The position numbers were made by a program, and so were the translations under genes. The notes below the pieces were generated by a model that was not told the DNA's origin, did no database searches, and worked only from the letters and a program-made list of their open reading frames with translations. From NCBI RefSeq assembly GCF_001907195.1, contig NZ_LVWA01000002.1, positions 186,001 through 250,000 of the forward strand: a stretch of DNA of 64,000 nt, in the 5' to 3' direction. Of the stretch, positions 1 through 64,000 are shown piece after piece; position 1 is the stretch's first letter; every line of letters starts with the position of its first letter. This stretch comes from Pontibacter flavimaris. Lineage in GTDB: Bacteria; Bacteroidota; Bacteroidia; Cytophagales; Hymenobacteraceae.

Positions 1-20
1 TTAAAAGTAAACTTCTTCAT
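1..20 (-). CDS. Possible 5' end of a gene running off the left edge
   Basis: On the minus strand an ATG at 18-20 opens a frame reading MKKFTF up to the window edge. Met-Lys-Lys followed by hydrophobic residues is a common start of exported proteins in this phylum. Only six codons are visible, so this is a weak suggestion and no product can be named. Confidence 0.3.
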
Positions 21-570
21 ACTACACAATTTTAATTATTCCGATACTATACCTACACGCAAACCTCTCCCCCGCTGCCCTGATCAAAGAAGCAACAATG
101 CCAGCAATAACAAGCGTATTTTGTTTTTAGACGGGATGTAAGAGAACTGTGATGTGGTGATTTGTACGAGGCTTCCTCAGAAACGGCTAAAATAAAGTAC
201 AATTTTTTCTGCCGGATAGGGGCTTTAGAATGAGATTCATACTATATACACGGCTCAAACGGATGTAAAACCCGCACAGGAAAGAATTTACCGGATGTGA
301 GGATTCTCATTTCGCAAAGGTATTTGGTTTGTGCAGGGAGATGCTTGCTGTTATGTGGTAAAAAGCCGTGCAAGCATGTTCCAATCAGCCTGTACAAGTA
401 TAAATTTCCCCTGTTGGCAAAGGCTAAGCGCCAGGGATGATACAGGCAGGTAATAGCCGGCAGCCGGCAAGTATAGCAGGAAAGCCCAAGCCGGGAATGA
501 GCGGCGGCAGGCAGGTATGATCTTACAGTTTGATCAGGCTGCCGAATGTCTGATCAGCAGCAGCCGCACT
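21..570. other. Gap without a supported gene
   Basis: No convincing open frame, RNA gene or long repeat is visible in this 550-bp stretch. It carries three copies of the AAGTATA heptamer, near 388, 468 and 571. It lies downstream of the minus-strand MFS gene and upstream of the possible gene at the left edge. Confidence 0.6.
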
Positions 571-1743
571 TTATACTTCTTTCTCCCTCTTTACCACTAA
601 CACCAGGTACAGAAACGCCAGCAGCGAGAAAACACCCGACGCCCAGAACACCAGGGTAAAGTTGCTGCTTTGGTTAGCATAGAGCCAGCCTGAACCAAGC
701 GCCCCCAAACCAATGCCCGCCTCCAGCGCAATATACATGGTGGCCATGGCACGGCCGCGGTGCTCGAGGTGGCTCAGGTCGATCGTCCAGGCGTAAATGG
801 TGGGTGAGTTCATGCCTGTGGCTACCCCGAACAGCACCCCCGCCAGCAGCAGCCCCGTATCCGTGGTCACCAACCCGATCACGAGCATCGCCAGTGTCAG
901 GAGCGCGGAGCTGACGCGCAGCACAGCCACGCGGCCATACTTGTCGGAGGCCCTGCCGGCCAGAAAACGAATGGCCAGCGAGGAGAGCGTGAAGGAGGTG
1001 AAGAAAAGCCCTTTGTTCTGGATGCCCAGGTGCGTGCTGAAATCGGGGATGATGGTGAGGATGGTGCCAAAGCCGAAGGAGGTGAGCAGCATGACCAGCG
1101 AGGGCGCCAGCACCCGCGGCTCCAGCACCTCGCGGCGGTTTATGCGCAGCAGGCCCAGGCTGAATTTCTTTGGATGGGATACTGTCTCCTGCATGTGCCA
1201 GATCACGGCCACTGATAGAAAAGCCGCTGCCGACGAAGTATAGAACATCACATTAGCCGTGTACTCACTCGCCAGAAGTCCGCCCAACGCAGGCCCCGCA
1301 GCCATGCCCAGGCTCCCTGAAAGGCCCAGCAGCCCCATCGCCTCGCCGCGCCGCTCCACCGGCACCAGGTCGGCCACGTAGGCCGAGTTGCCCGTGGGCG
1401 TGAAACCTGTGGAGAAGCCGTGGACGAAGCGCAGCAGCAGGAAAGCGCCCACAGAGGCGACCAGCGGGTACAAAAGGCCCGCCAGCACACAGACCAATCC
1501 CCCCACCACCATTACCGGCACACGCCCGATCTGGTCGGCCAGTTTGCCGCTAAAGGGCCGGGAGAGGCCAGCGGTAAGTGCGAAAAGTGCGATGATGAGG
1601 CCTTTATACTCCTCGCCCCCTAAACCAGCCAGGTAGTCGGGCAACTCCGGGATGATCATGTTGAAGCTGGAGAAAAAGAGGAAGGCACTCAGGCAGAGCA
1701 ACCCGAACTGCACCCCATACACACGCTTTGTCTGTTCAGCCAT
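571..1743 (-). CDS. MFS transporter
   Basis: A 390-aa major facilitator superfamily permease of about 12 membrane helices in the inner membrane. The loop 2-3 signature is visible at residues 66-74 (GKLADQIGR), and its pseudo-repeat in the second half reads GRASDKYGR near residue 262, which marks the MFS_1 drug-exporter-like fold. The length is normal for the family. It stands alone, with no regulator or partner beside it, so the substrate cannot be told. An efflux role is the likeliest but is inference. Confidence 0.9.
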   Translation of the reverse strand: MAEQTKRVYGVQFGLLCLSAFLFFSSFNMIIPELPDYLAGLGGEEYKGLIIALFALTAGLSRPFSGKLADQIGRVPVMVVGGLVCVLAGLLYPLVASVGAFLLLRFVHGFSTGFTPTGNSAYVADLVPVERRGEAMGLLGLSGSLGMAAGPALGGLLASEYTANVMFYTSSAAAFLSVAVIWHMQETVSHPKKFSLGLLRINRREVLEPRVLAPSLVMLLTSFGFGTILTIIPDFSTHLGIQNKGLFFTSFTLSSLAIRFLAGRASDKYGRVAVLRVSSALLTLAMLVIGLVTTDTGLLLAGVLFGVATGMNSPTIYAWTIDLSHLEHRGRAMATMYIALEAGIGLGALGSGWLYANQSSNFTLVFWASGVFSLLAFLYLVLVVKREKEV

Positions 1744-1946
1744 AGTCTATACTTCAGGCCGCAATTTGGCAAAGGTTTGGGTTTCGTGCTAATGAGGAGC
1801 GGAGGATTTGGGCGTGCAGCAGTATGGCCGGAGGCTGGCACCTGGAAAGTATAGAGAATAATTCCCGGCCGTAAACAGGCAGGCGTAGGTTTACGCTGTC
1901 AGGAGATTGGGAAGTATACTTTACTTTCCTGCATTCCTAAAAAAAA

Positions 1947-2447
1947 TCACACCTGCATAGCCGGCGAAGTGGGGGATGGTTTTACGCCGTTGATCATGAT
2001 GCCCTGCTCCAGGGCTGCCAGATGGATGCTCCGTGACACATGGCGGGCTACGTCCGGCTTTTGTATGGCGCTCAGGCGCATTTTCGTTACATTACCTCCC
2101 TTCAGCATAAACTCGATCACGTACTCGGTGATGTGCAATTCCTGTATCTGCTGCCACTCCACCACTTTCTCCGTGCCCAGTAGGGTCAGGCGGTACACGA
2201 TGCGGTCGGGCGTCATGGAGAAGAAGGCATCCTTAAAGTGCAGCATGTCGGTGCCATAGGCCAGCGGGAGCAGGCCCAGGAGCACCATTGCGCCGCTCGC
2301 TAGGGCCCAGCCCTCGCGGAACAAGTCCATCCACAGGAACTCGCGGAGCAGCGCGTACCCGCCCCCAAGCACCAGGAACAAACCAATAAGGAGCACTGTC
2401 CTTTTAGTGGACCGCAGCTGCTTGCCCGGATACAGATTTACGTACAT
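1947..2447 (-). CDS. Two-TM protein with a cytoplasmic PH-like tail (paralogue 2)
   Basis: This 166-aa protein has two membrane helices (about residues 17-35 and 45-63), then a soluble domain rich in alternating beta-type residues, resembling the small bacterial PH-like domains that follow paired helices. Its order of parts matches the protein encoded 21 bp upstream at 2469-2945, so the two are probably diverged duplicates in one operon. No function is known. The pair may form a hetero-oligomer; that is inference. Confidence 0.75.
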   Translation of the reverse strand: MYVNLYPGKQLRSTKRTVLLIGLFLVLGGGYALLREFLWMDLFREGWALASGAMVLLGLLPLAYGTDMLHFKDAFFSMTPDRIVYRLTLLGTEKVVEWQQIQELHITEYVIEFMLKGGNVTKMRLSAIQKPDVARHVSRSIHLAALEQGIMINGVKPSPTSPAMQV

Positions 2448-2468
2448 ATCGTTAACCTTGGGATGTTT

Positions 2469-2945
2469 TTAGTGGATTTCTATTCCTTTTAAGCGTGCCG
2501 TTTGCAGCACCTGTTCCTTTACCTGCTGCAGTACCCGGTCGTTCTGTATGTGCTCCAGGCTTACCTCATGCTCCTCCACATTCTTTAATACGAATAGCAC
2601 TTTATACATGTTTATTTTAATATAATCAACTTCACCCCACTCAAATTCCTGCTCCGCCTGCATAAAACGGGGGCGGTAACAGACTCCTTCGTCGTGGAGG
2701 GTGAGGTGCCGGCGGTAGTGCGGATTCCGGTCCAGCCAAACGCTGAAAACAAAGTATGCGGGCACCAGCAGGCTTAGCAGAAGTAGGAGCACCAGCGCCG
2801 CGGAAAAGGTCTGAGAGAAGAAGATGTACAGCAGCAGCACAAACTGCAGGGCCATAGCCGCGAGGGCAAGCAGCATCAGGCGCTTCTCCGAGCGGGGCTT
2901 TATGGTATAGGCATCTTCAAACAGTCTGATGCTGGTGTCCTGCAT
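2469..2945 (-). CDS. Two-TM protein with a cytoplasmic PH-like tail (paralogue 1)
   Basis: A 158-aa protein with two membrane helices (about residues 22-42 and 47-68) and a beta-rich C-terminal domain containing TLHDEGVCYRP and EFEWGEVDYIKI. In the next gene the same places read SMTPDRIVYRL and KVVEWQQIQELHI, so the two share a plan. It is first in a two-gene minus-strand operon and is divergent from the HEAT/cyclophilin gene at 3061. I do not recognise a named family. Confidence 0.75.
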   Translation of the reverse strand: MQDTSIRLFEDAYTIKPRSEKRLMLLALAAMALQFVLLLYIFFSQTFSAALVLLLLLSLLVPAYFVFSVWLDRNPHYRRHLTLHDEGVCYRPRFMQAEQEFEWGEVDYIKINMYKVLFVLKNVEEHEVSLEHIQNDRVLQQVKEQVLQTARLKGIEIH

Positions 2946-3060
2946 AAGGTATGTCGTTTTCAGTCTAAAAATATAAAAACCTCCTTATATATCAAAGTTC
3001 CTACGCCTGCTGCATATCGGCGCATTTTAGTAACTTAAAGCGCCAATTAGAATTTACCCC

Positions 3061-5055
3061 ATGAAAATACGCTATACCTGGCTGCTTGCCCTGGGTACGC
3101 TGGCCTCTTGCCAGTACCTTCCCCTGCAGCGCAGCACCACCCATACGCTACAGCCCTCCAACAATAAGTTCGGCGATGTAACCCTGCAGGAGATTTATAC
3201 TTTGCAGGATGAGCGCAACACGCTTGAGCTGCTGCCATACCTCAGCAACCCCACCACCGCTTACCGCCGCCACGCCGCGCTGGCCTTTGCCTCCGTGCAG
3301 GATACCGCTGCCCTGGACGCCCTGCAGGGCATGCTGGAAGACTCGGTTGCGTCTGTGCGGGAAGCCAGCGCCTATGCCCTGGGCCAGATAGGGCATAAGC
3401 GCTCCGAGGCTGAGATCATCAACAGGATTAGTGAGGAGCAGAACCCGCAGGTGCAGGCGCAGCTGCTGGAGGCACTGGGAAAGGTGGGCACAGCCCAGGC
3501 CGCTGATTTTCTGGCCACCTACAAAGCCGCTACCCCCGATGCCCTGGCCGGGCAGGCGTGGGGCATGTACCGCCTGGGCCTGCGCCAGCAGCAGAGCCAG
3601 CAGGTGGTGCAGAAGGCCGTCGAATTACTGTCCCCCAACACCATTTACGAGGCCCGCCTGGCCGCCGCACACTTCCTGGCCCGCACCCCCAAGCTGGACC
3701 TGACCCAATACCGCCTGCAGTTGCTGAACGCCGCCACATCCGACAAGGCACCGGAGGTGCGCATGGCTACCGCGCAGGCCCTGGCCAAGGTAAGGGCGCT
3801 GGACAAGGCTACTTTCCTGTCCACCATCGCGCAGAGCGACCCCGATTACCGCGTGCGCCTGAGTGCGGTGCGCTCCATGAGCGGGCTGGAGTTCCCCGAG
3901 ATCAGCAAGGCCGTACTGGCCGCGCTGCAGGACCAGAACGTGAACACGGCCGTGGCCACCTCGGAGTTCCTGCTGGCCAACAACGCCGGGGTGCCGGCCC
4001 AGACGCTGCTCAACGTGCTGCCCAACCTGCTCGATGCCCGCGTGCGCAGCAACGTGATTTGGGTGATCCTGAAGAACAGCCAGGTGCAGAACCGCGTGTA
4101 CCTGAACCCACGCTACAAGCAGCAGTTCCACAACGCACGCACCGCCTACGACAAGGCGCACCTTTTAAAGGCCCTCTCCGGCGACGTTAACAACCATGAG
4201 TTTATAGCCGAGCAGGTGTTTGTGGCCGAGGAGCCCGTGATTGCCACCACCGGCATGGAGGCCCTGATCCTGATGCGCCAGCAGCGGGATTTCCCGAAGC
4301 GGCTGGAACCTGCCTTTGCCGATATCTTTAAACACGCCGTGGCCTCTGGCGACGTGGCCCTGGTGGGCATGGCCGCCGCCGCCATCCGCGACCCGAAGCT
4401 GAACCTGCGCAGCCAGTACGGCAACTATACTTTCCTGAGCCAGGCACAGGAGAAACTGCAGTTGCCCCGCGACATGGAGACCAACATCGAGCTCCAGAAA
4501 ACCATCGACTACCTGAGCGGCAAGCAGGAAAGCCAGACACCCCAGAACCCGTTTACCCACCCCATCGAATGGGAGCTGGTGAAAACCATCCACAGCAACC
4601 AACAGGTACTGCTGCGCACCGAGAAAGGAAGTATAACCCTGCAGCTTTTCGTGGAGGATGCCCCCGGCTCGGTGGCTAACTTCGTGGAGCTCGCGCAGCA
4701 GGATTTCTTCAACGGTTTATACTTCCACAGGGTGGTGCCCAACTTTGTGGCGCAGGGCGGCGATAAGCGCGGCGATGGCTGGGGCAGCTCCGACTACTCC
4801 ATCCGCTCCGAGTTTACCCCGATGCATTACTACGAGGGCTACGTGGGCATGGCCTCCGCCGGAAAGGACACCGAGAGCAACCAATGGTTCATCACCCACT
4901 CCCCCGCCCCGCACCTGGACGGCCGCTATACCATCTTCGCCAAGGTGATTGACGGCATGGATGTGGTGCACCGCCTGGAGGTAGGCGACAAGATTGTGGA
5001 TGTGGAGGTGCTGGGCCTGCAGCCCGCGGTAACAAGTGCGGCAGAGGAGTTGTAA
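3061..5055 (+). CDS. HEAT-repeat lipoprotein fused to a cyclophilin-type peptidyl-prolyl isomerase
   Basis: This 664-aa protein starts with a lipoprotein signal (LASC, lipidated Cys17). Residues about 45-480 are a run of HEAT-like helical repeats (repeated Ala/Leu-rich pairs such as VREASAYALGQIG). Residues about 515-655 form a cyclophilin domain with the FHRVVPNF active-site segment, the QGGD turn and a closing GRYTIFAKVIDGMDVV. Cyclophilins catalyse cis-trans isomerisation of Xaa-Pro bonds. The lipid anchor puts it in the envelope, where the HEAT solenoid could hold clients for the isomerase domain. The arrangement recurs in Bacteroidota; the client is unknown. Confidence 0.9.
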   Translation: MKIRYTWLLALGTLASCQYLPLQRSTTHTLQPSNNKFGDVTLQEIYTLQDERNTLELLPYLSNPTTAYRRHAALAFASVQDTAALDALQGMLEDSVASVREASAYALGQIGHKRSEAEIINRISEEQNPQVQAQLLEALGKVGTAQAADFLATYKAATPDALAGQAWGMYRLGLRQQQSQQVVQKAVELLSPNTIYEARLAAAHFLARTPKLDLTQYRLQLLNAATSDKAPEVRMATAQALAKVRALDKATFLSTIAQSDPDYRVRLSAVRSMSGLEFPEISKAVLAALQDQNVNTAVATSEFLLANNAGVPAQTLLNVLPNLLDARVRSNVIWVILKNSQVQNRVYLNPRYKQQFHNARTAYDKAHLLKALSGDVNNHEFIAEQVFVAEEPVIATTGMEALILMRQQRDFPKRLEPAFADIFKHAVASGDVALVGMAAAAIRDPKLNLRSQYGNYTFLSQAQEKLQLPRDMETNIELQKTIDYLSGKQESQTPQNPFTHPIEWELVKTIHSNQQVLLRTEKGSITLQLFVEDAPGSVANFVELAQQDFFNGLYFHRVVPNFVAQGGDKRGDGWGSSDYSIRSEFTPMHYYEGYVGMASAGKDTESNQWFITHSPAPHLDGRYTIFAKVIDGMDVVHRLEVGDKIVDVEVLGLQPAVTSAAEEL

Positions 5056-5172
5056 CCGGTGTTTTATACTTTATGCTGATGCAGGAAGTATGGACTGAGG
5101 AACTGTCGGCGGCGCAGGTTGCCCGGCATGCAGACAAGCGACAGGAAGAGACGCACGGAACAAGGTAAAAAG

Positions 5173-5199
5173 AAAGGCTGCCCGGTAAAGGCAGCCTTT
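5173..5199. terminator. Bidirectional hairpin terminator
   Basis: A 10-bp stem (AAAGGCTGCC / GGCAGCCTTT) with a 7-nt loop. T-rich DNA follows on the plus strand and an A-rich stretch precedes it. It lies between the convergent HEAT/cyclophilin and thioredoxin-fold genes, so it can end both transcripts. A TATACTT heptamer follows it directly. Confidence 0.75.
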
Positions 5200-5220
5200 T
5201 ATACTTTTGGGCGCAGAGGC

Positions 5221-5880
5221 TTACGAGCAGCGCTCCACCGTCATGTCCTCAGGCGCGGTGAGTTTAGACCAGTCGTTGATCAGGCCGATAAACTCCTGCT
5301 GCAGCGTACGGCTCCTGTCTTTGGCGTACCAGCCGTGCAGCTTCTCGGCAAACTCGTTAAACGGAAGGTTCTGCTCCTTCATTTCCATGTACAGTTTGTG
5401 GGCAGGCTCCGGGCGCGGCCCCCAGGTTCCCAGCACCTCCATCGTGTCGGTCTTCAGGGCGATGAGCTTGGGAATGGAGCGGCCCCCGTTGGTCAGGTAG
5501 GCATCCATCACATCCAGGTTTTCATCGCGCAGCAACAGTTTCACCTCCACAAGCGGGGAGGCATCGGCAATCTTCACGATGGCGGGCAGGCACTGAGCCG
5601 CATCGCCACACCAGGCCTCCGTCAGCACCACCCACGTCATGGGCGTCTGCACGCTCAGCATCACCTGCACCATCTCGTCCCCCAGCACGGTCTTCTCCAC
5701 ACGGCGCATGCGGTGCAGGTTCATGCGGGTATAGGCCACCATGGCCTCAGAGTGGTCGTTGCCGCTAGTCTTGTTCTCGGCCAGCAGCTTATCGATCATC
5801 TCGCGGTACTGTACATAAGTGATAGCCTTTTGAAGGTGCCCGGAAGTGATAACTGATTTTGCCGTTGTCGTATCTTTCAT
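5221..5880 (-). CDS. Thioredoxin-fold family protein
   Basis: A 219-aa cytoplasmic protein of the small Firmicutes/Bacteroidota family usually called thioredoxin family protein. The region 80-100 reads WVVLTEAWCGDAAQCLP, matching the beta-strand plus active-site turn of thioredoxins. The spacing is not CxxC: the cysteines are C91 and C97, with GDAAQ between. The downstream segment SIPKLIALKTD carries the cis-proline element (IPK). The redox partner is unknown and no partner gene is adjacent. Confidence 0.8.
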   Translation of the reverse strand: MKDTTTAKSVITSGHLQKAITYVQYREMIDKLLAENKTSGNDHSEAMVAYTRMNLHRMRRVEKTVLGDEMVQVMLSVQTPMTWVVLTEAWCGDAAQCLPAIVKIADASPLVEVKLLLRDENLDVMDAYLTNGGRSIPKLIALKTDTMEVLGTWGPRPEPAHKLYMEMKEQNLPFNEFAEKLHGWYAKDRSRTLQQEFIGLINDWSKLTAPEDMTVERCS

Positions 5881-6332
5881 AATTTTTTCTTCTTTCTTCT
5901 TGATCAGGATATTGTCTTAATTATATATAACGAATCCAAAATTGAGTTAGTTCCGCCCGCGCAGGTTCATCTTTGCAGGATGGGTCAGGCTGTTTTCGGT
6001 ATCCGCCAGGAACAACAGCTGCCGGCAGCCATACTTTTGCCGTTCACATTGACTATGATCGGTACGGCCACAAACATCCTTGCCTGGTTTTTGGTGTCCG
6101 GCAACACTGGCACCGGGTAACGCTACAGGTACGAAACAGGCAGGAGGCGCAAAAGTTATCCGGCCCAAAGCCCACGGCAGCGGCGCAGGATGGTAAAGGC
6201 TCCGGTTATACTTTATACTTTAGAGACTACCAAAGTATAAAATTAGCGCCGGGCACAAGCGGACGCTTGCGCCATAACTCTCTAACTTTCCAACTCCCCA
6301 ACTCTCTAACTCCTCAACTCTCTAACTCTCTA
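5881..6332. other. Gap with iterated AACTCTCTAACT tract
   Basis: No supported gene. The left part is the upstream region of the thioredoxin-fold gene. Around 6190-6235 three AAGTATA/TATACTT heptamers occur close together. At about 6275-6335 a low-complexity tract repeats TAACTCTCTAACT-like words in steps of about ten bases, just past the stop codon of the DUF1684 gene. Similar tracts occur near 15590, 29400, 29460, 59600, 59745 and 63925. Confidence 0.6.
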
Positions 6333-7259
6333 CTATTCCTCGCTTTTCTCGCCGGCGGTTACGCTGATGGGCAGGAAATTCTGCCTTGGCGGCAAGGGGC
6401 AGGTGGCGTAGCCGGTAAACGCGCAGGGCGGCGTATAGGCTTTGTTAAAATCGATGTAGGTGATGCCGCTGCTGTCGGGTTTGGGCATGTAAAGGTAGCG
6501 GCCCGAGCCGTAGGTGTCGGTGCCGTTGGTTTTATCGGCGAAGATGATGAAAAGCTCCTCCCCTTCCTCCAGCGCATCGAGGCGGTACTGCTGGCCCTCC
6601 ACGGTAAACACCACCGCTCCCGGCGAGGGCTCCTGCGAGGTTTGCCCCAGCACGTTGGTGATCGGGATCTGCTTTGGCAGCGGGTTCTGCTCCAGCCGGG
6701 CCTCCAGCCTCCACTCCGGCTGCACCGGGTAGCGCTCCAGGCCCGCGAAGTTTCTGCGTGCCTCGCTCTCCGCATCCCACAGCCTTACCGCAAATTTGTC
6801 GCCGCGCTTTATCACCACCCACTTCAGGGAGCCGTGGCGCATTACGGCAGGTTGCTCCATGCCAGCTGTGTACACCTCTGCCTCCTGCCGCACCGGCTCG
6901 CCATCCAGGGTTATTTCAGCGGTTTCACTGATCTGCAGCTTCACCACATCCCCTTCAAGTATAAAACTGCCTGCCTGGGCCGCTATCCTATCTTTCGGGA
7001 ACACGATCTTATTGCCCTCGGCACTGCCGAAGCTGTTGCTGCCCGGCTCCAGCCAGTATAAACCGGCCAGCGCCAGCCAGCCGTCTTCCTTCTGCAGGTT
7101 CTCTACCCGCCTGGCATGCCACGCATCTATACTTGCCACATAGCTGGAATCAGTTTCCATCGCGGTCTCCACACTTTGTGCTTCGATATCGGTTTTTTGC
7201 TGGGAGCAGGAGGTAAGTATAAAGCCGGCCAGTGCGGCGGTGATCAGCAATTTTTTCAT
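6333..7259 (-). CDS. DUF1684 family lipoprotein
   Basis: A 308-aa lipoprotein; the start at 7259 (MKKLLITAALAG) is preferred to an upstream in-frame codon because it gives a clean signal peptide and lipobox (LTSC). The mature part has the DUF1684 hallmarks: WHARRVENLQKEDGWLALAG near the N-terminus, the central GDKFAVRLWD, and a conserved C-terminal block with DFNKAYTPPCAFTGYATC. The biochemical role of DUF1684 is not established; the protein is envelope-anchored here. It is divergent from the small gene at 7532. Confidence 0.88.
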   Translation of the reverse strand: MKKLLITAALAGFILTSCSQQKTDIEAQSVETAMETDSSYVASIDAWHARRVENLQKEDGWLALAGLYWLEPGSNSFGSAEGNKIVFPKDRIAAQAGSFILEGDVVKLQISETAEITLDGEPVRQEAEVYTAGMEQPAVMRHGSLKWVVIKRGDKFAVRLWDAESEARRNFAGLERYPVQPEWRLEARLEQNPLPKQIPITNVLGQTSQEPSPGAVVFTVEGQQYRLDALEEGEELFIIFADKTNGTDTYGSGRYLYMPKPDSSGITYIDFNKAYTPPCAFTGYATCPLPPRQNFLPISVTAGEKSEE

Positions 7260-7294
7260 GGTGTTGGCAAATGGGTTGTATGGGATGCAGGTAA

Positions 7295-7302
7295 CAAAGG
7301 TA
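7295..7302 (-). promoter_or_regulatory. Candidate -7 box (TACCTTTG) for the DUF1684 gene
   Basis: Read on the minus strand this is TACCTTTG, an exact fit to the Bacteroidota -7 consensus TAnnTTTG, about 36 bp before the start at 7259. I see no matching -33 TTG element at the usual 19-21 bp spacing, so the call rests on the -7 box alone. Confidence 0.4.
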
Positions 7303-7531
7303 GGAACTCTGCTTTTGAATCGCACTTAAAATTGGATTTACTCACCTCCCCTTTGTGCAGAAGCAGCCGCCCCTCCGGCCCCGCATCGGTCCCTGTTGGT
7401 GCTGCGCGAGCAAAAGCAGTGCACCTGGCGAAACGGGTTCCGGGCGTCATCAGCCCACCGTAGAATATGACACCCCTTGCTTAGATGCAGCTATAGGTCG
7501 GCAAAGTATAATCCTCTATCTTGGAAAGGAA

Positions 7532-7912
7532 ATGGAAAGCCTCACAGATCTCGACGCACTTAGCGGAAAAGAAGTAACCCAGGCCCTGGCGCTGCACGAC
7601 CTGACGTATGGCTGGCTGGAGCAGGTGCTGTTCCGGGTGGAGGAAGTATGGCTGGCAGTGCGGGTAAACGCGGACACGGACGAGATCATACTTGCCATAC
7701 TTCCGGAGCTGGATACGGAAGCGCTGGAGCGGCAGTTCAGCTTCACCCAGATTGCCAACCAACGCAAAACAATAGCCTGGCTCCGGCGCATGACCAACCA
7801 GTACGGCTACGAGGACGGCTTTCAGCTGGCGTTCGACGATGCAGAGGGCACGCATGTGCAGCTGCTGGCGGAGGCCTCGCAGTTGAGGCTTATTGTTTTC
7901 CGGGAATACTGA
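7532..7912 (+). CDS. Small protein of unknown function
   Basis: A 126-aa acidic soluble protein. I chose the ATG at 7532 because the frame upstream is unlike a protein (Pro/Cys-rich, overlapping the divergent promoter region) and a GGAAAGGAA ribosome-binding stretch precedes this start. The sequence holds DLTYGWLEQVLFRVEEVWLA and no membrane segment or catalytic motif that I recognise. It stands alone between DUF1684 and the acetyltransferase gene. Confidence 0.65.
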   Translation: MESLTDLDALSGKEVTQALALHDLTYGWLEQVLFRVEEVWLAVRVNADTDEIILAILPELDTEALERQFSFTQIANQRKTIAWLRRMTNQYGYEDGFQLAFDDAEGTHVQLLAEASQLRLIVFREY

Positions 7913-8045
7913 TAATCTATACTTTAGAACCTATGCACAGGCACCCACTCCCTGCCGGTGCGAGCTTACACGCGCCCCAGCGTAATTGGTATAATCCATA
8001 CGCCCACGTCAACGTAAGAGATTAAATCCCATTTACACCTAATCC

Positions 8046-8618
8046 ATGAGAACCGAAAAAGAAAAAATGCTGGCCGGTGAGCTGTACGACCCGCTGGACC
8101 AGGAATTAGTTGACGACAGGCTGCGCACCAGGCTGCTTTTAAAAGAACTCAACGACAGCCGGGAAGACCAGGTAGAGGAACGAACCCGCGTTCTGAAAGA
8201 GCTGATTCCGCAAGCGCAGGCGGGGCTGTGGCTGCAGCCGCCCTTCTACTGCGACTATGGCTACAACATGGTGGTGGGCGAGCGGGTATTCTTTAACTTC
8301 AATTGCGTGGTGTTGGATGTGGCGCAGGTAACCATCGGCAGCAGAACGATGTTCGGCCCTAACGTACAGGTTTATACCGCCACCCACCCCATCAACCATG
8401 TGGAGCGGTCCTCAGGCGTGGAGTATGCCAAGCCTATTTCCATTGGCGAGGATGTGTGGGTAGGCGGCAGCGTGGTGATTTGCCCGGGCGTACGTATAGG
8501 CAGCCGCTCGGTGATCGGGGCGGGCAGCGTGGTCACCCGCGATATTCCGGACGATGTGTTTGCTGCCGGTAATCCGTGCCGGGTCATCCGGCATCTGAAA
8601 GAAGACGCGAACGGGTAA
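8046..8618 (+). CDS. maa: Sugar O-acetyltransferase, Maa/LacA type
   Basis: A 190-aa left-handed beta-helix acetyltransferase that moves acetyl from acetyl-CoA to a sugar such as maltose or galactoside. The N-terminal helical cap (MLAGELYDPLDQELVDDR) is the Mac domain. Hexapeptide-repeat coils fill residues about 60-185 (IGEDVWVGGSVVICPGV, IGSRSVIGAGSVVT). The catalytic histidine lies in TATHPI. The length matches E. coli Maa. It forms a trimer in known homologues. The true sugar substrate is not shown by context. Confidence 0.9.
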   Translation: MRTEKEKMLAGELYDPLDQELVDDRLRTRLLLKELNDSREDQVEERTRVLKELIPQAQAGLWLQPPFYCDYGYNMVVGERVFFNFNCVVLDVAQVTIGSRTMFGPNVQVYTATHPINHVERSSGVEYAKPISIGEDVWVGGSVVICPGVRIGSRSVIGAGSVVTRDIPDDVFAAGNPCRVIRHLKEDANG

Positions 8619-8659
8619 TTATACTTTAAGCAAGTATTCTACGATACAGGCACAAGAGG

Positions 8660-8777
8660 GAAAGTGTCCCCTTGAGGGGACTACAGGGGTGTAAAGCTAC
8701 GGAGCGGGCTGCTAGTGTGTGCAAAACGGGTGAATCTGCAGGTGTAAACACCCCTGTTGTCCCCTCAAGGGGACAAT
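8660..8777. repeat. Inverted pair of a 30-bp island module
   Basis: A module containing TGTCCCCTTGAGGGGAC and CAGGGGTGT occurs at about 8663-8692 and again, inverted, at about 8747-8775. Each arm holds its own CCCCTTGAGGGG palindrome. The same module recurs at 15433 and 56677 beside the large composite islands, so this is a fragment of that repeat family standing alone at the 3' end of maa. Confidence 0.75.
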
Positions 8778-8810
8778 CTGCTCTTACAAAATATCCCGAA
8801 AGTATAAAAA

Positions 8811-8848
8811 CAAGAGCCGGTGCAGGATTAAGCCTGCATCGGCTCTTG
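8811..8848. terminator. Strong bidirectional hairpin
   Basis: A 16-bp stem with one mismatch (CAAGAGCCGGTGCAGG / CCTGCATCGGCTCTTG) with a short loop, between the convergent maa and ABC ATPase genes. On the minus strand it is followed by a T-rich run made from an AAGTATA heptamer and A5 on the plus strand. It fits a Rho-independent terminator for the ABC operon. Confidence 0.8.
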
Positions 8849-8873
8849 TCTGAAGTATAACTACCAAGCCAGA

Positions 8874-9569
8874 CTACACGGTAAAGTATGTTTCCAGCTC
8901 GCGCAGGGTGTTTTCGTTTGTCTGCATGTCCTGCACCAGATGGCCTTTCTCCAGTATCATGATGCGCTCGCATACTTCAATTACGTGGCTCAGGTCGTGG
9001 CTGGAGATGAGCATGGTCATGTGCTTCTGCTCGCGCAGGAGGCGCAGCAGGTTCTTCAGGCGGATCTGGGAGCTGGGGTCGAGGTTGGCGAAAGGCTCGT
9101 CCAGGATCAGCAGCTCGGGGTTGGAGAGCGCGGCGGCGGCAATGCCGATCTTCTTCTGGTTGCCCTTCGAGAAGTCGCGGATATACTTGCGCTGGTTCAG
9201 GATCTCGTCATTAAAAAAATCCATAAACGGCAGCAAGCGCTCGCTTACGTCGCCGTCCGAGAGGCCGTGCAGGTCGGCTATGAACTTAAAGTACTCCTCC
9301 GCCGTCAGGTAATCGATCAGGAAGCCCTCGTCCAGGTGCGAGCCGGTGTATACTTTCCAGTCTTCGCTCTGCGCCACGTTCAAACCTTTTGCGTATACTT
9401 CGCCCTTGCTTGGCCGGATCAGGTCCAGGATCATGCGGAACAGCGTGGTTTTGCCCGCCCCGTTGTTGCCCACCAAGCCCACGGCCTCGCCGGCTGCAAT
9501 CGTCAGCTCCGGAATGTTCACCACTACCTTGCCGCTGTATACTTTCTCGATGTTCTTTATCGCTATCAT
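8874..9569 (-). CDS. ABC transporter ATP-binding protein
   Basis: A 231-aa ATPase subunit. The Walker A motif GNNGAGKTT is at residues 34-42, a degenerate signature SKGNQ at 134-138, Walker B LLILDEP at 153-159 with catalytic Glu158, and the H-loop His191 (SSHD). The short length and the SKGNQ signature fit the exporter-type subfamily seen with large multi-TM permeases. It is transcribed 51 bp after the DUF5687 membrane gene at 9621-11096, so the two form one transporter; the substrate is unknown. Confidence 0.92.
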   Translation of the reverse strand: MIAIKNIEKVYSGKVVVNIPELTIAAGEAVGLVGNNGAGKTTLFRMILDLIRPSKGEVYAKGLNVAQSEDWKVYTGSHLDEGFLIDYLTAEEYFKFIADLHGLSDGDVSERLLPFMDFFNDEILNQRKYIRDFSKGNQKKIGIAAAALSNPELLILDEPFANLDPSSQIRLKNLLRLLREQKHMTMLISSHDLSHVIEVCERIMILEKGHLVQDMQTNENTLRELETYFTV

Positions 9570-9620
9570 GTTGTTCTTTTATCAATGATGAAACCTCTGA
9601 TTTATACTTTTATACTTTGC

Positions 9621-11096
9621 CTACTGCTGCCTGAAGCCGGTAGCCAGTTTATACTTGTGCTTCACAAACCAACTGGCCGACCACCGCAGCAGCTGCTTCT
9701 GCATCGCAAAACCGACCAGTCCGATCAACCCGATCGCGGCCACGCCTATATAGGGTGCTCCCATAAACTTAAAGGGCAGGTAGAGTAGCATGGGGATCAG
9801 AATCATCGGGACCATCATGATGAACCGGGAGGCGCCTACCCCCTGCCAGTTAAAGGCCGAGCCCTTGCTCAGGTCCAGGCGGGAGGTGTTGTAAACGGAG
9901 AAAAAGAAGATGAGGAACACGTTAATCCCGATGTTAAAGAGCAATGCGGCCGTGTTTATAAGTATGATTTTGTAGCCAAACAGCCCGTAAGGGAGCGTCA
10001 GCAGGTAAGACAGCACCGCAACGGGAACAAAAATCCAGAACTTGGCGGCGTAGAACTGGTATGGCGAAATGCGGCGGGTAAGGATGGCATCGAAGTGGGC
10101 GCTCTGCCAGCTCGGCACAAACTGCCCGTAGCTAAAGATCGGCATACCCGTAATCATGATTCCCACGAAAATCAGTATCGCGAAATCATCCATGTACTTT
10201 TCGTTACGGTAGAAAATGAGGCCGTAGAAGAGGAAAAGCACCGACATCGTAACCAGCGACTTTGAGCGCTTGTGCCGCCAGATCAGTTTCAGTTCCAGTT
10301 CGATCAGCTTTCCCAACTCCCCGAAGCGGCTCAGGAAGGCGATGCCCCTGCCCTCTGCCACAGTCTGCCGGCGCACCGTCAGCTCCTCGGGGTAGGTATG
10401 GGCTTTGAGGTAACTGTAGTTCAGCAGGTAGGCGCCGGCCACCAGAAACACCGGCACCACCGCCAGCCAGGGTTGCTGCAGCACCGCCGCAAAAACAGCC
10501 TGCGACACCTTGTAGAGCGAGAACACATCCAGGTAATCCAGCAACATCAGCCCAGCCACTACCAGACCAAACAGCAGTGTAAGCACAGGCTTGGTACTGA
10601 GTTGCCGCTTAAAGTATAGCAGCAGGAAGTTATTGAAAAACGTAAGGCCGAGGATGGCGAACAGCCAGGCCAGCGCGGCTCCCGTGCCGTACTCCGGCAT
10701 CACACCCATTATCATGAAGGGCACGAAGATCAGCAGGAAAAGCAGGTTAAACATGCTGGGCACCGACTTCAGCAGCAAAAAGTGTATCAGGTTGCGCTTG
10801 TGCAGCGGCAGGTGCAGGTAAGGCTGCACCGCCAGCACCGGCAGCTCCTGCAGCAGAAAACGGAAAAACAGGTCGATGAGGAAATAGAACAGCAACGCGC
10901 CATTCACCACCGCCACTGCCGACTGCCCCGGCACCACCTCTGCCAGAAGCTTGTGCAACGCAAAGCCCAGGACCAGGAAAATGGCCCCAAAGTATAAGAT
11001 CAGCAGGCCCATGATGATGTTGAGCACCAGCCCCTTCTGGAAGACAGAGGAACGGTAGTTTGCTTTCCATTGGTGTGAGAGTAAGGTTAGAAGCAT
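9621..11096 (-). CDS. DUF5687 family ABC permease-like membrane protein
   Basis: A 491-aa polytopic membrane protein with about 12 hydrophobic segments in two halves and a basic cytoplasmic loop around residues 230-275 (EELTVRRQTVAEGRG). It belongs to the Bacteroidota DUF5687 family, whose genes sit next to ABC ATPase genes, as here. It probably forms the membrane part of an exporter with the ATPase at 8874-9569. No periplasmic adaptor or outer-membrane factor is adjacent. Confidence 0.85.
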   Translation of the reverse strand: MLLTLLSHQWKANYRSSVFQKGLVLNIIMGLLILYFGAIFLVLGFALHKLLAEVVPGQSAVAVVNGALLFYFLIDLFFRFLLQELPVLAVQPYLHLPLHKRNLIHFLLLKSVPSMFNLLFLLIFVPFMIMGVMPEYGTGAALAWLFAILGLTFFNNFLLLYFKRQLSTKPVLTLLFGLVVAGLMLLDYLDVFSLYKVSQAVFAAVLQQPWLAVVPVFLVAGAYLLNYSYLKAHTYPEELTVRRQTVAEGRGIAFLSRFGELGKLIELELKLIWRHKRSKSLVTMSVLFLFYGLIFYRNEKYMDDFAILIFVGIMITGMPIFSYGQFVPSWQSAHFDAILTRRISPYQFYAAKFWIFVPVAVLSYLLTLPYGLFGYKIILINTAALLFNIGINVFLIFFFSVYNTSRLDLSKGSAFNWQGVGASRFIMMVPMILIPMLLYLPFKFMGAPYIGVAAIGLIGLVGFAMQKQLLRWSASWFVKHKYKLATGFRQQ

Positions 11097-11497
11097 AGGG
11101 TTGACTTGTGAGTATATCGTTTTCTAAATATGCCCAGAAGTATGCTCTTATTCAAGCGCAACCGACCTTTTTTAGACTAACCCATGAAAAACTTATACTT
11201 ACAAGGTTCCGTCTCCGATGAATAAGTACATGGGAGGTCTGGGAATCCTCAGGATCAGTAGCTGTAGTGGCGGTCGAACTGCTCCTAACCCCTCCTTGGC
11301 TAAGGAAGGGAATTATCACCCCTCCCCAACCCTCCCCTAAGAACAGGGGAGGGAGCTTTTGCAGTACCAAATCAAACCACCCCTACCCCTCAGAGCTGCG
11401 CTCGCTACCTTCGAACTCTCGTTCTCGGTAGTCCAAGGAGGGGAACTCTGTAACTGCTATAACCAAAGTATAAATTCTATAGCCGCTGTCCTCGCGC

Positions 11498-11517
11498 GGA
11501 CAGGTCGCGACCTGTCC
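11498..11517. repeat. 20-bp palindrome GGACAGGTCGCGACCTGTCC (copy 1)
   Basis: A perfect 20-bp palindrome. A second perfect copy lies at 45618-45637 and a one-base variant at 32268-32287, each inside a composite island and each flanked by CGCG and an AAGTATA heptamer. The shared flanks show that the copies are related and did not arise independently. Confidence 0.85.
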
Positions 11518-11642
11518 CTACAAAGTATAAACCCACCCCAACCCCTCCAAGGAGGGGAATTTATACTTATTAGTATGCTTTCCTGTCATCTCGAGCAGGG
11601 CGAGAGATCTCTCATTTCATTCGAGATGACAGTAAGGCCGTA

Positions 11643-11879
11643 GCTATCGAACTGATTCCAGCCTTTGGGTTGAGCGCCTATGCGAGTTTTTCCGGTGCCG
11701 AACGCTAGTGAGGCAGCCCGAGGCACGAGGGCAGGAAAAGCTCCCAGCGCGATGCCCAAAGGCGAGGCCTCCCGGCCTTGAGGGAGCCAAAGTATGAAAT
11801 GAAGCGAGACGCTTGTAAGACTGAGGATCAGCGGCAGCTAGTAAAGATAGCTTGTGTCAAAATGCAGGAAGCGGCGGCT
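11643..11879 (+). repeat. 237-bp dispersed element, copy A (core type 1)
   Basis: It starts at GCTATCGAACTGAT and ends at GAAGCGGCGGCT. Constant parts include CCAGCCTTTGGGTTGAGCGCC near the left end in most copies, GCGCGATGCCCAAAGGCGAG in the middle and GAGGATCAGCGGCAGCTAGT near the right end. Its core reads GTTTTTCCGGTGCCGAACGC and then AGGCAGCCCGAGGCACGAGG, shared with copies B and E. Many internal segments can pair. It is non-coding. Confidence 0.85.
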
Positions 11880-12106
11880 CAAGGAAGTATACAATGGCAC
11901 AAGCGGACGCTCCGAAACTTTCAGCTTGCGCCAGGGAAAGTATAAAGTAAAGTATAGCAGCAAGTATGAAACTATGGCTTTTCAAGCCAGTCAAGTTGCA
12001 AACTCGACCTCATCGTAGGATACAAGTCTGAAGACTTGCACCATGGAAAAAGACAGTTATAAATTATAGCTCAAGTATAAAGTATACCTATCGAAGTATA
12101 AAGAAA

Positions 12107-12328
12107 CTACTTCACCGGATCATACCCGCTTCCGCCCCAGGGATGGCAGCGCCCGATGCGCTTGAGCGCCAGCCAGCCGCCTTTAAACGGGCCATACTTG
12201 TTCACCGCGTCCACGGCGTACTGCGAGCAGGTAGGCGTATAGCGGCAGGCAGCCGGCGTGAGCGGCGAGATCATGTGCTGGTACACCCACACCAGGGCAA
12301 GTACGACTTTTTTTAATATCCAGGTCAT
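12107..12328 (-). CDS. yidD: YidD, membrane protein insertion efficiency factor
   Basis: A 73-aa protein with the complete YidD signature: an amphipathic N-terminal helix ([20 protein letters not shown]), the [11 protein letters not shown] block with two cysteines, and [16 protein letters not shown] at the C-terminus. YidD is a cytoplasmic-face membrane protein that assists YidC in inserting inner-membrane proteins. It is not next to rnpA or yidC here, unlike in many genomes. It is divergent from the S46 peptidase gene. Confidence 0.95.
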
Positions 12329-12384
12329 AGCTACTTTGCGGCAGAGACCGCGTATGATTTACAGCAAAAGGCGGCAAGTTTTGC

Positions 12385-12392
12385 TAAATTTG
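12385..12392 (+). promoter_or_regulatory. Candidate -7 box (TAAATTTG) for the S46 peptidase gene
   Basis: TAAATTTG matches the Bacteroidota -7 consensus TAnnTTTG exactly and ends 30 bp before the ATG at 12423. A weak -33 candidate (TTTA at 12358-12361) is 23 bp upstream, slightly beyond the usual spacing. Confidence 0.5.
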
Positions 12393-12422
12393 CCACGGTT
12401 TAACTAATCTAAACAAATTTCC

Positions 12423-14756
12423 ATGTTAAAAAGAATCCTTTCACTCCTCCTTTTAGTCTCGCTGAGCACGCCGTTCGCGGCCAAGGCAGACGAAGGTATG
12501 TGGTTGCCGATGCTCATCAAGCGTCTGAACTACACCGATATGCAGAAGCAGGGACTTCAGCTGACAGCCGAAGAAATCTACTCTGTCAATAATTCGAGCC
12601 TGAAGGATGCCATCGTGCAGTTCGGTGGCTTCTGTACCGGCGAGTTCGTCTCCCCGGAAGGTCTGCTACTCACCAACCACCACTGCGGGTACGGCCAGAT
12701 CCAGTCGCACTCCACGCCTGAAAAAGATTACCTGACCAACGGTTTCTGGGCTACTTCCAAAGACCAGGAGCTGCCAAACGAGGGCCTGTTTGTGGACATC
12801 CTGCACTACATGGACGATGTGTCGGCCAAAGTTCTGGAAGGTATCGACAACAACACGCCGGAAGAGCAGCGCGCCCAACTGATTGCCCAGCGTACGCAGG
12901 CACTGGCCAAAGAGGCTTCTGAGAACGGCAAGTACGTAACGTATGTGCGTGATTTCTTCAATGGCAACGAATTTTACCTGTTCGTCTACAATCGGTATAC
13001 CGACGTGCGCCTGGTAGGTGCTCCGCCATCTTCTATTGGTAAGTTCGGTGGCGATACGGATAACTGGATGTGGCCACGCCATACCGGCGACTTTTCGATG
13101 TTCCGCGTGTACATGGCGCCGGATGGCTCTCCTGCCACGTACAGCAAGAGCAACGTGCCTTACAAGCCAGCCCACCACCTGCCCATCAACATCGGCGACA
13201 AAGATCCGGGCGACTTTGCCATGGTTTTTGGCTTCCCGGGCCGCACCAAGCGTTTCATGACCTCGCACGGCCTGAAACTGGAAGTAAACCAGCTCAACAA
13301 CTCCCGCATTAAGCTGCGCGAGAAAAAGCTGGATATCTGGAAAAATGAGATGGATAAGAGCGACGACACGCGCATCAAGTATGCCTCCAAGTATGCCTCT
13401 ACCTCCAATTACTACAAATACTCCATCGGCCAGAACGAAGGTATCAAGCGCATGCGCACTATCGAGGGTAAAATTGCCGACGAGGATAAGTTCCAGTCCT
13501 GGGCCAACGCCGACGCCGAGCGCAAAGCTACCTACGGCAACGTGATGAGCGACATTGCTGACGCCTATGCCACCATCGAGAAGTATAACCTGGGCTCGGT
13601 GTACCTGAACGAAGCCGTGCTGGGCACGGAAGCGCTGCTGATGGCTTACCGCCTGACGCCGGTTTACAACGCCCTGAAGTCGGGTAACGCGGCCGCTGCC
13701 AGGAAAGCAGCTGAGGACGTAAAACCGCGCGTAGACGCTTTCTTTAAAGACTACCACCTGCCAGCCGACAAGAAGGTGTTTGCTGCTATGATGAAGGCCT
13801 ACCACGAGGACATCGCCAAAGACCAGCAGCCAGAAGCCTTCAAAAAGCTGGTGCAAAAGTATAAAGGCAACTTCGAGAAACTGGCCGACCACGTATATAG
13901 CAACTCCATTGTGGTGAACGAGCAGAAACTCAACAGCTTCCTGCAGAATCCAACCCAAAAGGCGCTTGATAACGACCCGGCTTTCCAGATCGTGAGCTCC
14001 ATTGTGGACAACTACAGAAACAACATCGCACCGAAAGTAGCTGAAAGCGAGGCCAAACTGGCCAAAGCCAACCGCCTGTACGTAGCCGGCCTGCGCCTGA
14101 TGAACCCGGACAAAGTATTTTATCCGGATGCTAACTCCACCATCCGCCTGAGCTACGGTTCCGTGAAAGGCTACAGCCCGCAGGATGGGGTGGAGTACAG
14201 CTACTATACTACCCTGGAAGGCACTATGGCCAAGGAAGACCCAAGCAACGAGGAGTTCATCATTCCGGCCAAGCTCAAGCAGCTGTATGAAGCCAAAGAC
14301 TACGGCCGCTACGCCAACTCCAAAGGCGAGCTGGTGGTTAACTTCATCACCGACAACGACATCACGGGCGGCAACTCCGGTTCTCCGGTGATCAACGGCA
14401 AAGGCGAGCTCATCGGCCTGGCCTTCGACGGCAACTGGGAAGCCATGACCGGCGACCTGGTATACGACCCGGACTACAAACGCTGCATCAACGTGGACTC
14501 GCGCTACGTGCTCTTCCTGATCGAAAAGTATGCCGGTGCCACCAACCTGATCAACGAGATGACGATCGTGGACGGCGAGAACCCAGGCCCAAGCGAAGCT
14601 GCCACAGCTAAAGCAGAAGAAGCCGCCACGCCGCAGGCCGAGCTGCTGAAATCAGTTGTAGAAGAGGCCCGGCAAAACCTGAAGCAAGGCAAAACCGAGT
14701 TTAAGGTAGATAAGAAACAAGGCAAAGCCAGAGTTAAACTGCAGGTGAAGGACTAA
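12423..14756 (+). CDS. S46 family dipeptidyl-peptidase (DPP7/DPP11-like)
   Basis: A 777-aa secreted serine peptidase with an N-terminal signal peptide (cleavage near AAKA). S46 enzymes remove dipeptides from peptide N-termini in the periplasm. The trypsin-like histidine lies in TNHHCG (His86/87) and the nucleophile in GGNSGSP (Ser652). Position +18 from that serine is Gly, as in DPP7-type enzymes that prefer hydrophobic residues; DPP11-type enzymes have Arg there. The specificity is therefore inferred. The C-terminal 45 residues are Lys/Ala/Glu-rich, beyond the usual catalytic region. Confidence 0.95.
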   Translation: MLKRILSLLLLVSLSTPFAAKADEGMWLPMLIKRLNYTDMQKQGLQLTAEEIYSVNNSSLKDAIVQFGGFCTGEFVSPEGLLLTNHHCGYGQIQSHSTPEKDYLTNGFWATSKDQELPNEGLFVDILHYMDDVSAKVLEGIDNNTPEEQRAQLIAQRTQALAKEASENGKYVTYVRDFFNGNEFYLFVYNRYTDVRLVGAPPSSIGKFGGDTDNWMWPRHTGDFSMFRVYMAPDGSPATYSKSNVPYKPAHHLPINIGDKDPGDFAMVFGFPGRTKRFMTSHGLKLEVNQLNNSRIKLREKKLDIWKNEMDKSDDTRIKYASKYASTSNYYKYSIGQNEGIKRMRTIEGKIADEDKFQSWANADAERKATYGNVMSDIADAYATIEKYNLGSVYLNEAVLGTEALLMAYRLTPVYNALKSGNAAAARKAAEDVKPRVDAFFKDYHLPADKKVFAAMMKAYHEDIAKDQQPEAFKKLVQKYKGNFEKLADHVYSNSIVVNEQKLNSFLQNPTQKALDNDPAFQIVSSIVDNYRNNIAPKVAESEAKLAKANRLYVAGLRLMNPDKVFYPDANSTIRLSYGSVKGYSPQDGVEYSYYTTLEGTMAKEDPSNEEFIIPAKLKQLYEAKDYGRYANSKGELVVNFITDNDITGGNSGSPVINGKGELIGLAFDGNWEAMTGDLVYDPDYKRCINVDSRYVLFLIEKYAGATNLINEMTIVDGENPGPSEAATAKAEEAATPQAELLKSVVEEARQNLKQGKTEFKVDKKQGKARVKLQVKD

Positions 14757-14779
14757 GCATCTGTCTTGTTAAAGTATAA

Positions 14780-14812
14780 ACATCGGCGCTGGGGCATCCT
14801 CAGCGCCGATGT
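14780..14812 (+). terminator. Rho-independent terminator of the S46 gene
   Basis: A 12-bp perfect stem (ACATCGGCGCTG / CAGCGCCGATGT) with a 9-nt loop, followed by TATTTTTATGCTTTTTT. It lies 23 bp after the stop codon. An AAGTATA heptamer overlaps its 5' edge. Confidence 0.85.
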
Positions 14813-14819
14813 TATTTTT

Positions 14820-15640
14820 ATGCTTTTTTCATAATACCAATCTGCAATTTTGTGTCCATCTAAGCCATACTTGCTGATGCTATACTTTATACTTGTCTGA
14901 ATCAGGATTTTCAGGATGAAGGGATCAACAGGATTTTATACTCCCCCGCTCTCTGGCGCAAGTCTCCAGACTTGTGTCCTTTAATGATATCGAGTTTGTA
15001 ACTCGATTGGCTTGAAAAGCCATATTTATACTTGGGCTATACTTGCTAAGTATAGAGTCCGCTTTCCCCTTTCTTGTCATCCTGAAAGGATCTTGTGGGC
15101 AAGCTGCATAAGCTTATTTTACTTCTTTTAGATTGACTGTAGTTATTATACATGTCGTTTATACTTTCCATAGCCGCTGCTTCCTTCCACTTGAGGCAAG
15201 CTATCCTTTCTAGCTGCCGCTGATCCTCTAGTTCCCATATACCTACCGTTGCACCTCCGGCTTTGGTGCTCTCAAGCCCGAGAGGGCTCGTTTTCCCGCT
15301 CGGCGCTGGGAGCTTTTCCTGCCCTCGTACCTCGGGCTGCCTCACTCACGTTCGTCACCGGAAAAACTCGCATAGGCGCCTCACAGAAAAACTGGGTATC
15401 ATTCGATAGCCGCTGCTGATGCAACTTGAGCCAAAGTGTCCCCTTGAGGACAAGTGAGAAGGGTAGTTCGAAGCTTGCGAGCATCGCTCAATAGGGGTGT
15501 TCTATACTTTGACTATAGCACTTTATACTTCAGCAAACAGTAATGGCAGGCTCCCCTCCTTAGATAAGGAGGGGTAGGGGTGGTTGGATAACCTTCTAAC
15601 TTCCCAACTCTCTAACTCCTCATCTGGCATTTCCATCAAA
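14820..15640. repeat. Composite repeat island 2 (reverse orientation)
   Basis: About 820 bp without a gene. From the left: small hairpins CAAGTCTCCAGACTTG (14959-14974) and ATCGAGTTTGTAACTCGAT (14989-15007), several TATACTT copies, the 239-bp element reversed (15172-15410), the CCCCTTGAGG module, then the ACCCCTCC-type module and an AACTCTCTAACT tract near 15590. This is the mirror image of the order in island 1. Confidence 0.82.
15172..15410 (-). repeat. 239-bp dispersed element, copy B (core type 1)
   Basis: A reversed copy of the island element. The words ATAGCCGCTGCT occur at both ends (about 15170 and 15406), a direct repeat that could be a duplicated target or a shared terminal module. 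The core matches copies A and E. The segment next to GCGCC has decayed compared with the CAACCCAAAGG seen in other copies. Confidence 0.82.
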
Positions 15641-15681
15641 TATTCCTTATCCTTGATGTTCGAACATTACTTAAACATTTC

Positions 15682-18018
15682 ATGAGATTGAATAAAACGT
15701 TCCCCCTGTTGCTTAGTCTGGCCTTGTTACTGGGGCTTGGCAGTGCCCAGGCGCAGAACCAGGTAGCAACTCCGGCCATTTCCATCATCCCCAAGCCGCA
15801 GCACCTGACGCCCCAGAGCGGCCACTTTACCCTCAATGCCGATACGAAAGTTCACGTGCCGGCTAAAAATGAGGAGCTCAAAAGTATCGCTGACCAGCTG
15901 GCCCAAAGTATAAAAACCGCTACCGGTGTGCAGCCGCAGGTGGTACAAAAAGACCCGAAGAAAAAGGCCAGAAACATCATCCAACTCAGCCTTACCACAG
16001 CCCCTGATACCTTAGGCAAGGAAGGCTATACGTTAGAAGTAACACCTGAGCAAATTATACTTGCCGCCAACCAGCCCAATGGGCTTTTTATCGGTTCCCA
16101 AACAATACAACAGCTGCTGCCGCCGCAGCCTACCAAGGCGCCGGTAACGATCCCTGCGGTAAGTATAGCCGATAAACCCCGCTACGAGTGGCGCGGCATG
16201 CACCTGGATGTGACGCGTCATTTCATGCCCGTGGAGTTTGTGAAGCAGTACATCGACTACCTGGCCATGCACAAGCTCAACACCTTCCACTGGCACCTGA
16301 CCGATGACCAGGGATGGCGCATCGAGATCAAAAAGCACCCGAAACTCACCGAGATTGGCGCCTGGCGCGACAGCACCCTGATCGGCCATTACTGGGATCT
16401 GCCCCAGACCTACGACGACAAACGCCACGGTGGTTTTTATACCCAGGAGCAGATAAAAGACGTGGTAAAGTATGCCCAAGAGCGCTACATCACGGTAGTT
16501 CCTGAAATTGAGATGCCGGGCCACGTCCTGGCCGCACTGGCAACCTATCCGGAGCTGGCCTGTACGGAAGGGCCGTTTAAAGTAGAAGGCAAGTGGGGCA
16601 TTTTCGATGATGTTTTCTGCGCCGGAAACGAGCAGACCTTTGCGTTTCTGGAGGATGTGCTGGTGGAAGTGATCGCCCTGTTCCCAAGCGAGTACATCCA
16701 CATTGGCGGCGACGAAGCCCCGAAAACCCGCTGGAAAGTATGCCCGAAGTGCCAGAAGCGCATCAAAGACGAAGGCCTGAAGGATGAGCACGAGCTGCAG
16801 AGCTATTTTGTCCAGCGCATGGAGAAGTTTTTGAACAGCAAAGGCCGTCAGATCATCGGCTGGGACGAGATCCTGGAAGGCGGGCTGGCCCCGAACGCGA
16901 CCGTGATGAGCTGGCGCGGCGAGAAAGGCGGCATTGAGGCAGCTAAGCAAAAGCACAACGTCATCATGACGCCCGGCAACTACGTATACTTCGACCACTA
17001 CCAGGGCGACCGGGAGCTGGAGCCGGTGACCATCCATGGCGCTAACCCGCTTTCGAGGGTTTACGCTTACAACCCTACGCCGGCAGAGCTTTCCAAAGAA
17101 GAGCAAAAGTACATCCTAGGCGCCCAGGCCAACGTTTGGACTGAGTATATGCCTAACCCGAAGCATGTGGAGTACATGGCCTTCCCGCGCATCGCGGCCC
17201 TGTCGGAAGTGCTCTGGACGCCGCTACACCTGAAAGACTGGGAAGACTTTAAAACGCGTATGCAGCAGCAGTACCAGCGCTACGATGCCATGGGCATAAA
17301 CTACGCCAAGAGTGCCTTCCAGGTGAAGCAGCAACTGCAGGTAGTTCCTGAGCGCAAGGCCGCCAAGGTGACGTTCACCACCGATGCTGCCGGAACCGAT
17401 ATTTTTTACACGCTCGATGGTTCTGAGCCAACAGCCCAATCGCAGAAGTATACCGGGCCGTTTGAGCTGACGAAAGCTGCCGTGATCAAGGCAGGTTCTT
17501 TTAAGGATGGCAAACTGATAGGCCAGGCCACAACCAAAGTTTTTGATGCTCATAAGGGCTTCAACCGCAAGGTAACGCTGGCCAGGGAGCCGCACCGCAG
17601 CTTCTCGCCGGGTACAGCCACTTTGGTAAACGGCCTCTACGGCACCACCGACCACTACGACGGTCACTGGCTGGGCTACCTGAAAAATGACCTGGAAGCC
17701 GTGATCGACCTGGAGCAGGTGCAGTCCATCTCTAGAATCAGCAGCTCTTACGTGCAGCACATCGGCTACCGCGTGTTCCTGCCTAAGCAGATAGAGTATG
17801 CCGTGTCGGAGGATGGCAAGAACTTTAAAACCGTGAAAGTGATCAGCAACACCGGCAAGGAAGAAGGTATCATGCGTAAAACGGTTGCCGCCGAGTTTCC
17901 GGCCACCAAGGCGCGCTATGTAAAGGTGACGGCCCGCAACGTGGGCATAGCCCCTGCCCAGTATCCTGTAGCCGGCCGCGAAACCTGGCTGCTGGTAGAT
18001 GAACTGAGCGTAGAGTAG
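15682..18018 (+). CDS. GH20 beta-N-acetylhexosaminidase
   Basis: A 778-aa exported enzyme (signal peptide ending SAQA) that releases terminal N-acetyl-glucosamine or -galactosamine from glycans. An N-terminal GH20b domain (about 30-150) is followed by the catalytic barrel. The catalytic pair is Asp344-Glu345 in GGDEAP; HWHLTDDQGWR and a WTEYM segment shape the substrate site. A chitobiase C-terminal domain (about 550-620) and a discoidin-like F5/8 type C domain (about 640-778) follow. It is probably periplasmic or surface-located. It is not in an operon with the SusCD genes downstream. Confidence 0.93.
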   Translation: MRLNKTFPLLLSLALLLGLGSAQAQNQVATPAISIIPKPQHLTPQSGHFTLNADTKVHVPAKNEELKSIADQLAQSIKTATGVQPQVVQKDPKKKARNIIQLSLTTAPDTLGKEGYTLEVTPEQIILAANQPNGLFIGSQTIQQLLPPQPTKAPVTIPAVSIADKPRYEWRGMHLDVTRHFMPVEFVKQYIDYLAMHKLNTFHWHLTDDQGWRIEIKKHPKLTEIGAWRDSTLIGHYWDLPQTYDDKRHGGFYTQEQIKDVVKYAQERYITVVPEIEMPGHVLAALATYPELACTEGPFKVEGKWGIFDDVFCAGNEQTFAFLEDVLVEVIALFPSEYIHIGGDEAPKTRWKVCPKCQKRIKDEGLKDEHELQSYFVQRMEKFLNSKGRQIIGWDEILEGGLAPNATVMSWRGEKGGIEAAKQKHNVIMTPGNYVYFDHYQGDRELEPVTIHGANPLSRVYAYNPTPAELSKEEQKYILGAQANVWTEYMPNPKHVEYMAFPRIAALSEVLWTPLHLKDWEDFKTRMQQQYQRYDAMGINYAKSAFQVKQQLQVVPERKAAKVTFTTDAAGTDIFYTLDGSEPTAQSQKYTGPFELTKAAVIKAGSFKDGKLIGQATTKVFDAHKGFNRKVTLAREPHRSFSPGTATLVNGLYGTTDHYDGHWLGYLKNDLEAVIDLEQVQSISRISSSYVQHIGYRVFLPKQIEYAVSEDGKNFKTVKVISNTGKEEGIMRKTVAAEFPATKARYVKVTARNVGIAPAQYPVAGRETWLLVDELSVE

Positions 18019-18045
18019 GTATAAAACAAATACCGATTGCACGGT

Positions 18046-18094
18046 TCCGGCCCCTTAAAAGGAAAGTTTATACTTCTCCTTTTAAGGGGCCGGA
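18046..18094. terminator. Long hairpin terminator of the GH20 gene
   Basis: An 18-bp perfect stem (TCCGGCCCCTTAAAAGGA and its complement) with a loop of about 13 nt that contains TATACTT. The segment TTATTTCATTATT follows. It lies 27 bp after the stop codon. Confidence 0.8.
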
Positions 18095-18790
18095 GTTATT
18101 TCATTATTCCAAGGAGCATCTCAGCAGCGCCGGGTCCAACCACCCCTAGCCCCTCCTTGTCTAAGGCGGGGAATTTAACCTCACCCCAGCCCTCCCCTAA
18201 AAACAGGAGAGGGAGTCCGGTTCAAACTGCATAGCAGGTGGCTATCGAACTGATCCCAGCCTTTGGGTTGAGCGCCTTGTGAGATTCCGGTGCCCTGCAA
18301 GGGCATTGCGACCGAAGGGTAGCAAAGGAAGGGAACACAGCGCGATGCCCGAAGGCGAGCCCTCTCGGGCTTGAGAGAGCCAAAGTATAAATGCAACAGT
18401 AGGTTTGTAAGGCTGGAGGATCAGCAGTTGCTAGTAAGTATAGCTTGGTTCAGGTTGCGGGAAGCGGTGGCTTAGGGAGGCACAAGCGGACGCTTGCGCC
18501 AGAGAAGTATAGAAGTATAGCAGCAAGTATAAACTGAAGTATAAAAGTATGGCTTACGCGGACTAGAAAGTCCGCAGCAGCAGTAGTTCCGGACACGGAT
18601 GTCCGAAACAGCACAAAGTATAAAGTATAGCTTAAGTATAAGTATGGCTCTGCGAGCCAGTTGGGTTGCAAACCCAACACCATAGTAGGCACGAGTTGCA
18701 AACTCGCGCCAGCGAGAGGGGCCTTGGATGAGGGAAAGGTAAAGCGGACGCTTGCGCCAGAGGAAGAGGATCGATAGGAATTAGCTATAA
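18095..18790. repeat. Composite repeat island 3
   Basis: No gene in about 700 bp between convergent genes. CCCCTCC modules (18140-18215) come first, then the 232-bp element (18241-18472), then a cluster of AAGTATA copies and hairpins: CAAGCGGACGCTTG (18483-18496), GCGGACTAGAAAGTCCGC (18558-18575), GGCTCTGCGAGCC (18647-18659), GTTGGGTTGCAAACCCAAC (18660-18678) and CGAGTTGCAAACTCG (18692-18706). This is the clearest hairpin series in the window. Confidence 0.85.
18241..18472 (+). repeat. 232-bp dispersed element, copy C (core type 2)
   Basis: It has the same ends as the other copies, but the core differs: GATTCCGGTGCC, a GCCCTGCAAGGGC hairpin, then GCGACCGAAGGGTAGCAAAG, shared with copy F only. 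The flanking constant segments still align, so the core has been exchanged rather than slowly diverged. Confidence 0.85.
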
Positions 18791-18836
18791 ACCTTATACT
18801 TCCATAGGAAGCCTAACTCATCAATCTCTTTATACT

Positions 18837-19880
18837 TTACCAGAACACCGGCCGCTCGGTAGTGCTGTTGGTAATCACCCGGCAATCATCCGGGAACACG
18901 TACGGCCCGACGCGCACACCCAGATCCTCCCGCCGGATAAACAGGCTGCGCCTGGTTACTGCCGAAGCCCCGAAAAAGCCCAGCGCCCGCTCGCCGGTGG
19001 CCGTGTTGGTGATGTTGCCGATGATGGTAGCGGGCGGCGGGTCCTGTATACTTCCCCCGTTCTCGATCTGGGCTTTCAGGATGCGCCAGTAATCGTAAGC
19101 GGCCTCAGATACGGAGAACTGCTTTACCTCCAGGTGGTACCTGGTGCCGAAGGCCTGCTCTGTCACAGGTATTTGGGTCACGACATGCCGGCTCAGCTTG
19201 CCGCCGTTTATGAGCCTGTCGTCCTGCACGTTTACGCTGCCGGTGGGACTGGTCACCCAGCATACTTCGCAGCAATCCTTGGGCCTTGGCACCCGCACGC
19301 CTCTTATCTTTTCCGTATAATCCCAAGGCTGTGTATTTACCTGAAAGGTGCTCTGCCACTGCCATAAATAGTAGTTCTTCTCCGCTGGGTCAGGCACATC
19401 CGCCAGTACATCCACCATGTAAATCGTTTCTTCCACATCTGTCTCGTTGAGGATCTGCTGCGGGCGCACCTCGAAGTATAAACTGTCGATGGGCGGTACG
19501 GGCCGGAGCGTTTCGGGGGCAGAAGTATAGATTTGCCCGCTTTTGGTGCGGATGCTCAACGTATAGGTGTATCCCAGCTGGCCCAGCATGCCTGCTTCGC
19601 TGGTCTGGTAAAGGCCCGGTGCGGCTTCGGTGAGCGTTTCCTGGTTTCCCTGGTCGTCAGAAAGTATAACGGAAGCTCCCGTTTCCACAGCGTCCCAGTT
19701 GTCGGCGTAAGTGTCGTAAGGTTTGCTGCGGCTCAAGCGCACAGTGTACGGGCCCGGCTCGTTGGTGATCATGCCGTCCACCACCAGTTGCTCGGCCTGG
19801 TCGTCAATGTCCAGGTCCAACGGGTCGATGCAACTGCCCATCAGCAGCAAGATGATACATAAGATGACTGCTTCTTTCAT
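18837..19880 (-). CDS. DUF4249 family lipoprotein
   Basis: A 347-aa lipoprotein (signal ending MGSC). The Asp-rich stretch right after the lipid-bearing Cys fits the Bacteroidota signal for export to the cell surface. DUF4249 proteins are regularly encoded with a TonB-dependent receptor, as here: the receptor gene ends 6 bp upstream. The protein probably works as the surface partner of that receptor, in the manner of SusD. The ligand is unknown. Confidence 0.88.
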   Translation of the reverse strand: MKEAVILCIILLLMGSCIDPLDLDIDDQAEQLVVDGMITNEPGPYTVRLSRSKPYDTYADNWDAVETGASVILSDDQGNQETLTEAAPGLYQTSEAGMLGQLGYTYTLSIRTKSGQIYTSAPETLRPVPPIDSLYFEVRPQQILNETDVEETIYMVDVLADVPDPAEKNYYLWQWQSTFQVNTQPWDYTEKIRGVRVPRPKDCCEVCWVTSPTGSVNVQDDRLINGGKLSRHVVTQIPVTEQAFGTRYHLEVKQFSVSEAAYDYWRILKAQIENGGSIQDPPPATIIGNITNTATGERALGFFGASAVTRRSLFIRREDLGVRVGPYVFPDDCRVITNSTTERPVFW

Positions 19881-19886
19881 GACGCC

Positions 19887-22271
19887 TTACCTGAACTTGA
19901 AATCATAGGAGATAGAGGGCAGCGGCACACCCACCACTGCCAGCCGGTAGGCCCTGGGCGGGGAGCCGTATACTTGCCGGAAGAAAACCGAATACGGGTT
20001 TTTGCGCCCATACACGTTGTAGAGCGAGAGGTTCCAGGTGCCTTCCCAACGCCGGTTCTTGGCCTTGTCCGGCAAGAGCGAGAGCGACAGGTCGAGTCGG
20101 TGGTAGTCGAGGATGCGCTGCTGATTGCGGTCGCCGAAGTGGGGCACGATGAAATCGCCAATCACGTAGTGCGCGAGCGGCGCGGTGATGGGACGGCCCG
20201 TGCTGTAGGTAAAGGTTGATGCCAATAGCCAGCGTTTGCCCATTTCGTAGCTGCCGGCCAGGTTTAAAGTATGGGGCTTATCGTAGCTGGCCGGGTAATA
20301 TTCGCCCTTGTTCACGGTTTCCTCTTCTGTGGCGCCTTGGATGGAAATCTCCGTGCGGGCGTAGGTATAGTTCAGCCAGCCGGTCAGGCGCCCGCTTACT
20401 TTGCTGATACTTGCTTCCACACCATAAGCCCTGCCTTTGCCGGCCAACAGATCTGCCTCCAGGGTTTTGTTCAGGTATAAATTGGCCCCGTTCTTATAGT
20501 CGAGCATGTGCTCCATCCGCTTGTAGTAGATCTCTACCGAAGCCTCTATCGTGTTTTTCCTGAAATTGCGGAAGTAGCCCAGGCTCACCTGATCCCCGAT
20601 CAGTGGTTTTATGTGGGTATTGCTGCTTTTCCAGATGTCGGTGGGCGAGATAGTGGTGGTGTTGGAGATGAGGTGGAGGTACTGCCGGTGGCGGTTATAG
20701 CCGAGCTTGATGGCGCTGCGCTCACTGAAAGTATAGTTCACCGAAAACCGGGGTTCGGCGCCGTGGTAGCTTTCAATAATTTCCCCGCGGCCATAGCGTA
20801 GGGTATCCGTAATCGTGCGCTCCTGCTTGGGCACGCCCGGCTGGTAGCGGTATACTTGCCCGGCCCCGTAATTGGCGTAAAACGAGTAACGCAGGCCATA
20901 CATTAAGGAGAACTTGGGCGAGAACCGCACCTCATCGTTCCAGTACACAGCACTCTCCAACGCCTGTTCCGGTTGCAACTGCACCAGCAGCACCCCAGAC
21001 TCTACAGAAGTCGGCCTTAGTTTGCCCTGCTCAAAGGTATAATCGAGGGCCGAGGCACCGAAGTGGATCGCGTGCTTACCGGTGGCCAGGGCAAAATCTG
21101 CCTGTATACTTTTCAACTCGATGCCGTTGCTGTACTCTGAGGCGTTCATGCGCTGCTCGGTCTTCACTTTAAAAGTATAATCGGTGTACACCCCGCTGAG
21201 GCTCATGGAGAGGCTGGGACTGAAGCGGTGCGTATAGCTGGCCGTAGCCGCGTTGGTAGACCAGTTGTAGAGTGTGTCGCCCGAGAAGCCGAACTCGTCG
21301 AAGCTGCGGTAGCCGGAGATGGCCAGCCTGTTGCGTTCATCAAACGTATGGCTGATCTTGACGGAGGCATCGTAAAAAGCCGCATGGCTGTTGCGGATGC
21401 TGGCGTCGGGCATCTTGCGCAGCAGCCAGTCGGAGTAGGAACTGCGGCCGGCTACCAGAAAAGAAGTTTTGTCCCGGATGATGGGGCCCTCCACCGCCAG
21501 CCGGGCCGAGACAAGGCCCACGCCGCCGCTAAGCGCAAACTTCTCTCTATCGCCCTCCCGCATCCGCACGTCCAGCACCGAGGAGAGGCGCCCGCCATAT
21601 TGCGCCGGCACACCACCCCGGTACAGCGTCACGTCCGCCACGGCATCGGGGTTAAAAACCGAGAAAAAACCAAACAGATGGGAGCTATTAAAAAGAGGCA
21701 CCCCGTCCAGCAGCACCAGGTTCTGGTCCACGCTTCCGCCGCGCACGTTAAAGCCTGTCGCAGCCTCGCCTACCGAGCTTACGCCCGGCAACAGTTTTAT
21801 ACTTTTCACCACGTCCACTTCCCCCAGAAAGGCCGGCACCGATTTGATCGTGTTGATATCAAGGCTGGTGATGCCGCCCTGCACGCTGCGGATGTTATCG
21901 TGCACCGGCTTCTGCCCCACTACCCCCACCTCCGACAACTGCACCGACGACCGCACCAGCGGCACATTCAGCTTTGTGTTGCCGCCACTGATGCGAACTA
22001 TCGCCCGCTCATACCCCAAGTAGGAGATTACAAGGGTCTTACTTCCGGCAGGCAAGTATAACGCAAAGGCACCATTTGCATCGGTCGTGGTTCCTGTGGT
22101 TGTGCCTGCAGCCAGCACAGCGGCACCCGCAATGGCCTCTCCTGTCCGGGCATCGCGCACGGTGCCCCGCACGGTAAAGCTGTTGGTTTGGGCAAAAGTA
22201 TAGGCGGGCAAGAGTAGTGACTCGCAGAGCATCAGAACAGCCACAAAAAGCCAGAGCGCGAGCAGCCGCAT
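19887..22271 (-). CDS. TonB-dependent receptor with N-terminal carboxypeptidase-regulatory-like domain
   Basis: A 794-aa outer-membrane receptor. A signal peptide (ending TFAQ) is followed by a CarboxypepD_reg-like domain (about 33-115; TVRGTVRDARTGEAIAGAAV), a plug domain (about 120-230; FNVRGGSVDQNLVLLDGVPL) and a C-terminal beta-barrel ending in the aromatic SISYDFKFR. It imports a ligand powered by TonB-ExbBD. It lacks the SusC-type length and is paired with a DUF4249 lipoprotein. It starts 126 bp after the SusCD operon and may be co-transcribed or separate. Confidence 0.93.
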   Translation of the reverse strand: MRLLALWLFVAVLMLCESLLLPAYTFAQTNSFTVRGTVRDARTGEAIAGAAVLAAGTTTGTTTDANGAFALYLPAGSKTLVISYLGYERAIVRISGGNTKLNVPLVRSSVQLSEVGVVGQKPVHDNIRSVQGGITSLDINTIKSVPAFLGEVDVVKSIKLLPGVSSVGEAATGFNVRGGSVDQNLVLLDGVPLFNSSHLFGFFSVFNPDAVADVTLYRGGVPAQYGGRLSSVLDVRMREGDREKFALSGGVGLVSARLAVEGPIIRDKTSFLVAGRSSYSDWLLRKMPDASIRNSHAAFYDASVKISHTFDERNRLAISGYRSFDEFGFSGDTLYNWSTNAATASYTHRFSPSLSMSLSGVYTDYTFKVKTEQRMNASEYSNGIELKSIQADFALATGKHAIHFGASALDYTFEQGKLRPTSVESGVLLVQLQPEQALESAVYWNDEVRFSPKFSLMYGLRYSFYANYGAGQVYRYQPGVPKQERTITDTLRYGRGEIIESYHGAEPRFSVNYTFSERSAIKLGYNRHRQYLHLISNTTTISPTDIWKSSNTHIKPLIGDQVSLGYFRNFRKNTIEASVEIYYKRMEHMLDYKNGANLYLNKTLEADLLAGKGRAYGVEASISKVSGRLTGWLNYTYARTEISIQGATEEETVNKGEYYPASYDKPHTLNLAGSYEMGKRWLLASTFTYSTGRPITAPLAHYVIGDFIVPHFGDRNQQRILDYHRLDLSLSLLPDKAKNRRWEGTWNLSLYNVYGRKNPYSVFFRQVYGSPPRAYRLAVVGVPLPSISYDFKFR

Positions 22272-22349
22272 AAGGTTAGCTTTATACTTTAGTTAGTTGA
22301 TGCTGAATGACTTGGTCGGATTTATACTTTCAGGGGCTGCACGAGAGAA

Positions 22350-22372
22350 AGGCAGGCTTGTGCAGCCTGCCT
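22350..22372 (-). terminator. Hairpin after the SusCD operon
   Basis: A 9-bp perfect stem (AGGCAGGCT / AGCCTGCCT) with a 5-nt loop, 26 bp past the stop of the lipid-binding lipoprotein gene on the minus strand. Only a short T-rich stretch (TTTCTCTC) follows, so termination may be partial and may let some transcript continue into the TonB/DUF4249 genes. Confidence 0.5.
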
Positions 22373-22397
22373 CTTCCCAAACGAAGGACACCAGTCG

Positions 22398-22916
22398 TTA
22401 CTCAAATTCGAATCCGGTTTTCCGGTGTCCGTATACATGGTAAATGGTGCCGAAGGGAGCCTCGTTGCCCTCTGCGTCCGTGTCGTCGCTGAAAGATACC
22501 CTGAAGTAAATGCTGTCCTGCATGCGATTGTTCACTTCCACTGCACCCAGGAACACCTGCCCGTCGGTAATGGTTACCTGTGAGGGGTAGTAATCGTTTT
22601 CCAGGTTTTCTCCGCCAAACGTAAGGTTTTTGATGTCAAGGGGAGCTTTTACCTTAAATTCCCAGAAGTTACCCTCATCGTCTACCCATACTTCTGTGGG
22701 CGTATTGGCCGCCGTGTTGTAGATCAGCACCTCGGTCGGGTCCGTAAGCGGCTCGAATTGCCCGGGTGCGGTCTCCACGTTGAATGTAACCACCCAATCC
22801 CCCGAGACGGGGTACGTGGCGGTATAGTCTATGTCATCGTCGTCATCGTCATCGCAGGAGGTAAAGGCACCGAGCGAGAGGAACAGGGTCAGCAATAAAG
22901 TATACTTTAATTTCAT
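22398..22916 (-). CDS. Putative lipid-binding surface lipoprotein of the SusCD operon
   Basis: A 172-aa lipoprotein. Its lipobox (FTSC) is followed at once by seven aspartates, an extreme form of the acidic lipoprotein export signal that sends lipoproteins to the cell surface in Bacteroidota. The rest is a compact beta-rich domain like the lipid-binding-type proteins often found last in SusCD operons. It is fourth in the operon, 12 bp after the DUF5011 gene. The ligand is unknown. Confidence 0.75.
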   Translation of the reverse strand: MKLKYTLLLTLFLSLGAFTSCDDDDDDDIDYTATYPVSGDWVVTFNVETAPGQFEPLTDPTEVLIYNTAANTPTEVWVDDEGNFWEFKVKAPLDIKNLTFGGENLENDYYPSQVTITDGQVFLGAVEVNNRMQDSIYFRVSFSDDTDAEGNEAPFGTIYHVYGHRKTGFEFE

Positions 22917-22928
22917 AGTGGTACAGGT

Positions 22929-23573
22929 TTATAGTTTGACAAACGTGCGGGGAGCCGCGCCATAGCCGGAGTTGATAACAGACCAAGTATAGCTGACCCC
23001 AGGTATCACGGTGGCATCAACAGCGGCGAACTCACTGCCCTGCACATCCTGCGGAGGCACCCCCAACTGACCAACATCATAATGAAAGAACCTGACAGTT
23101 GTGGAAGGGCCTGGTGCGGCGACGCCTCCTATGTTATCCGTCTCGAACAAGCCCGGCTCAATCTGGGTAACGGTTGAGACCCCCAAGGCACCCGCGTTGC
23201 GCTTGTACTGCCCGCTCAGATCAATGGCCGCCGCCTCGGGGGTAACAACGCCCACGTACCTTCTGATAGAGCCCGAGAAGCCATCCTGGTTAACGGCGGT
23301 ATAGGTGAGCACATATACGCCGGGCACGTTGGGATCCACTGTTCCCGATGTAGTATACTCGATGGCGGTTTCGCCCTCAAATGCCTCTGCCCCGGGATCT
23401 GTGAAGGCCTCCCCTACCTGCAAAACTTCCCACTGCTCCCCGACCAGCGACACAACCGGATAGGTGGTAATAAACGAGACATTCGCGGTTTCATCATCTT
23501 TCTCGCAGCCGGACAAAAGAAGGGCGGAGGCGGAAAGTATGACCATCATGAAGATTTTATTAAGAATTTTCAT
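22929..23573 (-). CDS. DUF5011 (Ig-like) domain lipoprotein
   Basis: A 214-aa lipoprotein (LLSGC lipobox). Residues about 45-110 form a DUF5011 immunoglobulin-like domain with the typical DPGAEAFEG and VPGVYVLTYTAVNQDG segments. Such proteins act as surface glycan or protein binders in SusCD loci. It lies 24 bp after the SusD-like gene in the same operon. The C-terminal third shows no recognised fold. Confidence 0.8.
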   Translation of the reverse strand: MKILNKIFMMVILSASALLLSGCEKDDETANVSFITTYPVVSLVGEQWEVLQVGEAFTDPGAEAFEGETAIEYTTSGTVDPNVPGVYVLTYTAVNQDGFSGSIRRYVGVVTPEAAAIDLSGQYKRNAGALGVSTVTQIEPGLFETDNIGGVAAPGPSTTVRFFHYDVGQLGVPPQDVQGSEFAAVDATVIPGVSYTWSVINSGYGAAPRTFVKL

Positions 23574-23597
23574 CTTTCTTGCGTTTTAGGTTCCACA

Positions 23598-25079
23598 TTA
23601 ATCCTTCACGTCCCACCACACCGGCTCGTTTATCTCGATCAGGCCGGGATAATTCTGGTTCCGGATCGCTTCCGTGTTAGGGTATACCAGGCGCTTGGGG
23701 ATCAGGTCCGCGCCCAGCGTGGAGGCAGCCGATGGCGCTATAAAGCTGGGGTAACCGGTTCTTCTGTACTCTGTCCACGACTCGAAGCCCTGCACCCCGT
23801 TAAACGATACCCATTTCTGCGTGAGGATCTGCTCGACCTGCGCCTCCACGTCCCCTCCGGCGGGGTAGGCTACGCCGGACTGTTGGAGCAGCTGGTCTAC
23901 CAGTGCCACATCCTCTCCCAGGTAATCAAAAGAGGCTCTGATGCCCTGCGCATACAGCTCGCTGGCCTCACCGCCTGCCCCTCCTGTCCAGCCGCGGGCT
24001 GCGGCCTCGGCCTGCAGAAAGAAGCTCTCTGCCGCCGTTAAAAATGGCACCGCTGTTGTCGGACTGGCCACGGCAGGTCCCGGCTTGGATACCGTGTTAG
24101 ACTGATCGCCGCTTCTATCAGGGGTACATTCCACCCCCTGGTCTACCCCCACAAAGTTGCCGGCCGCTGCACCCGTTTCTGCCGGGGCATAAAGCTCATT
24201 AAGGCGCGGGTCATTTGTTTCCTGCAGGTAGCTGAGGGAGGTATTACTGGCCACCACATCCACCCCTCCTCTAAACTCCACCTGGGTCTGGAAGAAAGGA
24301 TTCCGGTTCAGCGTCTGGTCAGCAAACGCCACACCACCTGTCTCCCCTATCTGCAGGAATTCCGCGCCGCTGGCATACAGGGCCTGTATGCCATTCTGGG
24401 CAACATCGGGCCTTACGTATGCCTGACGCAGGTATATTTTGAGTTTCAGCGTGTTAGCAAACCTGCGCCACAAGCCCATGTCTCCCCCATACACCAAATC
24501 CGCGTCGCCAAGGCCGGAGGGGGCCTCCTCATCAATCAGCAGCAAAGCCGAGTCGAGTTGAACGATGAGCAGGTCGTAGATCTCCTGCTGCGACTGGTAC
24601 TCCGGATTGGAGTTCTCCAGGCCTGCCAGCGCACTGGTGTAAGGCACATCTCCCCAGGCATCTGTGATAACCTGCATGGTATACACCTCCATGATCCGCC
24701 CGATCGCCTCGGCATTCTGTATGCTGTCCTCCCGGGCCTGGTCGCTTACAAACCGGAAGTCCTGCAGGGCACCGGCATACAACTCGCCCCACACGCGGGC
24801 ATCGTAGTCAGAAGAGGTGATCTGATACAACTCCAGGTCGCAGTACTGGTTGGCGGCGCCGGCCTGGGTCCAGTGCTGAGCGAAGAAGTTGCCCAAAAAC
24901 TGAAACTGGTTGCCCAGCACATAGGCCAGCTCGCCCTGCGCCGCCGGCAAGGTTAGCGCCGGCGTGGAAGTGGGCGGGTTGTTGGGGTCCACGTTAATAT
25001 CGAGGTAATCGTCGCACGCTGTAAAGCCGAGAGAGAAGGCAAAGAGTACAGCAAGCACTTTTATAGATAGCTTTTTCAT
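23598..25079 (-). CDS. SusD/RagB family lipoprotein (SusD-like 2 type)
   Basis: A 493-aa surface lipoprotein (FTAC lipobox, then DDYLDINVDPNNP). The N-terminal pattern and the QAYVRPDV, LFQLQAEAA-like TPR helices fit the SusD-like_2 family, which forms the lid of a SusC transporter and captures ligand at the cell surface. It is second in the operon, 21 bp after susC. No glycoside hydrolase lies in the operon, so peptides or another polymer fragment are as likely as glycan. Confidence 0.93.
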   Translation of the reverse strand: MKKLSIKVLAVLFAFSLGFTACDDYLDINVDPNNPPTSTPALTLPAAQGELAYVLGNQFQFLGNFFAQHWTQAGAANQYCDLELYQITSSDYDARVWGELYAGALQDFRFVSDQAREDSIQNAEAIGRIMEVYTMQVITDAWGDVPYTSALAGLENSNPEYQSQQEIYDLLIVQLDSALLLIDEEAPSGLGDADLVYGGDMGLWRRFANTLKLKIYLRQAYVRPDVAQNGIQALYASGAEFLQIGETGGVAFADQTLNRNPFFQTQVEFRGGVDVVASNTSLSYLQETNDPRLNELYAPAETGAAAGNFVGVDQGVECTPDRSGDQSNTVSKPGPAVASPTTAVPFLTAAESFFLQAEAAARGWTGGAGGEASELYAQGIRASFDYLGEDVALVDQLLQQSGVAYPAGGDVEAQVEQILTQKWVSFNGVQGFESWTEYRRTGYPSFIAPSAASTLGADLIPKRLVYPNTEAIRNQNYPGLIEINEPVWWDVKD

Positions 25080-25100
25080 GATTTTCTCGTCTTCGGTTCG

Positions 25101-28100
25101 TTAGAAAGTAACTCTGAGGTTAGCCCCCCAGGAGCGGGTGCTTGGGTAACTACTGAACTCATAGCCCTGCAGGTTGCCGTTGCCAAAGCTGTTTGTCTCC
25201 GGGTCGATGTAGGTGTTCTCGTCCGGGGTCCACAGCACCAGGTTACGGCCCGAGAGCCCTACCTCTATGTTACCAAAGAAGGTCTTCTCTGTGAGGGTGG
25301 CCGGCAACCTGTAGGAGATGCTCACTTCCCTTAGTTTGGTAAAAGAGGCATCTATGATGTTGGTACCCTCAGGTAGGTTGCCCCAGTATTCGTACAGGTT
25401 GGTGTTGGTAAGCGGTGTGGTATTCTCGATGTACTCATCGCTGGTACCCACCTGCACCACAGAGTTGGGTATGATGTATGGCTGGCGATCGTTGAAGAGC
25501 GTTTCGGGAGCGGTGCCGGCAAAGCGCTGCGTACCCCTTGTTCTGGAGTAGATCTTACCGCCCTGGCGCGTATCAAACACCACCGACATGCGCAGGCCTT
25601 TGTAAGTAAAGGTGTTTATCAGGCCGCCCTGCCAATCCGGCTGAATGGTACCCTGATAGGTCTGCTCCGTAGAGAGCCGTGGCCGGCCGGTAGAGGCGTT
25701 CACCACGATACGGCCCTGCGGGTCGCGCAGGTAATCCTCGGCCAGGAACGTGCCATAGGGCCGCCCCTCTGAGATAACCAGTGCCGCCGCCGCCAAACCT
25801 CCCAGCGAGATCTCGTTATCCCCAGCCACGTCCTCCACCGTGTTCTCATTCTTGGTGAAGTTCACGCTGATGTCCCAGCTGAAATCCCCTATCTCGAGCG
25901 GAATGCCCCCGACAAGCAGCTCAACCCCCTCATTGCGGATAGTGGCCGCGTTCAGGAAGGCAGAGCCGAAACCTGTGGCATAGGAGAGCGGCACGTTGAT
26001 GATCTGGTCAGTGGACTTGGAGTTATAGTAGGCCGCATCCAGGCGCAGGCGCTCGTTGAAGAAGCGCAGGTCGGCACCCACCTCCCAGGAACTCGTGTTC
26101 TCCGGCTCCAGTTTCTCGTTGCCGATCACGTTGCTTACTTCAAAACCGGGCAGGCCGGCAAACGGGAAATTCAGATCAGTATCGGCAAAGCCATCGCTAA
26201 TGTTGCCCGAGATAAACACAGACCGCGTGCTGTAAGGCAGCGCGTCGTTACCCACGTTGGCATAGTTGGCCCTGATCTTAGCAAAATTGATCGGGGTGGT
26301 CTCTGCCAGGCCAAAGGCCTCTGCCGCATCAAACGCCAGGTTCACGGAGGGGTAGAAAAAGCTATTATCGCCGATGGGCAGCGTAGAGGACCAGTCGTTG
26401 CGGCCGGTAACCTCCAGCCACAGAAAGTTCCTGTAGCCTACCTTCGCCGATCCGTATACCCCCACCAGCCTGCGCTTATCCCTGAAACTGGTAGTAAGCG
26501 GCGTGCCAATGATGTTGCTCAGCGACCTGAACTCGTTGTTGGCCAGGGCGTCGGCAGTGGCTGACAGATCATCATTCTCGCGTTGGTTAATGTTGTTGCC
26601 TACCAGGACATCCAGCGTCAGCAGTTCCGACAACTCCCTGGTATAGGACACGATCAGGTCAGAGTTAACCTCCCTGTAGTAGATCTGGCGCTCCTGGTAC
26701 ATGCCATTGTTGTTGTTGGCAGTATTCTGCCCCTCCACGTCCCGGATGGCCATAAACTGCTTGCGCCGGTCGGTGTAGAAGTCCGTGCCGATGCGGTAGG
26801 TTACGTTGAGCCCCTCCATGATATCATACCCGATGGTGATGTTGCCGAACAGGCGGTCCACCTCATTCTCATAGGTCTGGTTCCTTAGCGACCAGTATGG
26901 GTTGATGGTGTAGGGCGAGTAGAAACCCGCCTCGTCGTTAAAGGGGCTTTCCAGGTCCTCCAGCTCCCGCACCGGAATGTCTCGCGGCGTCTGGATGATC
27001 TGGTTGAAAACGGAGTTGCCCTGCCCTGTCAACGCAAAGTCGCCGCCAGACTTGGTGTAAGTAAGGGAGGCGGAGGAGTTGAACTTGTTGAGAAGCTTTG
27101 TAGTGCCCTTCACGGCAAGGGAGTGGCGGTTATACTCTGTTGTGGGCACCACGCCCTCCTGCCGCGTATTGGAGTAAGAGGCATAGTAGGTAGCGTTATC
27201 GGCGGCCCCGGACAGCGAAACCGTGTTGGTCCAGTTGTGGCCGTAATCGAAGAACTCCTTGATGTTATCCTCCAGGGCAGCATATGGCTTTACGCGCTGC
27301 TGGTTATCTATTACCTGGCCCCATGGCAGCAGCTCGCCCGTAAAGGCTGGTCCCCAGCTGGTGTTCTCCAGCAGGTCCGGCTCCCCGAAGAAGCCTTGCC
27401 CGTAGCGGTTCTGCAGCTCGGGGTAGCGCAGGACATCCTCTATCGTATAAGAAGTCAGGAAAGTGACCTCGGCCTTCTTGGTGGCCCCTCTGCCCGATTT
27501 GGTTGTGATCATGATCACCCCGTTTGCAGCGCGGGCACCGTAGAGCGCCGCCGCCGCCGGCCCTTTCAGGATGTTGATGGACTCGATGTCATCCGGGTTA
27601 ATGTCGTTGGCGCGGTTACCCACGTCCACTCCGGCATTCAGGTCATCCCCCGTTCCGGTGCTGCCGTTGTCGATCGGGATACCGTCTATCACAAATAAGG
27701 CCTGGTTGCTCTGGGATATGGATTTAGCGCCACGAATAACCACGCGGGTAGAAGCACCGGGACCGCCGCCCTGGCTCTGTATGTTTACGCCGGCTACCTT
27801 GCCCTGCAGGGCGTTGGCTACGCTGCGCTCGCGGCCCTGCGTTAGTTGCTCAGCGCCCACCTGCTGGGTGGCGTACCCCAGGGTCCTTTCCTCCTCCTCA
27901 CGGCCCAGGGCCGTCACCACCACCTCCTGCAGTTGCTCGGAGTCTAGGCCCATGGCCACGTTGATGGTGGAGGCGTTCCCGATCTCCCTTTGCACTTCGG
28001 CATAGCCCAGAAAGCGAAACATCAATGTTGTTGCATCCGCTGGCACGTTTAGCGTGTACTCGCCATTGGCACCGGTTGTAGTACCTACTGTAGTACCCTG

Positions 28101-28241
28101 TACAATTACCGCCACACCGGGCAGCGGCTGGCCAGATTCCTGGTCTGTAACCTGCCCCGTCACCGTTCTGGCTCCTTGCGAATAGCCTGATAAGGGCAGA
28201 AGCAACGCCAGTACCAGACTAAGTAGTAGAACCTTTTTCAT
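25101..28241 (-). CDS. SusC/RagA family TonB-linked outer-membrane transporter
   Basis: This 1046-aa transporter starts at the ATG at 28241 (MKKVLLLSLV); a GTG two codons earlier is in frame but less likely. A signal peptide is followed by a carboxypeptidase-like domain (about 25-105), the TonB-box-like LQEVVVTALG, a plug (about 115-240) with the SusC signature near FVIDGIPIDNG, and a 22-strand-type barrel ending in LRVTF. It pairs with the SusD-like protein. The gene holds no AAGTATA heptamer, unlike nearly all its neighbours. Confidence 0.95.
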   Translation of the reverse strand: MKKVLLLSLVLALLLPLSGYSQGARTVTGQVTDQESGQPLPGVAVIVQGTTVGTTTGANGEYTLNVPADATTLMFRFLGYAEVQREIGNASTINVAMGLDSEQLQEVVVTALGREEEERTLGYATQQVGAEQLTQGRERSVANALQGKVAGVNIQSQGGGPGASTRVVIRGAKSISQSNQALFVIDGIPIDNGSTGTGDDLNAGVDVGNRANDINPDDIESINILKGPAAAALYGARAANGVIMITTKSGRGATKKAEVTFLTSYTIEDVLRYPELQNRYGQGFFGEPDLLENTSWGPAFTGELLPWGQVIDNQQRVKPYAALEDNIKEFFDYGHNWTNTVSLSGAADNATYYASYSNTRQEGVVPTTEYNRHSLAVKGTTKLLNKFNSSASLTYTKSGGDFALTGQGNSVFNQIIQTPRDIPVRELEDLESPFNDEAGFYSPYTINPYWSLRNQTYENEVDRLFGNITIGYDIMEGLNVTYRIGTDFYTDRRKQFMAIRDVEGQNTANNNNGMYQERQIYYREVNSDLIVSYTRELSELLTLDVLVGNNINQRENDDLSATADALANNEFRSLSNIIGTPLTTSFRDKRRLVGVYGSAKVGYRNFLWLEVTGRNDWSSTLPIGDNSFFYPSVNLAFDAAEAFGLAETTPINFAKIRANYANVGNDALPYSTRSVFISGNISDGFADTDLNFPFAGLPGFEVSNVIGNEKLEPENTSSWEVGADLRFFNERLRLDAAYYNSKSTDQIINVPLSYATGFGSAFLNAATIRNEGVELLVGGIPLEIGDFSWDISVNFTKNENTVEDVAGDNEISLGGLAAAALVISEGRPYGTFLAEDYLRDPQGRIVVNASTGRPRLSTEQTYQGTIQPDWQGGLINTFTYKGLRMSVVFDTRQGGKIYSRTRGTQRFAGTAPETLFNDRQPYIIPNSVVQVGTSDEYIENTTPLTNTNLYEYWGNLPEGTNIIDASFTKLREVSISYRLPATLTEKTFFGNIEVGLSGRNLVLWTPDENTYIDPETNSFGNGNLQGYEFSSYPSTRSWGANLRVTF

Positions 28242-28555
28242 AAGCACATCTTTAGCTGATTTACAAACTGTTACAGCTTAATTCTACGTACTAAGCCCTT
28301 TGTCTCTCCATCTAAATAATACAATTATAAAATAAAGTAGTACCAACAGAATCAAAATTGATGTTAACACTCAGATTTCTTTAGGCGGCAAGTACAGCGA
28401 TGCTTTTTGAAGTTGCCTGGTTACGACACATCATTTAAGGAGCGGGGCACGTAAAGGGGGAAATCAATAAAAAAACGCTATAAACTAATATTCTATACTT
28501 TAAATAGGGAAGTATGGCAGTACTACAGCAGGTAGCGGGCACCAAACCTGAGGCA

Positions 28556-29389
28556 ATGAGGCAGACGTTTACGCTTGTACTTTTTGTGGCATTTATACTT
28601 GGGCAGGCCGGGGCGCAGGCGCAGCAACTGTGCAATTTCGGGGCACGCACGGCTGGCATGGGCTATACTTCGGCGGCGGTGGCGGATGTGTGGGCGGTGG
28701 CAAACAACACGGCCGGCATCGCTACCCTGACCGCTCCGGCCGTGGGCGTGTATGCGGAGAACAGGTTCGGGGAGCGCGCCTTTACCACGGTGGCCCTGCA
28801 GGCAGTTTTCCCCACGCAAAAGTATGGCACCTATGGCCTGAGCCTGAGCCGTTTCGGGGACGCATTCTTTAGCCAGCAGCACGCCGGGCTGGGGGTGGCG
28901 CACAAGCTGGGGCAGTTTAGCATCGGGGCGAAGGCCGATGTGTGGCAGGTAGCCGTGCAGGAGTATGGCAGCCGGAAAACGGTGGCGCTCTCGGTTGGGG
29001 TGCAGGGAGAGGTGGTGCCCGATTTATACTTTGGCGCCTTTGCCTACAACCTGAACCAGGCAAAGCTAGCCTCTTTTGCGGATGAGCGCCTGCCTACTGT
29101 GATGAAAGCCGGCCTCTCCTACCGCCCCACCACCCGCCTGCTGCTGGCCGCCGAAACGGAAAAAAGCATAGACCATGACGCTGATTTTAAGGCCGGGGCC
29201 GAGTACGCGCTGCTGCAACAGAAATTTATACTTCGCTCCGGCTTCAGCACGCTTACCGGCAGCCTTAGTTTCGGCGCCGGCTTCAAAGCGCGGCAACTGC
29301 AGGTAGATTACGCCTTTGGCTCCACCACGCCCATCGGTAACAGCCACCATGTTTCAGTAGGTTATACTTTCTCCAGGGAAAGCCAGTGA
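28556..29389 (+). CDS. PorV/PorQ-like outer-membrane beta-barrel protein
   Basis: A 277-aa exported protein; the start at 28556 (MRQTFTLVLFVAF) gives a normal signal peptide ending AQAQ, while the longer frame adds 14 non-signal residues. The mature N-terminus GARTAGMGYTSAAVADVWAV, with the following NNTAGIA, is the hallmark of PorV/PorQ-like 14-strand barrels. PorV itself is a type IX secretion shuttle protein; this one is a shorter family member, and no other type IX gene is adjacent. Five heptamers lie within the frame. Confidence 0.75.
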   Translation: MRQTFTLVLFVAFILGQAGAQAQQLCNFGARTAGMGYTSAAVADVWAVANNTAGIATLTAPAVGVYAENRFGERAFTTVALQAVFPTQKYGTYGLSLSRFGDAFFSQQHAGLGVAHKLGQFSIGAKADVWQVAVQEYGSRKTVALSVGVQGEVVPDLYFGAFAYNLNQAKLASFADERLPTVMKAGLSYRPTTRLLLAAETEKSIDHDADFKAGAEYALLQQKFILRSGFSTLTGSLSFGAGFKARQLQVDYAFGSTTPIGNSHHVSVGYTFSRESQ

Positions 29390-29553
29390 GCTGGAGAGTT
29401 TCTGTGAGTTAGAGAGTTGGGAGTTGTTGAGACGCAATATGCTGCGTCTCTATAGTTAGAAAGTGAGAAGGTTAAAAAGTTAGAAAGTGGGGTTTATACT
29501 TTATAATTCATCTTTTGTCTTATTTAGTCCTATGTTGAAAATTCCTTTGTCAT

Positions 29554-29581
29554 GATACGTGATACGTGTGTCGTGATACGT
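29554..29581. repeat. Triple GATACGT direct repeat
   Basis: GATACGT occurs at 29554-29560, 29561-29567 and 29575-29581, ending 12 bp before the start of the helix-hairpin-helix gene. Phased seven-base direct repeats next to a start codon could bind a regulator; this is speculative. Confidence 0.55.
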
Positions 29582-29592
29582 CATTAGCGCTT

Positions 29593-31683
29593 ATGAGAAG
29601 AGGCTACGTTATACTTTGCTGCATCCTGTGTTGCCTGCCGCCGCTGTGGGCGCAGGATTATCCGCGCCAGAACATCGACCTGGACCTGCTGGTGCAGGAG
29701 CTGTTTGCCGAGCAGGACGATGAAAGTATAAGTTACGAAGACCTTTATGAAACGCTTTTCCAGTACTACCAGCGCCCTGTTAACTTAAACCGCACCACGC
29801 CCGAGGAACTGGCCTCCTTATACCTGCTCTCGCGCCCGCAGATCGTATCATACTTTAACTACCTGCAGGAGAACGGCGAGTTGCTGAGCATTTACGAGCT
29901 GCAGGCCATTCCGGGCTTCGATCTGCCTACCATCTACCGCCTGTTGCCCTTCGTGCAGGTGCCGGGCGCTGGCTTGCAATCTGATTCACGGCCGCTCTGG
30001 CAACGCATGGTGGGGGAGGATAACAACGCGCTTATACTTCGGTACGAGCGCACGCTGCAGCAGCGCCGCGGGTATACTTCGGTAGACACCAGCAGCCGCT
30101 CCACCACCCGCTATTTAGGCTCGCCCGAGAAGTTATACTTGCGCTACCGCATCAGCCATACCCGCGACTATAGTTTTGGCGTTACCGCCGAGAAGGACGC
30201 CGGCGAGCAATTTACCTGGAGCCCCGGCACCCGCCGATACGGCTTCGACTTTTATACGTTGCACCTGCAGCTCTACAACAAAGGCCGCTTCAAAACCATT
30301 GCCCTGGGCGATTACCAGCTGCAGTTCGGGCAGGGCTTACTCCTCTCCTCGGGCTACAGCGTGGGCAAAGGCGGCGAGACCATCACCACCGTGAGCCGGC
30401 CCAATTTGGGCATCCGGCCATACAGTTCCGTGCTGGAGTACGCTTTTATGCGCGGCGGCGCGGCAACCTATACCTTGGGCAAGGTGGATGTAACAGCTTT
30501 TTACTCGAACAAGCTCGTGGACGCCAACCTGCGGGGCCAGTCCGACACGCTGCTTGCGGAGGAGCAGTTCTTCACCGGCATCCAGACCACGGGTTTTCAC
30601 CGGACGCCTACCGAACTGGCCAACAAAGACGCCGTGCGGGAGCAGGTGTACGGCGGCAGCGCCCAGTATCAATCCGCAGATAAAACCTTTTCAGCAGGTG
30701 TAACTGCCATGGGAATGCACTATGATGCACCTATACAAAAAGCAGGGGCGCCTTACCAACGCTTCGAGTTTTCGGGCACCCACAACTACAACCTGGGCAC
30801 CAACTACAGCTACACCTGGCAAAATGTATACTTGTTCGGGGAGGCGGCCATGAGTAAAAGCGGCGGCCTGGGAAGTATAAACGGGCTGATCGCCAACCTG
30901 ACCAACAACGTGGAGCTGTCGGTGCTGTACCGGTACTACGCCCGCGATTTCCATACTTTTTACGGCGGTGCCTTTGGGGAAGGCACGCGCAACATCAACG
31001 AGCAGGGCTTTTACACCGGCATCAAGATAAAACCGTTGCCTAAATGGGAGATAACCGCCTACTACGACAGGTTCCGGTTTCCGTGGCTGCGCTACCTGGT
31101 GGATGCGCCCTCGCATGGGGATGAGTACCTGGTGCGCCTATACTTCCGGCCCACCCGCCAGAGCAGTCTCTACGCACAAATGCGGCACGAGAGCAAAGGC
31201 CGGAACCTGAGCGGCAACACCACCGCCATGGACTATGTGGCGCAAGCTGCGCCGCGGAACTATCTTTTATACTTTGAGACCTCGCCCACCCGCACGCTCA
31301 ACCTGAAAACGCGGGTGCAGTTTGGCACCTATGCGCAGGAATCGCCACGGCAGACGGGCTACTTTATCTCGCAGGACGTGAACTTTACGTTTGACAAGTT
31401 CCGCCTCAGCACCCGCTACGCCCTCTTCGATACCGACAGCTACGACACCCGCCAGTATGCCTATGAGCGCGATGTGCTCTACGCCTTCTCCATTCCGGCC
31501 TTCAGCGGCCGAGGCACGCGCTTTTATACCTTGCTGCAGCTCCGCCCCATCCGTGATCTGGATGTATGGCTAAAGTATGGCCTCACGCATTTCCGCGATC
31601 AGGAAAGTATAGGCAGCGGCCTGGAAATGATTGAGGGACCGAGAAGATCGGATGTGAAGGTGCAGGTAAGGTATAAGTTTTAG
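29593..31683 (+). CDS. Helix-hairpin-helix domain protein with C-terminal beta-barrel
   Basis: A 696-aa exported protein. The start at 29593 (MRRGYVILCCILCC) gives the signal peptide. Residues about 45-115 are ComEA-like helix-hairpin-helix units (PVNLNRTTPEELASLYLLSR, then a second LQAIPGF unit), which in other proteins bind DNA without sequence specificity. The rest (about 130-696) is aromatic-rich amphipathic beta sequence ending in VQVRYKF, typical of an outer-membrane barrel. The architecture recurs in Bacteroidota but its role is unknown. It has about nine AAGTATA/TATACTT heptamers, a high density. Confidence 0.8.
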   Translation: MRRGYVILCCILCCLPPLWAQDYPRQNIDLDLLVQELFAEQDDESISYEDLYETLFQYYQRPVNLNRTTPEELASLYLLSRPQIVSYFNYLQENGELLSIYELQAIPGFDLPTIYRLLPFVQVPGAGLQSDSRPLWQRMVGEDNNALILRYERTLQQRRGYTSVDTSSRSTTRYLGSPEKLYLRYRISHTRDYSFGVTAEKDAGEQFTWSPGTRRYGFDFYTLHLQLYNKGRFKTIALGDYQLQFGQGLLLSSGYSVGKGGETITTVSRPNLGIRPYSSVLEYAFMRGGAATYTLGKVDVTAFYSNKLVDANLRGQSDTLLAEEQFFTGIQTTGFHRTPTELANKDAVREQVYGGSAQYQSADKTFSAGVTAMGMHYDAPIQKAGAPYQRFEFSGTHNYNLGTNYSYTWQNVYLFGEAAMSKSGGLGSINGLIANLTNNVELSVLYRYYARDFHTFYGGAFGEGTRNINEQGFYTGIKIKPLPKWEITAYYDRFRFPWLRYLVDAPSHGDEYLVRLYFRPTRQSSLYAQMRHESKGRNLSGNTTAMDYVAQAAPRNYLLYFETSPTRTLNLKTRVQFGTYAQESPRQTGYFISQDVNFTFDKFRLSTRYALFDTDSYDTRQYAYERDVLYAFSIPAFSGRGTRFYTLLQLRPIRDLDVWLKYGLTHFRDQESIGSGLEMIEGPRRSDVKVQVRYKF

Positions 31684-31689
31684 GGGTAG

Positions 31690-32470
31690 TTTTTACTTTA
31701 GTCACACTTGTTGATTTATACTTTTGCTGGCGCGAGTTTGCAACTCGTGTCCTACTATGATGTTGGGTTTGTAACTCAACTGGCTTGGAAAGCCATACTT
31801 TATACTTGGGCTATACTTTATACTTCTCTGGCGCAAGCGTCCGCTTGTGCCTTTTTATACTTTTTATACTTTGGCTATACTTCCATAGCCGCTGCTTCCT
31901 ACTACTTGATACAAGCTATCCTTTCAAAACACCGCTGATCCTCTAGTTCCCACAAGCCTATAGTTGCATCTCTGGCTTTGGCTCCCTCCAGCCCGGGAGG
32001 GCTCGTCCTTTGGCATCGCGCTGTGTACATTTCCTTTGCTTGACCTGCGGTCTCCGCAATTTCGCTAAAGCGAAACCGTAAATCTACAAGGCGCTCAACC
32101 TAAGGACTGGGTATCATTTCGATAGCCACGGCTTTCTGTCATCTCGACCTTTGGGAGAGATCTATTTAGAATTCCCGATAAATCTCTCGCGCTGCTCGAG
32201 ATGACAGGAAAGGGAGCAAGTATAATTCCCCTCCTCGGAGGGGTTGGGGTGGGTTTATACTTTGTAGGGACAGGTCGCAACCTGTCCGCGCTATACCAGC
32301 AGCTATAGAATTTATACTTTAGCCAAAATAACTGCAGACTCCACTCCTTGGCTAAGTCTCGGATCCCGGATTTGTTCCGGGGGAGGGGTTAGGGGTGGTT
32401 GGGCCCGGTATTGCTGAAACTCCCTCTCCTATTTTTATGTGAGGGCTAGAGTGAAGTGAACCCTATAAAA
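31690..32470. repeat. Composite repeat island 4 (reverse orientation)
   Basis: No gene in about 780 bp between convergent genes. Hairpins CGAGTTTGCAACTCG (31733-31747), GTTGGGTTTGTAACTCAAC (31762-31780) and CAAGCGTCCGCTTG (31834-31847) are interleaved with about seven TATACTT copies. Then come the reversed 240-bp element (31887-32126), the CTGTCATCTCGA / TCGAGATGACAG inverted pair (32136-32147, 32196-32207), the palindrome variant at 32268-32287 and the CCCCTCC module. Confidence 0.85.
31887..32126 (-). repeat. 240-bp dispersed element, copy D (core type 3)
   Basis: The ends and the GATGCC / GAGCCC middle are like the other copies, but the core is a third version: it includes the perfect palindrome TTTCGCTAAAGCGAAA and GACCTGCGGTCTCCGC in place of the type 1 or type 2 hairpins. 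It sits between the convergent helix-hairpin-helix and SigZ genes. Confidence 0.82.
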
Positions 32471-32500
32471 ACGACTTACAACCAAGCACTTACACCAAGT

Positions 32501-33136
32501 CTAGACAAAGCTACTTTTCCCGCAGCAACTCTCCGGCTCCTGCAGCGCTTTACAGTCCGCCTTTACCTCCGCCCCGAGCAGCTGCCCGTCGCGGCTGAGT
32601 TCGAGGTGGCAGCACTCCAGAAAGAGCTGCTTCAGCTTCTCGCGCCCCCGCTGCACCCTGGATTTGGCCCCGGAATAAGAAATACCCAAACGCTCTGCGA
32701 TCTCCTTCTGGCTCACGCCCTCCAGCTCGCTCAGACGCAGCGCTTCGGCGTATTCGGAGGGCAGTAGGTTGATCAGGGGTTCCACCAGCGCCTCCACTTC
32801 CTGCCGGTTTCGCTCCGTCAGGTCCTCTGGCTCGGGCAGTTCTACCCCATCTTCCAGCGGTTGCCGGCGGTTATTCTCCCTGAAGAAATCGTGCACGGTG
32901 TTGCGGGTGATCTGGTAAAGCCAGGCTTTCAGGTTGTGCACGCCCTGCAGCTGCTCGCAGTTTTTGTAGAGTTTCAGGTAGAGCTGCTGCAGTATGTCGT
33001 CAGCCTCCATCTTGTCCTGCACGCGCTTCTGCACGAAGCCACGCAGTTGCGCCTCGTATGCCAGGAATGCAGGAGCCACAGCGGCACAGCTGTCCTTTGG
33101 TAAGTTCGTGGTGGGGTTGATACAGCAGTTATCCAT
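32501..33136 (-). CDS. sigZ: SigZ-type ECF RNA polymerase sigma factor, cysteine-rich
   Basis: A 211-aa sigma-70 family factor. Region 2 (about 22-90; YEAQLRGFVQ, KAWLYQITRNTVHDFFRE) and region 4 (about 115-170; LPSEYAEALRLSELEGVSQK, then the helix-turn-helix) are intact, and LFLECCHLEL after region 4 is typical of SigZ. The ATG at 33136 is chosen because the longer frame overlaps the upstream gene. Cysteines form three vicinal pairs: C4-C5, C175-C176 and C204-C205, plus C17, C60 and C195. No anti-sigma gene is adjacent. The gene starts 2 bp after the acetyltransferase stop, so translation is probably coupled. Confidence 0.88.
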   Translation of the reverse strand: MDNCCINPTTNLPKDSCAAVAPAFLAYEAQLRGFVQKRVQDKMEADDILQQLYLKLYKNCEQLQGVHNLKAWLYQITRNTVHDFFRENNRRQPLEDGVELPEPEDLTERNRQEVEALVEPLINLLPSEYAEALRLSELEGVSQKEIAERLGISYSGAKSRVQRGREKLKQLFLECCHLELSRDGQLLGAEVKADCKALQEPESCCGKSSFV

Positions 33137-33138
33137 AC

Positions 33139-33654
33139 TTACACGCCTACAACCTTGCTCCGTTTTTCCATCAACCAGGTGTCGCGCCACTGGCCGTGCA
33201 GCTGCCCGAAGCGCTCGCGTAAACCTACTATCTTAAACCCGCACTGCTCGTGCAGCCTTACGCTGGCCTCGTTCTCTTTGAGCATGTGTGCCTGCAGCGT
33301 CCAAATCCCCTCCTGCTCTGATTCCTGCACCAGTTGCTGCAGCAGCAGCCTGCCAATACCCCTGCCCTTATACTTCGGGTGGATGTAGACGCTATTCTCG
33401 GCCACGCCCCGGTACACACACCTGCCCGATACCGCGGTAAGTGCTGCCCAGCCTGCTATACTTCCGTCTTCAGCCAAGGCCACCAGACGGCAGCTTTTCA
33501 TATACTTGCTATCCCACTCTTCCCAGTCCGGCGCCTTAGTTTCCAGGGTAGCGTTGTTGGTGGCGATGCCCTGTTCGTAAATCTCCTTTACCTGAGGATA
33601 GTGCACCGGCAGCATTTCAGTCAGCAGCACAGCGTGTTGGGTGGCGGTTTCCAT
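33139..33654 (-). CDS. GNAT acetyltransferase, ArsN1/phosphinothricin-type
   Basis: A 171-aa acetyl-CoA-dependent N-acetyltransferase of the phosphinothricin/arsinothricin class. The N-terminus IYEQGIATNNATLETKAPDW and the acetyl-CoA loop YKGRGIGRLLLQ are the family marks, followed by the NEASVRLHEQCGFKIVG block. Homologues detoxify phosphinothricin-like amino acids or arsinothricin. Its place between an ArsI/CadI gene and a Cys-rich sigma factor makes the arsenic version attractive, but that is inference. Confidence 0.85.
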   Translation of the reverse strand: METATQHAVLLTEMLPVHYPQVKEIYEQGIATNNATLETKAPDWEEWDSKYMKSCRLVALAEDGSIAGWAALTAVSGRCVYRGVAENSVYIHPKYKGRGIGRLLLQQLVQESEQEGIWTLQAHMLKENEASVRLHEQCGFKIVGLRERFGQLHGQWRDTWLMEKRSKVVGV

Positions 33655-33696
33655 CGTTCTGTAATCGGGTTAATAAGCTGTATCCGGAGTAAATAT

Positions 33697-33736
33697 AAAT
33701 CAGCAGCAAGTATAAACACATACCTGCTGCTGATTT
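33697..33736. terminator. Hairpin between the arsI-like and acetyltransferase genes
   Basis: A 12-bp perfect stem (AAATCAGCAGCA / TGCTGCTGATTT) with a 16-nt loop holding an AAGTATA heptamer. On the minus strand it is followed by TATATTTACTCC. It may end or weaken the transcript from the arsI-like gene before the acetyltransferase-sigZ pair. Confidence 0.65.
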
Positions 33737-33759
33737 TGTTTTTCCTAGTCTATTCTGTA

Positions 33760-34176
33760 CTAAATGGCGTCAGCAGCTTCGGGGCAGCACTTGGTAGCGG
33801 GCTCCCCATACACCGTGGATTCCCCGAACGTATAAAACGCTTCCCAGTCCACGCCCTGTGGGTCCGTGATCCACGACTTTTCTGATTTGGCATAGCAGCA
33901 GGTACATTTGCCCTCCTCGCGGATGGCGCCTTTGGCGTCCTTCAGGCGGCCATATACTTCGCTCAGTTCTTCCACGCTCTCCGCCTGTATGCCCAGGTGC
34001 TCAATGCCGGCATTCTCCGGGTGGTGGGAGATCGCAAAGTTTACGCGCGGGTCCTCCAGCATCCATTTGGCATAATCCGGTTTCAGCACGGTGGGCTCGG
34101 TGCCGAACAGGGCGGTATAAAAAGCGGTGGATTCCTCCAGGTTCTTTACTCTTACGTTTACGTGAAATCTTTTCAT
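33760..34176 (-). CDS. arsI: ArsI/CadI family vicinal-oxygen-chelate metalloenzyme
   Basis: A 138-aa glyoxalase-fold protein. ArsI cleaves the carbon-arsenic bond of trivalent organoarsenicals; CadI is the cadmium-induced relative. The N-terminal FHVNVRVKNLEESTAFYTAL carries metal ligand His5; GIEHLGIQ (His60) and Glu112 supply the others. The diagnostic substrate-binding cysteines are present as CTCCYA (C91, C93, C94), and an extra pair C130-C131 is near the end. It is upstream of the acetyltransferase and SigZ genes on the same strand. Confidence 0.87.
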   Translation of the reverse strand: MKRFHVNVRVKNLEESTAFYTALFGTEPTVLKPDYAKWMLEDPRVNFAISHHPENAGIEHLGIQAESVEELSEVYGRLKDAKGAIREEGKCTCCYAKSEKSWITDPQGVDWEAFYTFGESTVYGEPATKCCPEAADAI

Positions 34177-34280
34177 GGCTCTATGTTTTTCAGGTGTTTT
34201 GTTTTGTTATACCCTGATGACGGGGCCACTTCTGAAAAGACGCAGGTTTCTGAAAAATATTTTCTGTTGGTGTTAAAAAA

Positions 34281-34318
34281 AGCTCCGCCAGCGCAGAAAA
34301 GTATGCGCTGGCGGAGCT
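34281..34318 (-). terminator. Terminator of the DUF3857 operon
   Basis: A 15-bp perfect stem (AGCTCCGCCAGCGCA and its complement) with an 8-nt loop, followed on the minus strand by seven T residues. It lies 70 bp after the stop of the lipoprotein gene at 34388 and before the arsI-like gene, so it separates the two transcription units. Confidence 0.88.
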
Positions 34319-34387
34319 GGTGCCTAAACGGGTGCCGCTAAAGTATAAAACCCAACGTTGCCCTTTTGCCGGTCATTCCCCTACCCC

Positions 34388-34966
34388 TTACATGCACAGG
34401 CTCTCCAGCGGCAGCTTGGCTACCATGGGCCTGTCGGGCGAGATGGATTCAAAGTCGAGGCAGAACCGGATGGTATAACCCAGCGGGTAATCTGTGAAGA
34501 GGGCCGTGCTGCCAAATTCCTGTGTCTTCCCCGGGCTCAGGTTCACTGTAAAAAGGTAGTGGAGGTTTCGGGAAACCTGCGGCAGGTTCTCCGGGAAAAC
34601 AGAGAAGCCGAAGCCGCCGTACTGTGCCTCCCCGCCCAGCAGCCTGTCAAGCACCCCGGGCTCGCGGGAGTAGTAGTTCACCATGAACTTGCCCACCGAG
34701 AACTCATCTATACTATCCACTGCGGGCACGGCAATAGGCGTAAACGTGGTGAACTCCCCCGGATACACGCCCGTCACGAGCAGCATGTACCGCTCGTCGC
34801 CCTCCTGGTACAGAAAGCAGTCGCCAAACCGGAAATCCTGCTCCGGGTTTTCCCGCATGCTCAGTTCCAGGCGGCCGCTTTTCTCGTTAAACTCGCCGAA
34901 CTTGTTCTGGTGCATACAGCCGGCACACAGCCCGATGATAAGCACTGCCAGTATGATTCTTTTCAT
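34388..34966 (-). CDS. Lipoprotein of unknown function
   Basis: A 192-aa lipoprotein (LCAGC lipobox). The mature part is beta-rich, with a FRFGDCFLYQEGDERYMLL segment and two further cysteines near the C-terminus. I recognise no domain. It starts 24 bp after the DUF3857 gene at 34991 and ends the same operon, so it may share the envelope role of the transglutaminase-like proteins. Confidence 0.75.
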   Translation of the reverse strand: MKRIILAVLIIGLCAGCMHQNKFGEFNEKSGRLELSMRENPEQDFRFGDCFLYQEGDERYMLLVTGVYPGEFTTFTPIAVPAVDSIDEFSVGKFMVNYYSREPGVLDRLLGGEAQYGGFGFSVFPENLPQVSRNLHYLFTVNLSPGKTQEFGSTALFTDYPLGYTIRFCLDFESISPDRPMVAKLPLESLCM

Positions 34967-34990
34967 CTTCTTCGCGTCAGGGGTCCATAC

Positions 34991-36907
34991 TTACTGCACG
35001 TTCTTCACAAACACCACCTGCTCGGCATCCGCTTTGATCACGTTGTTGTAAAACTCCACCAACTGGGCGTAGGTGTCGGGTGCAAAGCGGCCTTTGTGCA
35101 TCTGCATGCGGCGCATGTACGTTACGCGCTGGCCGTCCACCTTCACCGAGGCGCTGTACTCGCCAAACACGGATGTATGCTGTATCGCGCGCGGCAGGTA
35201 CTCCACCGAGTAGCCGGCCGGCATCTCTATTTCCACCGTGTCCACATCCAGGTAGGCCATTACCCGCACCACATCAGTCAGGCGCTTCTCCTTCTGGTTG
35301 GGCACATGCGTCCATTTACTCATCAGGTTCGGGTTGAGGAACAGGCGCTTGCCGCTCAGGGTGGCGCACTGCCGCAGGCTCAGCTCCAGGTTCTCGGTCA
35401 CGCTTGGCACGCGCTCCTTCTGCTGGGTAAAGTTATACTTGCTGATCTCGAAAGGCGGGGCCGTGATGTTCTCGTACAGCCACTTGCGCTGGTCTTCCGG
35501 CTTGCGGTTCGTAATCACCCGGTCGCGGGTCTCCTGCTGAATGCCGGTGTAGCGGGTGCGCACAGTGGCAGTGCCGCTGCCGGTCTCGTCCAGTTTTACC
35601 TGTATACTTCTGATCTGCTGATTATCGGTGGCGCCGTACGCGGTAGTCTTCACCAGTTTCCCTCCCTCAGGCGTGATGAGCAGCGCGTGGCGGTCGCCGG
35701 TGAAGCTGCCGTTGTAGCCGGCTGCCTCGGTCTGGCTGGTGCACTCGAGCCACATGGTGTCCTGTGCCATCGGCACGCTGAGGATGACGTGGTTAAACTG
35801 GCTGCTCGGGAAGTCGGTTCGTATGTCCGGAGTGCCCTCCCCGGCATTTATCAGCGCGTAGAAAGACGCCACGCCCACGGCCTGCAGCATGGCCTGGGTA
35901 TAGTTGGAGAGCGCCTTGCAGTCGCCGTAGCCCTTGCTGTCCACAAAGCTCGCCTCGAAGGGCTGCCAGCCGCCAATGCCCAGCTGTATGGACACGTAGC
36001 GGGTTTTGCCCTGCATGTAATCATATACCAACCGCACCTTCTCTTCCGTACTTTTGGCGTTTGCCGTCAGTTGCTGCAGTTTGGCCACTGTTTCAGCGGG
36101 CAGCTGGCCGCGCCCCTCGTTCAGTTTGCTCTGCCAAAGGCCGAAGTCCTTCCAGGTTTCCATACTTCCTCTGTAGCCATCCACCTCAAACTCGCCGGGG
36201 GCAGTCAGCACCATGGGCACCAGCTCACTGAAGCCAGGGCCGTAAGGCTCACGGTTCACCGGCTTCAGGTTACTCACCTCCCAGGTATAAATCTGATGGG
36301 TGGCGTTTTGGCTCAGCCTGGCCTTCTCGGGCACGTTGCTCTCCAGGTAGCGCAGTTTGGAGGCTACCGGCACCTGCACCTGCAGGCTGGCCTTCTCCAC
36401 CGACAGGTTCTCCTCGTCCTGCGGAATCCAGCGCGGGTAAAACATCATGTTCGATCGCGCCACCTCGTACTCAAACTCCACGGTGTAGGGGTACACGCTG
36501 TACTCAAGGCTGGCGATCTTCACGCGGCTGTCCTCATACACCGAGATGCTGCTGATGGCGCTTATGTCTTTAATATCACTGTTTTTGAGTTTTTTTAAGC
36601 GGTTGCCAAAACGGTCGTACAAGGTGCCGCTGATGCTGCTCACCTTGCTCATCTTGTTGTAAGGCACGTAAAGCGTGGCGCGATGGTCGCCGTTCTCGTT
36701 GAGGATGGTGATCCTGGTTTTGAAGCGCAGCGTGCCGCTGCTGATGGAGTTCACGGTGAACACCGTCTCCTCGGAGCGGATGACCACGTTGGCCTCCTTG
36801 CTGAGCTCAGCCAGCGTGGCGTTGCCGGCCGTAAGCACCTGCGGGGCCAGCAGCAGCCAGCACACCAGGGCGCCCAGCCAGTTATACTTTCTGTTTGTTC
36901 GTAACAT
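34991..36907 (-). CDS. DUF3857/transglutaminase-like exported protein, catalytic residues kept
   Basis: A 638-aa exported protein: signal peptide (ending LTAG), DUF3857 domain (about 50-220) and a transglutaminase/protease-like domain (about 265-400). The putative nucleophile is Cys330 in GYGDCKALSNY, with a histidine in FNHVILSVP. Such proteins are periplasmic and of unknown substrate. It is the second of two paralogues in tandem; the other, at 37001-38989, has lost both residues. A catalytic and non-catalytic pair is suggested. Confidence 0.88.
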   Translation of the reverse strand: MLRTNRKYNWLGALVCWLLLAPQVLTAGNATLAELSKEANVVIRSEETVFTVNSISSGTLRFKTRITILNENGDHRATLYVPYNKMSKVSSISGTLYDRFGNRLKKLKNSDIKDISAISSISVYEDSRVKIASLEYSVYPYTVEFEYEVARSNMMFYPRWIPQDEENLSVEKASLQVQVPVASKLRYLESNVPEKARLSQNATHQIYTWEVSNLKPVNREPYGPGFSELVPMVLTAPGEFEVDGYRGSMETWKDFGLWQSKLNEGRGQLPAETVAKLQQLTANAKSTEEKVRLVYDYMQGKTRYVSIQLGIGGWQPFEASFVDSKGYGDCKALSNYTQAMLQAVGVASFYALINAGEGTPDIRTDFPSSQFNHVILSVPMAQDTMWLECTSQTEAAGYNGSFTGDRHALLITPEGGKLVKTTAYGATDNQQIRSIQVKLDETGSGTATVRTRYTGIQQETRDRVITNRKPEDQRKWLYENITAPPFEISKYNFTQQKERVPSVTENLELSLRQCATLSGKRLFLNPNLMSKWTHVPNQKEKRLTDVVRVMAYLDVDTVEIEMPAGYSVEYLPRAIQHTSVFGEYSASVKVDGQRVTYMRRMQMHKGRFAPDTYAQLVEFYNNVIKADAEQVVFVKNVQ

Positions 36908-37000
36908 AGCCGATCATCTATAAAACTATAAAAAGGCACCAGGCAAAGCCTGCGCAGGCACATGGGCCGGCAGGCTTCAACCTGTAAGCCATACGTCAGG

Positions 37001-38989
37001 TTAGTTTGCCGCTATCTTCTTTAAGACGATCTGCTCGGCATGCTTGGCGATGATGCGGTTGTAGAGCTCCTTCAGCATGGCGTACTCCTCTGCGTAGAAC
37101 ACCGGCTTGTTGATGTTCAGCCTGCTCATTACCTGCAGCGTGTTGCCCTGCTGCTGCACCATGTACATAAAGCGGCCACCTTTCTCCGGCAGGGTCAGGG
37201 CTATACTTTGCGGTGCCTCCTCTACCTCATAACCTTCCGGTATGGTAAAGTTGCAGATATAGGTCTCGTCTATCGGGGTGCCAAAGTCTACCGGGTAAAG
37301 GCGTTCCTGCAGCTTAAAGGGATTCTCCTTCTCGCCACGGCCCAGCATCGGGTTCAGGTAGATGATGTCGTTGGAGCGGCCGCTGCCGTTCACGCTGATG
37401 CTGTAGGTGATATCCAGGGTGCTTTGCAGGTCGTTCAGGTTCTTGATCTCCGGGGTGAGGAGCTTGAAGTCGCCCACCTCCTTGGCCAGGCGCTCGATAT
37501 ACTTGCTCTCGCCCTCCTCCAGTATCGTCCGGCGCAGGCTTATGGCACCGTAGCCCCCGGCAGACTCGCGACCGGTGCCCACGATCTCGCCCTGCCCGTT
37601 CATGGTCAGGTTGGCGCTGATGAGCCGGGTATGGCTTGCGCCCGGCGTAAGGCTCACCCAGTGGCCCGCCCCTTTTTTGATCAGGCGCCCCTCTCCATTC
37701 AGGCAGCGGGCCGGCAGCACGCCCACCGTCACCAGCGGATCAGTGGCATCCAGCAGGTACTCTTTATCGCCCGCCTTCACCTGCGAAATCACATAGTTAA
37801 ACTTGCTTACCATCGGCGACATGGCCGTATTAATGCGTCCGTGGTTGCGCGTGCTTACCAGCACTGGAGAAGCGTCGAAACCGGCCTCCAGCAGCATGGA
37901 GGTTAACAGCAGGTTGATGTCGGCTGCGCTACCGGTGCGCTCGTCCCAGGCTTTGCGGATGGTGGTGCTGGCGTACACCCCGTAGTTGCCGTTCCATTTC
38001 ATGCGGTTCTTCACCAGGTCGAAAATGGCAGCCAATTGCTCCGGCTGGCTTTTATACTTACCCTGGATGGCGGCCAGCTCGTTCTTAAAGAAGCCGCTGC
38101 GGTTCAGCTGCACGCCAAACTTATCGGCCATCAGAAGGTCTGAGGTTACTTTCTGCCAGTCGCCGGTCATGGTGCGGGAGGCCTCGCCCGGGAAGTGCAC
38201 GCGCTGCAGCTCAAACTCTATTTTGGACTGGTAATCACGGATGGTGGTGATGTACTTCTCCTCCTTCAGGGCCGGCACATCCTTCATAATCCACACGTAG
38301 GCGTTATCGATCATGTCCGGCGAGGCCTTGGCAGAGCCGGTGGCAGCCTCCTTCAGGCGCTCGTTCTTGTAAAGGCTGTGGTACCCCTGCATCAGGAATT
38401 TGTAGTCGAAGTACCCCGGTATGCGGGCGCGGTACTCGCTCCAGGCCACCGGAATGCTGTGCTGGAACTCCCAGTCGCGGAGGGTGTAGATAAACTCGGA
38501 GTCGGAGGTAATGGTGTAGCTGATGTCGATCACCGATCCCTCCTTTACGTTAGGCATGGTGAACTTCTTGGTGTGCCTGTACTCCGTCGCCTGCTCGTCG
38601 AATATGCTTTTGCTCTCCAGCTTGTCCTTGGTAACCTTGCCGTTCTCCAGGTTGTAGGTAAATCCTTTTATAGAGCCTACCCGCTCCTTGGCCTGCCCTT
38701 GCTGGAAGTATGGCACCACCACATCGGCCCAGTCGTATCCGGACTTTTTGAAGATCTTGATGCGCATCTGGCGCTCGAACACCACCTTCAGCTCCCCGAT
38801 GTACTCGATACGGGTGAAGCCATAATCGGAAAGTATAACAGCGGCGGCGGAGGTGTCTTTGTCATAGACGCTCATCCTGAGCTCATCTTCGGATACCTTT
38901 CCGAACTTAACGGCCTGAGCGGCGGCCTGGTGGGAAAAACCGGCCACAACAAGGGCCAGTACAAATAGTTTTGTAAAATTTGCTTTCAT
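37001..38989 (-). CDS. DUF3857/transglutaminase-like exported protein, catalytic residues lost
   Basis: A 662-aa exported protein (start at 38989, MKANFTKLF; signal ending AAAQ). The DUF3857 region (about 55-240) and transglutaminase-like region (about 300-410) are recognisable. At the place of the nucleophile it reads TGSAADINLL, so the cysteine is Ala355, and the histidine position reads FNYVIS. LLDATDPLVTVG is kept. The fold is probably used for binding. It lies 93 bp upstream of the active-looking paralogue. Confidence 0.87.
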   Translation of the reverse strand: MKANFTKLFVLALVVAGFSHQAAAQAVKFGKVSEDELRMSVYDKDTSAAAVILSDYGFTRIEYIGELKVVFERQMRIKIFKKSGYDWADVVVPYFQQGQAKERVGSIKGFTYNLENGKVTKDKLESKSIFDEQATEYRHTKKFTMPNVKEGSVIDISYTITSDSEFIYTLRDWEFQHSIPVAWSEYRARIPGYFDYKFLMQGYHSLYKNERLKEAATGSAKASPDMIDNAYVWIMKDVPALKEEKYITTIRDYQSKIEFELQRVHFPGEASRTMTGDWQKVTSDLLMADKFGVQLNRSGFFKNELAAIQGKYKSQPEQLAAIFDLVKNRMKWNGNYGVYASTTIRKAWDERTGSAADINLLLTSMLLEAGFDASPVLVSTRNHGRINTAMSPMVSKFNYVISQVKAGDKEYLLDATDPLVTVGVLPARCLNGEGRLIKKGAGHWVSLTPGASHTRLISANLTMNGQGEIVGTGRESAGGYGAISLRRTILEEGESKYIERLAKEVGDFKLLTPEIKNLNDLQSTLDITYSISVNGSGRSNDIIYLNPMLGRGEKENPFKLQERLYPVDFGTPIDETYICNFTIPEGYEVEEAPQSIALTLPEKGGRFMYMVQQQGNTLQVMSRLNINKPVFYAEEYAMLKELYNRIIAKHAEQIVLKKIAAN

Positions 38990-39561
38990 AGGCAATTCTA
39001 AAGCGGTTAATAACTGTGATGTATGTACAATTTCAGGAGCAAGTAGAACTACAGGCAGGCGCTCATAACACTGATCTAATCAGCATCATACCATTGCGCT
39101 GCACCATAATTTTCCATAAAGAAAGCTATATTTTTATATATAGACAAAATGGCGAATGAATTTTTCAGGACAATTTTCACAATTGCTGTAGCGGAATGTT
39201 ACAAAACAGGATTAGCCGTCGCTGCGGCGTATTTCCCCCTTTCTGGCGCATTTCAGGAATTCCATAGAGGCCCCGCTCAGAACCATGAAGAAGCCTGTTT
39301 TATTTCTGCTGTGCCAGTCTTGTTATACTTTGGCGCTGAATCCCCCGATGCGCTCATAAGAGGCGCAGCCGCATCTGTTCATAGATCAGGAAAAGGGGCA
39401 GTTGCTAACCTCCAGCCGCGCTTGAGAATATCTACTATTCCTATTAGGCTGAGCGCCCGTGGGCGGAAGCGGGATTTCCCCGCTGTTTTGTAGGATAGTG
39501 GTGAATGGGAAGGTTGCCTCTGAAGGACGGTTTGGGGAGGTGAGGATCGGGAAACAAAAAA
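38990..39561. other. Gap without a supported gene
   Basis: This stretch holds the upstream region of the DUF3857 operon. A plus-strand frame of 114 codons at 39149-39493 has no recognisable protein features and is not called. An AT-rich segment near 39121-39148 could hold a promoter for the minus strand (TAGCTTTC with TTTG upstream, 16-bp spacing), but the spacing is short. Confidence 0.55.
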
Positions 39562-39602
39562 AGCCGTGCGGCAGCCCGGTGAAATAGGGCAGCCGCACGG
39601 CT
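39562..39602 (-). terminator. Terminator of the 122-aa gene
   Basis: An 11-bp stem AGCCGTGCGGC / GCCGCACGGCT extended inward by a GCCC / GGGC helix, with seven T residues following on the minus strand. It lies 23 bp after the stop codon of the gene at 39625. Confidence 0.88.
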
Positions 39603-39624
39603 TCGTGCGTTACAGGAAGTATGC

Positions 39625-39993
39625 TTACAGATACTCTGTGAAATTCTTTTTGTCGGACCAGAACTCCCGGCAGGCATCACGCTGCTCTTCTATAAACTGG
39701 GAGTTCTTCTTGAGGTCTTTCCAGTTACCGTAGCCCAGGCGCTCACACATCCTGAAAAAGCTGTCGCCCTGGTTCTTCTGCCCTTTTACCCGTACAAGCG
39801 AACTGAGCAGTGGGCGGCCCTCCCGATACTCCCGCTCCGAAATCTCGTCAATCACTTCGGTCAGCATCGATTTTTCGTGGGGGTTCTCGAGGTTCAGGCC
39901 GAGTTCCGCTTCGTAAATCAGGTTCTGGAAAGACATGAGGTGCGCTCGGCCGCGAGCTACTTGAATGAGTTTCTTTCGTACGCGTGAATTCAT
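39625..39993 (-). CDS. Conserved-looking protein of unknown function
   Basis: A 122-aa soluble protein, charged and mostly helical, with VARGRAHLMSFQNLIYEAEL near the N-terminus and GDSFFRMCERLGYGNWKDLK in the middle. It has no signal peptide. It stands alone with its own strong terminator. I do not recognise a characterised family and do not assign a function. Confidence 0.7.
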   Translation of the reverse strand: MNSRVRKKLIQVARGRAHLMSFQNLIYEAELGLNLENPHEKSMLTEVIDEISEREYREGRPLLSSLVRVKGQKNQGDSFFRMCERLGYGNWKDLKKNSQFIEEQRDACREFWSDKKNFTEYL

Positions 39994-40177
39994 CTGTGGG
40001 AAAATAAAACGGGGTTACGCAGGCAGCACTCCGGAGCGTCGTAAAAAACACCGGGGCTTGCTTTCTGCACTACTTTTAAACTGATATATATACCTATAAA
40101 CGCATAGAAGGCGAAAAAGGTTTCATAGTGAGTGCAATTTGATTCTCGCTTTAGTGCAAGAGAAGTTGTATAGCATG

Positions 40178-40960
40178 CTACGCCTGGCGTAGCTGCCGGG
40201 GCTGCTTCTCAGAGAGGTATTTCCAGTAACGCCGGGGAATGTGGCGCAGGTGCAGCTTCGGGTTCCTGCGTTCGGGTATGTTCACGTTATCAAAGTATAC
40301 CTGCCAGAGCTGCTGGTATACATCTTCCTCCGCGTCCTTGGCCTCTGCCGCCAGGGAAGTATGGCGCTGGTGCGGCGGCAACTCCAAGCTAATAAGCGAT
40401 ACCTGCTTCAGGTCGTAGTAGGCGCCGAAGCGGCGGCTGGTGTCGTAAATGGCCCAGCGCTGGTCGGCGTAGCGCTTTTCGAAATGGCGCACGATGAGCG
40501 GCAGCACATTGAAATCCGGGGAGATGACGGCAAAGTATAAACCGTCGGTTGTTTTCTGAAAACGCACAAAGGCCTCCATGCGGTGCTTCTCGCGGTGCAC
40601 CTGCTTGGCCGCCTGCTGCACCTGCAGCACGCAGGGCGCAGCAAAGTTGTCTTCTATACTTTGCCTGGAGCTAAAAACCAGCTTGATGTAGTCAAAGAGG
40701 ATTTGCTCGGAGCCGGGCTGCTCCCACAGGAAGGTATGGTAGAGCGCCTGCTGCGCGTTTATACTTAGCTTTTTCTGCAGCCCCTGCCACACCCTGCCGG
40801 CCTTCTCCTCATCCGTCACCACGGCAATATGCTCCCCGAACATGCTGGGCTGCGCCAGGTGCTCCTGCTGTATGCCGGTGGGCCAGGCCTTGCGCTCAAA
40901 CGCCTCGAACACCACCGTCAGCAGCCCCTCAAAAGTGCCATCGTAAGTATAGAAGTGCAT
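40178..40960 (-). CDS. TIGR03915 family putative DNA repair protein (DUF4130)
   Basis: A 260-aa protein beginning MHFYTYDGTFEGLLTVVFEA, the hallmark of TIGR03915. The DUF4130 region (about 85-250) has PDFNVLPLIVRHFEKRYADQ and the YYDLKQVSLI block. Such proteins are encoded beside the TIGR03916 radical SAM protein and are predicted to act with it in repair of damaged DNA, by a uracil-glycosylase-like or lyase-like activity that has not been shown. It is last in a three-gene operon. Confidence 0.88.
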   Translation of the reverse strand: MHFYTYDGTFEGLLTVVFEAFERKAWPTGIQQEHLAQPSMFGEHIAVVTDEEKAGRVWQGLQKKLSINAQQALYHTFLWEQPGSEQILFDYIKLVFSSRQSIEDNFAAPCVLQVQQAAKQVHREKHRMEAFVRFQKTTDGLYFAVISPDFNVLPLIVRHFEKRYADQRWAIYDTSRRFGAYYDLKQVSLISLELPPHQRHTSLAAEAKDAEEDVYQQLWQVYFDNVNIPERRNPKLHLRHIPRRYWKYLSEKQPRQLRQA

Positions 40961-40995
40961 GTGTAAGTATAAACTCAGCCTAAAAGCAGGCGGTG

Positions 40996-41202
40996 CTATT
41001 TGCCTGCCTTGCGGCTTTTGTCGCCAGTGTCGGCCTTGGCGCGTGCCGAGAGGCTCTGCAGCTGCGGCACCAGCATGTTCAGTTTGCAGTACAGCGATAC
41101 GCGGGCAACTTTCTGGTTCTTTCTCATGACTAATACGTTCTTCGGTTGGATTGATTTGGAAGTATAACTTGGTACAGATGATCTCTTTTTTCTTTCTCTC
41201 AT
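40996..41202 (-). CDS. Small basic protein inside the repair operon
   Basis: A 68-aa basic protein (many Lys/Arg, one Cys) between the TIGR03916 and TIGR03915 genes, 23 bp after one and 35 bp before the other. The start at 41202 follows a good AAAGGA ribosome site. An internal ATG at codon 26 (MRKNQKVARVSLYC) would give a 43-aa product and is a possible alternative. I recognise no family. The charge would suit nucleic-acid binding. Confidence 0.55.
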   Translation of the reverse strand: MRERKKRSSVPSYTSKSIQPKNVLVMRKNQKVARVSLYCKLNMLVPQLQSLSARAKADTGDKSRKAGK

Positions 41203-41225
41203 GCCGCTTCCTTTCCCTTCGTTTG

Positions 41226-42491
41226 TTAACCTACCTGCTTAAACAGGTCCAGCTGCTGGGTGAGCAGGGCGCTTCGCACCGAGCCGTCACCCAATAATAT
41301 CTTTCTGCGGATAAGCTCCGACGTATATTCCTGGCGCTGCAGGCTCTTGGTCTGGCAGGTGATAAAGTACTTCGCCCGCTTCAGCACCACACCCATCTGC
41401 CGCAGGTGCTCAAAGTGGAGCGGCGTAAACCGCCTGGCCGACACGATCTTCTGCGCGCTTTTCACCCCGATGCCCGGCACCCGCAGGATCAGCTCATAGT
41501 CTGCCGTGTTCACCTCCACCGGAAACGCGTGGCGATGGCGCAGCGCCCAGCCCAGCTTCGGGTCAATGTCCAGGTCCAGGTGCGGATGCTGCTCATCCAC
41601 GATCTCCCCGGCCTCAAAGCCATAGAAGCGCATTAGCCAGTCGGCCTGGTAAATGCGGTTTTCCCGGATAATGGGCGGCTCCGTGATGATCGGCAGGCGG
41701 TTGTCGCTGCTGATGGGCACGTAGCCGGAGTAGTACACGCGCTTCAGGCTGTAGTCCTTGTAGAGCTGGCTCGAGAGCTGCAGGATCTGGTGGTCGTTCT
41801 CGGCCGAGGCCCCCACGATCAGCTGCGTGCTCTGCCCTGCCGGCGCAAAACTCGGCGCGGATTTAAACAGCTTTTTCTCCTCCTTTGCCTGCACCAGCTG
41901 CTGTTTGATGTTGCCCATCGGCTCCAACACCTCCTTGTAGTTCTTCTCCGGCGCCAGCTGCTGCAGGCTCATCTCCGAGGGCAGCTCAATGTTCACGCTC
42001 AGCCTGTCGGCGTACAACCCCGCCTCCTTTATCAGTTCCTCGCTCGCGCCTGGTATCGTTTTCAGGTGGATGTAGCCGTTGAACCGGTGCTCCTGCCGCA
42101 GCTTTTTGGCCACCCGCACCAGCCGCTCCATTGTATAATCCGCATTCTTAAAGATGCCTGAACTCAGGAAAAGGCCCTCAATGTAGTTGCGGCGGTAAAA
42201 GTTGATCGTCAGGTCCACCACCTCCTGCACCGTGAAGGCGGCGCGCTTCACGTCGTTGCTTCTGCGGGTCACGCAGTAGGCACAGTCGTAAATGCAGTGG
42301 TTGGTCAGCAGTATCTTCAGCAATGACACACAGCGGCCGTCCTCGGTATAGCTGTGGCAGATGCCCATCCCTTCTGCGTTTCCCAAGCCCTTGCTCTCGT
42401 TCCTGCGCTTTCCGCCGCTCGAGGAGCAGGAAACATCATACTTGGCAGCATCTGCTAAAATTGTTAGCTTCTCTATCAATCTGTTTTCCAT
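41226..42491 (-). CDS. TIGR03916 family radical SAM protein, putative DNA modification/repair
   Basis: This 421-aa protein is started at the ATG at 42491; a TTG eight codons upstream is in frame. The radical SAM cluster motif is CIYDCAYC (C66, C70, C73), preceded by MGICHSYTEDGRCVSLLKIL. The C-terminal part has a helix-hairpin-helix element (LILRVPGIGVKSAQKIVSAR, about residues 335-355) that suggests DNA binding. It is the first gene of an operon with a small basic protein and the TIGR03915 protein. The chemistry is not established. Confidence 0.9.
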   Translation of the reverse strand: MENRLIEKLTILADAAKYDVSCSSSGGKRRNESKGLGNAEGMGICHSYTEDGRCVSLLKILLTNHCIYDCAYCVTRRSNDVKRAAFTVQEVVDLTINFYRRNYIEGLFLSSGIFKNADYTMERLVRVAKKLRQEHRFNGYIHLKTIPGASEELIKEAGLYADRLSVNIELPSEMSLQQLAPEKNYKEVLEPMGNIKQQLVQAKEEKKLFKSAPSFAPAGQSTQLIVGASAENDHQILQLSSQLYKDYSLKRVYYSGYVPISSDNRLPIITEPPIIRENRIYQADWLMRFYGFEAGEIVDEQHPHLDLDIDPKLGWALRHRHAFPVEVNTADYELILRVPGIGVKSAQKIVSARRFTPLHFEHLRQMGVVLKRAKYFITCQTKSLQRQEYTSELIRRKILLGDGSVRSALLTQQLDLFKQVG

Positions 42492-42568
42492 ACCGCTGTG
42501 CTTCTGTACTTTCAACGGGTTAAAGATACCAGCATCACCCCCACAAAACCAATTATATTAGCAATATT

Positions 42569-42589
42569 TTATCCACATACTTATCTACA
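42569..42589 (+). promoter_or_regulatory. Tandem DnaA-box-like sites
   Basis: TTATCCACA at 42569-42577 is a perfect DnaA box, and TTATCTACA at 42581-42589 differs by one base; they are 12 bp apart in the same orientation. They lie in an AT-rich intergenic stretch between divergent genes. Genes to the left are all minus from 32.5 kb and genes to the right are all plus to 51.5 kb. The site could belong to an origin, a DnaA-titration site or a DnaA-regulated promoter. dnaA is not in the window. Confidence 0.5.
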
Positions 42590-42725
42590 GGTGTTCATAA
42601 ACTAATTTTATTAGCACAGCAAAGTATAACGCAACCCTCCCGGATAAACCCGAACATGCCTGTATAGCTATTTTATAGGCTTTGCCGTTACTTGTGGCTA
42701 TAGAAAGCGTTATATTAGGAGGTTG

Positions 42726-42782
42726 ATGCAAACCGGACCATCACGCGCCTACGACTCATGCCTTACCTGCACCCTCCATTAA
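42726..42782 (+). CDS. Possible 18-codon leader ORF overlapping the Omp85-like gene
   Basis: A perfect AGGAGG lies at 42718-42723, three bases before an ATG at 42726. That frame codes 18 residues beginning MQTGPSRAYD and stops at 42782, overlapping the start of the 631-aa gene at 42758 in another frame. It may be a leader or coupling ORF. Spacing is short for a Shine-Dalgarno site, and such sites matter less in Bacteroidota. Confidence 0.3.
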   Translation: MQTGPSRAYDSCLTCTLH

Positions 42783-44653
42783 AACCGCTGCCGCTGGCAT
42801 GCCTGCTGTGCCTGCTGCTGCTCTGTGGCAGCGTGTGCCAGGCGCAGGTGCAGCCGCAGGATACCGTGCAGCAGCAGCTTTCGCCGCAGGATACCACCGC
42901 GCAGAACTTCAACGACCGCGTCATCCAAAACCTCAAGCAGATGTCGGAGCGCAAGACCATCATGGGCAAGCTGCTGAAGGCCCTGCTCGACTTTGACCGG
43001 AACGAGGAGGAAGTGTATGGCCTGGATGCCGAGCTGATCCAGAAAGAGTATGAGCTGCACAGCTATAAGATCGTCCGCAATATCGATATCCTGACACTGG
43101 ACCCCTTTGGCTATTCCGTGAACGACACTGCGCGGGTGCCCCGCAACTTCTTTGAGAAGGCCGGCAACTCGCTGCACATGAAGACGGGCCGGGGCGAGGT
43201 GCGCAACAAGCTGCTCTTCCGGAAGATGGAGCCCCTGGAGCCGCTGGCACTGGTGGAGTCGGAGCGATTGCTGCGCCAGACGCGCCACATCCTCGACGCC
43301 CGCATTATCGTGAACGAGGAAACCACCACCAACGACAGCGTGGATGTGTTCGTGATCACCCGCGACATCTTTAGTTTGGGCGGATCCGGCTCCTATACCC
43401 CCTCCTCCGGCAAGGGGCGCGTCACGCTCCGCGAGCTCAACTTTCTGGGCCAGGGCCACCAGATAGAGGGCACGTACAAGTTTAACCTGAACCGGCCCCG
43501 CCCCTGGGAAGTGGCCGGTTTTTACACGATAGAGAACATCGGCAGAACCTACATTACCGCCGATGTGGCGTACGTGGATGAGAACTACTACAAAGAGAAG
43601 AGCTTTTCCCTGCACCGCGATTTCTACTCGCTCAACACCAAGTATGCGGGCGCCGTGGGGGCCAGTTGGGTAGACGAGCGCATCCTGCTGCCCGCCCAGC
43701 CTGACGACTCCGTGGCCCGCTACGGCTTTGTGGGCTACACCCGGCAGGATGCCTGGCTGGGCCGCACCCTCAGGTTCAAGTCCTACAACCTGGGCTACGA
43801 GCCCCGTGGCCGCATTATACTTGGCGCCCGCGTCATCAACACCAACTATAACACCGCCCCCACCGATAACTTCCAGGACAACACCCTGATGCTGGCCAGC
43901 GTGGGCTACAGCATCAGGAAGTACTACAAAGACCGCTTTATCTTCGGCTTCGGCAGGACGGAAGATATACCGGTGGGCACGCTTTTCTCCGTTACGGGCG
44001 GCTACCAGGACGGGGACGTATGGGACAGGCGTTATTTTGGCTCCTCGCTCTCCTTTGCCCGGTACGGCACCAGCTTTGGCTACCTCTACAGCCGGGTGGG
44101 CTACGGCTCTTTTATCCGGGACGACCGCTGGGAGCAGGGGGTGCTGGACCTGGAGGCCATGTATATTACGCGGCTGGCCGAGTGGGGCAACTGGAAACTG
44201 CGCCACAAGCTGCTGGGCCGCGGCACTTTCGGCATCAACCGCTATCCCGAGGAGCTGCTGTCCATCAACAACGAAAGCGGCATCCGGGGCTTCCGCTCCG
44301 ATTTGGTGCGCGGCACACGCAGGGCCTCCTTCAACTACGAGGCCAACCTCTACACGCCGCTCTCGCTGCTGGGCTTCCGCCTGGCTACCTTTGTTTATGC
44401 CGATCTGGCCTGGCTCTCCTACGGCAACCAGAGCTCCCCCTTCAGCCAGAAGCCCTACAGCAGCTACGGCATTGGTTTCAGGCTCCGCAACGAGTTCACT
44501 TCTTTCAGCACCATACAGATTACGCTGGGCTACTACCCGCAGCTGCCGCCTAACGGCAACATGCGCGATTTCAGGCTGTATGAATCCTCAGCGCCCTTCT
44601 ACGACTTCCGTAACTTCCAGTTCGACCGCCCCGGCGTGGCCGAATTTTACTAG
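42758..44653 (+). CDS. Omp85/BamA-superfamily-like outer-membrane protein
   Basis: A 631-aa exported protein (signal ending VCQAQ). Residues about 100-210 have a POTRA-like unit (VESERLLRQTRHILDARIIV, then DSVDVFVITRD). The rest is amphipathic beta strands and holds IRGF near residue 508, the place of the conserved loop-6 RGF motif of Omp85 proteins. It probably inserts or translocates proteins or lipids at the outer membrane, or is a divergent relative with another role. It is divergent from the repair operon and followed by dps. Confidence 0.8.
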   Translation: MPYLHPPLKPLPLACLLCLLLLCGSVCQAQVQPQDTVQQQLSPQDTTAQNFNDRVIQNLKQMSERKTIMGKLLKALLDFDRNEEEVYGLDAELIQKEYELHSYKIVRNIDILTLDPFGYSVNDTARVPRNFFEKAGNSLHMKTGRGEVRNKLLFRKMEPLEPLALVESERLLRQTRHILDARIIVNEETTTNDSVDVFVITRDIFSLGGSGSYTPSSGKGRVTLRELNFLGQGHQIEGTYKFNLNRPRPWEVAGFYTIENIGRTYITADVAYVDENYYKEKSFSLHRDFYSLNTKYAGAVGASWVDERILLPAQPDDSVARYGFVGYTRQDAWLGRTLRFKSYNLGYEPRGRIILGARVINTNYNTAPTDNFQDNTLMLASVGYSIRKYYKDRFIFGFGRTEDIPVGTLFSVTGGYQDGDVWDRRYFGSSLSFARYGTSFGYLYSRVGYGSFIRDDRWEQGVLDLEAMYITRLAEWGNWKLRHKLLGRGTFGINRYPEELLSINNESGIRGFRSDLVRGTRRASFNYEANLYTPLSLLGFRLATFVYADLAWLSYGNQSSPFSQKPYSSYGIGFRLRNEFTSFSTIQITLGYYPQLPPNGNMRDFRLYESSAPFYDFRNFQFDRPGVAEFY

Positions 44654-44723
44654 CTTTTCGTATCCTTTTGGCGCTTTTGCAGGTTTATAGGGGTAATAAA
44701 CCCTAAACAGAACTTACGCAACT

Positions 44724-45326
44724 ATGAAAAAAGTCAGAGAGAAGAATGAATACGAAGGAAACCCGGTAGGCCTGTCGAAAGAAACGGCTACGGCCATGGC
44801 CAAAGAGCTGGACCGCCACCTGGCTTCCTTTATCGTGCTATACCACCAATACCACAAGCACCACTGGCTGGTGGAAGGCCCGCAGTTCCGCGACCTGCAC
44901 CTGTTCTTTGAGGAGCATTACAACGAGATACACGCGCAGTACGACGCCATTGCCGAGCGCCTGACCGTGATGGGTTACTGCCCTACCTGCCACCCGGCCA
45001 ACCAGCTAAAGATTGCTTACCTGGAGCATGAGGAGGAAGGCGAGTTCCGTATCCGTGAGATGCTGAACAAGGACATGGACGATGAGAAGACGATTGCCGT
45101 GGAGCTGCGCAAGTCAATTAAAAAGGCCTTTGATCTGGAGGATTTTGCCACCAAAGCACTACTGGAAGGCATCCTGCTGAAGACCGAGGACCGCTGCCAC
45201 CACATTGAGCACTTCCTGGGCGAGGACAGCCTTTCCATTGGCCTGATCGCCCTGCCAGGAGACATCATAGAGGATGGCGAGGTCGCCGAATCAAAGGCAA
45301 AGGCAAAGAGAAAGGCTAAGGCTTAA
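44724..45326 (+). CDS. dps: Dps-family ferritin-like DNA-protection protein
   Basis: A 200-aa Dps-like protein, a spherical 12-mer that oxidises and stores iron and shields DNA in starvation or peroxide stress. The ferroxidase signature is clear: HHWLVEGPQFRDLHLFFEEH, with His47, His59 and Glu63/64, and the following YDAIAERL (Asp74, Glu78). The C-terminus is a Lys/Ala tail (KAKAKRKAKA) longer than in E. coli Dps and suited to DNA binding. Cysteines C87 and C90 in GYCPTC are unusual in the fold and may bind metal. Confidence 0.93.
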   Translation: MKKVREKNEYEGNPVGLSKETATAMAKELDRHLASFIVLYHQYHKHHWLVEGPQFRDLHLFFEEHYNEIHAQYDAIAERLTVMGYCPTCHPANQLKIAYLEHEEEGEFRIREMLNKDMDDEKTIAVELRKSIKKAFDLEDFATKALLEGILLKTEDRCHHIEHFLGEDSLSIGLIALPGDIIEDGEVAESKAKAKRKAKA

Positions 45327-45340
45327 ACACGGCCTAGGCA

Positions 45341-45394
45341 AGTATAACGTATAACCCCCGGTGGCGAGAGCGGCCGGGGGTTATACGTTATACT
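45341..45394 (+). terminator. Hairpin with a 21-bp perfect stem after dps
   Basis: The arms 45341-45361 and 45374-45394 are exact reverse complements around a 12-nt loop. The stem includes GTATAACGTATAACCCCC and so carries an AAGTATA/TATACTT copy at each outer end. It lies 14 bp after the dps stop. No long T-run follows, so it could protect the 3' end of the mRNA rather than terminate. Confidence 0.8.
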
Positions 45395-45617
45395 TATACT
45401 TGCAGCCTTCACCCTGAAGCAAGTGATGGTAAACTTATGGCGCTGACTCCCTCTCTCCAATCCGTCTTAGGATCAGAGGAGGGATTTTTGCGTAGTATCG
45501 GGTCCAACCACCCCTGGCCCCTCCCCCGGAACAAGTCCGGGATCCGAGACTTAGCCAAGGAGGGGAATCTGTAAATACTTCTGCCAAAGTATAATTCTAT
45601 AGTTGCTGTTCTCGCGC

Positions 45618-45637
45618 GGACAGGTCGCGACCTGTCC
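45618..45637. repeat. 20-bp palindrome GGACAGGTCGCGACCTGTCC (copy 3)
   Basis: Identical to the palindrome at 11498-11517, including the CTCGCGC flank on the left. The variant at 32268-32287 has one changed base. Confidence 0.85.
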
Positions 45638-45746
45638 ATATAAGTATAAACTCACCCTAGCCCCTCCGAGAAGGGAGACCAGCAGTCGATTAACATCCCC
45701 CTGCCCCCTTCGAAGGGGGACTTTTGTTCCTACTCCATCAGCCGGT

Positions 45747-45986
45747 GCTATCGAACTGATACCCAGTCTTTGGGTTGAGCGCCTATGCGAGTTTTTCCGG
45801 TGACGAACGCTAGTGAGGCAGCCCGAGGCACGAGGGCAGGAAAAGCTCCCAGCGCGATGCCCGAAGGCGAGGCCTCCCGGCCTTGAGGGAGCCAAAGCTA
45901 GAGATGAAACGGTAGGCTTGTGGGAACTAGAGGATCAGCGGCAGCTAATAAGAATAGCTTGTTTCAAATAAAAGGAAGCGGCGGCT
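45747..45986 (+). repeat. 240-bp dispersed element, copy E (core type 1)
   Basis: Nearly the same as copy A for its whole length, including the core (GTTTTTCCGGTGACGAACGC, AGGCAGCCCGAGGCACGAGG). It differs by scattered substitutions near the right end. It is in plus orientation between dps and the cvfB-like gene, both on the plus strand. Confidence 0.85.
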
Positions 45987-46431
45987 AAGGAAGTATAGAT
46001 CAAGTATAAGCAAAGTATAAAGTATGGCTTACGCGGATGTGGACGTCCGCAGGAGAAGGGTTCCGGACAGGGTATCCGGAACAGCAAGTATAAAAAGGTA
46101 CAAGCGGATGCTCACGCCAGCGAAAGTATAAAGTATGGCTTGTGCAAGTATGAAAGTATAGATCAAGTATGAAATATGGCTTTTCAAGCCAGTTGAGTCA
46201 GAGACGCAACACAACTGCAGGACACAAGTATAAATAACTTGCGCCATGAAAAAAGCAACGGCACAAACGGACACTTGCGCCAGAAAAGAGCAAGCAGTCC
46301 CAGGTATAAGCAGTGCCTTTCTCAACCCTCAGTTAATAAAACACCCTGTTCCTGCTTACCCGTATCCTCAACAAGTATACTTTATCCCTAATTATCTATT
46401 GTTACAACTTTTACGCCCGCCCGCTTTTTAG

Positions 46432-46439
46432 TAGATTTG
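46432..46439 (+). promoter_or_regulatory. Candidate -7 box (TAGATTTG) for the cvfB-like gene
   Basis: TAGATTTG matches TAnnTTTG exactly and lies 48 bp before the ATG at 46488. A weak -33 candidate (TTTT at 46409-46412) is 19 bp upstream. Confidence 0.45.
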
Positions 46440-46487
46440 TAGAGGGCGTGCAGCCGCTGCACCAAACACCCCGTAAGCAATAAGAAC

Positions 46488-47330
46488 ATGGTTGATTTAG
46501 GTAATTATAACGAGCTGGAGATAGCGCGTGAAGTGGACTTTGGCGTATACCTCTCCTCCGATGACGGAGACATCCTGCTGCCGGGCAAGTACCTGCCGGA
46601 AGGCGCAAAAGTAGGCGACAAGCTGCGCGTGTTCGTGTACCGCGACTCCGAGGACCGCATGATCGCCACTACCCTGGAGCCCTATGCCACGATAAACGAG
46701 TTTGCCTGCCTCACCTGCACCGACGAAACCCCGTTTGGCGCTTTCCTGGATTGGGGGCTGGAGAAGGACCTGCTGGTGCCGCTCAACAACCAGAAAAACA
46801 AGATGCAGGTGGGTCGCAAGTACTGCGTGTATGTGTACCTGGATGAAAGCTCTGACCGTGTGGTAGCCACCTCCAAACTGGGCAAGTACCTCCACAACGA
46901 GGACATCCAGCTCAGCGAGGGCGACGAGGTACAACTGCTGGTGGCCGGCCTCACCGATATCGGCCTCAAGGTGATCATCAACAGCGCCTACATGGGCATT
47001 CTTTACAAGAACGAGGTGTTCCAGGACCTGCGCATCGGCGACAAAGCCACCGGCTACATCAAGCTTATCCGCCCAGACAACAAGATAGATGTGACCCTGC
47101 GCAAGCCGGGCGTGAACCAGAAAGAGGAGAAGGACGAGGCCGCCGACAAGATCATGCGCTCCCTGGCGCAGGGCAGCGGCTGGATGCCCATCTCCGACAA
47201 CAGCTCGCCCGAGGACATTTACCAGACGCTGGGCATGAGTAAGAAAACCTTTAAGCGCGCTATCGGCAGTTTGTACAAGGCGGGCAAGATTACCATAGAA
47301 CCAGACAGTATACGGCTGCGGAAGGACTAA
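46488..47330 (+). CDS. cvfB: CvfB-like S1 RNA-binding protein
   Basis: A 280-aa cytoplasmic protein of the CvfB/YitL family. It contains three S1-type OB-fold units (about 5-65, 68-130 and 140-210; the second has TPFGAFLDWGLEKDLLVPL) and a C-terminal winged-helix region (about 225-280; MSKKTFKRAIGSLYKAGKI). CvfB binds RNA and affects virulence-factor expression in Staphylococcus aureus; in this phylum the role is not known. It is preceded by island 5 and a candidate promoter. Confidence 0.9.
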   Translation: MVDLGNYNELEIAREVDFGVYLSSDDGDILLPGKYLPEGAKVGDKLRVFVYRDSEDRMIATTLEPYATINEFACLTCTDETPFGAFLDWGLEKDLLVPLNNQKNKMQVGRKYCVYVYLDESSDRVVATSKLGKYLHNEDIQLSEGDEVQLLVAGLTDIGLKVIINSAYMGILYKNEVFQDLRIGDKATGYIKLIRPDNKIDVTLRKPGVNQKEEKDEAADKIMRSLAQGSGWMPISDNSSPEDIYQTLGMSKKTFKRAIGSLYKAGKITIEPDSIRLRKD

Positions 47331-47428
47331 CACCCGCCTCTCCGCCTCCCGCATACGCCCTACATACTATAAAACCTGACGTTCTCACTTTTAAACTACC
47401 GCGTCCTGACGGGGTGCGGCTTTGACGT

Positions 47429-49939
47429 ATGCTTACTAAACTTTTCCCCTTCGCCCTCCTGCTTGGCCTTTACGCAGGAGGAGCAATGGCCCACGGCACC
47501 GACGACGCCACTGAAACTGAAACAAACAAGAGCAGCAAAACCGCCAAGGTCATGCGCGCGCAGGTGGCGCCCGTGCTCGATGGTTTCCTGGAGCCTGAAG
47601 TATGGCAACACGTAAACCCCGCCCGCAACTTCTACCGCTACGATCCGCTCAACGGCAAGCCCTCCTCCCAGCAGACGGAAGTATACATGCTCTACGATAA
47701 CGACGCTGTGTATATCGGGGCCATACTTTACGACACCGCCCCCGACTCCGTCCTGACCCAGTTGGGCCAGCGCGACTCTGGTGAGAACAACTCCGACATG
47801 TTTGGCGTGTACCTGGATACCTACAACGACAAGCAGAACGCCTTTGCTTTCCTGGTATCCGCCGCCGGGGTGCAAACCGACATCAAGCACGCGCAGGGCA
47901 GCGAGGACTGGAACTGGGACGCCGTGTGGGAGAGCAGCGTGAGAACCCATGACCAGGGCTGGACCGTGGAGATGCGCATCCCCTACAGTGCCATTCGCTT
48001 TCCGGAGGCCGAGGTGCAGACCTGGGGCGTGAACTACATGCGCGTGATCCGGCGAAACCGCGAGAAATCCTTCTGGAGCCACGTGGACAATTCCGTAAGC
48101 GGGCTCATCAACCAGGCGGGCCGCGTGATTGGCATAGAAGGCGTGAAGGCGCCGGTGCGGCTGCAGTTTATGCCCTACGTGTCGGGCTACGTGAACCACT
48201 ATCCCAATAAAACCGGAGAGACTGACGCAAAGGATTTCTCGCACTCCATTAACGGCGGCATGGATGTGAAGTATGGCATCAACGACGCTTTTACCCTGGA
48301 CGTGACGCTGATACCGGACTTCGGGCAAACGCAGTCGGATAACCAGGTGCTGAACCTAGGGCCGTTCGAGGTGAAGTATAGCGAGAACCGCCAGTTCTTT
48401 ACCGAGGGCACCGAGCTGTTCAACAAGGCTGGCTTGTTCTACTCGCGCCGCATCGGGGCCGCTCCTGTTGGCCGTGGCCAGGTAAAGGATCAGCTGGGAG
48501 AAGGCGAGGAAATTACCCGCAACCCGGTAGAGACGCAGCTGCTGAACGCCGCCAAGGTATCCGGCAGGACGCGCCGCGGGCTGGGCATCGGCCTGTTCAA
48601 CGCCTTTACCGGCACCACCCACGCCACCGTGCAGGACTCGCTGGGCAATACCCGCCAGGTGCTCACCGACCCCTTCACCAACTACAACGTGTTTGTGCTG
48701 GACCAGACACTGCCGCGCAACTCCTACGTAACCTTTACCAACACCAACGTAACGCGCGCCAGCGGCTTTTACGATGCCAACGTAACCGGCCTGCGTCTGC
48801 GCCTGGCCGATAAGAACAACATGTTTGCCCTGACCACCGGCGGCAACCTGAGCCAGCTCTATGGCAAAGACGAAGCGAACGGCGTGAAGCTGGGGCACCA
48901 GTACTCGGTAAACCTGAGCAAGATAAGCGGTAACCTGCGCTACGGCATCAACCACAGCGTGGAATCGGACACCTACGACATCAACGACCTCGGCTTCCTG
49001 AGCAACAACAACGAAGTATACACCAGCGCCAATATCAGCTACAACTTCTACCAGCCCGTCTGGAAGTTCCTCTCGTGGAACAACAGCTTCAGCGTGGGCC
49101 ACAGCATGCTCTACGACCCCAATAAGTTCATTGCCATGGACCTGAGCGCCAGCTCCAGCGTACGTTTCCACAACTTTAACAGCCTGTGGGGAGGCATCAC
49201 GGTGCGCCCCGGCGAAAGGTATAATTACTTCGAGGCCCGCACGTTCCCGCAGGTGTTTGTGCAGCCGCCGGCCATCAACTCTAACCTCGGTTTCAGCAGT
49301 GACTACCGCAGGCGCTTTGCCTTCGATGCCACCACCAATTTCTGGCGCTCCCGCCGCTACGACCAGAACAGCTGGTCTTTTGGCTTCACGCCGCGCTTCC
49401 GCGTAAACGACAAGCTCTCCATCGTGAACGGCAACAGCTATAGCATAGACAAGCGCAACATCGGCTTTGCCAGCAAGTATGAGGATGCTGCGCAGAACAC
49501 GCACATCCTCTTCGGCGACCGCACCCTCACCACCGTCAGCACCACCATCAGCAGCGCCTACATCTTTAACGAGCGCTCGGGGCTGACGCTGAACATGCGC
49601 CACTACTGGTCGAGGGCGGCGTACAAGGAGTTTTTTGAGCTGACAAAGCAGGGCCTGCTGCAGCCAGCCTCTGCCGAGCAGGGCATTTATGCTTCCGCCA
49701 TCAACGACATCAATTACAACACTCTGACCATGGACCTGGTGTACAGCTGGCGTTTCGCCCCGGGCAGCGAGCTGCGCGTGGTTTGGAAGAACTTCATAGA
49801 GGATAGGGCCAGCACGATAGAGAACCGCTACTTCGATAACATGTCCAACACCTTTGCTGTGCCGCAAAACAACAATTTCTCGGTTAAACTGCTATACTTT
49901 ATAGACTATATAGCGCTTAAGAACGTACTTTCTGCATAA
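47429..49939 (+). CDS. DUF5916 outer-membrane protein with CBM9-like domain
   Basis: An 836-aa exported protein (signal ending AMAH). Residues about 45-230 form a family-9 carbohydrate-binding-like domain (APVLDGFLEPEVW, NNSDMFGVYLDTYNDKQNAF, the VEMRIPYSAIRF strand). The DUF5916 region that follows is beta-barrel-like, with GMDVKYGINDAFTLDVTLIPDFGQ and a C-terminal strand. The known pattern of the family is a surface or outer-membrane barrel of unknown function. It probably binds a sugar polymer, which is inference. Confidence 0.9.
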   Translation: MLTKLFPFALLLGLYAGGAMAHGTDDATETETNKSSKTAKVMRAQVAPVLDGFLEPEVWQHVNPARNFYRYDPLNGKPSSQQTEVYMLYDNDAVYIGAILYDTAPDSVLTQLGQRDSGENNSDMFGVYLDTYNDKQNAFAFLVSAAGVQTDIKHAQGSEDWNWDAVWESSVRTHDQGWTVEMRIPYSAIRFPEAEVQTWGVNYMRVIRRNREKSFWSHVDNSVSGLINQAGRVIGIEGVKAPVRLQFMPYVSGYVNHYPNKTGETDAKDFSHSINGGMDVKYGINDAFTLDVTLIPDFGQTQSDNQVLNLGPFEVKYSENRQFFTEGTELFNKAGLFYSRRIGAAPVGRGQVKDQLGEGEEITRNPVETQLLNAAKVSGRTRRGLGIGLFNAFTGTTHATVQDSLGNTRQVLTDPFTNYNVFVLDQTLPRNSYVTFTNTNVTRASGFYDANVTGLRLRLADKNNMFALTTGGNLSQLYGKDEANGVKLGHQYSVNLSKISGNLRYGINHSVESDTYDINDLGFLSNNNEVYTSANISYNFYQPVWKFLSWNNSFSVGHSMLYDPNKFIAMDLSASSSVRFHNFNSLWGGITVRPGERYNYFEARTFPQVFVQPPAINSNLGFSSDYRRRFAFDATTNFWRSRRYDQNSWSFGFTPRFRVNDKLSIVNGNSYSIDKRNIGFASKYEDAAQNTHILFGDRTLTTVSTTISSAYIFNERSGLTLNMRHYWSRAAYKEFFELTKQGLLQPASAEQGIYASAINDINYNTLTMDLVYSWRFAPGSELRVVWKNFIEDRASTIENRYFDNMSNTFAVPQNNNFSVKLLYFIDYIALKNVLSA

Positions 49940-49951
49940 GCAAAGAACCTC

Positions 49952-50617
49952 ATGCAAAAAGTACGAACCGCACTGATAGCCGGAGCCAGCGGACTGGTGG
50001 GCGGACACCTGCTCTCCCTGCTGCTCAGAAGCGAACGCTATAGCCAGGTTATCTCCATTGGCCGCCACGAACTGCCGCTCATCCATCCCAAGCTGGACCA
50101 GCAGGTGATCAACTTTGACAGGATGAAGGACTACGCGGCGGATATGGTGGCGGACGATATTTTTTGCTGCCTCGGCACCACCATTAAGAAGGCCGGCTCG
50201 AAGGAGAACTTCTATAAGGTGGACCATACGTATGTCACCCAGCTGGCGGAGATCACGGCCCGCAAGGGCGCCATTCAGTTTCTGGTGGTATCGGCCATGG
50301 GGGCTAATGCCCGCTCCATGGTATTCTACAATAGGGTAAAGGGCGAGATGGAGCGCGATGTGCAGCAGCAACCCTTCAACACCGTCCACATTTTCAGGCC
50401 TGCGCTGCTGCTGGGCGAGCGGGAGGAGAAGCGTGCCGGAGAAGATTTTGCCAGCAAAGTGATGCGGCCGCTGAGCGGGCTGATGATCGGGCCGCTGGAG
50501 AAGTATAAACCCATTGAGGGCGAGACCGTGGCCCGTGCCATGCTGGCCGCCGCCAAAGCCGAGAAAACCGGCAAGTATACCCATCCATCCGACGAGATTG
50601 CCCGCATGGGCCGCTAA
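49952..50617 (+). CDS. NAD(P)-binding Rossmann-fold protein (atypical SDR)
   Basis: A 221-aa soluble protein with the nucleotide-binding GASGLVGGH at residues 11-19, as in NAD(P)H-binding atypical short-chain dehydrogenases related to HTATIP2 and YbjT. FLVVSAMGANARS replaces the classical Ser catalytic region, and YNRVKGEMERDV has the YxxxK pair (Tyr-Asn-Arg-Val-Lys). It starts 12 bp after the DUF5916 gene and is probably co-transcribed with it. The substrate is unknown. Confidence 0.85.
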   Translation: MQKVRTALIAGASGLVGGHLLSLLLRSERYSQVISIGRHELPLIHPKLDQQVINFDRMKDYAADMVADDIFCCLGTTIKKAGSKENFYKVDHTYVTQLAEITARKGAIQFLVVSAMGANARSMVFYNRVKGEMERDVQQQPFNTVHIFRPALLLGEREEKRAGEDFASKVMRPLSGLMIGPLEKYKPIEGETVARAMLAAAKAEKTGKYTHPSDEIARMGR

Positions 50618-50672
50618 CTTTAGCTGCCGCCGCCACGTAAGCTGCTTCTCAGCAAGTATAAACGTATACCTT

Positions 50673-51458
50673 ATGGCCAGCAAAAACCTGCAACGCGTTT
50701 TCCCGAAGGCGATGCGCTACGACCCTGAGTGGGTGCGTCGCCACTCCATGGGCGAGAACGTGCTCTTTAACCTCGAAAGCCTCACTAAATCGCTGGATCT
50801 GAAGCCGGGCATGCGCGTGCTGGACCTGGGCTGCGGCAAGGCCATCAGCTCCATCTTCCTGGCCAAAGAGTTTGGTGTAACCGTGTACGCGGTGGACGAG
50901 GCCGTATCGGCCAGCGACAATTACCAGCGCATCTGCCATGCAGGCTGTGAGGGCAAGGTGATTCCGCTGGAGGCCGATGCCCGCGCCCTGCCCTTTGCCC
51001 AAGAGTATTTCGACGCCGTGGTGGTGGTGGACTCCTACACGTACTTCGGCACCGACGAGAAGTACCTGCCCTACATTGCCCGCTTCCTGAAGCCCGGCGG
51101 CCATATCGCCATTGTGGATGTGTGCTTCACCAGGGAGATTGAATCGCTGGAGCAGGTACCGGAATTTTTGCAGGAGGATTACCAGCACTACTGGTACTTT
51201 ATACACACCATTGCCTGGTGGCGCAGGCTCTGGGAGAAAACCGGGCTGGTGCACATTGAGGTCGCCAAAGAACTGGAGGAGGCGGGGCTGGTACGGGAGC
51301 ATTATATTAAGGACATTGAGAGGTCAGAAGAAGAAGACCCCTTTGCCAAAGCGCTCCAGCTTGACCAGCAAGGCTTTATATCTTTCTTTAAACTAATCGG
51401 CCGCCGCACCGGGAAAACAGCCTACCTGCAGGATTATAAAATCGAAGAGAAAATATAG
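50673..51458 (+). CDS. Class I SAM-dependent methyltransferase
   Basis: A 261-aa methyltransferase started at the ATG at 50673; the longer open frame overlaps the upstream gene and is not plausible. The SAM-binding motif I is VLDLGCGKAISSIFLAKEFG (about residues 48-67), followed by YAVDEA (acidic end of beta-2), EADARALPF (motif II) and a post-catalytic FLKPGGHIAIVDV. The substrate is unknown; the fold fits small molecules. It lies 55 bp after the Rossmann-fold gene, with an AAGTATA copy between. Confidence 0.88.
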   Translation: MASKNLQRVFPKAMRYDPEWVRRHSMGENVLFNLESLTKSLDLKPGMRVLDLGCGKAISSIFLAKEFGVTVYAVDEAVSASDNYQRICHAGCEGKVIPLEADARALPFAQEYFDAVVVVDSYTYFGTDEKYLPYIARFLKPGGHIAIVDVCFTREIESLEQVPEFLQEDYQHYWYFIHTIAWWRRLWEKTGLVHIEVAKELEEAGLVREHYIKDIERSEEEDPFAKALQLDQQGFISFFKLIGRRTGKTAYLQDYKIEEKI

Positions 51459-51477
51459 CGCCTCCTCCTGGGCAAGC

Positions 51478-52152
51478 CTACCGGCACTCCTGTAACACCT
51501 TTTTGACGCCTTTCTTAAATGCCATGTCAATGGCTTGCGTAACGGAGGAGAGGTTGGCCGATTTGCTGCCCCTGTAACCGTTTTCTGTGTCTCTGTTCGG
51601 AAGGGTCACTCCTTCCATACGCGTTGTAGCAGCCAACGTGTAGATGCGCTGCCTGCTGCCCGTAGCGTAGAGCTCAAAAGTCACGGAAGCCTTCGAAGCC
51701 TCTTCCGCTTGTGTGCCGTACCCGGCCTGCAGTTCCCTTTGCTCGGCGGCGCTCACGCTGTTATAGCCTGTTCCTGATGCTGTGTTTCCAACCTGTACTT
51801 TGATAAAATAACTATACCCCAAACGCTGCATGGCAGACAGGCTGCTTGAGTCGGCAGCCATGCCGGGCTTTATGCCGTGCATCCGAAGGTCCATTTCCTG
51901 CTCCACCGCATAGTATGGCACCAGGCCCGCCTCCTTAACCTCGTCTGCAAACTGCTGGTAGAGCCTGTAAGATTGATTGGGGGATATGCCTGTCGCTTCT
52001 CCCATCAGCAGCCGCTCCCCTGACTTGAAAATCTTAGGGCATCCTCCGACAGAGGAAGTATAAGTTGTAGACGGGATGCAGCTGTTTAAAAAGAACAGAA
52101 GCCCGAAGAACATCTTTAGCAGCTGTAAACAAGTTTGCGTGTTTGCTTTCAT
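51478..52152 (-). CDS. Lipoprotein of unknown function
   Basis: A 224-aa lipoprotein. I chose the ATG at 52152 (MKANTQTCLQLLKMFFG), which gives a signal and lipobox (LNSC); the longer frame adds 54 residues with no signal. The mature domain has KSGERLLMGEATGISPNQSY and a C-terminal QAIDMAFKKGVKKVLQEC. It resembles short envelope proteins with a Curli/CsgG-like or LpoB-like fold in length only, so no family is assigned. It is convergent with the methyltransferase gene. Confidence 0.75.
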   Translation of the reverse strand: MKANTQTCLQLLKMFFGLLFFLNSCIPSTTYTSSVGGCPKIFKSGERLLMGEATGISPNQSYRLYQQFADEVKEAGLVPYYAVEQEMDLRMHGIKPGMAADSSSLSAMQRLGYSYFIKVQVGNTASGTGYNSVSAAEQRELQAGYGTQAEEASKASVTFELYATGSRQRIYTLAATTRMEGVTLPNRDTENGYRGSKSANLSSVTQAIDMAFKKGVKKVLQECR

Positions 52153-52408
52153 AAAAGTATGTGAGTAGAATCTGACAAGACGGACATTCCTCGCTTTAAG
52201 GAATATAGAAATATAATACTTTAAAAGTATATTACTACACCGATTTGAAGAAGCACACCGACTTCCCCCGGTTAAACTTATTGCAAGAAGGTAAAATGTA
52301 GCCCTACCATACAAAAACAGTTTTAAAGCTCGTTAGAAGTTGTAATTTCGCGGCAGCCATGGCACCTGACCCTGCCTTGGCACGCGACAAAATTCAACTT
52401 TTAAAGCA

Positions 52409-52900
52409 ATGAGAATCCTAAAAACACTGACATTTGCACTGGCATTTGTACTTTTCGCCGCCATGGGCGCACAAGCCCAGAGTGGTTACTCCACAGGTAT
52501 AGGCCTTAGAGGTGGCGCTGCATCCGGCCTTACGGTAAAGCACTTTATTAAGAGTGATGCCGCTATTGAGGGCATCCTGAGCACCAGCTTTAAGTACCGC
52601 GGCACCGCACTGACCGTGCTGTACGAGAAGCACGCACCGGCTTTTAACGCTGCCGGCCTGCAGTGGTACTATGGTATCGGGAGCCACGTCGGCTTCTGGG
52701 AAGGCCGCCACTATTACGACCGCGGCCACGACCATTACCATGACGACGTGGTAGGTGTGGGTATCGACGGCATCCTAGGCCTGGAGTACTACATCCGCGA
52801 CATCCCGTTTACCATCGGTGCTGATATCAAGCCATACATCAACATTCCGCGCGGCGGCGGCTTCTGGGACACAGCCCTGCACGTGCGCTATGCGTTTTAA
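52409..52900 (+). CDS. Small outer-membrane beta-barrel protein
   Basis: A 163-aa exported protein (signal ending AQAQ) with alternating aromatic strands and a terminal HVRYAF that ends in Phe, as in small porin-type barrels. GRHYYDRGHDHYHDD, a histidine/aspartate-rich loop at about residues 96-110, could bind divalent metal. It has its own terminator at 52929-52957. The role is unknown. Confidence 0.75.
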   Translation: MRILKTLTFALAFVLFAAMGAQAQSGYSTGIGLRGGAASGLTVKHFIKSDAAIEGILSTSFKYRGTALTVLYEKHAPAFNAAGLQWYYGIGSHVGFWEGRHYYDRGHDHYHDDVVGVGIDGILGLEYYIRDIPFTIGADIKPYINIPRGGGFWDTALHVRYAF

Positions 52901-52928
52901 TTCCTGAAGCAGGAAGCAAAGTATAAAG

Positions 52929-52957
52929 GAGGCCCCGCTAACACATAGCGGGGCCTC
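52929..52957 (+). terminator. Rho-independent terminator
   Basis: A 12-bp perfect stem (GAGGCCCCGCTA / TAGCGGGGCCTC), a 5-nt loop, then TTTATTTAT. It follows the small barrel gene by 28 bp, with an AAGTATA heptamer at its 5' edge. Confidence 0.9.
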
Positions 52958-53092
52958 TTTATTTATCAGCGCCGCAAGTAAGGTATACTTCCTTTTTTAG
53001 TCTGATTCTAAATTTCATTGAAACACGCGTCTGCCGCAAACATGCGCTGCTTAACGAAAGTATAGCTGTAGTATAAACAAACTGATAAACCT

Positions 53093-53329
53093 ATGGAAGC
53101 AACATGTAACCACTGCACCCACTGGGAGCAGGACTCCAATAAAGTACAGCTACAAAGCAACGAATTTGGGGTATGCGATGAACTGACCGGACAGCATGCG
53201 CTGGAGCCGTCTTACTTGCTGCCGCTGGTGCACGAGGCCTCAACCGACCTGAAGCCAAGGCAGTTCGAGATGATAACCGGCGCCCAGTTTGGCTGTAACC
53301 ACTTCAGTGAGCGGAAGCGCTGGGTATAG
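53093..53329 (+). CDS. Small cysteine-rich protein, probable metal binder
   Basis: A 78-aa protein with four cysteines arranged CNHC (C5, C8), GVC (C28) and FGC (C68), as in zinc- or iron-sulfur-binding microdomains that close with an FGCxxF element. No signal or membrane segment is visible. Neighbours give no clue to its role. It is convergent with the 46-aa membrane peptide gene and shares its terminator. Confidence 0.8.
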   Translation: MEATCNHCTHWEQDSNKVQLQSNEFGVCDELTGQHALEPSYLLPLVHEASTDLKPRQFEMITGAQFGCNHFSERKRWV

Positions 53330-53351
53330 AATAGAAGTATGATCGAAACAG

Positions 53352-53383
53352 AAACGGCCCCCTATACTTTAGCGGGGCCGTTT
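53352..53383. terminator. Bidirectional terminator between two convergent small genes
   Basis: A 10-bp perfect stem (AAACGGCCCC / GGGGCCGTTT) with a loop holding TATACTT, followed on the plus strand by a T-run. On the minus strand it lies 15 bp after the stop of the 46-aa peptide gene. Confidence 0.88.
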
Positions 53384-53397
53384 TTATACTTGCTGTT

Positions 53398-53538
53398 TTA
53401 ATGTGTTACATTATAAATAAGCTCTCCTATTGACTCTCCTACCATCAGCCCTGCATAGAATACGACAACAAGCGCTGCTGCAATCACGAGCAAAGGAGGA
53501 TTGATTTTATAGTTTTTGATTTTCTCCAACATCAGCAT
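53398..53538 (-). CDS. 46-aa single-pass membrane peptide
   Basis: A small gene read directly from the gap. It begins MLMLEKIKNYKINPP, has one hydrophobic helix (about residues 15-33, LLVIAAALVVVFYAGLMVG) and ends GELIYNVTH before TAA. A positively charged N-terminus ahead of the helix predicts the N-terminus inside. The terminator at 53352-53383 directly follows. Such peptides are common in the phylum and their roles are mostly unknown. Confidence 0.65.
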   Translation of the reverse strand: MLMLEKIKNYKINPPLLVIAAALVVVFYAGLMVGESIGELIYNVTH

Positions 53539-53633
53539 TACGTTTAGTTTTTAGCTTCTATGTGATTTGATTATCAGGCAATCGAATCAGATAAAACAGA
53601 TAAGTTCAAATATAGCAATCCTATATTATATAC

Positions 53634-53671
53634 AAAGAGAGGAGGCAGCCAAATGTGGCTACCTCCTCTTT
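53634..53671 (-). terminator. Terminator of the RimK operon
   Basis: A stem of about 13 bp with one mismatch (GAGGAGGCAGCCA / TGGCTACCTCCTC), a 4-nt loop and flanking AAAG / CTTT extensions. It lies 23 bp after the stop of the aspartoacylase-like gene, between it and the 46-aa peptide gene on the same strand. Confidence 0.7.
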
Positions 53672-53693
53672 CATTCCTCTTAATTCGCTCAGA

Positions 53694-54635
53694 CTAATAC
53701 GCTATATGTAACAGCGCATCGCCTTGGTTTACCACCGGCATGTTGTTCAGGCCTACTACGTGCCCGGTTGCAGGGGCATTCAGGCGTACTTCCATCTCGC
53801 CGTAGGGATCGGTTATACTTCCGATGTGCTGGCCCTTCTTCACGTAATCGCCGATGTTGATAAAAGTGCGCCAAAGGCCGGCGTTCTTGGCCCGTAGCCA
53901 AATGTCCTTCATGCAGACCACGGTTGGCTCTGTGGGCTCTGCGCAACTGGCCGTCATGCCCAGGTGGTGCAGCACCCGGCAGGAGCCCTCAATGCCAATT
54001 TTTATGCCTTTCTCGTCGAAGCGCAGGCTCTCGCCAGTCTCGTACACCAATATAGATTTGCCCTGTTTCCCGGCTTCCTTGCGCAAAGAGCCCTGGCGGT
54101 ACGACGCGTTCATGATGAACGGCGGGGCAAAGGCATCGGCCAGCTCCCGGTTCCGGTGGTCGCTGAGCACGCAGCGCACCTGCGGGTAGTTGGCGCGGCT
54201 GCGGCCTCCGGTATGGAAATCGAGGCCATAATCCACGTACGGCATCACCTCCTTCATGAAGCGGTGCGCCACGCGGCTGGCCAGCGAGCCGTCGCGGTTG
54301 CCCGGGAAGCTGCGGTTCACATCCTTGCCATCCGGCACCTCCCGCGAGAAGTTCAGGAAACCGTAGATGTTGAGCACCGGCACAGCGATGATGGTGCCCT
54401 TGAGCGGGTAGAGCATCTTTTTGGTGAGCATGCGCCGGATAATCTCGGTGCCGTTCACCTCGTCGCCGTGCATGCCGGCCATCAGCAGCACCACCGGCCC
54501 GTCGTGCACCGAGCGGAATACATACACAGGGATCTCGATAACGGTGCCGCTGGGCAGTTTACTGATCACCAGCTTGGTGAGCACCTTCTCGCCACGGTCT
54601 ATACTTCTACCGTTGATAACAATTGTCTCGGGCAT
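53694..54635 (-). CDS. Succinylglutamate desuccinylase/aspartoacylase family zinc hydrolase
   Basis: A 313-aa zinc carboxypeptidase-fold enzyme. The zinc ligands are His56 and Glu59 in GMHGDEVNG and His141 in DFHTGG; DVNRSFPG is the substrate-arginine region and VYETGES supplies the catalytic Glu. Family members remove an acyl or amino-acid group from an amine. It follows the RimK ligase gene with one base between, so it may undo or process what the ligase makes. It is last of three genes. Confidence 0.92.
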   Translation of the reverse strand: MPETIVINGRSIDRGEKVLTKLVISKLPSGTVIEIPVYVFRSVHDGPVVLLMAGMHGDEVNGTEIIRRMLTKKMLYPLKGTIIAVPVLNIYGFLNFSREVPDGKDVNRSFPGNRDGSLASRVAHRFMKEVMPYVDYGLDFHTGGRSRANYPQVRCVLSDHRNRELADAFAPPFIMNASYRQGSLRKEAGKQGKSILVYETGESLRFDEKGIKIGIEGSCRVLHHLGMTASCAEPTEPTVVCMKDIWLRAKNAGLWRTFINIGDYVKKGQHIGSITDPYGEMEVRLNAPATGHVVGLNNMPVVNQGDALLHIAY

Positions 54636-54636
54636 G

Positions 54637-55539
54637 CTACTCGCTCACTTTCTTCTTGGATCGCTTCACGGGCAGCTTCTCCACGTACTCTATGATCTTA
54701 CCGGCGATGTCTTTGCTGGTGGCCTTCTCGATGCCCTCCAGCCCGGGCGAGGAGTTTACCTCCAGAATAAGCGGCCCGCGCTTGGACTGCAGCATGTCCA
54801 CGCCGGCGATGCTAAGGCCCAGCGACTTGGCAGCTAGTAGGGCGGCGGCCTTCTCCTGCCGGCTCAACCGGATGAGCTGGGCCTTGCCCCCGCGGTGCAG
54901 GTTGGAGCGGAACTCGCCCTCCTTGCCCTGGCGCTTCATGGCCCCCACTACCTCCCCGTTCACGATAAAGGCACGGATGTCGGCGCCTCCGGCCTCGGAG
55001 ATGAATTCCTGCACGATAATGCGTGCCTTCAGGTTATGGAACGCCTCGATTACGGACTCAGCGGCCTTGCGCGTCTCGGCCAGCACCACACCCAGCCCTT
55101 GAGTGCCCTCCAGCAACTTGATTACCAGCGGCGCGCCGCCCACTTCCTTCACCAGTCCTGAGGTTTCCTTGGAGTAATTGGTAAAGGCTGTCTTGGGCAG
55201 GCCCAGGCCGGCGCGGCCCAGTATCTGCATCGAGCGGAGCTTGTCGCGGGAGCGCACGATGGCTTGGGAATCCACCGCGCTCTTCACTTTCATCATCTCA
55301 AACTGGCGCACCACGGCCGTGCCGTAAAAGGTAACCGAGGCCCCGATGCGCGGGATAATGGCATCCACATCGGTCAGGCGCTCGCCTTTGTAGAGGATGT
55401 GCGGATCACCCTGCTCTATCACCAGGTCGCAGCGCAGGTGGTCCAGAACAACGGCCTGGTGCCCCCGCTGTTCTGCTGCCTCCACCAAACGGCGGGTAGA
55501 GTATAGCTTTGGGTTGCGGGAGAGAATAGCAATTTTCAT
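54637..55539 (-). CDS. rimK: RimK-family alpha-L-glutamate ligase (ATP-grasp)
   Basis: A 300-aa ATP-grasp ligase. The N-terminal pre-ATP-grasp domain has [10 protein letters not shown] and [12 protein letters not shown]; the ATP-grasp core has [17 protein letters not shown], the QEFI hinge, [27 protein letters not shown] and the metal-binding [14 protein letters not shown]. coli RimK adds glutamates to ribosomal protein S6; other RimK-like ligases make poly-glutamate or peptide cofactors. The basic tail ([10 protein letters not shown]) is outside the core. It lies between the retropepsin-like and aspartoacylase-like genes. Confidence 0.93.
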
Positions 55540-55548
55540 AAATGCTCT

Positions 55549-56031
55549 TTATTTCTGTTTGTGTTTGATCTTATACTTGTGGGCCAGGTACTTCTTGGCT
55601 ACATCCACCGTGAAGCGGCCCTGCAGCAGTTTCCTGCCTATCAGCACGGGGTATTTCATGTCGCTGCGGTCGGAGAGCGAGAACTCAGCCTCGATCTCCT
55701 CCTCAAAAATCTTGATCCTGGTACGGATCACGTAGCGCTCCTGCCGCTCCCCTATCGAGCTTTTTATCTCGCGCAGGTCGTACTCGGTAAACTCCAGCTT
55801 TTTGTGGTTGTACTGCGGATGCGAGGGGTCCAGCAGGTCCAGGGCGATGACTTTGGTGCCATCCGGGCGCACCTCCTCATGGATATCGGAGCAGTGGATG
55901 GCGGAAGTATAGGCGCCGGTGTCTACCTTGGCTTCTATCTCCTCGATATCAAGGCCCGGGAAGGAGACCAGCTCGCGCCGCCCGATCAGCTTTTTTTCCG
56001 GCTTGGGTTTGTTGTGTTTTTCCTCTCTCAT
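55549..56031 (-). CDS. RimK-associated retropepsin-like protease (PF05618 type)
   Basis: A 160-aa protein of the family called ATP-dependent zinc protease or RimB-like. The active-site-like motif is KVDTGAYTSAIHC (about residues 34-46), the DTGA of retropepsins, followed by RKLLQGRFTVDVAKKYL at the end. In Pseudomonas, RimB works with RimK in S6 glutamylation. Its gene is first in the operon, 9 bp before rimK. The N-terminal 15 residues are very basic. Confidence 0.88.
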   Translation of the reverse strand: MREEKHNKPKPEKKLIGRRELVSFPGLDIEEIEAKVDTGAYTSAIHCSDIHEEVRPDGTKVIALDLLDPSHPQYNHKKLEFTEYDLREIKSSIGERQERYVIRTRIKIFEEEIEAEFSLSDRSDMKYPVLIGRKLLQGRFTVDVAKKYLAHKYKIKHKQK

Positions 56032-56149
56032 CAGCGGTTAAAGATAGTGCGATAATCACGACTTATGCACTACCCCTTATGAAATTAAACAAAGTATAAT
56101 ACCGGCTTTTTGGTTCACGGCAGCAGCTGTTTTATACTTTATACTCCTG

Positions 56150-56859
56150 ATTTTACCCCCTCCCTCCGCTGGCGCAGCTCTTTATACTTGTGGCTTAGTA
56201 AGAGGTTGTGTCTGGAACTTGACTGGCTTAGAAAGTCATAATTTATACTTGCTGCTTTACTTTTATACTTCTGCTGGCGCAAGCGTCCGCTTGTGCCTTT
56301 CCTGCTTTGCTCATACTTCTGCTGGCGCGAGTTTGCAACCCGTGTCCTACTATGGCGTTGGGTTTGCAACCCGACTGGCTCACAGGTTTATACTTTTATA
56401 CTTCGGCCATACTTCCATGAGCCGCTGCTTCCTGCAACTTGATCCAAGCTAACTTTTCCAAACCACCGCTGACCCTCTAGTTCCCACAAGCCTACCGTTC
56501 CATCTCTGGCTTTGGTGCTCTCAAGCCCGAGAGGGCTCGTCCTTTGGCATCGCGCTGTGTTCCCTTCCTTTGCTACCCTTCGGTCGCAATGCCCTTACGG
56601 GCACCGGAATCTCACAAGGCGCTCAACCCAAGGACTGGGATCAGTTCGATAGCTTCTGCTATACAACAGGAACCAAAGTGTCCCCTTGAGGGGACTATAG
56701 GGGTGTTTATACTTTGACTATGAAACGTATACTTCAGCCAAAGTAACTGCAGGCTCCCCTCCTTGGCTAAGGAGGGGTAGGGGTGGTTGGACCCGGTACT
56801 GCAAAACTCCCTCCCCTGTTCTGGGGGTAGGGGCCCTCTATAAAAGGGCTGGGGTGGGG
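56150..56859. repeat. Composite repeat island 6 (reverse orientation)
   Basis: About 710 bp without a gene. From the left: hairpins CAAGCGTCCGCTTG (56280-56293) and GTTGGGTTTGCAACCCGAC (56357-56375) with several TATACTT copies, the reversed 234-bp element (56420-56653), the CCCCTTGAGGGG module (about 56675-56700), then CCCCTCC modules. The last module touches the restored stop codon of the sorbosone-dehydrogenase-like gene. Confidence 0.85.
56420..56653 (-). repeat. 234-bp dispersed element, copy F (core type 2)
   Basis: A reversed copy whose core matches copy C: the GCCCTTACGGGC hairpin and GCTACCCTTCGGTCGCAATG. Copies C and F are 38 kb apart and are closer to each other than to the type 1 copies. 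Confidence 0.85.
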
Positions 56860-58064
<1,205 letters not shown>

Positions 58065-58177
58065 GTATAGCAGGTTTTATTCAGAGGATTTACACGCTGT
58101 GGCACAGGCCAGGCAACGCTCACGGTACGTATACTCCTGTAAAGGCACAATGTTTAAGCATCCGGCAGGGCAGGTAA

Positions 58178-58720
58178 ATGGGGAAGTATAAAATATTTTT
58201 CGGGATGATAGCAGGGGCTCTGATAACGGTCACGCCCGTCGCGGCACAGGACCCGGACTCGCTGGAAGTACAGCGGCAGGAGCATAACCAGCAGGCTGGC
58301 ACCGAAAACCTGGAAACCCTGGCACTGCTGCTGCACCAGGCGCTGCAGACCAACAACCCGGAACTGCTGCGCCGGCACTTGGTTGATAAGCGGGTATATG
58401 ACAAATTGATGCAGCTCGGCACCGCCCCGGTTCGGGAATCGCTCCTGCTCTACTCCCCCACCGATTTGCAGCTGGATTTCCAGCAGGATTTCGGGCAGGT
58501 GATGCAGGATGGCGCGACGCTGGAGGTGGACTGGCCCACAACATCCATCAAGGAAACCATCGTCGCCGATACGCCTCCTACCCGCAACGCAGTCATTTTC
58601 CCGGCGCAGCTGCACCTGAACTCAAGTTCGGGCCTGCCGTTCCAGGTGCATTTCACCACCGCCCGCCTCGACGGCCGCTATTACCTGCTGCCCCCGCTGC
58701 GCCTTTCCGAAGAGCTCTGA
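58178..58720 (+). CDS. Exported protein of unknown function
   Basis: A 180-aa protein with a signal peptide (MGKYKIFFGMIAGALITV, cleavage after VAAQ). The mature part is Gln/Leu-rich helices first (LALLLHQALQTNNPELLRRH), then a beta-rich half. No motif is recognised. It is divergent from the sorbosone-dehydrogenase-like gene and convergent with the hydrolase gene. Confidence 0.7.
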   Translation: MGKYKIFFGMIAGALITVTPVAAQDPDSLEVQRQEHNQQAGTENLETLALLLHQALQTNNPELLRRHLVDKRVYDKLMQLGTAPVRESLLLYSPTDLQLDFQQDFGQVMQDGATLEVDWPTTSIKETIVADTPPTRNAVIFPAQLHLNSSSGLPFQVHFTTARLDGRYYLLPPLRLSEEL

Positions 58721-58782
58721 ACAAGAAGAACACAATCGGACGTTTGCGCCAGGAGAAGCGTTGTTATACTTGTAAGTATACT

Positions 58783-59595
58783 TTAGTCTGAGTCTGAGGT
58801 GCGCTTTTTGTGCAGCAGCTCCGCCACCTCCTGCAGCAGGTGCGAATGGCCTGTTTTAAGGACCACCAGCTCGCCGTTGTGCAGGGCATCCATAAACACA
58901 GCCACCCGCTTGGGGGAGATGATTTCGTCATACTCGCCCAGGAACATGATGACCGGCACGTTATACTTGTTGAGCAGCTGCACGATTTGGCGGATGTCGA
59001 AATTCAGGTCGCGGAAGCCGATCCAGCTACGGTACACGCGCAGGCGCTTGGGCATGCTGTCCATCTGGTAGTGGGCGAAGCGGATCAGGCTCTTGTGCAC
59101 CAGGTTATACTTATGCAGCACCCGGAGCATCCCAAAAAAGAACTCCGGCTTTACCACAGTGCGCTTAAAGAGCTGCTGCAGCCAGCCGGGGTAGGTGGCA
59201 ATGTTGTACCAGAAGCTCGTCTTGATGCCATCCGGCGCGATGAGGAAAAGTTCGCGGATGCGCTCGGGCATGCACTCTACCAGCGTGAGGGCGAACTTGC
59301 CGCCCATGCTAAAGCCCATCAGTGAGAACTCCTCTATCCCCCGCTCCTCCAGAAAACGCTCAATAAAGCCCTTTAGAAACTCCTTGGTGAGCGGCATGTC
59401 GTGCTTGTGCAGGTGGCTGCGCCCATGAAAGAACAGGTCGAAAGCGTAAATCGTGTAATCGCCGCCCAGCGCTTTCTCCATCGGCAGGTAGTAGCCGCTG
59501 CTCTGCCCGTAGCCATGGAAGGCCAGCATAACCCGGCGCCCGTGCCCAATCACACGGTAATGCAGCTTCGATTTATCCTGGATGAGGGAAGGCAA
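58783..59595 (-). CDS. Alpha/beta hydrolase
   Basis: A 270-aa cytoplasmic alpha/beta-hydrolase. The nucleophile elbow is GFSMGG with Ser96; HGYGQSSGYY at residues 27-36 forms the oxyanion-hole region; Asp223 (LGEYDEI) and His250 (KTGHSH) complete a triad. The length fits small esterase-type or peptidase-type members. The substrate is unknown. The stop codon lies at the AAGTATACTT palindrome (58774-58783). Confidence 0.88.
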   Translation of the reverse strand: MPSLIQDKSKLHYRVIGHGRRVMLAFHGYGQSSGYYLPMEKALGGDYTIYAFDLFFHGRSHLHKHDMPLTKEFLKGFIERFLEERGIEEFSLMGFSMGGKFALTLVECMPERIRELFLIAPDGIKTSFWYNIATYPGWLQQLFKRTVVKPEFFFGMLRVLHKYNLVHKSLIRFAHYQMDSMPKRLRVYRSWIGFRDLNFDIRQIVQLLNKYNVPVIMFLGEYDEIISPKRVAVFMDALHNGELVVLKTGHSHLLQEVAELLHKKRTSDSD

Positions 59596-59598
59596 GTG

Positions 59599-59786
59599 GA
59601 GTTAGAAAGTTAGAAGGTTAAAAAGTTAGAAAGTGATGAAAAGTTGTGATTTATACTTCCCCATACTACGCAGCTCATACTTCCTGTCTTATACTCTATG
59701 CATTATACTTGAGATTTCAACTTATCGCCCCTTAAGCCCCTGTAACTTTCTAACCTTTTAACCTTCTAACTTTCTAACTTTCTAAA
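59599..59786. repeat. Inverted GTTAGAAAG iteron arms
   Basis: The left arm (59599-59633) iterates GTTAGAAAG about every ten bases; the right arm (about 59741-59786) iterates CTTTCTAAC and is its reverse complement over about 35 bp. They can form a long stem in any transcript of this interval. The 107 bp between them hold three CATACTT or TATACTT words. The right arm overlaps the end of the DUF502 gene by a few bases. Confidence 0.8.
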
Positions 59787-60324
59787 GTTTCGATACGCCG
59801 CCGGAGACGATGAACTTCATCACCTCGGAGCTGGGCAGGTCGATATAGGTAACATTTCGTTTGGGCACCAGGAACAGCTCGCCGGAGAAATTGTAGGAGT
59901 GCGGAAAGTATACCGCCACTTTGTCTTCCACGTTCAGCTGCAGCAGCACATCCTGCGTCACGAAGCCCAGCTTGTGATTTTCGCAGTCCTCGGACATCTT
60001 CACCATCACGGGGCGGTTAAACTTCTGGTTGTCGCCCACAAAGGCGTCGAACAGATCTTTTATACTGGAGTAGATGATGCTTACCAGCGGCACCTTGTGC
60101 ACCAGCGTCTCCACGGCCACCAGGAAAGGCCGCACAAAAAACGACGAGCCGATAAAGCCCACCAGCGTCAGCAGCAGCACCATCAGCAGAATGCCCAGGC
60201 CCGGTATGCCCAGGTCGAAGATACTATCAAGCCAGTCGATGATCCCCACCACGATGAACACGGTGATGGCGATGGGGGCGATGATCAGGAGGCCATTTAA
60301 AAAATAGCGGATAAGGGTTCTCAT
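59782..60324 (-). CDS. DUF502 family membrane protein
   Basis: A 180-aa protein started at 60324 (MRTLIRYFLNG) because upstream residues are not membrane-like and lie in the terminator of the next gene. Two membrane helices (about 8-30 and 45-70) flank a short loop, then a soluble domain with KVPLVSIIYSSIKDLFDAF and VAVYFPHSYNFSGELFLVPK. This is the DUF502 pattern. The function is unknown; plant relatives are chloroplast-envelope COV-like proteins. Confidence 0.9.
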   Translation of the reverse strand: MRTLIRYFLNGLLIIAPIAITVFIVVGIIDWLDSIFDLGIPGLGILLMVLLLTLVGFIGSSFFVRPFLVAVETLVHKVPLVSIIYSSIKDLFDAFVGDNQKFNRPVMVKMSEDCENHKLGFVTQDVLLQLNVEDKVAVYFPHSYNFSGELFLVPKRNVTYIDLPSSEVMKFIVSGGVSKL

Positions 60325-60344
60325 GTTGTTCTGTGCATAAAAAA

Positions 60345-60364
60345 GGCTTTGCCGAAGCAAAGCC
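60345..60364 (-). terminator. Terminator of the cmk-ispH operon
   Basis: An 8-bp stem (GGCTTTGC / GCAAAGCC) with a CGAA tetraloop, followed on the minus strand by T-rich DNA. It lies 38 bp after the ispH stop and before the DUF502 start. Confidence 0.8.
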
Positions 60365-60402
60365 CAAATTAGCAAAAAGCTTTTATAGTGAATTGCTAAT
60401 AT

Positions 60403-61296
60403 TTATACCTGCTCTGCCTCAAAGGCGCTTATTCCGGCCGCTACCTGCTCCATCAGCCACATGGGCGTGGAGGTAGCCCCGCAAATACCCACGCTACTGG
60501 CTGCGTCAAACCACTCGCGCTGCAGTTCCTCCTCGTTCTCGACAAAGTAGCTGTTGGGGTTATGCTGCTTACATACGCTATATAGCGCCTTTCCGTTGGA
60601 GCTTTTCTTGCCGCTTACAAACACGATCACGTCGTGCTCGGTGGAGAACCTGGCCAGCTGCGGCTCACGGTTCGACACCTGGCGGCAGATGCTGTCGTTG
60701 GCATCAAAGCCCGGCACTATCTTGCTGTCCTGGTTGGCCTGCTGCAGGCGTTCCTCAATCAGCGATTTGATATGGTAAAAGCCCTTGGTGCTCTTGGTGG
60801 TCTGGCTGAAAAGGGTAACCGGGCGCGTGAAGTCAATCTTCTCCAGGTCCTCCTCCGTGGTTACGATAATGGCCTCGTCGCGGGTCTGGCCCGCCAGGCC
60901 GATCACCTCCGCGTGCCCCACCTGGCCGTAGATCACCACCTGCGCATCCTTGGGCTTACCCGAGTCGAAGGCGTGCTTTACACGGTTCTGCAACTTCAGC
61001 ACCACCGGGCAGGAGGCATCAATCAGCTCAATGTTATTCTCCAGGGCCAGTTTATAGGTTTCCGGCGGCTCGCCGTGGGCACGAATCAGCACCTTGCAGT
61101 CGCGCAGCTCCTTGAGCTGGTCGCGGTCTATGATCCGAAGCCCTTTTTGGTAGAGGCGCTTCACCTCCATGCTGTTATGCACAATGTCGCCGAGGCAGTA
61201 TAGCTCGTCGCAGGTTTCCATCTCATCCTCGGCCATCTGGATGGCGAACTCTACGCCGAAGCAGTAGCCGGAATTCTTGTCTATGGTTACGTTCAT
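60403..61296 (-). CDS. ispH: IspH, 4-hydroxy-3-methylbut-2-enyl diphosphate reductase
   Basis: A 297-aa iron-sulfur enzyme that makes isopentenyl and dimethylallyl diphosphate in the last step of the MEP isoprenoid pathway. Start at 61296 (MNVTIDKNSGYCFG). The cluster ligands are Cys12, Cys96 (DASCPVV) and Cys204 (DSICRQ). Substrate residues are His40 (VHNS), His74 (AHGE), His128 and Glu130 (GHAEV), and the serine pair in SGKKSSNGK. It lies 10 bp after cmk in the same operon, a common pairing in this phylum. Confidence 0.95.
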   Translation of the reverse strand: MNVTIDKNSGYCFGVEFAIQMAEDEMETCDELYCLGDIVHNSMEVKRLYQKGLRIIDRDQLKELRDCKVLIRAHGEPPETYKLALENNIELIDASCPVVLKLQNRVKHAFDSGKPKDAQVVIYGQVGHAEVIGLAGQTRDEAIIVTTEEDLEKIDFTRPVTLFSQTTKSTKGFYHIKSLIEERLQQANQDSKIVPGFDANDSICRQVSNREPQLARFSTEHDVIVFVSGKKSSNGKALYSVCKQHNPNSYFVENEEELQREWFDAASSVGICGATSTPMWLMEQVAAGISAFEAEQV

Positions 61297-61306
61297 TTCT
61301 CTAGCA

Positions 61307-62011
61307 TCAGTTTTGTTGCGCGGCATACTCGTTCCGGAGCAGCTGCGCTGTTGCATGTTCTATCACAAACTCCACCTGCTCATCTATTGTCATGTGCGAG
61401 GTGTCGAGCAGGTGCGCGTCCTCCGCCTGGCGAAGCGGGCTCTCGGCGCGCGTCGAGTCGATGTGGTCGCGCTTCAGCAGGTTTTCCCGTATCTCGTCAA
61501 AGTTCACCAGTTGCTTCTTGGCCAGCAGCTCGTCCTGGCGGCGCCTGGTGCGGGTATCCACATCGGCGGTCATAAAGATCTTCACCTCCGCGTCCGGGAA
61601 AACGGCTGTGCCGATATCGCGGCCATCCATCACCACCCCACGCTTGCGCCCCATCTTCTGCTGCTGGGCCACCATGGCGCGGCGCACTTCCGGTATCACG
61701 CTCACCTCGCTCACCATGTCGGAGATGTACATCTTACGGATCTCATCCTCCACGTTCAGGCCGTTCAGGTATACTTCGTTGCGTTTTGTCTTTGGGTTGT
61801 AATGAAACTCGATTTCTATCTCATGAAGCGCCTCTTTTATCTCCCTGGGGTTGGTAAGCGAAATATGATGGTTCAGGAAGTGTAGTGTAACCGCCCGGTA
61901 CATGGCGCCGGTATCTATATAAGCATAACCAAGTTCGGCAGCTACAAGTTTGGCCGTGGTGCTCTTGCCGCATGAGGAGTATCCGTCGAGCGCGATTACG
62001 ATTTTCTTCAT
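61307..62011 (-). CDS. cmk: Cytidylate kinase
   Basis: A 234-aa nucleoside monophosphate kinase that phosphorylates CMP and dCMP. The P-loop is GYSSCGKSTT (residues 10-19). The CMP-binding region has YIDTGAMYRAVTL, VVMDGRDIGTAVFPDA and DSTRAESPL, and the LID has RRRQDELLAK. Length is normal. It starts 24 bp after the small lipoprotein gene and is followed by ispH. Confidence 0.96.
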   Translation of the reverse strand: MKKIVIALDGYSSCGKSTTAKLVAAELGYAYIDTGAMYRAVTLHFLNHHISLTNPREIKEALHEIEIEFHYNPKTKRNEVYLNGLNVEDEIRKMYISDMVSEVSVIPEVRRAMVAQQQKMGRKRGVVMDGRDIGTAVFPDAEVKIFMTADVDTRTRRRQDELLAKKQLVNFDEIRENLLKRDHIDSTRAESPLRQAEDAHLLDTSHMTIDEQVEFVIEHATAQLLRNEYAAQQN

Positions 62012-62035
62012 AACAGGGGAATCAAAAAAAAGGGA

Positions 62036-62191
62036 TTAGTTGGAGTCGCAGGGGCAGGGTACGTTGCCGCTTTTGCTTTTCTTCATGTATTTAGCCGTTT
62101 TTTTCTGCTGAGGGGTTTTGCCGGAGCAGCCCGCCAGCGTGCCGGTGGCCAGGAAGCCCGCTAATACGATATAGGAAATTAACTTTCTCAA
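62036..62191 (-). CDS. 51-aa lipoprotein with a TTG start
   Basis: A small gene read from the gap before cmk. Starting at a TTG (62189-62191) it reads MRKLISYIVLAGFLATGT, then LAGC with lipidated Cys22, a basic stretch (KKTAKYMKKSKSG) and a C-terminal CPCDSN before TAA. A candidate -7 box TATATTTG lies 18 bp upstream on the minus strand. It is first in the operon with cmk and ispH, with a 24-bp gap. No in-frame ATG fits the signal peptide. Confidence 0.65.
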   Translation of the reverse strand: MRKLISYIVLAGFLATGTLAGCSGKTPQQKKTAKYMKKSKSGNVPCPCDSN

Positions 62192-62208
62192 AGCGACTGA
62201 ATTTGATG

Positions 62209-62216
62209 CAAATATA
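62209..62216 (-). promoter_or_regulatory. Candidate -7 box (TATATTTG) for the lipoprotein-cmk-ispH operon
   Basis: On the minus strand this reads TATATTTG, an exact match to TAnnTTTG, 17 bp before the TTG start. A -33 TTG at the normal spacing is not seen, so support is partial. The short distance would leave a very short leader. Confidence 0.45.
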
Positions 62217-62280
62217 AGGTAATTTGCCGGTTTAAGCCCACCTAACAGCGGGCAAATTTAAGTTCTAATCGATACAACCC

Positions 62281-63921
62281 ATGCAAACTGATCATACTGT
62301 TTCCGGACACATCATCGACATCCACAACCAGGAGATTTTCCAGGGCACGGTTCATGTGTCAAACGGCCGCATTTCTAAAATAGTTCGTGAGGCCACCTCC
62401 GGCACCAATTACATTCTGCCGGGATTTGTGGATGCCCACGTGCACGTGGAGAGCTCTATGCTGGTGCCATCCGAGTTCGCGCGGCTGGCTGTACCGCATG
62501 GTACCGTAGCCACCGTATCGGACCCGCACGAGATCGGCAACGTACTGGGGATAAAGGGCGTGGAGTACATGATCGAGAACGGAAAAAAAGTACCATTTAA
62601 GTTCTACTTCGGCGCTCCGTCCTGTGTTCCGGCCACGCCTTTCGAAACCGCCGGCGCAGAGATAACGGCCGCCGACATCGAGAAATTATTCCAGCGCGAG
62701 GAGGTAAAGTATCTGGCCGAGATGATGAACTGGCCCGGCGTGCTCAGCCGCAACCCGCAGGTGATGGAGAAGATCGAACTGGCCCAAAAGTATGGCAAAG
62801 CCGTGGACGGCCACGCGCCCGGGCTGCGGGGCGAGCAGGCAAAGCTGTACGCCTCGGCCGGCATCACCACCGACCACGAGTGCTTCACGGCCGAGGAGGC
62901 CCTGGACAAACTGGCCGTGGGCATGAAGATCCTCATCCGCGAGGGCAGCGCCGCGAAGAACTTCGAAGCCCTGATCCCTTTGCTGCCGGAGCACTATCAA
63001 AACACCATGTTCTGCTCCGACGATAAGCACCCTGATAACTTAGTGGAGGGCCACATCAACCTGCTGGTAAAACGTGCGCTGGCCAAGGGCAACGATCTGT
63101 TTCAGGTGCTGCAGGCGGCCTGCGTGAACCCGGTGGAGCATTACAAACTGGAGGTAGGCCTGTTGCGCGAGGGCGATGAAGCCGATTTTATACTTATCGA
63201 CAACCTAGACAGCTTTAACGTGCTGGCTACTTACATCAACGGCGAACGGGTGGCGGAGAACGGCAGATCCAACATACCCTTCACACCGGGCGAGGAGATC
63301 AACAACTTTGACACGGACGCGAAGGTGGCGCAGCAGTTTGAGGTGCCGGTTGGCGACGCGACCAAGATCCGGGTGATTGAAGCCTTTGACGGGCAGCTGA
63401 TCACCAGGCAAGTATGGGCGACGCCGCGCGTGGAGAATGGATTTATACTTTCGGACGTGGCGCAGGATGTGCTCAAGATCGCCGTGGTGAACCGCTACCA
63501 GAACGCCCTCCCGGCTGTGGCCTTTATCAAGAATGTGGGGTTGAAAGAAGGTGCCATCGCCTCCTCTGTGGGCCACGACTCGCACAACATCATCGCTGTG
63601 GGGGTGGATGACGAAAGTATAGCCCGGGCTGTGAATCTGATCATCGGGGCAAAGGGCGGTGTGGCTGCTGTGCGGAAGAATGAGGAGCAACTGCTGCCGC
63701 TGCCGGTGGCCGGCATCATGTCGGCCCAGGACGGGTACAAGGTGGCGGAGGCCTACGCGGCCATAGACCGTATGAGCAAGGAAATGGGCAGCACGCTGGC
63801 CTCGCCCTTCATGACGCTCTCGTTTATGGCCCTGCTCGTTATCCCCTCGCTCAAGCTCAGCGACCAGGGACTTTTCGATGGCGACACGTTCCAGTTCGTG
63901 CCGGTGGCGGAGAAAGTTTAG
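62281..63921 (+). CDS. ade: Adenine deaminase
   Basis: A 546-aa amidohydrolase that converts adenine to hypoxanthine in purine salvage. The metal-binding motif is [10 protein letters not shown] (His53, His55), followed by [33 protein letters not shown] and [12 protein letters not shown], all conserved in the family. The C-terminal Ade domain has [20 protein letters not shown]. The length is close to that of B. subtilis Ade. It is divergent from the cmk operon. Three heptamers lie within the frame. Confidence 0.95.
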
Positions 63922-64000
63922 AGTTTAGGAGTTAGAGCGTTTGAGAGCTGGAGGGTTGTAAAGAAGTAATGCCCTCACTCGCTTTTGACGGGTGTGCGGC
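63922..64000. other. Right edge, no gene visible
   Basis: Just after the ade stop is a degenerate GAGTTAGAG-type iteron (63926-63958), as after other genes. The remaining bases hold no readable start. Confidence 0.5.

Follow-up and report, generated by a model that had tools for sequence, protein, structure and literature searches.

AAGTATA, a chromosomal word with dialects across the genus Pontibacter, is most likely a DNA uptake signal

The heptamer AAGTATA forms a genus-wide family of dialects in Pontibacter chromosomes, and the evidence makes it most likely that the word is a DNA uptake signal kept by natural transformation. An earlier, sequence-only reading had listed an uptake signal, a nucleoid or segregation site and a site spread by copying as candidate roles; the dialects, the scarcity of the word in plasmids and islands, its in-place change in orthologous genes and its association with comM favour the first of these, acting through the third.

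Results

Over-representation of AAGTATA in and between genes

In the window, meaning the whole 64,000-nt stretch of Pontibacter DNA that was analysed (1..64000), an exact count found 196 scattered AAGTATA sites on both strands (88 on the plus and 108 on the minus strand), against the approximately 195 AAGTATA/TATACTT copies counted by hand in the sequence-only reading. Base composition predicts 4.4 copies, so that the 44.7-fold excess agreed with the earlier estimate of about 5 expected copies and a 40-fold excess, and AAGTATA was the top over-represented 7-mer of the window by this measure. The related AAGTATG, said to add dozens, contributed 59 further copies. The five sites singled out before all exist, at positions that differ by 1 to 3 bases from those quoted: a genic Gly-Ser-Ile site (4629..4635, plus strand), a Leu-Tyr-Phe site antisense in the same gene (4718..4724, minus), a Lys-Tyr-Asn site in a Dpp7-like peptidase gene (13581..13587, plus), and the Ile-Ile-Leu and Tyr-Thr sites at 16056..16062 and 30073..30079 (both minus). 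The window sites share the extended consensus aAAGTATAAa, with common flanks of at most 2 to 3 bases.

As had been proposed, protein sequence does not explain the word. Genic sites made up 90 of the 196 and fell into all six frame/strand classes, with 11 to 19 in each, which was approximately 12-fold more than in synonymous-codon shuffles (n=300; mean 7.3, maximum 15). Sites accommodated 29 of the 179 ATA codons and 18 of the 88 AGT codons of the window. Site density was 7.6/kb between genes versus 1.8/kb in genes, the genes being predicted with a simple script based on codon scores, which fails in low-GC stretches and so missed some of them. Several intergenic stretches carried AAGTAT[AG] copies pointing in the same direction: 4 at 11840..12013, 5+4 at 18460..18691 and 4+6 at 45946..46216 (all plus strand), and 7 at 31749..31927 (minus strand). 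The longest interval lacking sites (5.5 kb, 22985..28494) spanned the gene of a SusC/RagA receptor together with adjacent genes.

Observed/expected ratios under Markov models of order 0 to 5 in the window were 45, 51, 24, 5.8, 1.9 and 1.1. A ratio near 1 under a 5-mer-conditioned model had been named in advance as evidence against the over-representation, and the ratio indeed came out near 1. We do not count it as a refutation, because AAGTAT and AGTATA are mostly pieces of the heptamer itself, which accounts for 75% of the former and 92% of the latter in the window. The other outcome that was to speak against it was an excess limited to intergenic islands; the islands hold 64 of the 196 sites and genes hold 90.

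Restriction to the genus and division into dialects

The 4.62-Mb Pontibacter genome that includes the window contained 10,628 copies of AAGTATA (5461+5167; 2.3/kb), compared to 276 copies (134+142) of the reversed word used as a control. Chance and composition are ruled out by the counts, this control, the low-order Markov models and the codon shuffles. Among 37 Pontibacter genomes the copy number ranged from 786 to 11,818 (13 further genomes of the genus, G352 to G364, carry no AAGTATA count), and four genomes, G023, G025, G027 and G033, had little or no word (1.3- to 2.5-fold relative to its reverse). Outside Pontibacter there is no such excess: in 22 genomes from the rest of the order and 295 from the rest of the phylum, the ratio of the word to its reverse did not exceed 1.8 (G052), versus 38.5 in G000. 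Candidates in Dyadobacter (L056 and L058, ~52-base array) and Mucilaginibacter (L051, 7-base array) turned out to be local arrays rather than dispersed words; loci L051 to L082 served this comparison only.

Five dialects with a TATA core were identified in Pontibacter: AAGTATA, AGGTATA, AACTATA, a GGGTATA-like form and TATATAR. Across 50 genomes AGGTATA reached 9,303 and AACTATA 13,168 copies per genome; TATATAG reached 4,166 copies in G362 versus at most 902 in 15 others, and the GGG/CGG/AGG-TATA dialect was detected in L018 and G036. Four of the five dialects are asymmetric, the TATATA of G362 being the only palindrome. The dialects follow the species tree, and each of the two large derived dialects corresponds to a clade, with 11 AGGTATA genomes in one and the four AACTATA and mixed genomes in the other (support 1.0 for each). 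Some genomes carry two dialects, such as the mixed AAGTATA and AACTATA genomes, and others little or none. The features expected of an uptake sequence were thus present: a short asymmetric word in excess on both strands, in and between genes, and clade-coherent dialects sharing a core.

Conservation and in-place change in orthologous genes

The orthologue comparison suggested by the sequence-only reading revealed conservation of the word beyond that of its permutations, with exact matches in 1800 of 4901 rows versus 6376 of 44353 for permuted words; the rows are non-independent, and these ratios therefore have no valid p-value. Dialect change between AAGTATA and AGGTATA occurs in place. At AAGTATA sites, rows from AGGTATA-dialect genomes read AGGTATA in 659 of 2958 cases (about a fifth) and AAGTATA in 174, versus 69 and 114 of 1573, respectively, for rows from wordless genomes. 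Alignment gaps at the sites were rare (152 of 5053 versus 614 of 44967 for permuted words), indicating that genic sites mostly arise by substitution.

Scarcity in mobile DNA

Uptake sequences are expected to be poor in plasmids and acquired islands, and this was found for two plasmids, called conjugative by their T4CP and TraG genes, and two defence islands. Plasmid G001:C2 had 0.19 sites/kb versus 1.24/kb in the G001 chromosome sample, and plasmid G020:C2 had 0.30/kb versus 1.74/kb across its genome; the islands L157 and L181 had 2 and 4 sites, respectively, over 20 kb. Replicon G019:C2 was depleted only mildly (0.52/kb versus 0.82/kb genome-wide).

Transformation genes and the state of comM

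The genes comEC, dprA, comM and a comEA-like helix-hairpin-helix (HHH) gene were each present, intact or broken, in 50/50 genomes, and their frames were of normal length in 47 (comEC), 48 (dprA), 49 (HHH) and 44 (comM). We compared comM status among those of the 37 counted genomes that had AAGTATA as their single dialect and 4,000 or more copies of it, a cut chosen after the counts were known; the mixed genomes G026 and G032, both with intact comM, were excluded. Of the resulting 16 genomes, 5 carried a disrupted comM, scattered within the set, and 11 an intact one. Mean site density was 1.16/kb with disrupted versus 1.92/kb with intact comM (phylogenetic regression, p=0.0014). Six gene families were searched, of which comM came last. 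With the weak-word genomes G002 and G007 added, the effect was weaker (p=0.013 with lambda set to 1 and 0.056 with lambda set to 0). The ratio of one-letter-off to exact words was also higher with disrupted comM (p=0.0012, phylogenetic regression), the values for G012 and G019 coming from 20 kb samples each with the inserted island included; that of G001 (0.81) overlaps the comM-intact genomes, which reach 0.91. Density was nearly equal in G031 and its sister G018 (1.46 versus 1.49), and 1.46 and 1.47 are indistinguishable because genome sizes were rounded.

The transformation-gene set was broken in G021 and G009, where 36 of 37 and 34 of 34 neighbouring genes compared had no mid-gene stop or frameshift; some flagged neighbours were paralogue cross-hits present in the reference too. 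No further gene broken in both genomes was found in the comEC, dprA and HHH neighbourhoods compared. Direct retention of G000 sites (22/63 in G021 versus 63/126 in five other genomes, p=0.06) is only suggestive of site decay in G021. In G009, comEC, dprA and comM are broken, yet this genome has the most AGGTATA copies and shows no decay; in G017 a frameshift lies within the final quarter of comEC and the remaining three genes are intact, yet this genome has 13,109 AACTATA copies. Only recent loss or an assembly error would reconcile these two genomes with the uptake reading. The weak-word genomes G002 and G007, like the four near-wordless ones, have normal-length comEC, dprA, HHH and comM frames. 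Thus, G002, G007, G009 and G017 do not fit an uptake signal simply.

A full-length pilus or type II secretion motor ATPase was not found in the 50 genomes: PF00437 matches covered ~38 to 67 of 370 positions, with 31 of 32 to 45 first-look candidates scored in most genomes, and the cut-off was passed in 3/50, at 25 to 26 bits. We therefore set the usual type IV pilin system aside, and a ComP-like minor pilin is not expected. As a receptor candidate, DUF5689, a domain of a Riemerella transformation gene, was rejected; it occurred in only 22/50 genomes and did not track the word. A literature search yielded no assay of DNA uptake or transformation in Pontibacter.

Discussion

A proposed mechanism for the probable uptake signal and its precedents

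We propose that a putative surface receptor binds word-bearing DNA and that natural transformation would copy this DNA into the chromosome, as a result of which the word would spread and persist. Pontibacter cells would accordingly be transformable, with an uptake machinery that prefers the word. Loss of comM would weaken recombination of imported DNA and thereby let sites decay. A change of receptor specificity could start a new dialect, and its loss might let the word fade while the competence genes stay. It is also fairly probable that the system is pilus-free, with at least five dialects in one genus acting as partial sexual barriers, shifts caught in progress in the AAGTATA and AACTATA genomes, and comM-breaking mobile islands that stop the drive, after which the word is slowly forgotten.

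Self-specific uptake of DNA has been elucidated in two families, both using type IV pili, and the uptake word (USS) of the Pasteurellaceae is unrelated to that of Pontibacter. The Neisseriaceae DUS is likewise a short asymmetric word that recurs thousands of times in a genome (up to 5918 copies within 2.4 Mb), with clade-coherent dialects, two of them in near-equal numbers in one species, and an invariant core (cited parts of PMC3630211), and its distribution in mobile elements is atypical (PMC7371117, in part). It differs in phylum and word, with a CTG core where Pontibacter has TATA (PMC3630211), and in its use of type IV pili, of which no full-length motor was detected in Pontibacter. In the Pasteurellaceae, the over-represented word also has divergent dialects, and a type IV minor pilin has been predicted as its receptor, which was long unknown (PMC12616744). 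Riemerella, of the same phylum as Pontibacter, requires comEC, dprA, comF, recA and a helix-hairpin-helix protein for natural transformation; none of the eight essential genes in the cited sections is a type IV pilus gene, and R. columbina prefers its own DNA (PMC8459023, PMC7965970). The candidate words of R. anatipestifer and R. columbina are unlike AAGTATA, being A-rich 10-mers ~five-fold over expectation or occurring at ~0.5/kb, and those sections describe no dialect system of the Pontibacter kind (PMC8459023, PMC7965970). In Acinetobacter, comM is likewise interrupted by mobile islands, and cells become more transformable when these are removed (PMC7508600, PMC11472951); there transformability was measured, whereas for Pontibacter the comM readout is site density and decay.

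Judged from sequence, the word is likely a tag that marks DNA from the cell's own kind for recognition and import, similar to the tags of Neisseria and Haemophilus, with letters that vary among related species. If the uptake signal is real, it would be a third, unrelated and pilus-free case, in Bacteroidota, implying that the trait evolves repeatedly and with a receptor of another type. A single genus with five dialects, with mixed and near-wordless genomes and with natural comM knock-outs would offer a test bed for the old question of whether biased uptake (drive) or a benefit makes such words spread. Pontibacter genetics would gain a tool as well, in that the word added to donor DNA should raise transformation.

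Alternative explanations

It is unlikely that the word is a HIP-like by-product, made and kept by a dialect-specific DNA methyltransferase together with biased mismatch repair. The cyanobacterial HIP1 and its alternates do occur at ~1 site/kb, a density of the same order, and their replacements are lineage-specific, each with a matching methyltransferase, but they are GC-rich palindromes (PMC4390886, in part), unlike the TATA-based words of Pontibacter, four of whose five dialects are not palindromic. The leading words are G/C-poor, the upper strand of AAGTATA lacking cytosine altogether, and a methyltransferase does not predict the comM association.

Direct selection on a binding site of an abundant protein, whether nucleoid-associated or regulatory, or on a promoter-like TATA element is very unlikely. 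The word is four-fold denser between genes in the window, reverse complements of the dialects resemble −10 boxes (TATACT, TATAGT, TATATA), and genic AACTATA in G030 is more often sense (381) than antisense (230). However, the two orientations were equal in G001 (133 and 141), the G030 excess stems partly from one empty antisense frame, which would often bring a TAG stop, and such an element predicts neither in-place dialect change nor the comM association.

We assign as little weight to a Chi-, KOPS- or nucleoid-like signal that would serve recombination or segregation and be recognised by a protein of DNA repair or of the chromosome. Chi is short, asymmetric and species-variable, as is the Pontibacter word, which is moreover depleted in foreign DNA, but the density of Chi lies far below 2.3/kb, and some Pontibacter genomes are almost devoid of the word. 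The strand-bias check proposed by the sequence-only reading went against a replication-oriented segregation or Chi/KOPS-like site, for which we see no support because the word had no bias relative to GC skew (G-rich strand, 257/495 in G001, p 0.42; 548/1114 in G030, p 0.61). Relative to gene orientation, AACTATA showed a weak excess on the gene-richer strand in G030 (598/1114, p 0.015), and AAGTATG the opposite trend in G001 (134/305, p 0.039).

That a dispersed intergenic repeat family carries the word is highly improbable and for genic sites already refuted, since 90 window sites are genic in all frames, flanks are barely shared and orthologue gaps are rare, so that the six mosaic repeat islands explain at most the 64 of 196 sites that they hold.

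Heptamer abundance in the window and genome

Exact counting found 196 copies of AAGTATA/TATACTT in the window (88 + 108), 45-fold over base composition, in close agreement with the sequence-only reading, which had claimed about 195 copies and an excess near 40-fold. This excess withstood Markov models of order 1 (51-fold), order 2 (24-fold) and order 3 (5.8-fold) and disappeared at order 5 (1.1), where the model is made of pieces of the word itself. The 90 sites within predicted genes were spread over all six frames, as previously claimed, and 300 synonymous-codon shuffles of these genes gave a mean of 7.3 and a maximum of 15 sites, confirming the earlier statement that protein sequence fails to explain the word. 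The flanks favoured A on either side, with little signal past 2 to 3 bases. Over the whole 4.62-Mb genome (G000), AAGTATA occurred 10,628 times versus 276 for the control word of reversed letter order, a ratio of 38.5.

Spread and dialects of the word

Using the conserved radical-SAM gene (window 41226-42515) as a query, we recovered 34 named Pontibacter loci (protein identity 83 to 94%). Taken one by one, these 21-kb loci had AAGTATA, AGGTATA or AACTATA as their leading word, apart from TATACCC (GGGTATA) at L018 and the absence of a leading TATA-type word at L010, L013, L020, L021 and L025. Whole-genome counts matched these locus-level dialects: 786 to 11,818 AAGTATA copies per genome in 37 Pontibacter genomes, 5,748 to 9,303 AGGTATA in 12 and 11,674 to 13,168 AACTATA in five, while two mixed genomes carried both AAGTATA and AACTATA (7,552 and 8,118 in G026; 9,116 and 6,094 in G032). 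A scan over all NNNTATA words added a GGG/CGG/AGG-TATA form in L018 and genome G036, and the dialect of genome G362 was TATATAR (4,166 TATATAG genome-wide). Consensus forms were aAAGTATAAa, cAGGTATAG and (a/c)AACTATAG. Outside Pontibacter, the highest AAGTATA/reversed-word ratio was 1.8, across 22 further genomes from the order and 295 from the phylum.

A nine-gene tree of 35 taxa, rooted at its midpoint, grouped the AGGTATA genomes in a single clade of 11 taxa and the AACTATA genomes together with the mixed ones in a second clade of 4 (support 1.0 for each); AAGTATA genomes were scattered across the remainder and wordless genomes fell at three separate places. A second tree of 21 genomes grouped G362 with G036 (support 1.0). 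Head-to-head words frequently overlapped by four bases, producing perfect 10-base palindromes (AAGTATACTT, AGGTATACCT and AACTATAGTT) in AAGTATA, AGGTATA and AACTATA loci, most markedly in the AACTATA dialect (20 pairs among 136 sites).

Evolution of the sites

Comparisons among AAGTATA-bearing genomes in 19 gene alignments found AAGTATA exactly conserved in 1800 of 4901 cases; for permuted words the figure was 6376 of 44353. At columns holding AAGTATA, genomes of the AGGTATA dialect showed AGGTATA in 659 and AAGTATA in 174 of 2958 cases, wordless genomes in 69 and 114 of 1573, and two AACTATA genomes showed AACTATA in only 14 and AAGTATA in 32 of 526. The dialect one transition away is therefore often found in place, and the transversion dialect is not. 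Together with the rarity of gaps at these columns, the alignment counts indicate that sites arise mostly through substitution. The pattern would fit a bias that acts on random mutations, with the caveat that the clades differ in distance. Words one letter off were elevated 1.7- to 2.2-fold in comM-intact AAGTATA samples and G001, and 1.5-fold in G021; this excess nearly vanished (0.8 to 1.3) where the altered letter was the central T or A of GTA.

Transformation genes and comM disruption

The transformation genes comEC, dprA and comM were present in 50/50 Pontibacter genomes, and a 304- to 346-aa protein carrying two helix-hairpin-helix domains (HHH gene, comEA-like; Pfam domains) in 49, the G021 copy being broken. 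All four genes were broken in G021, where 37 other neighbour genes showed one mid-gene stop and one stop seven residues before the end. In G009, comEC, dprA and comM were broken and the 318-residue HHH frame was cut by a stop at residue 15, with 34 other neighbour genes intact. Breakage of this set in one AAGTATA and one AGGTATA genome (G021 and G009) suggests that the four genes form one pathway. The AACTATA genome G017 (G017:C23, L117) carried a comEC frameshift near codon 540, in the last quarter (561-aa frame), reflecting either decay or an assembly error; its other three frames were normal. G002 and G007 showed faint traces of AAGTATA, AGGTATA and AACTATA with all four frames of normal length, and are candidate cases in which only the receptor has been lost.

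The comM gene was truncated in 6/50 genomes, by foreign DNA in G001, G012, G019 and G031, a stop in G021 and a frameshift in G009. Tyrosine integrases adjoined it in G001 and G031, and restriction-modification or other defence-type genes flanked the remnant in G019 and G031. Remnants started at codon 216 in G012 and G019 and at codon 350 in G001 and G031; comM was an island insertion spot in Pontibacter (L233, L234, L235, L236), with a type ISP restriction enzyme in the G019 locus and NurA and methylase domains in that of G031.

The five comM-disrupted AAGTATA genomes, dispersed over the tree, had 0.82 to 1.46 sites/kb compared to 1.47 to 2.33 in eleven intact ones (phylogenetic regression, −0.69 sites/kb, p=0.0014; with the weak comM-intact G002 and G007 added, p=0.013 for lambda 1 and p=0.056 for lambda 0). 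The pooled ratio of one-off to exact excess was 1.06 in disrupted versus 0.41 in intact genomes (regression p=0.0012). Both patterns are expected if transformation maintains the word and sites decay without comM. Against this link, comM was the sixth of six gene families searched, the density of G031 barely differed from that of its sister, and no site loss was seen in G009 and G017 despite their broken transformation genes.

Asymmetric, dialect-forming, rich in its own chromosome, poor in foreign DNA and linked to a transformation gene, the word behaves like an uptake signal in these genomic patterns. The pilus feature of Neisseriaceae and Pasteurellaceae systems was sought and not found, the type IV pilus/type II secretion motor PF00437 giving only short partial matches (31 candidates scored in most genomes); for this reason, and because its uptake role is a candidate one, the word is not placed within those systems. 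The literature matches listed held no published uptake word for Pontibacter; the nearest Bacteroidota precedent among them is Riemerella columbina, which reportedly prefers its own DNA and has k-mers that are candidates for an uptake word (PMC7965970).

Other sequence features

Six intergenic islands, each 0.8 to 1.3 kb long (window ~11100-12420, 14760-15680, 18020-18835, 31690-32500, 45330-46485 and 56040-56835) shared mosaic repeat modules in both orientations, with the heptamer clustered between modules at 11 sites/kb. A 5.5-kb site-free interval (22985-28494) of normal GC, encoding a SusC/RagA receptor and neighbour genes, is possibly a recent arrival. Depending on the model, TTCCGGA-like words exceeded expectation roughly three- to nine-fold in Adhaeribacter and some Pontibacter without the TATA word (L037, L048, L049, L021). 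Two Dyadobacter loci (L056, L058) carried an array of ~52-base units with TTATAG at CRISPR-like spacing.
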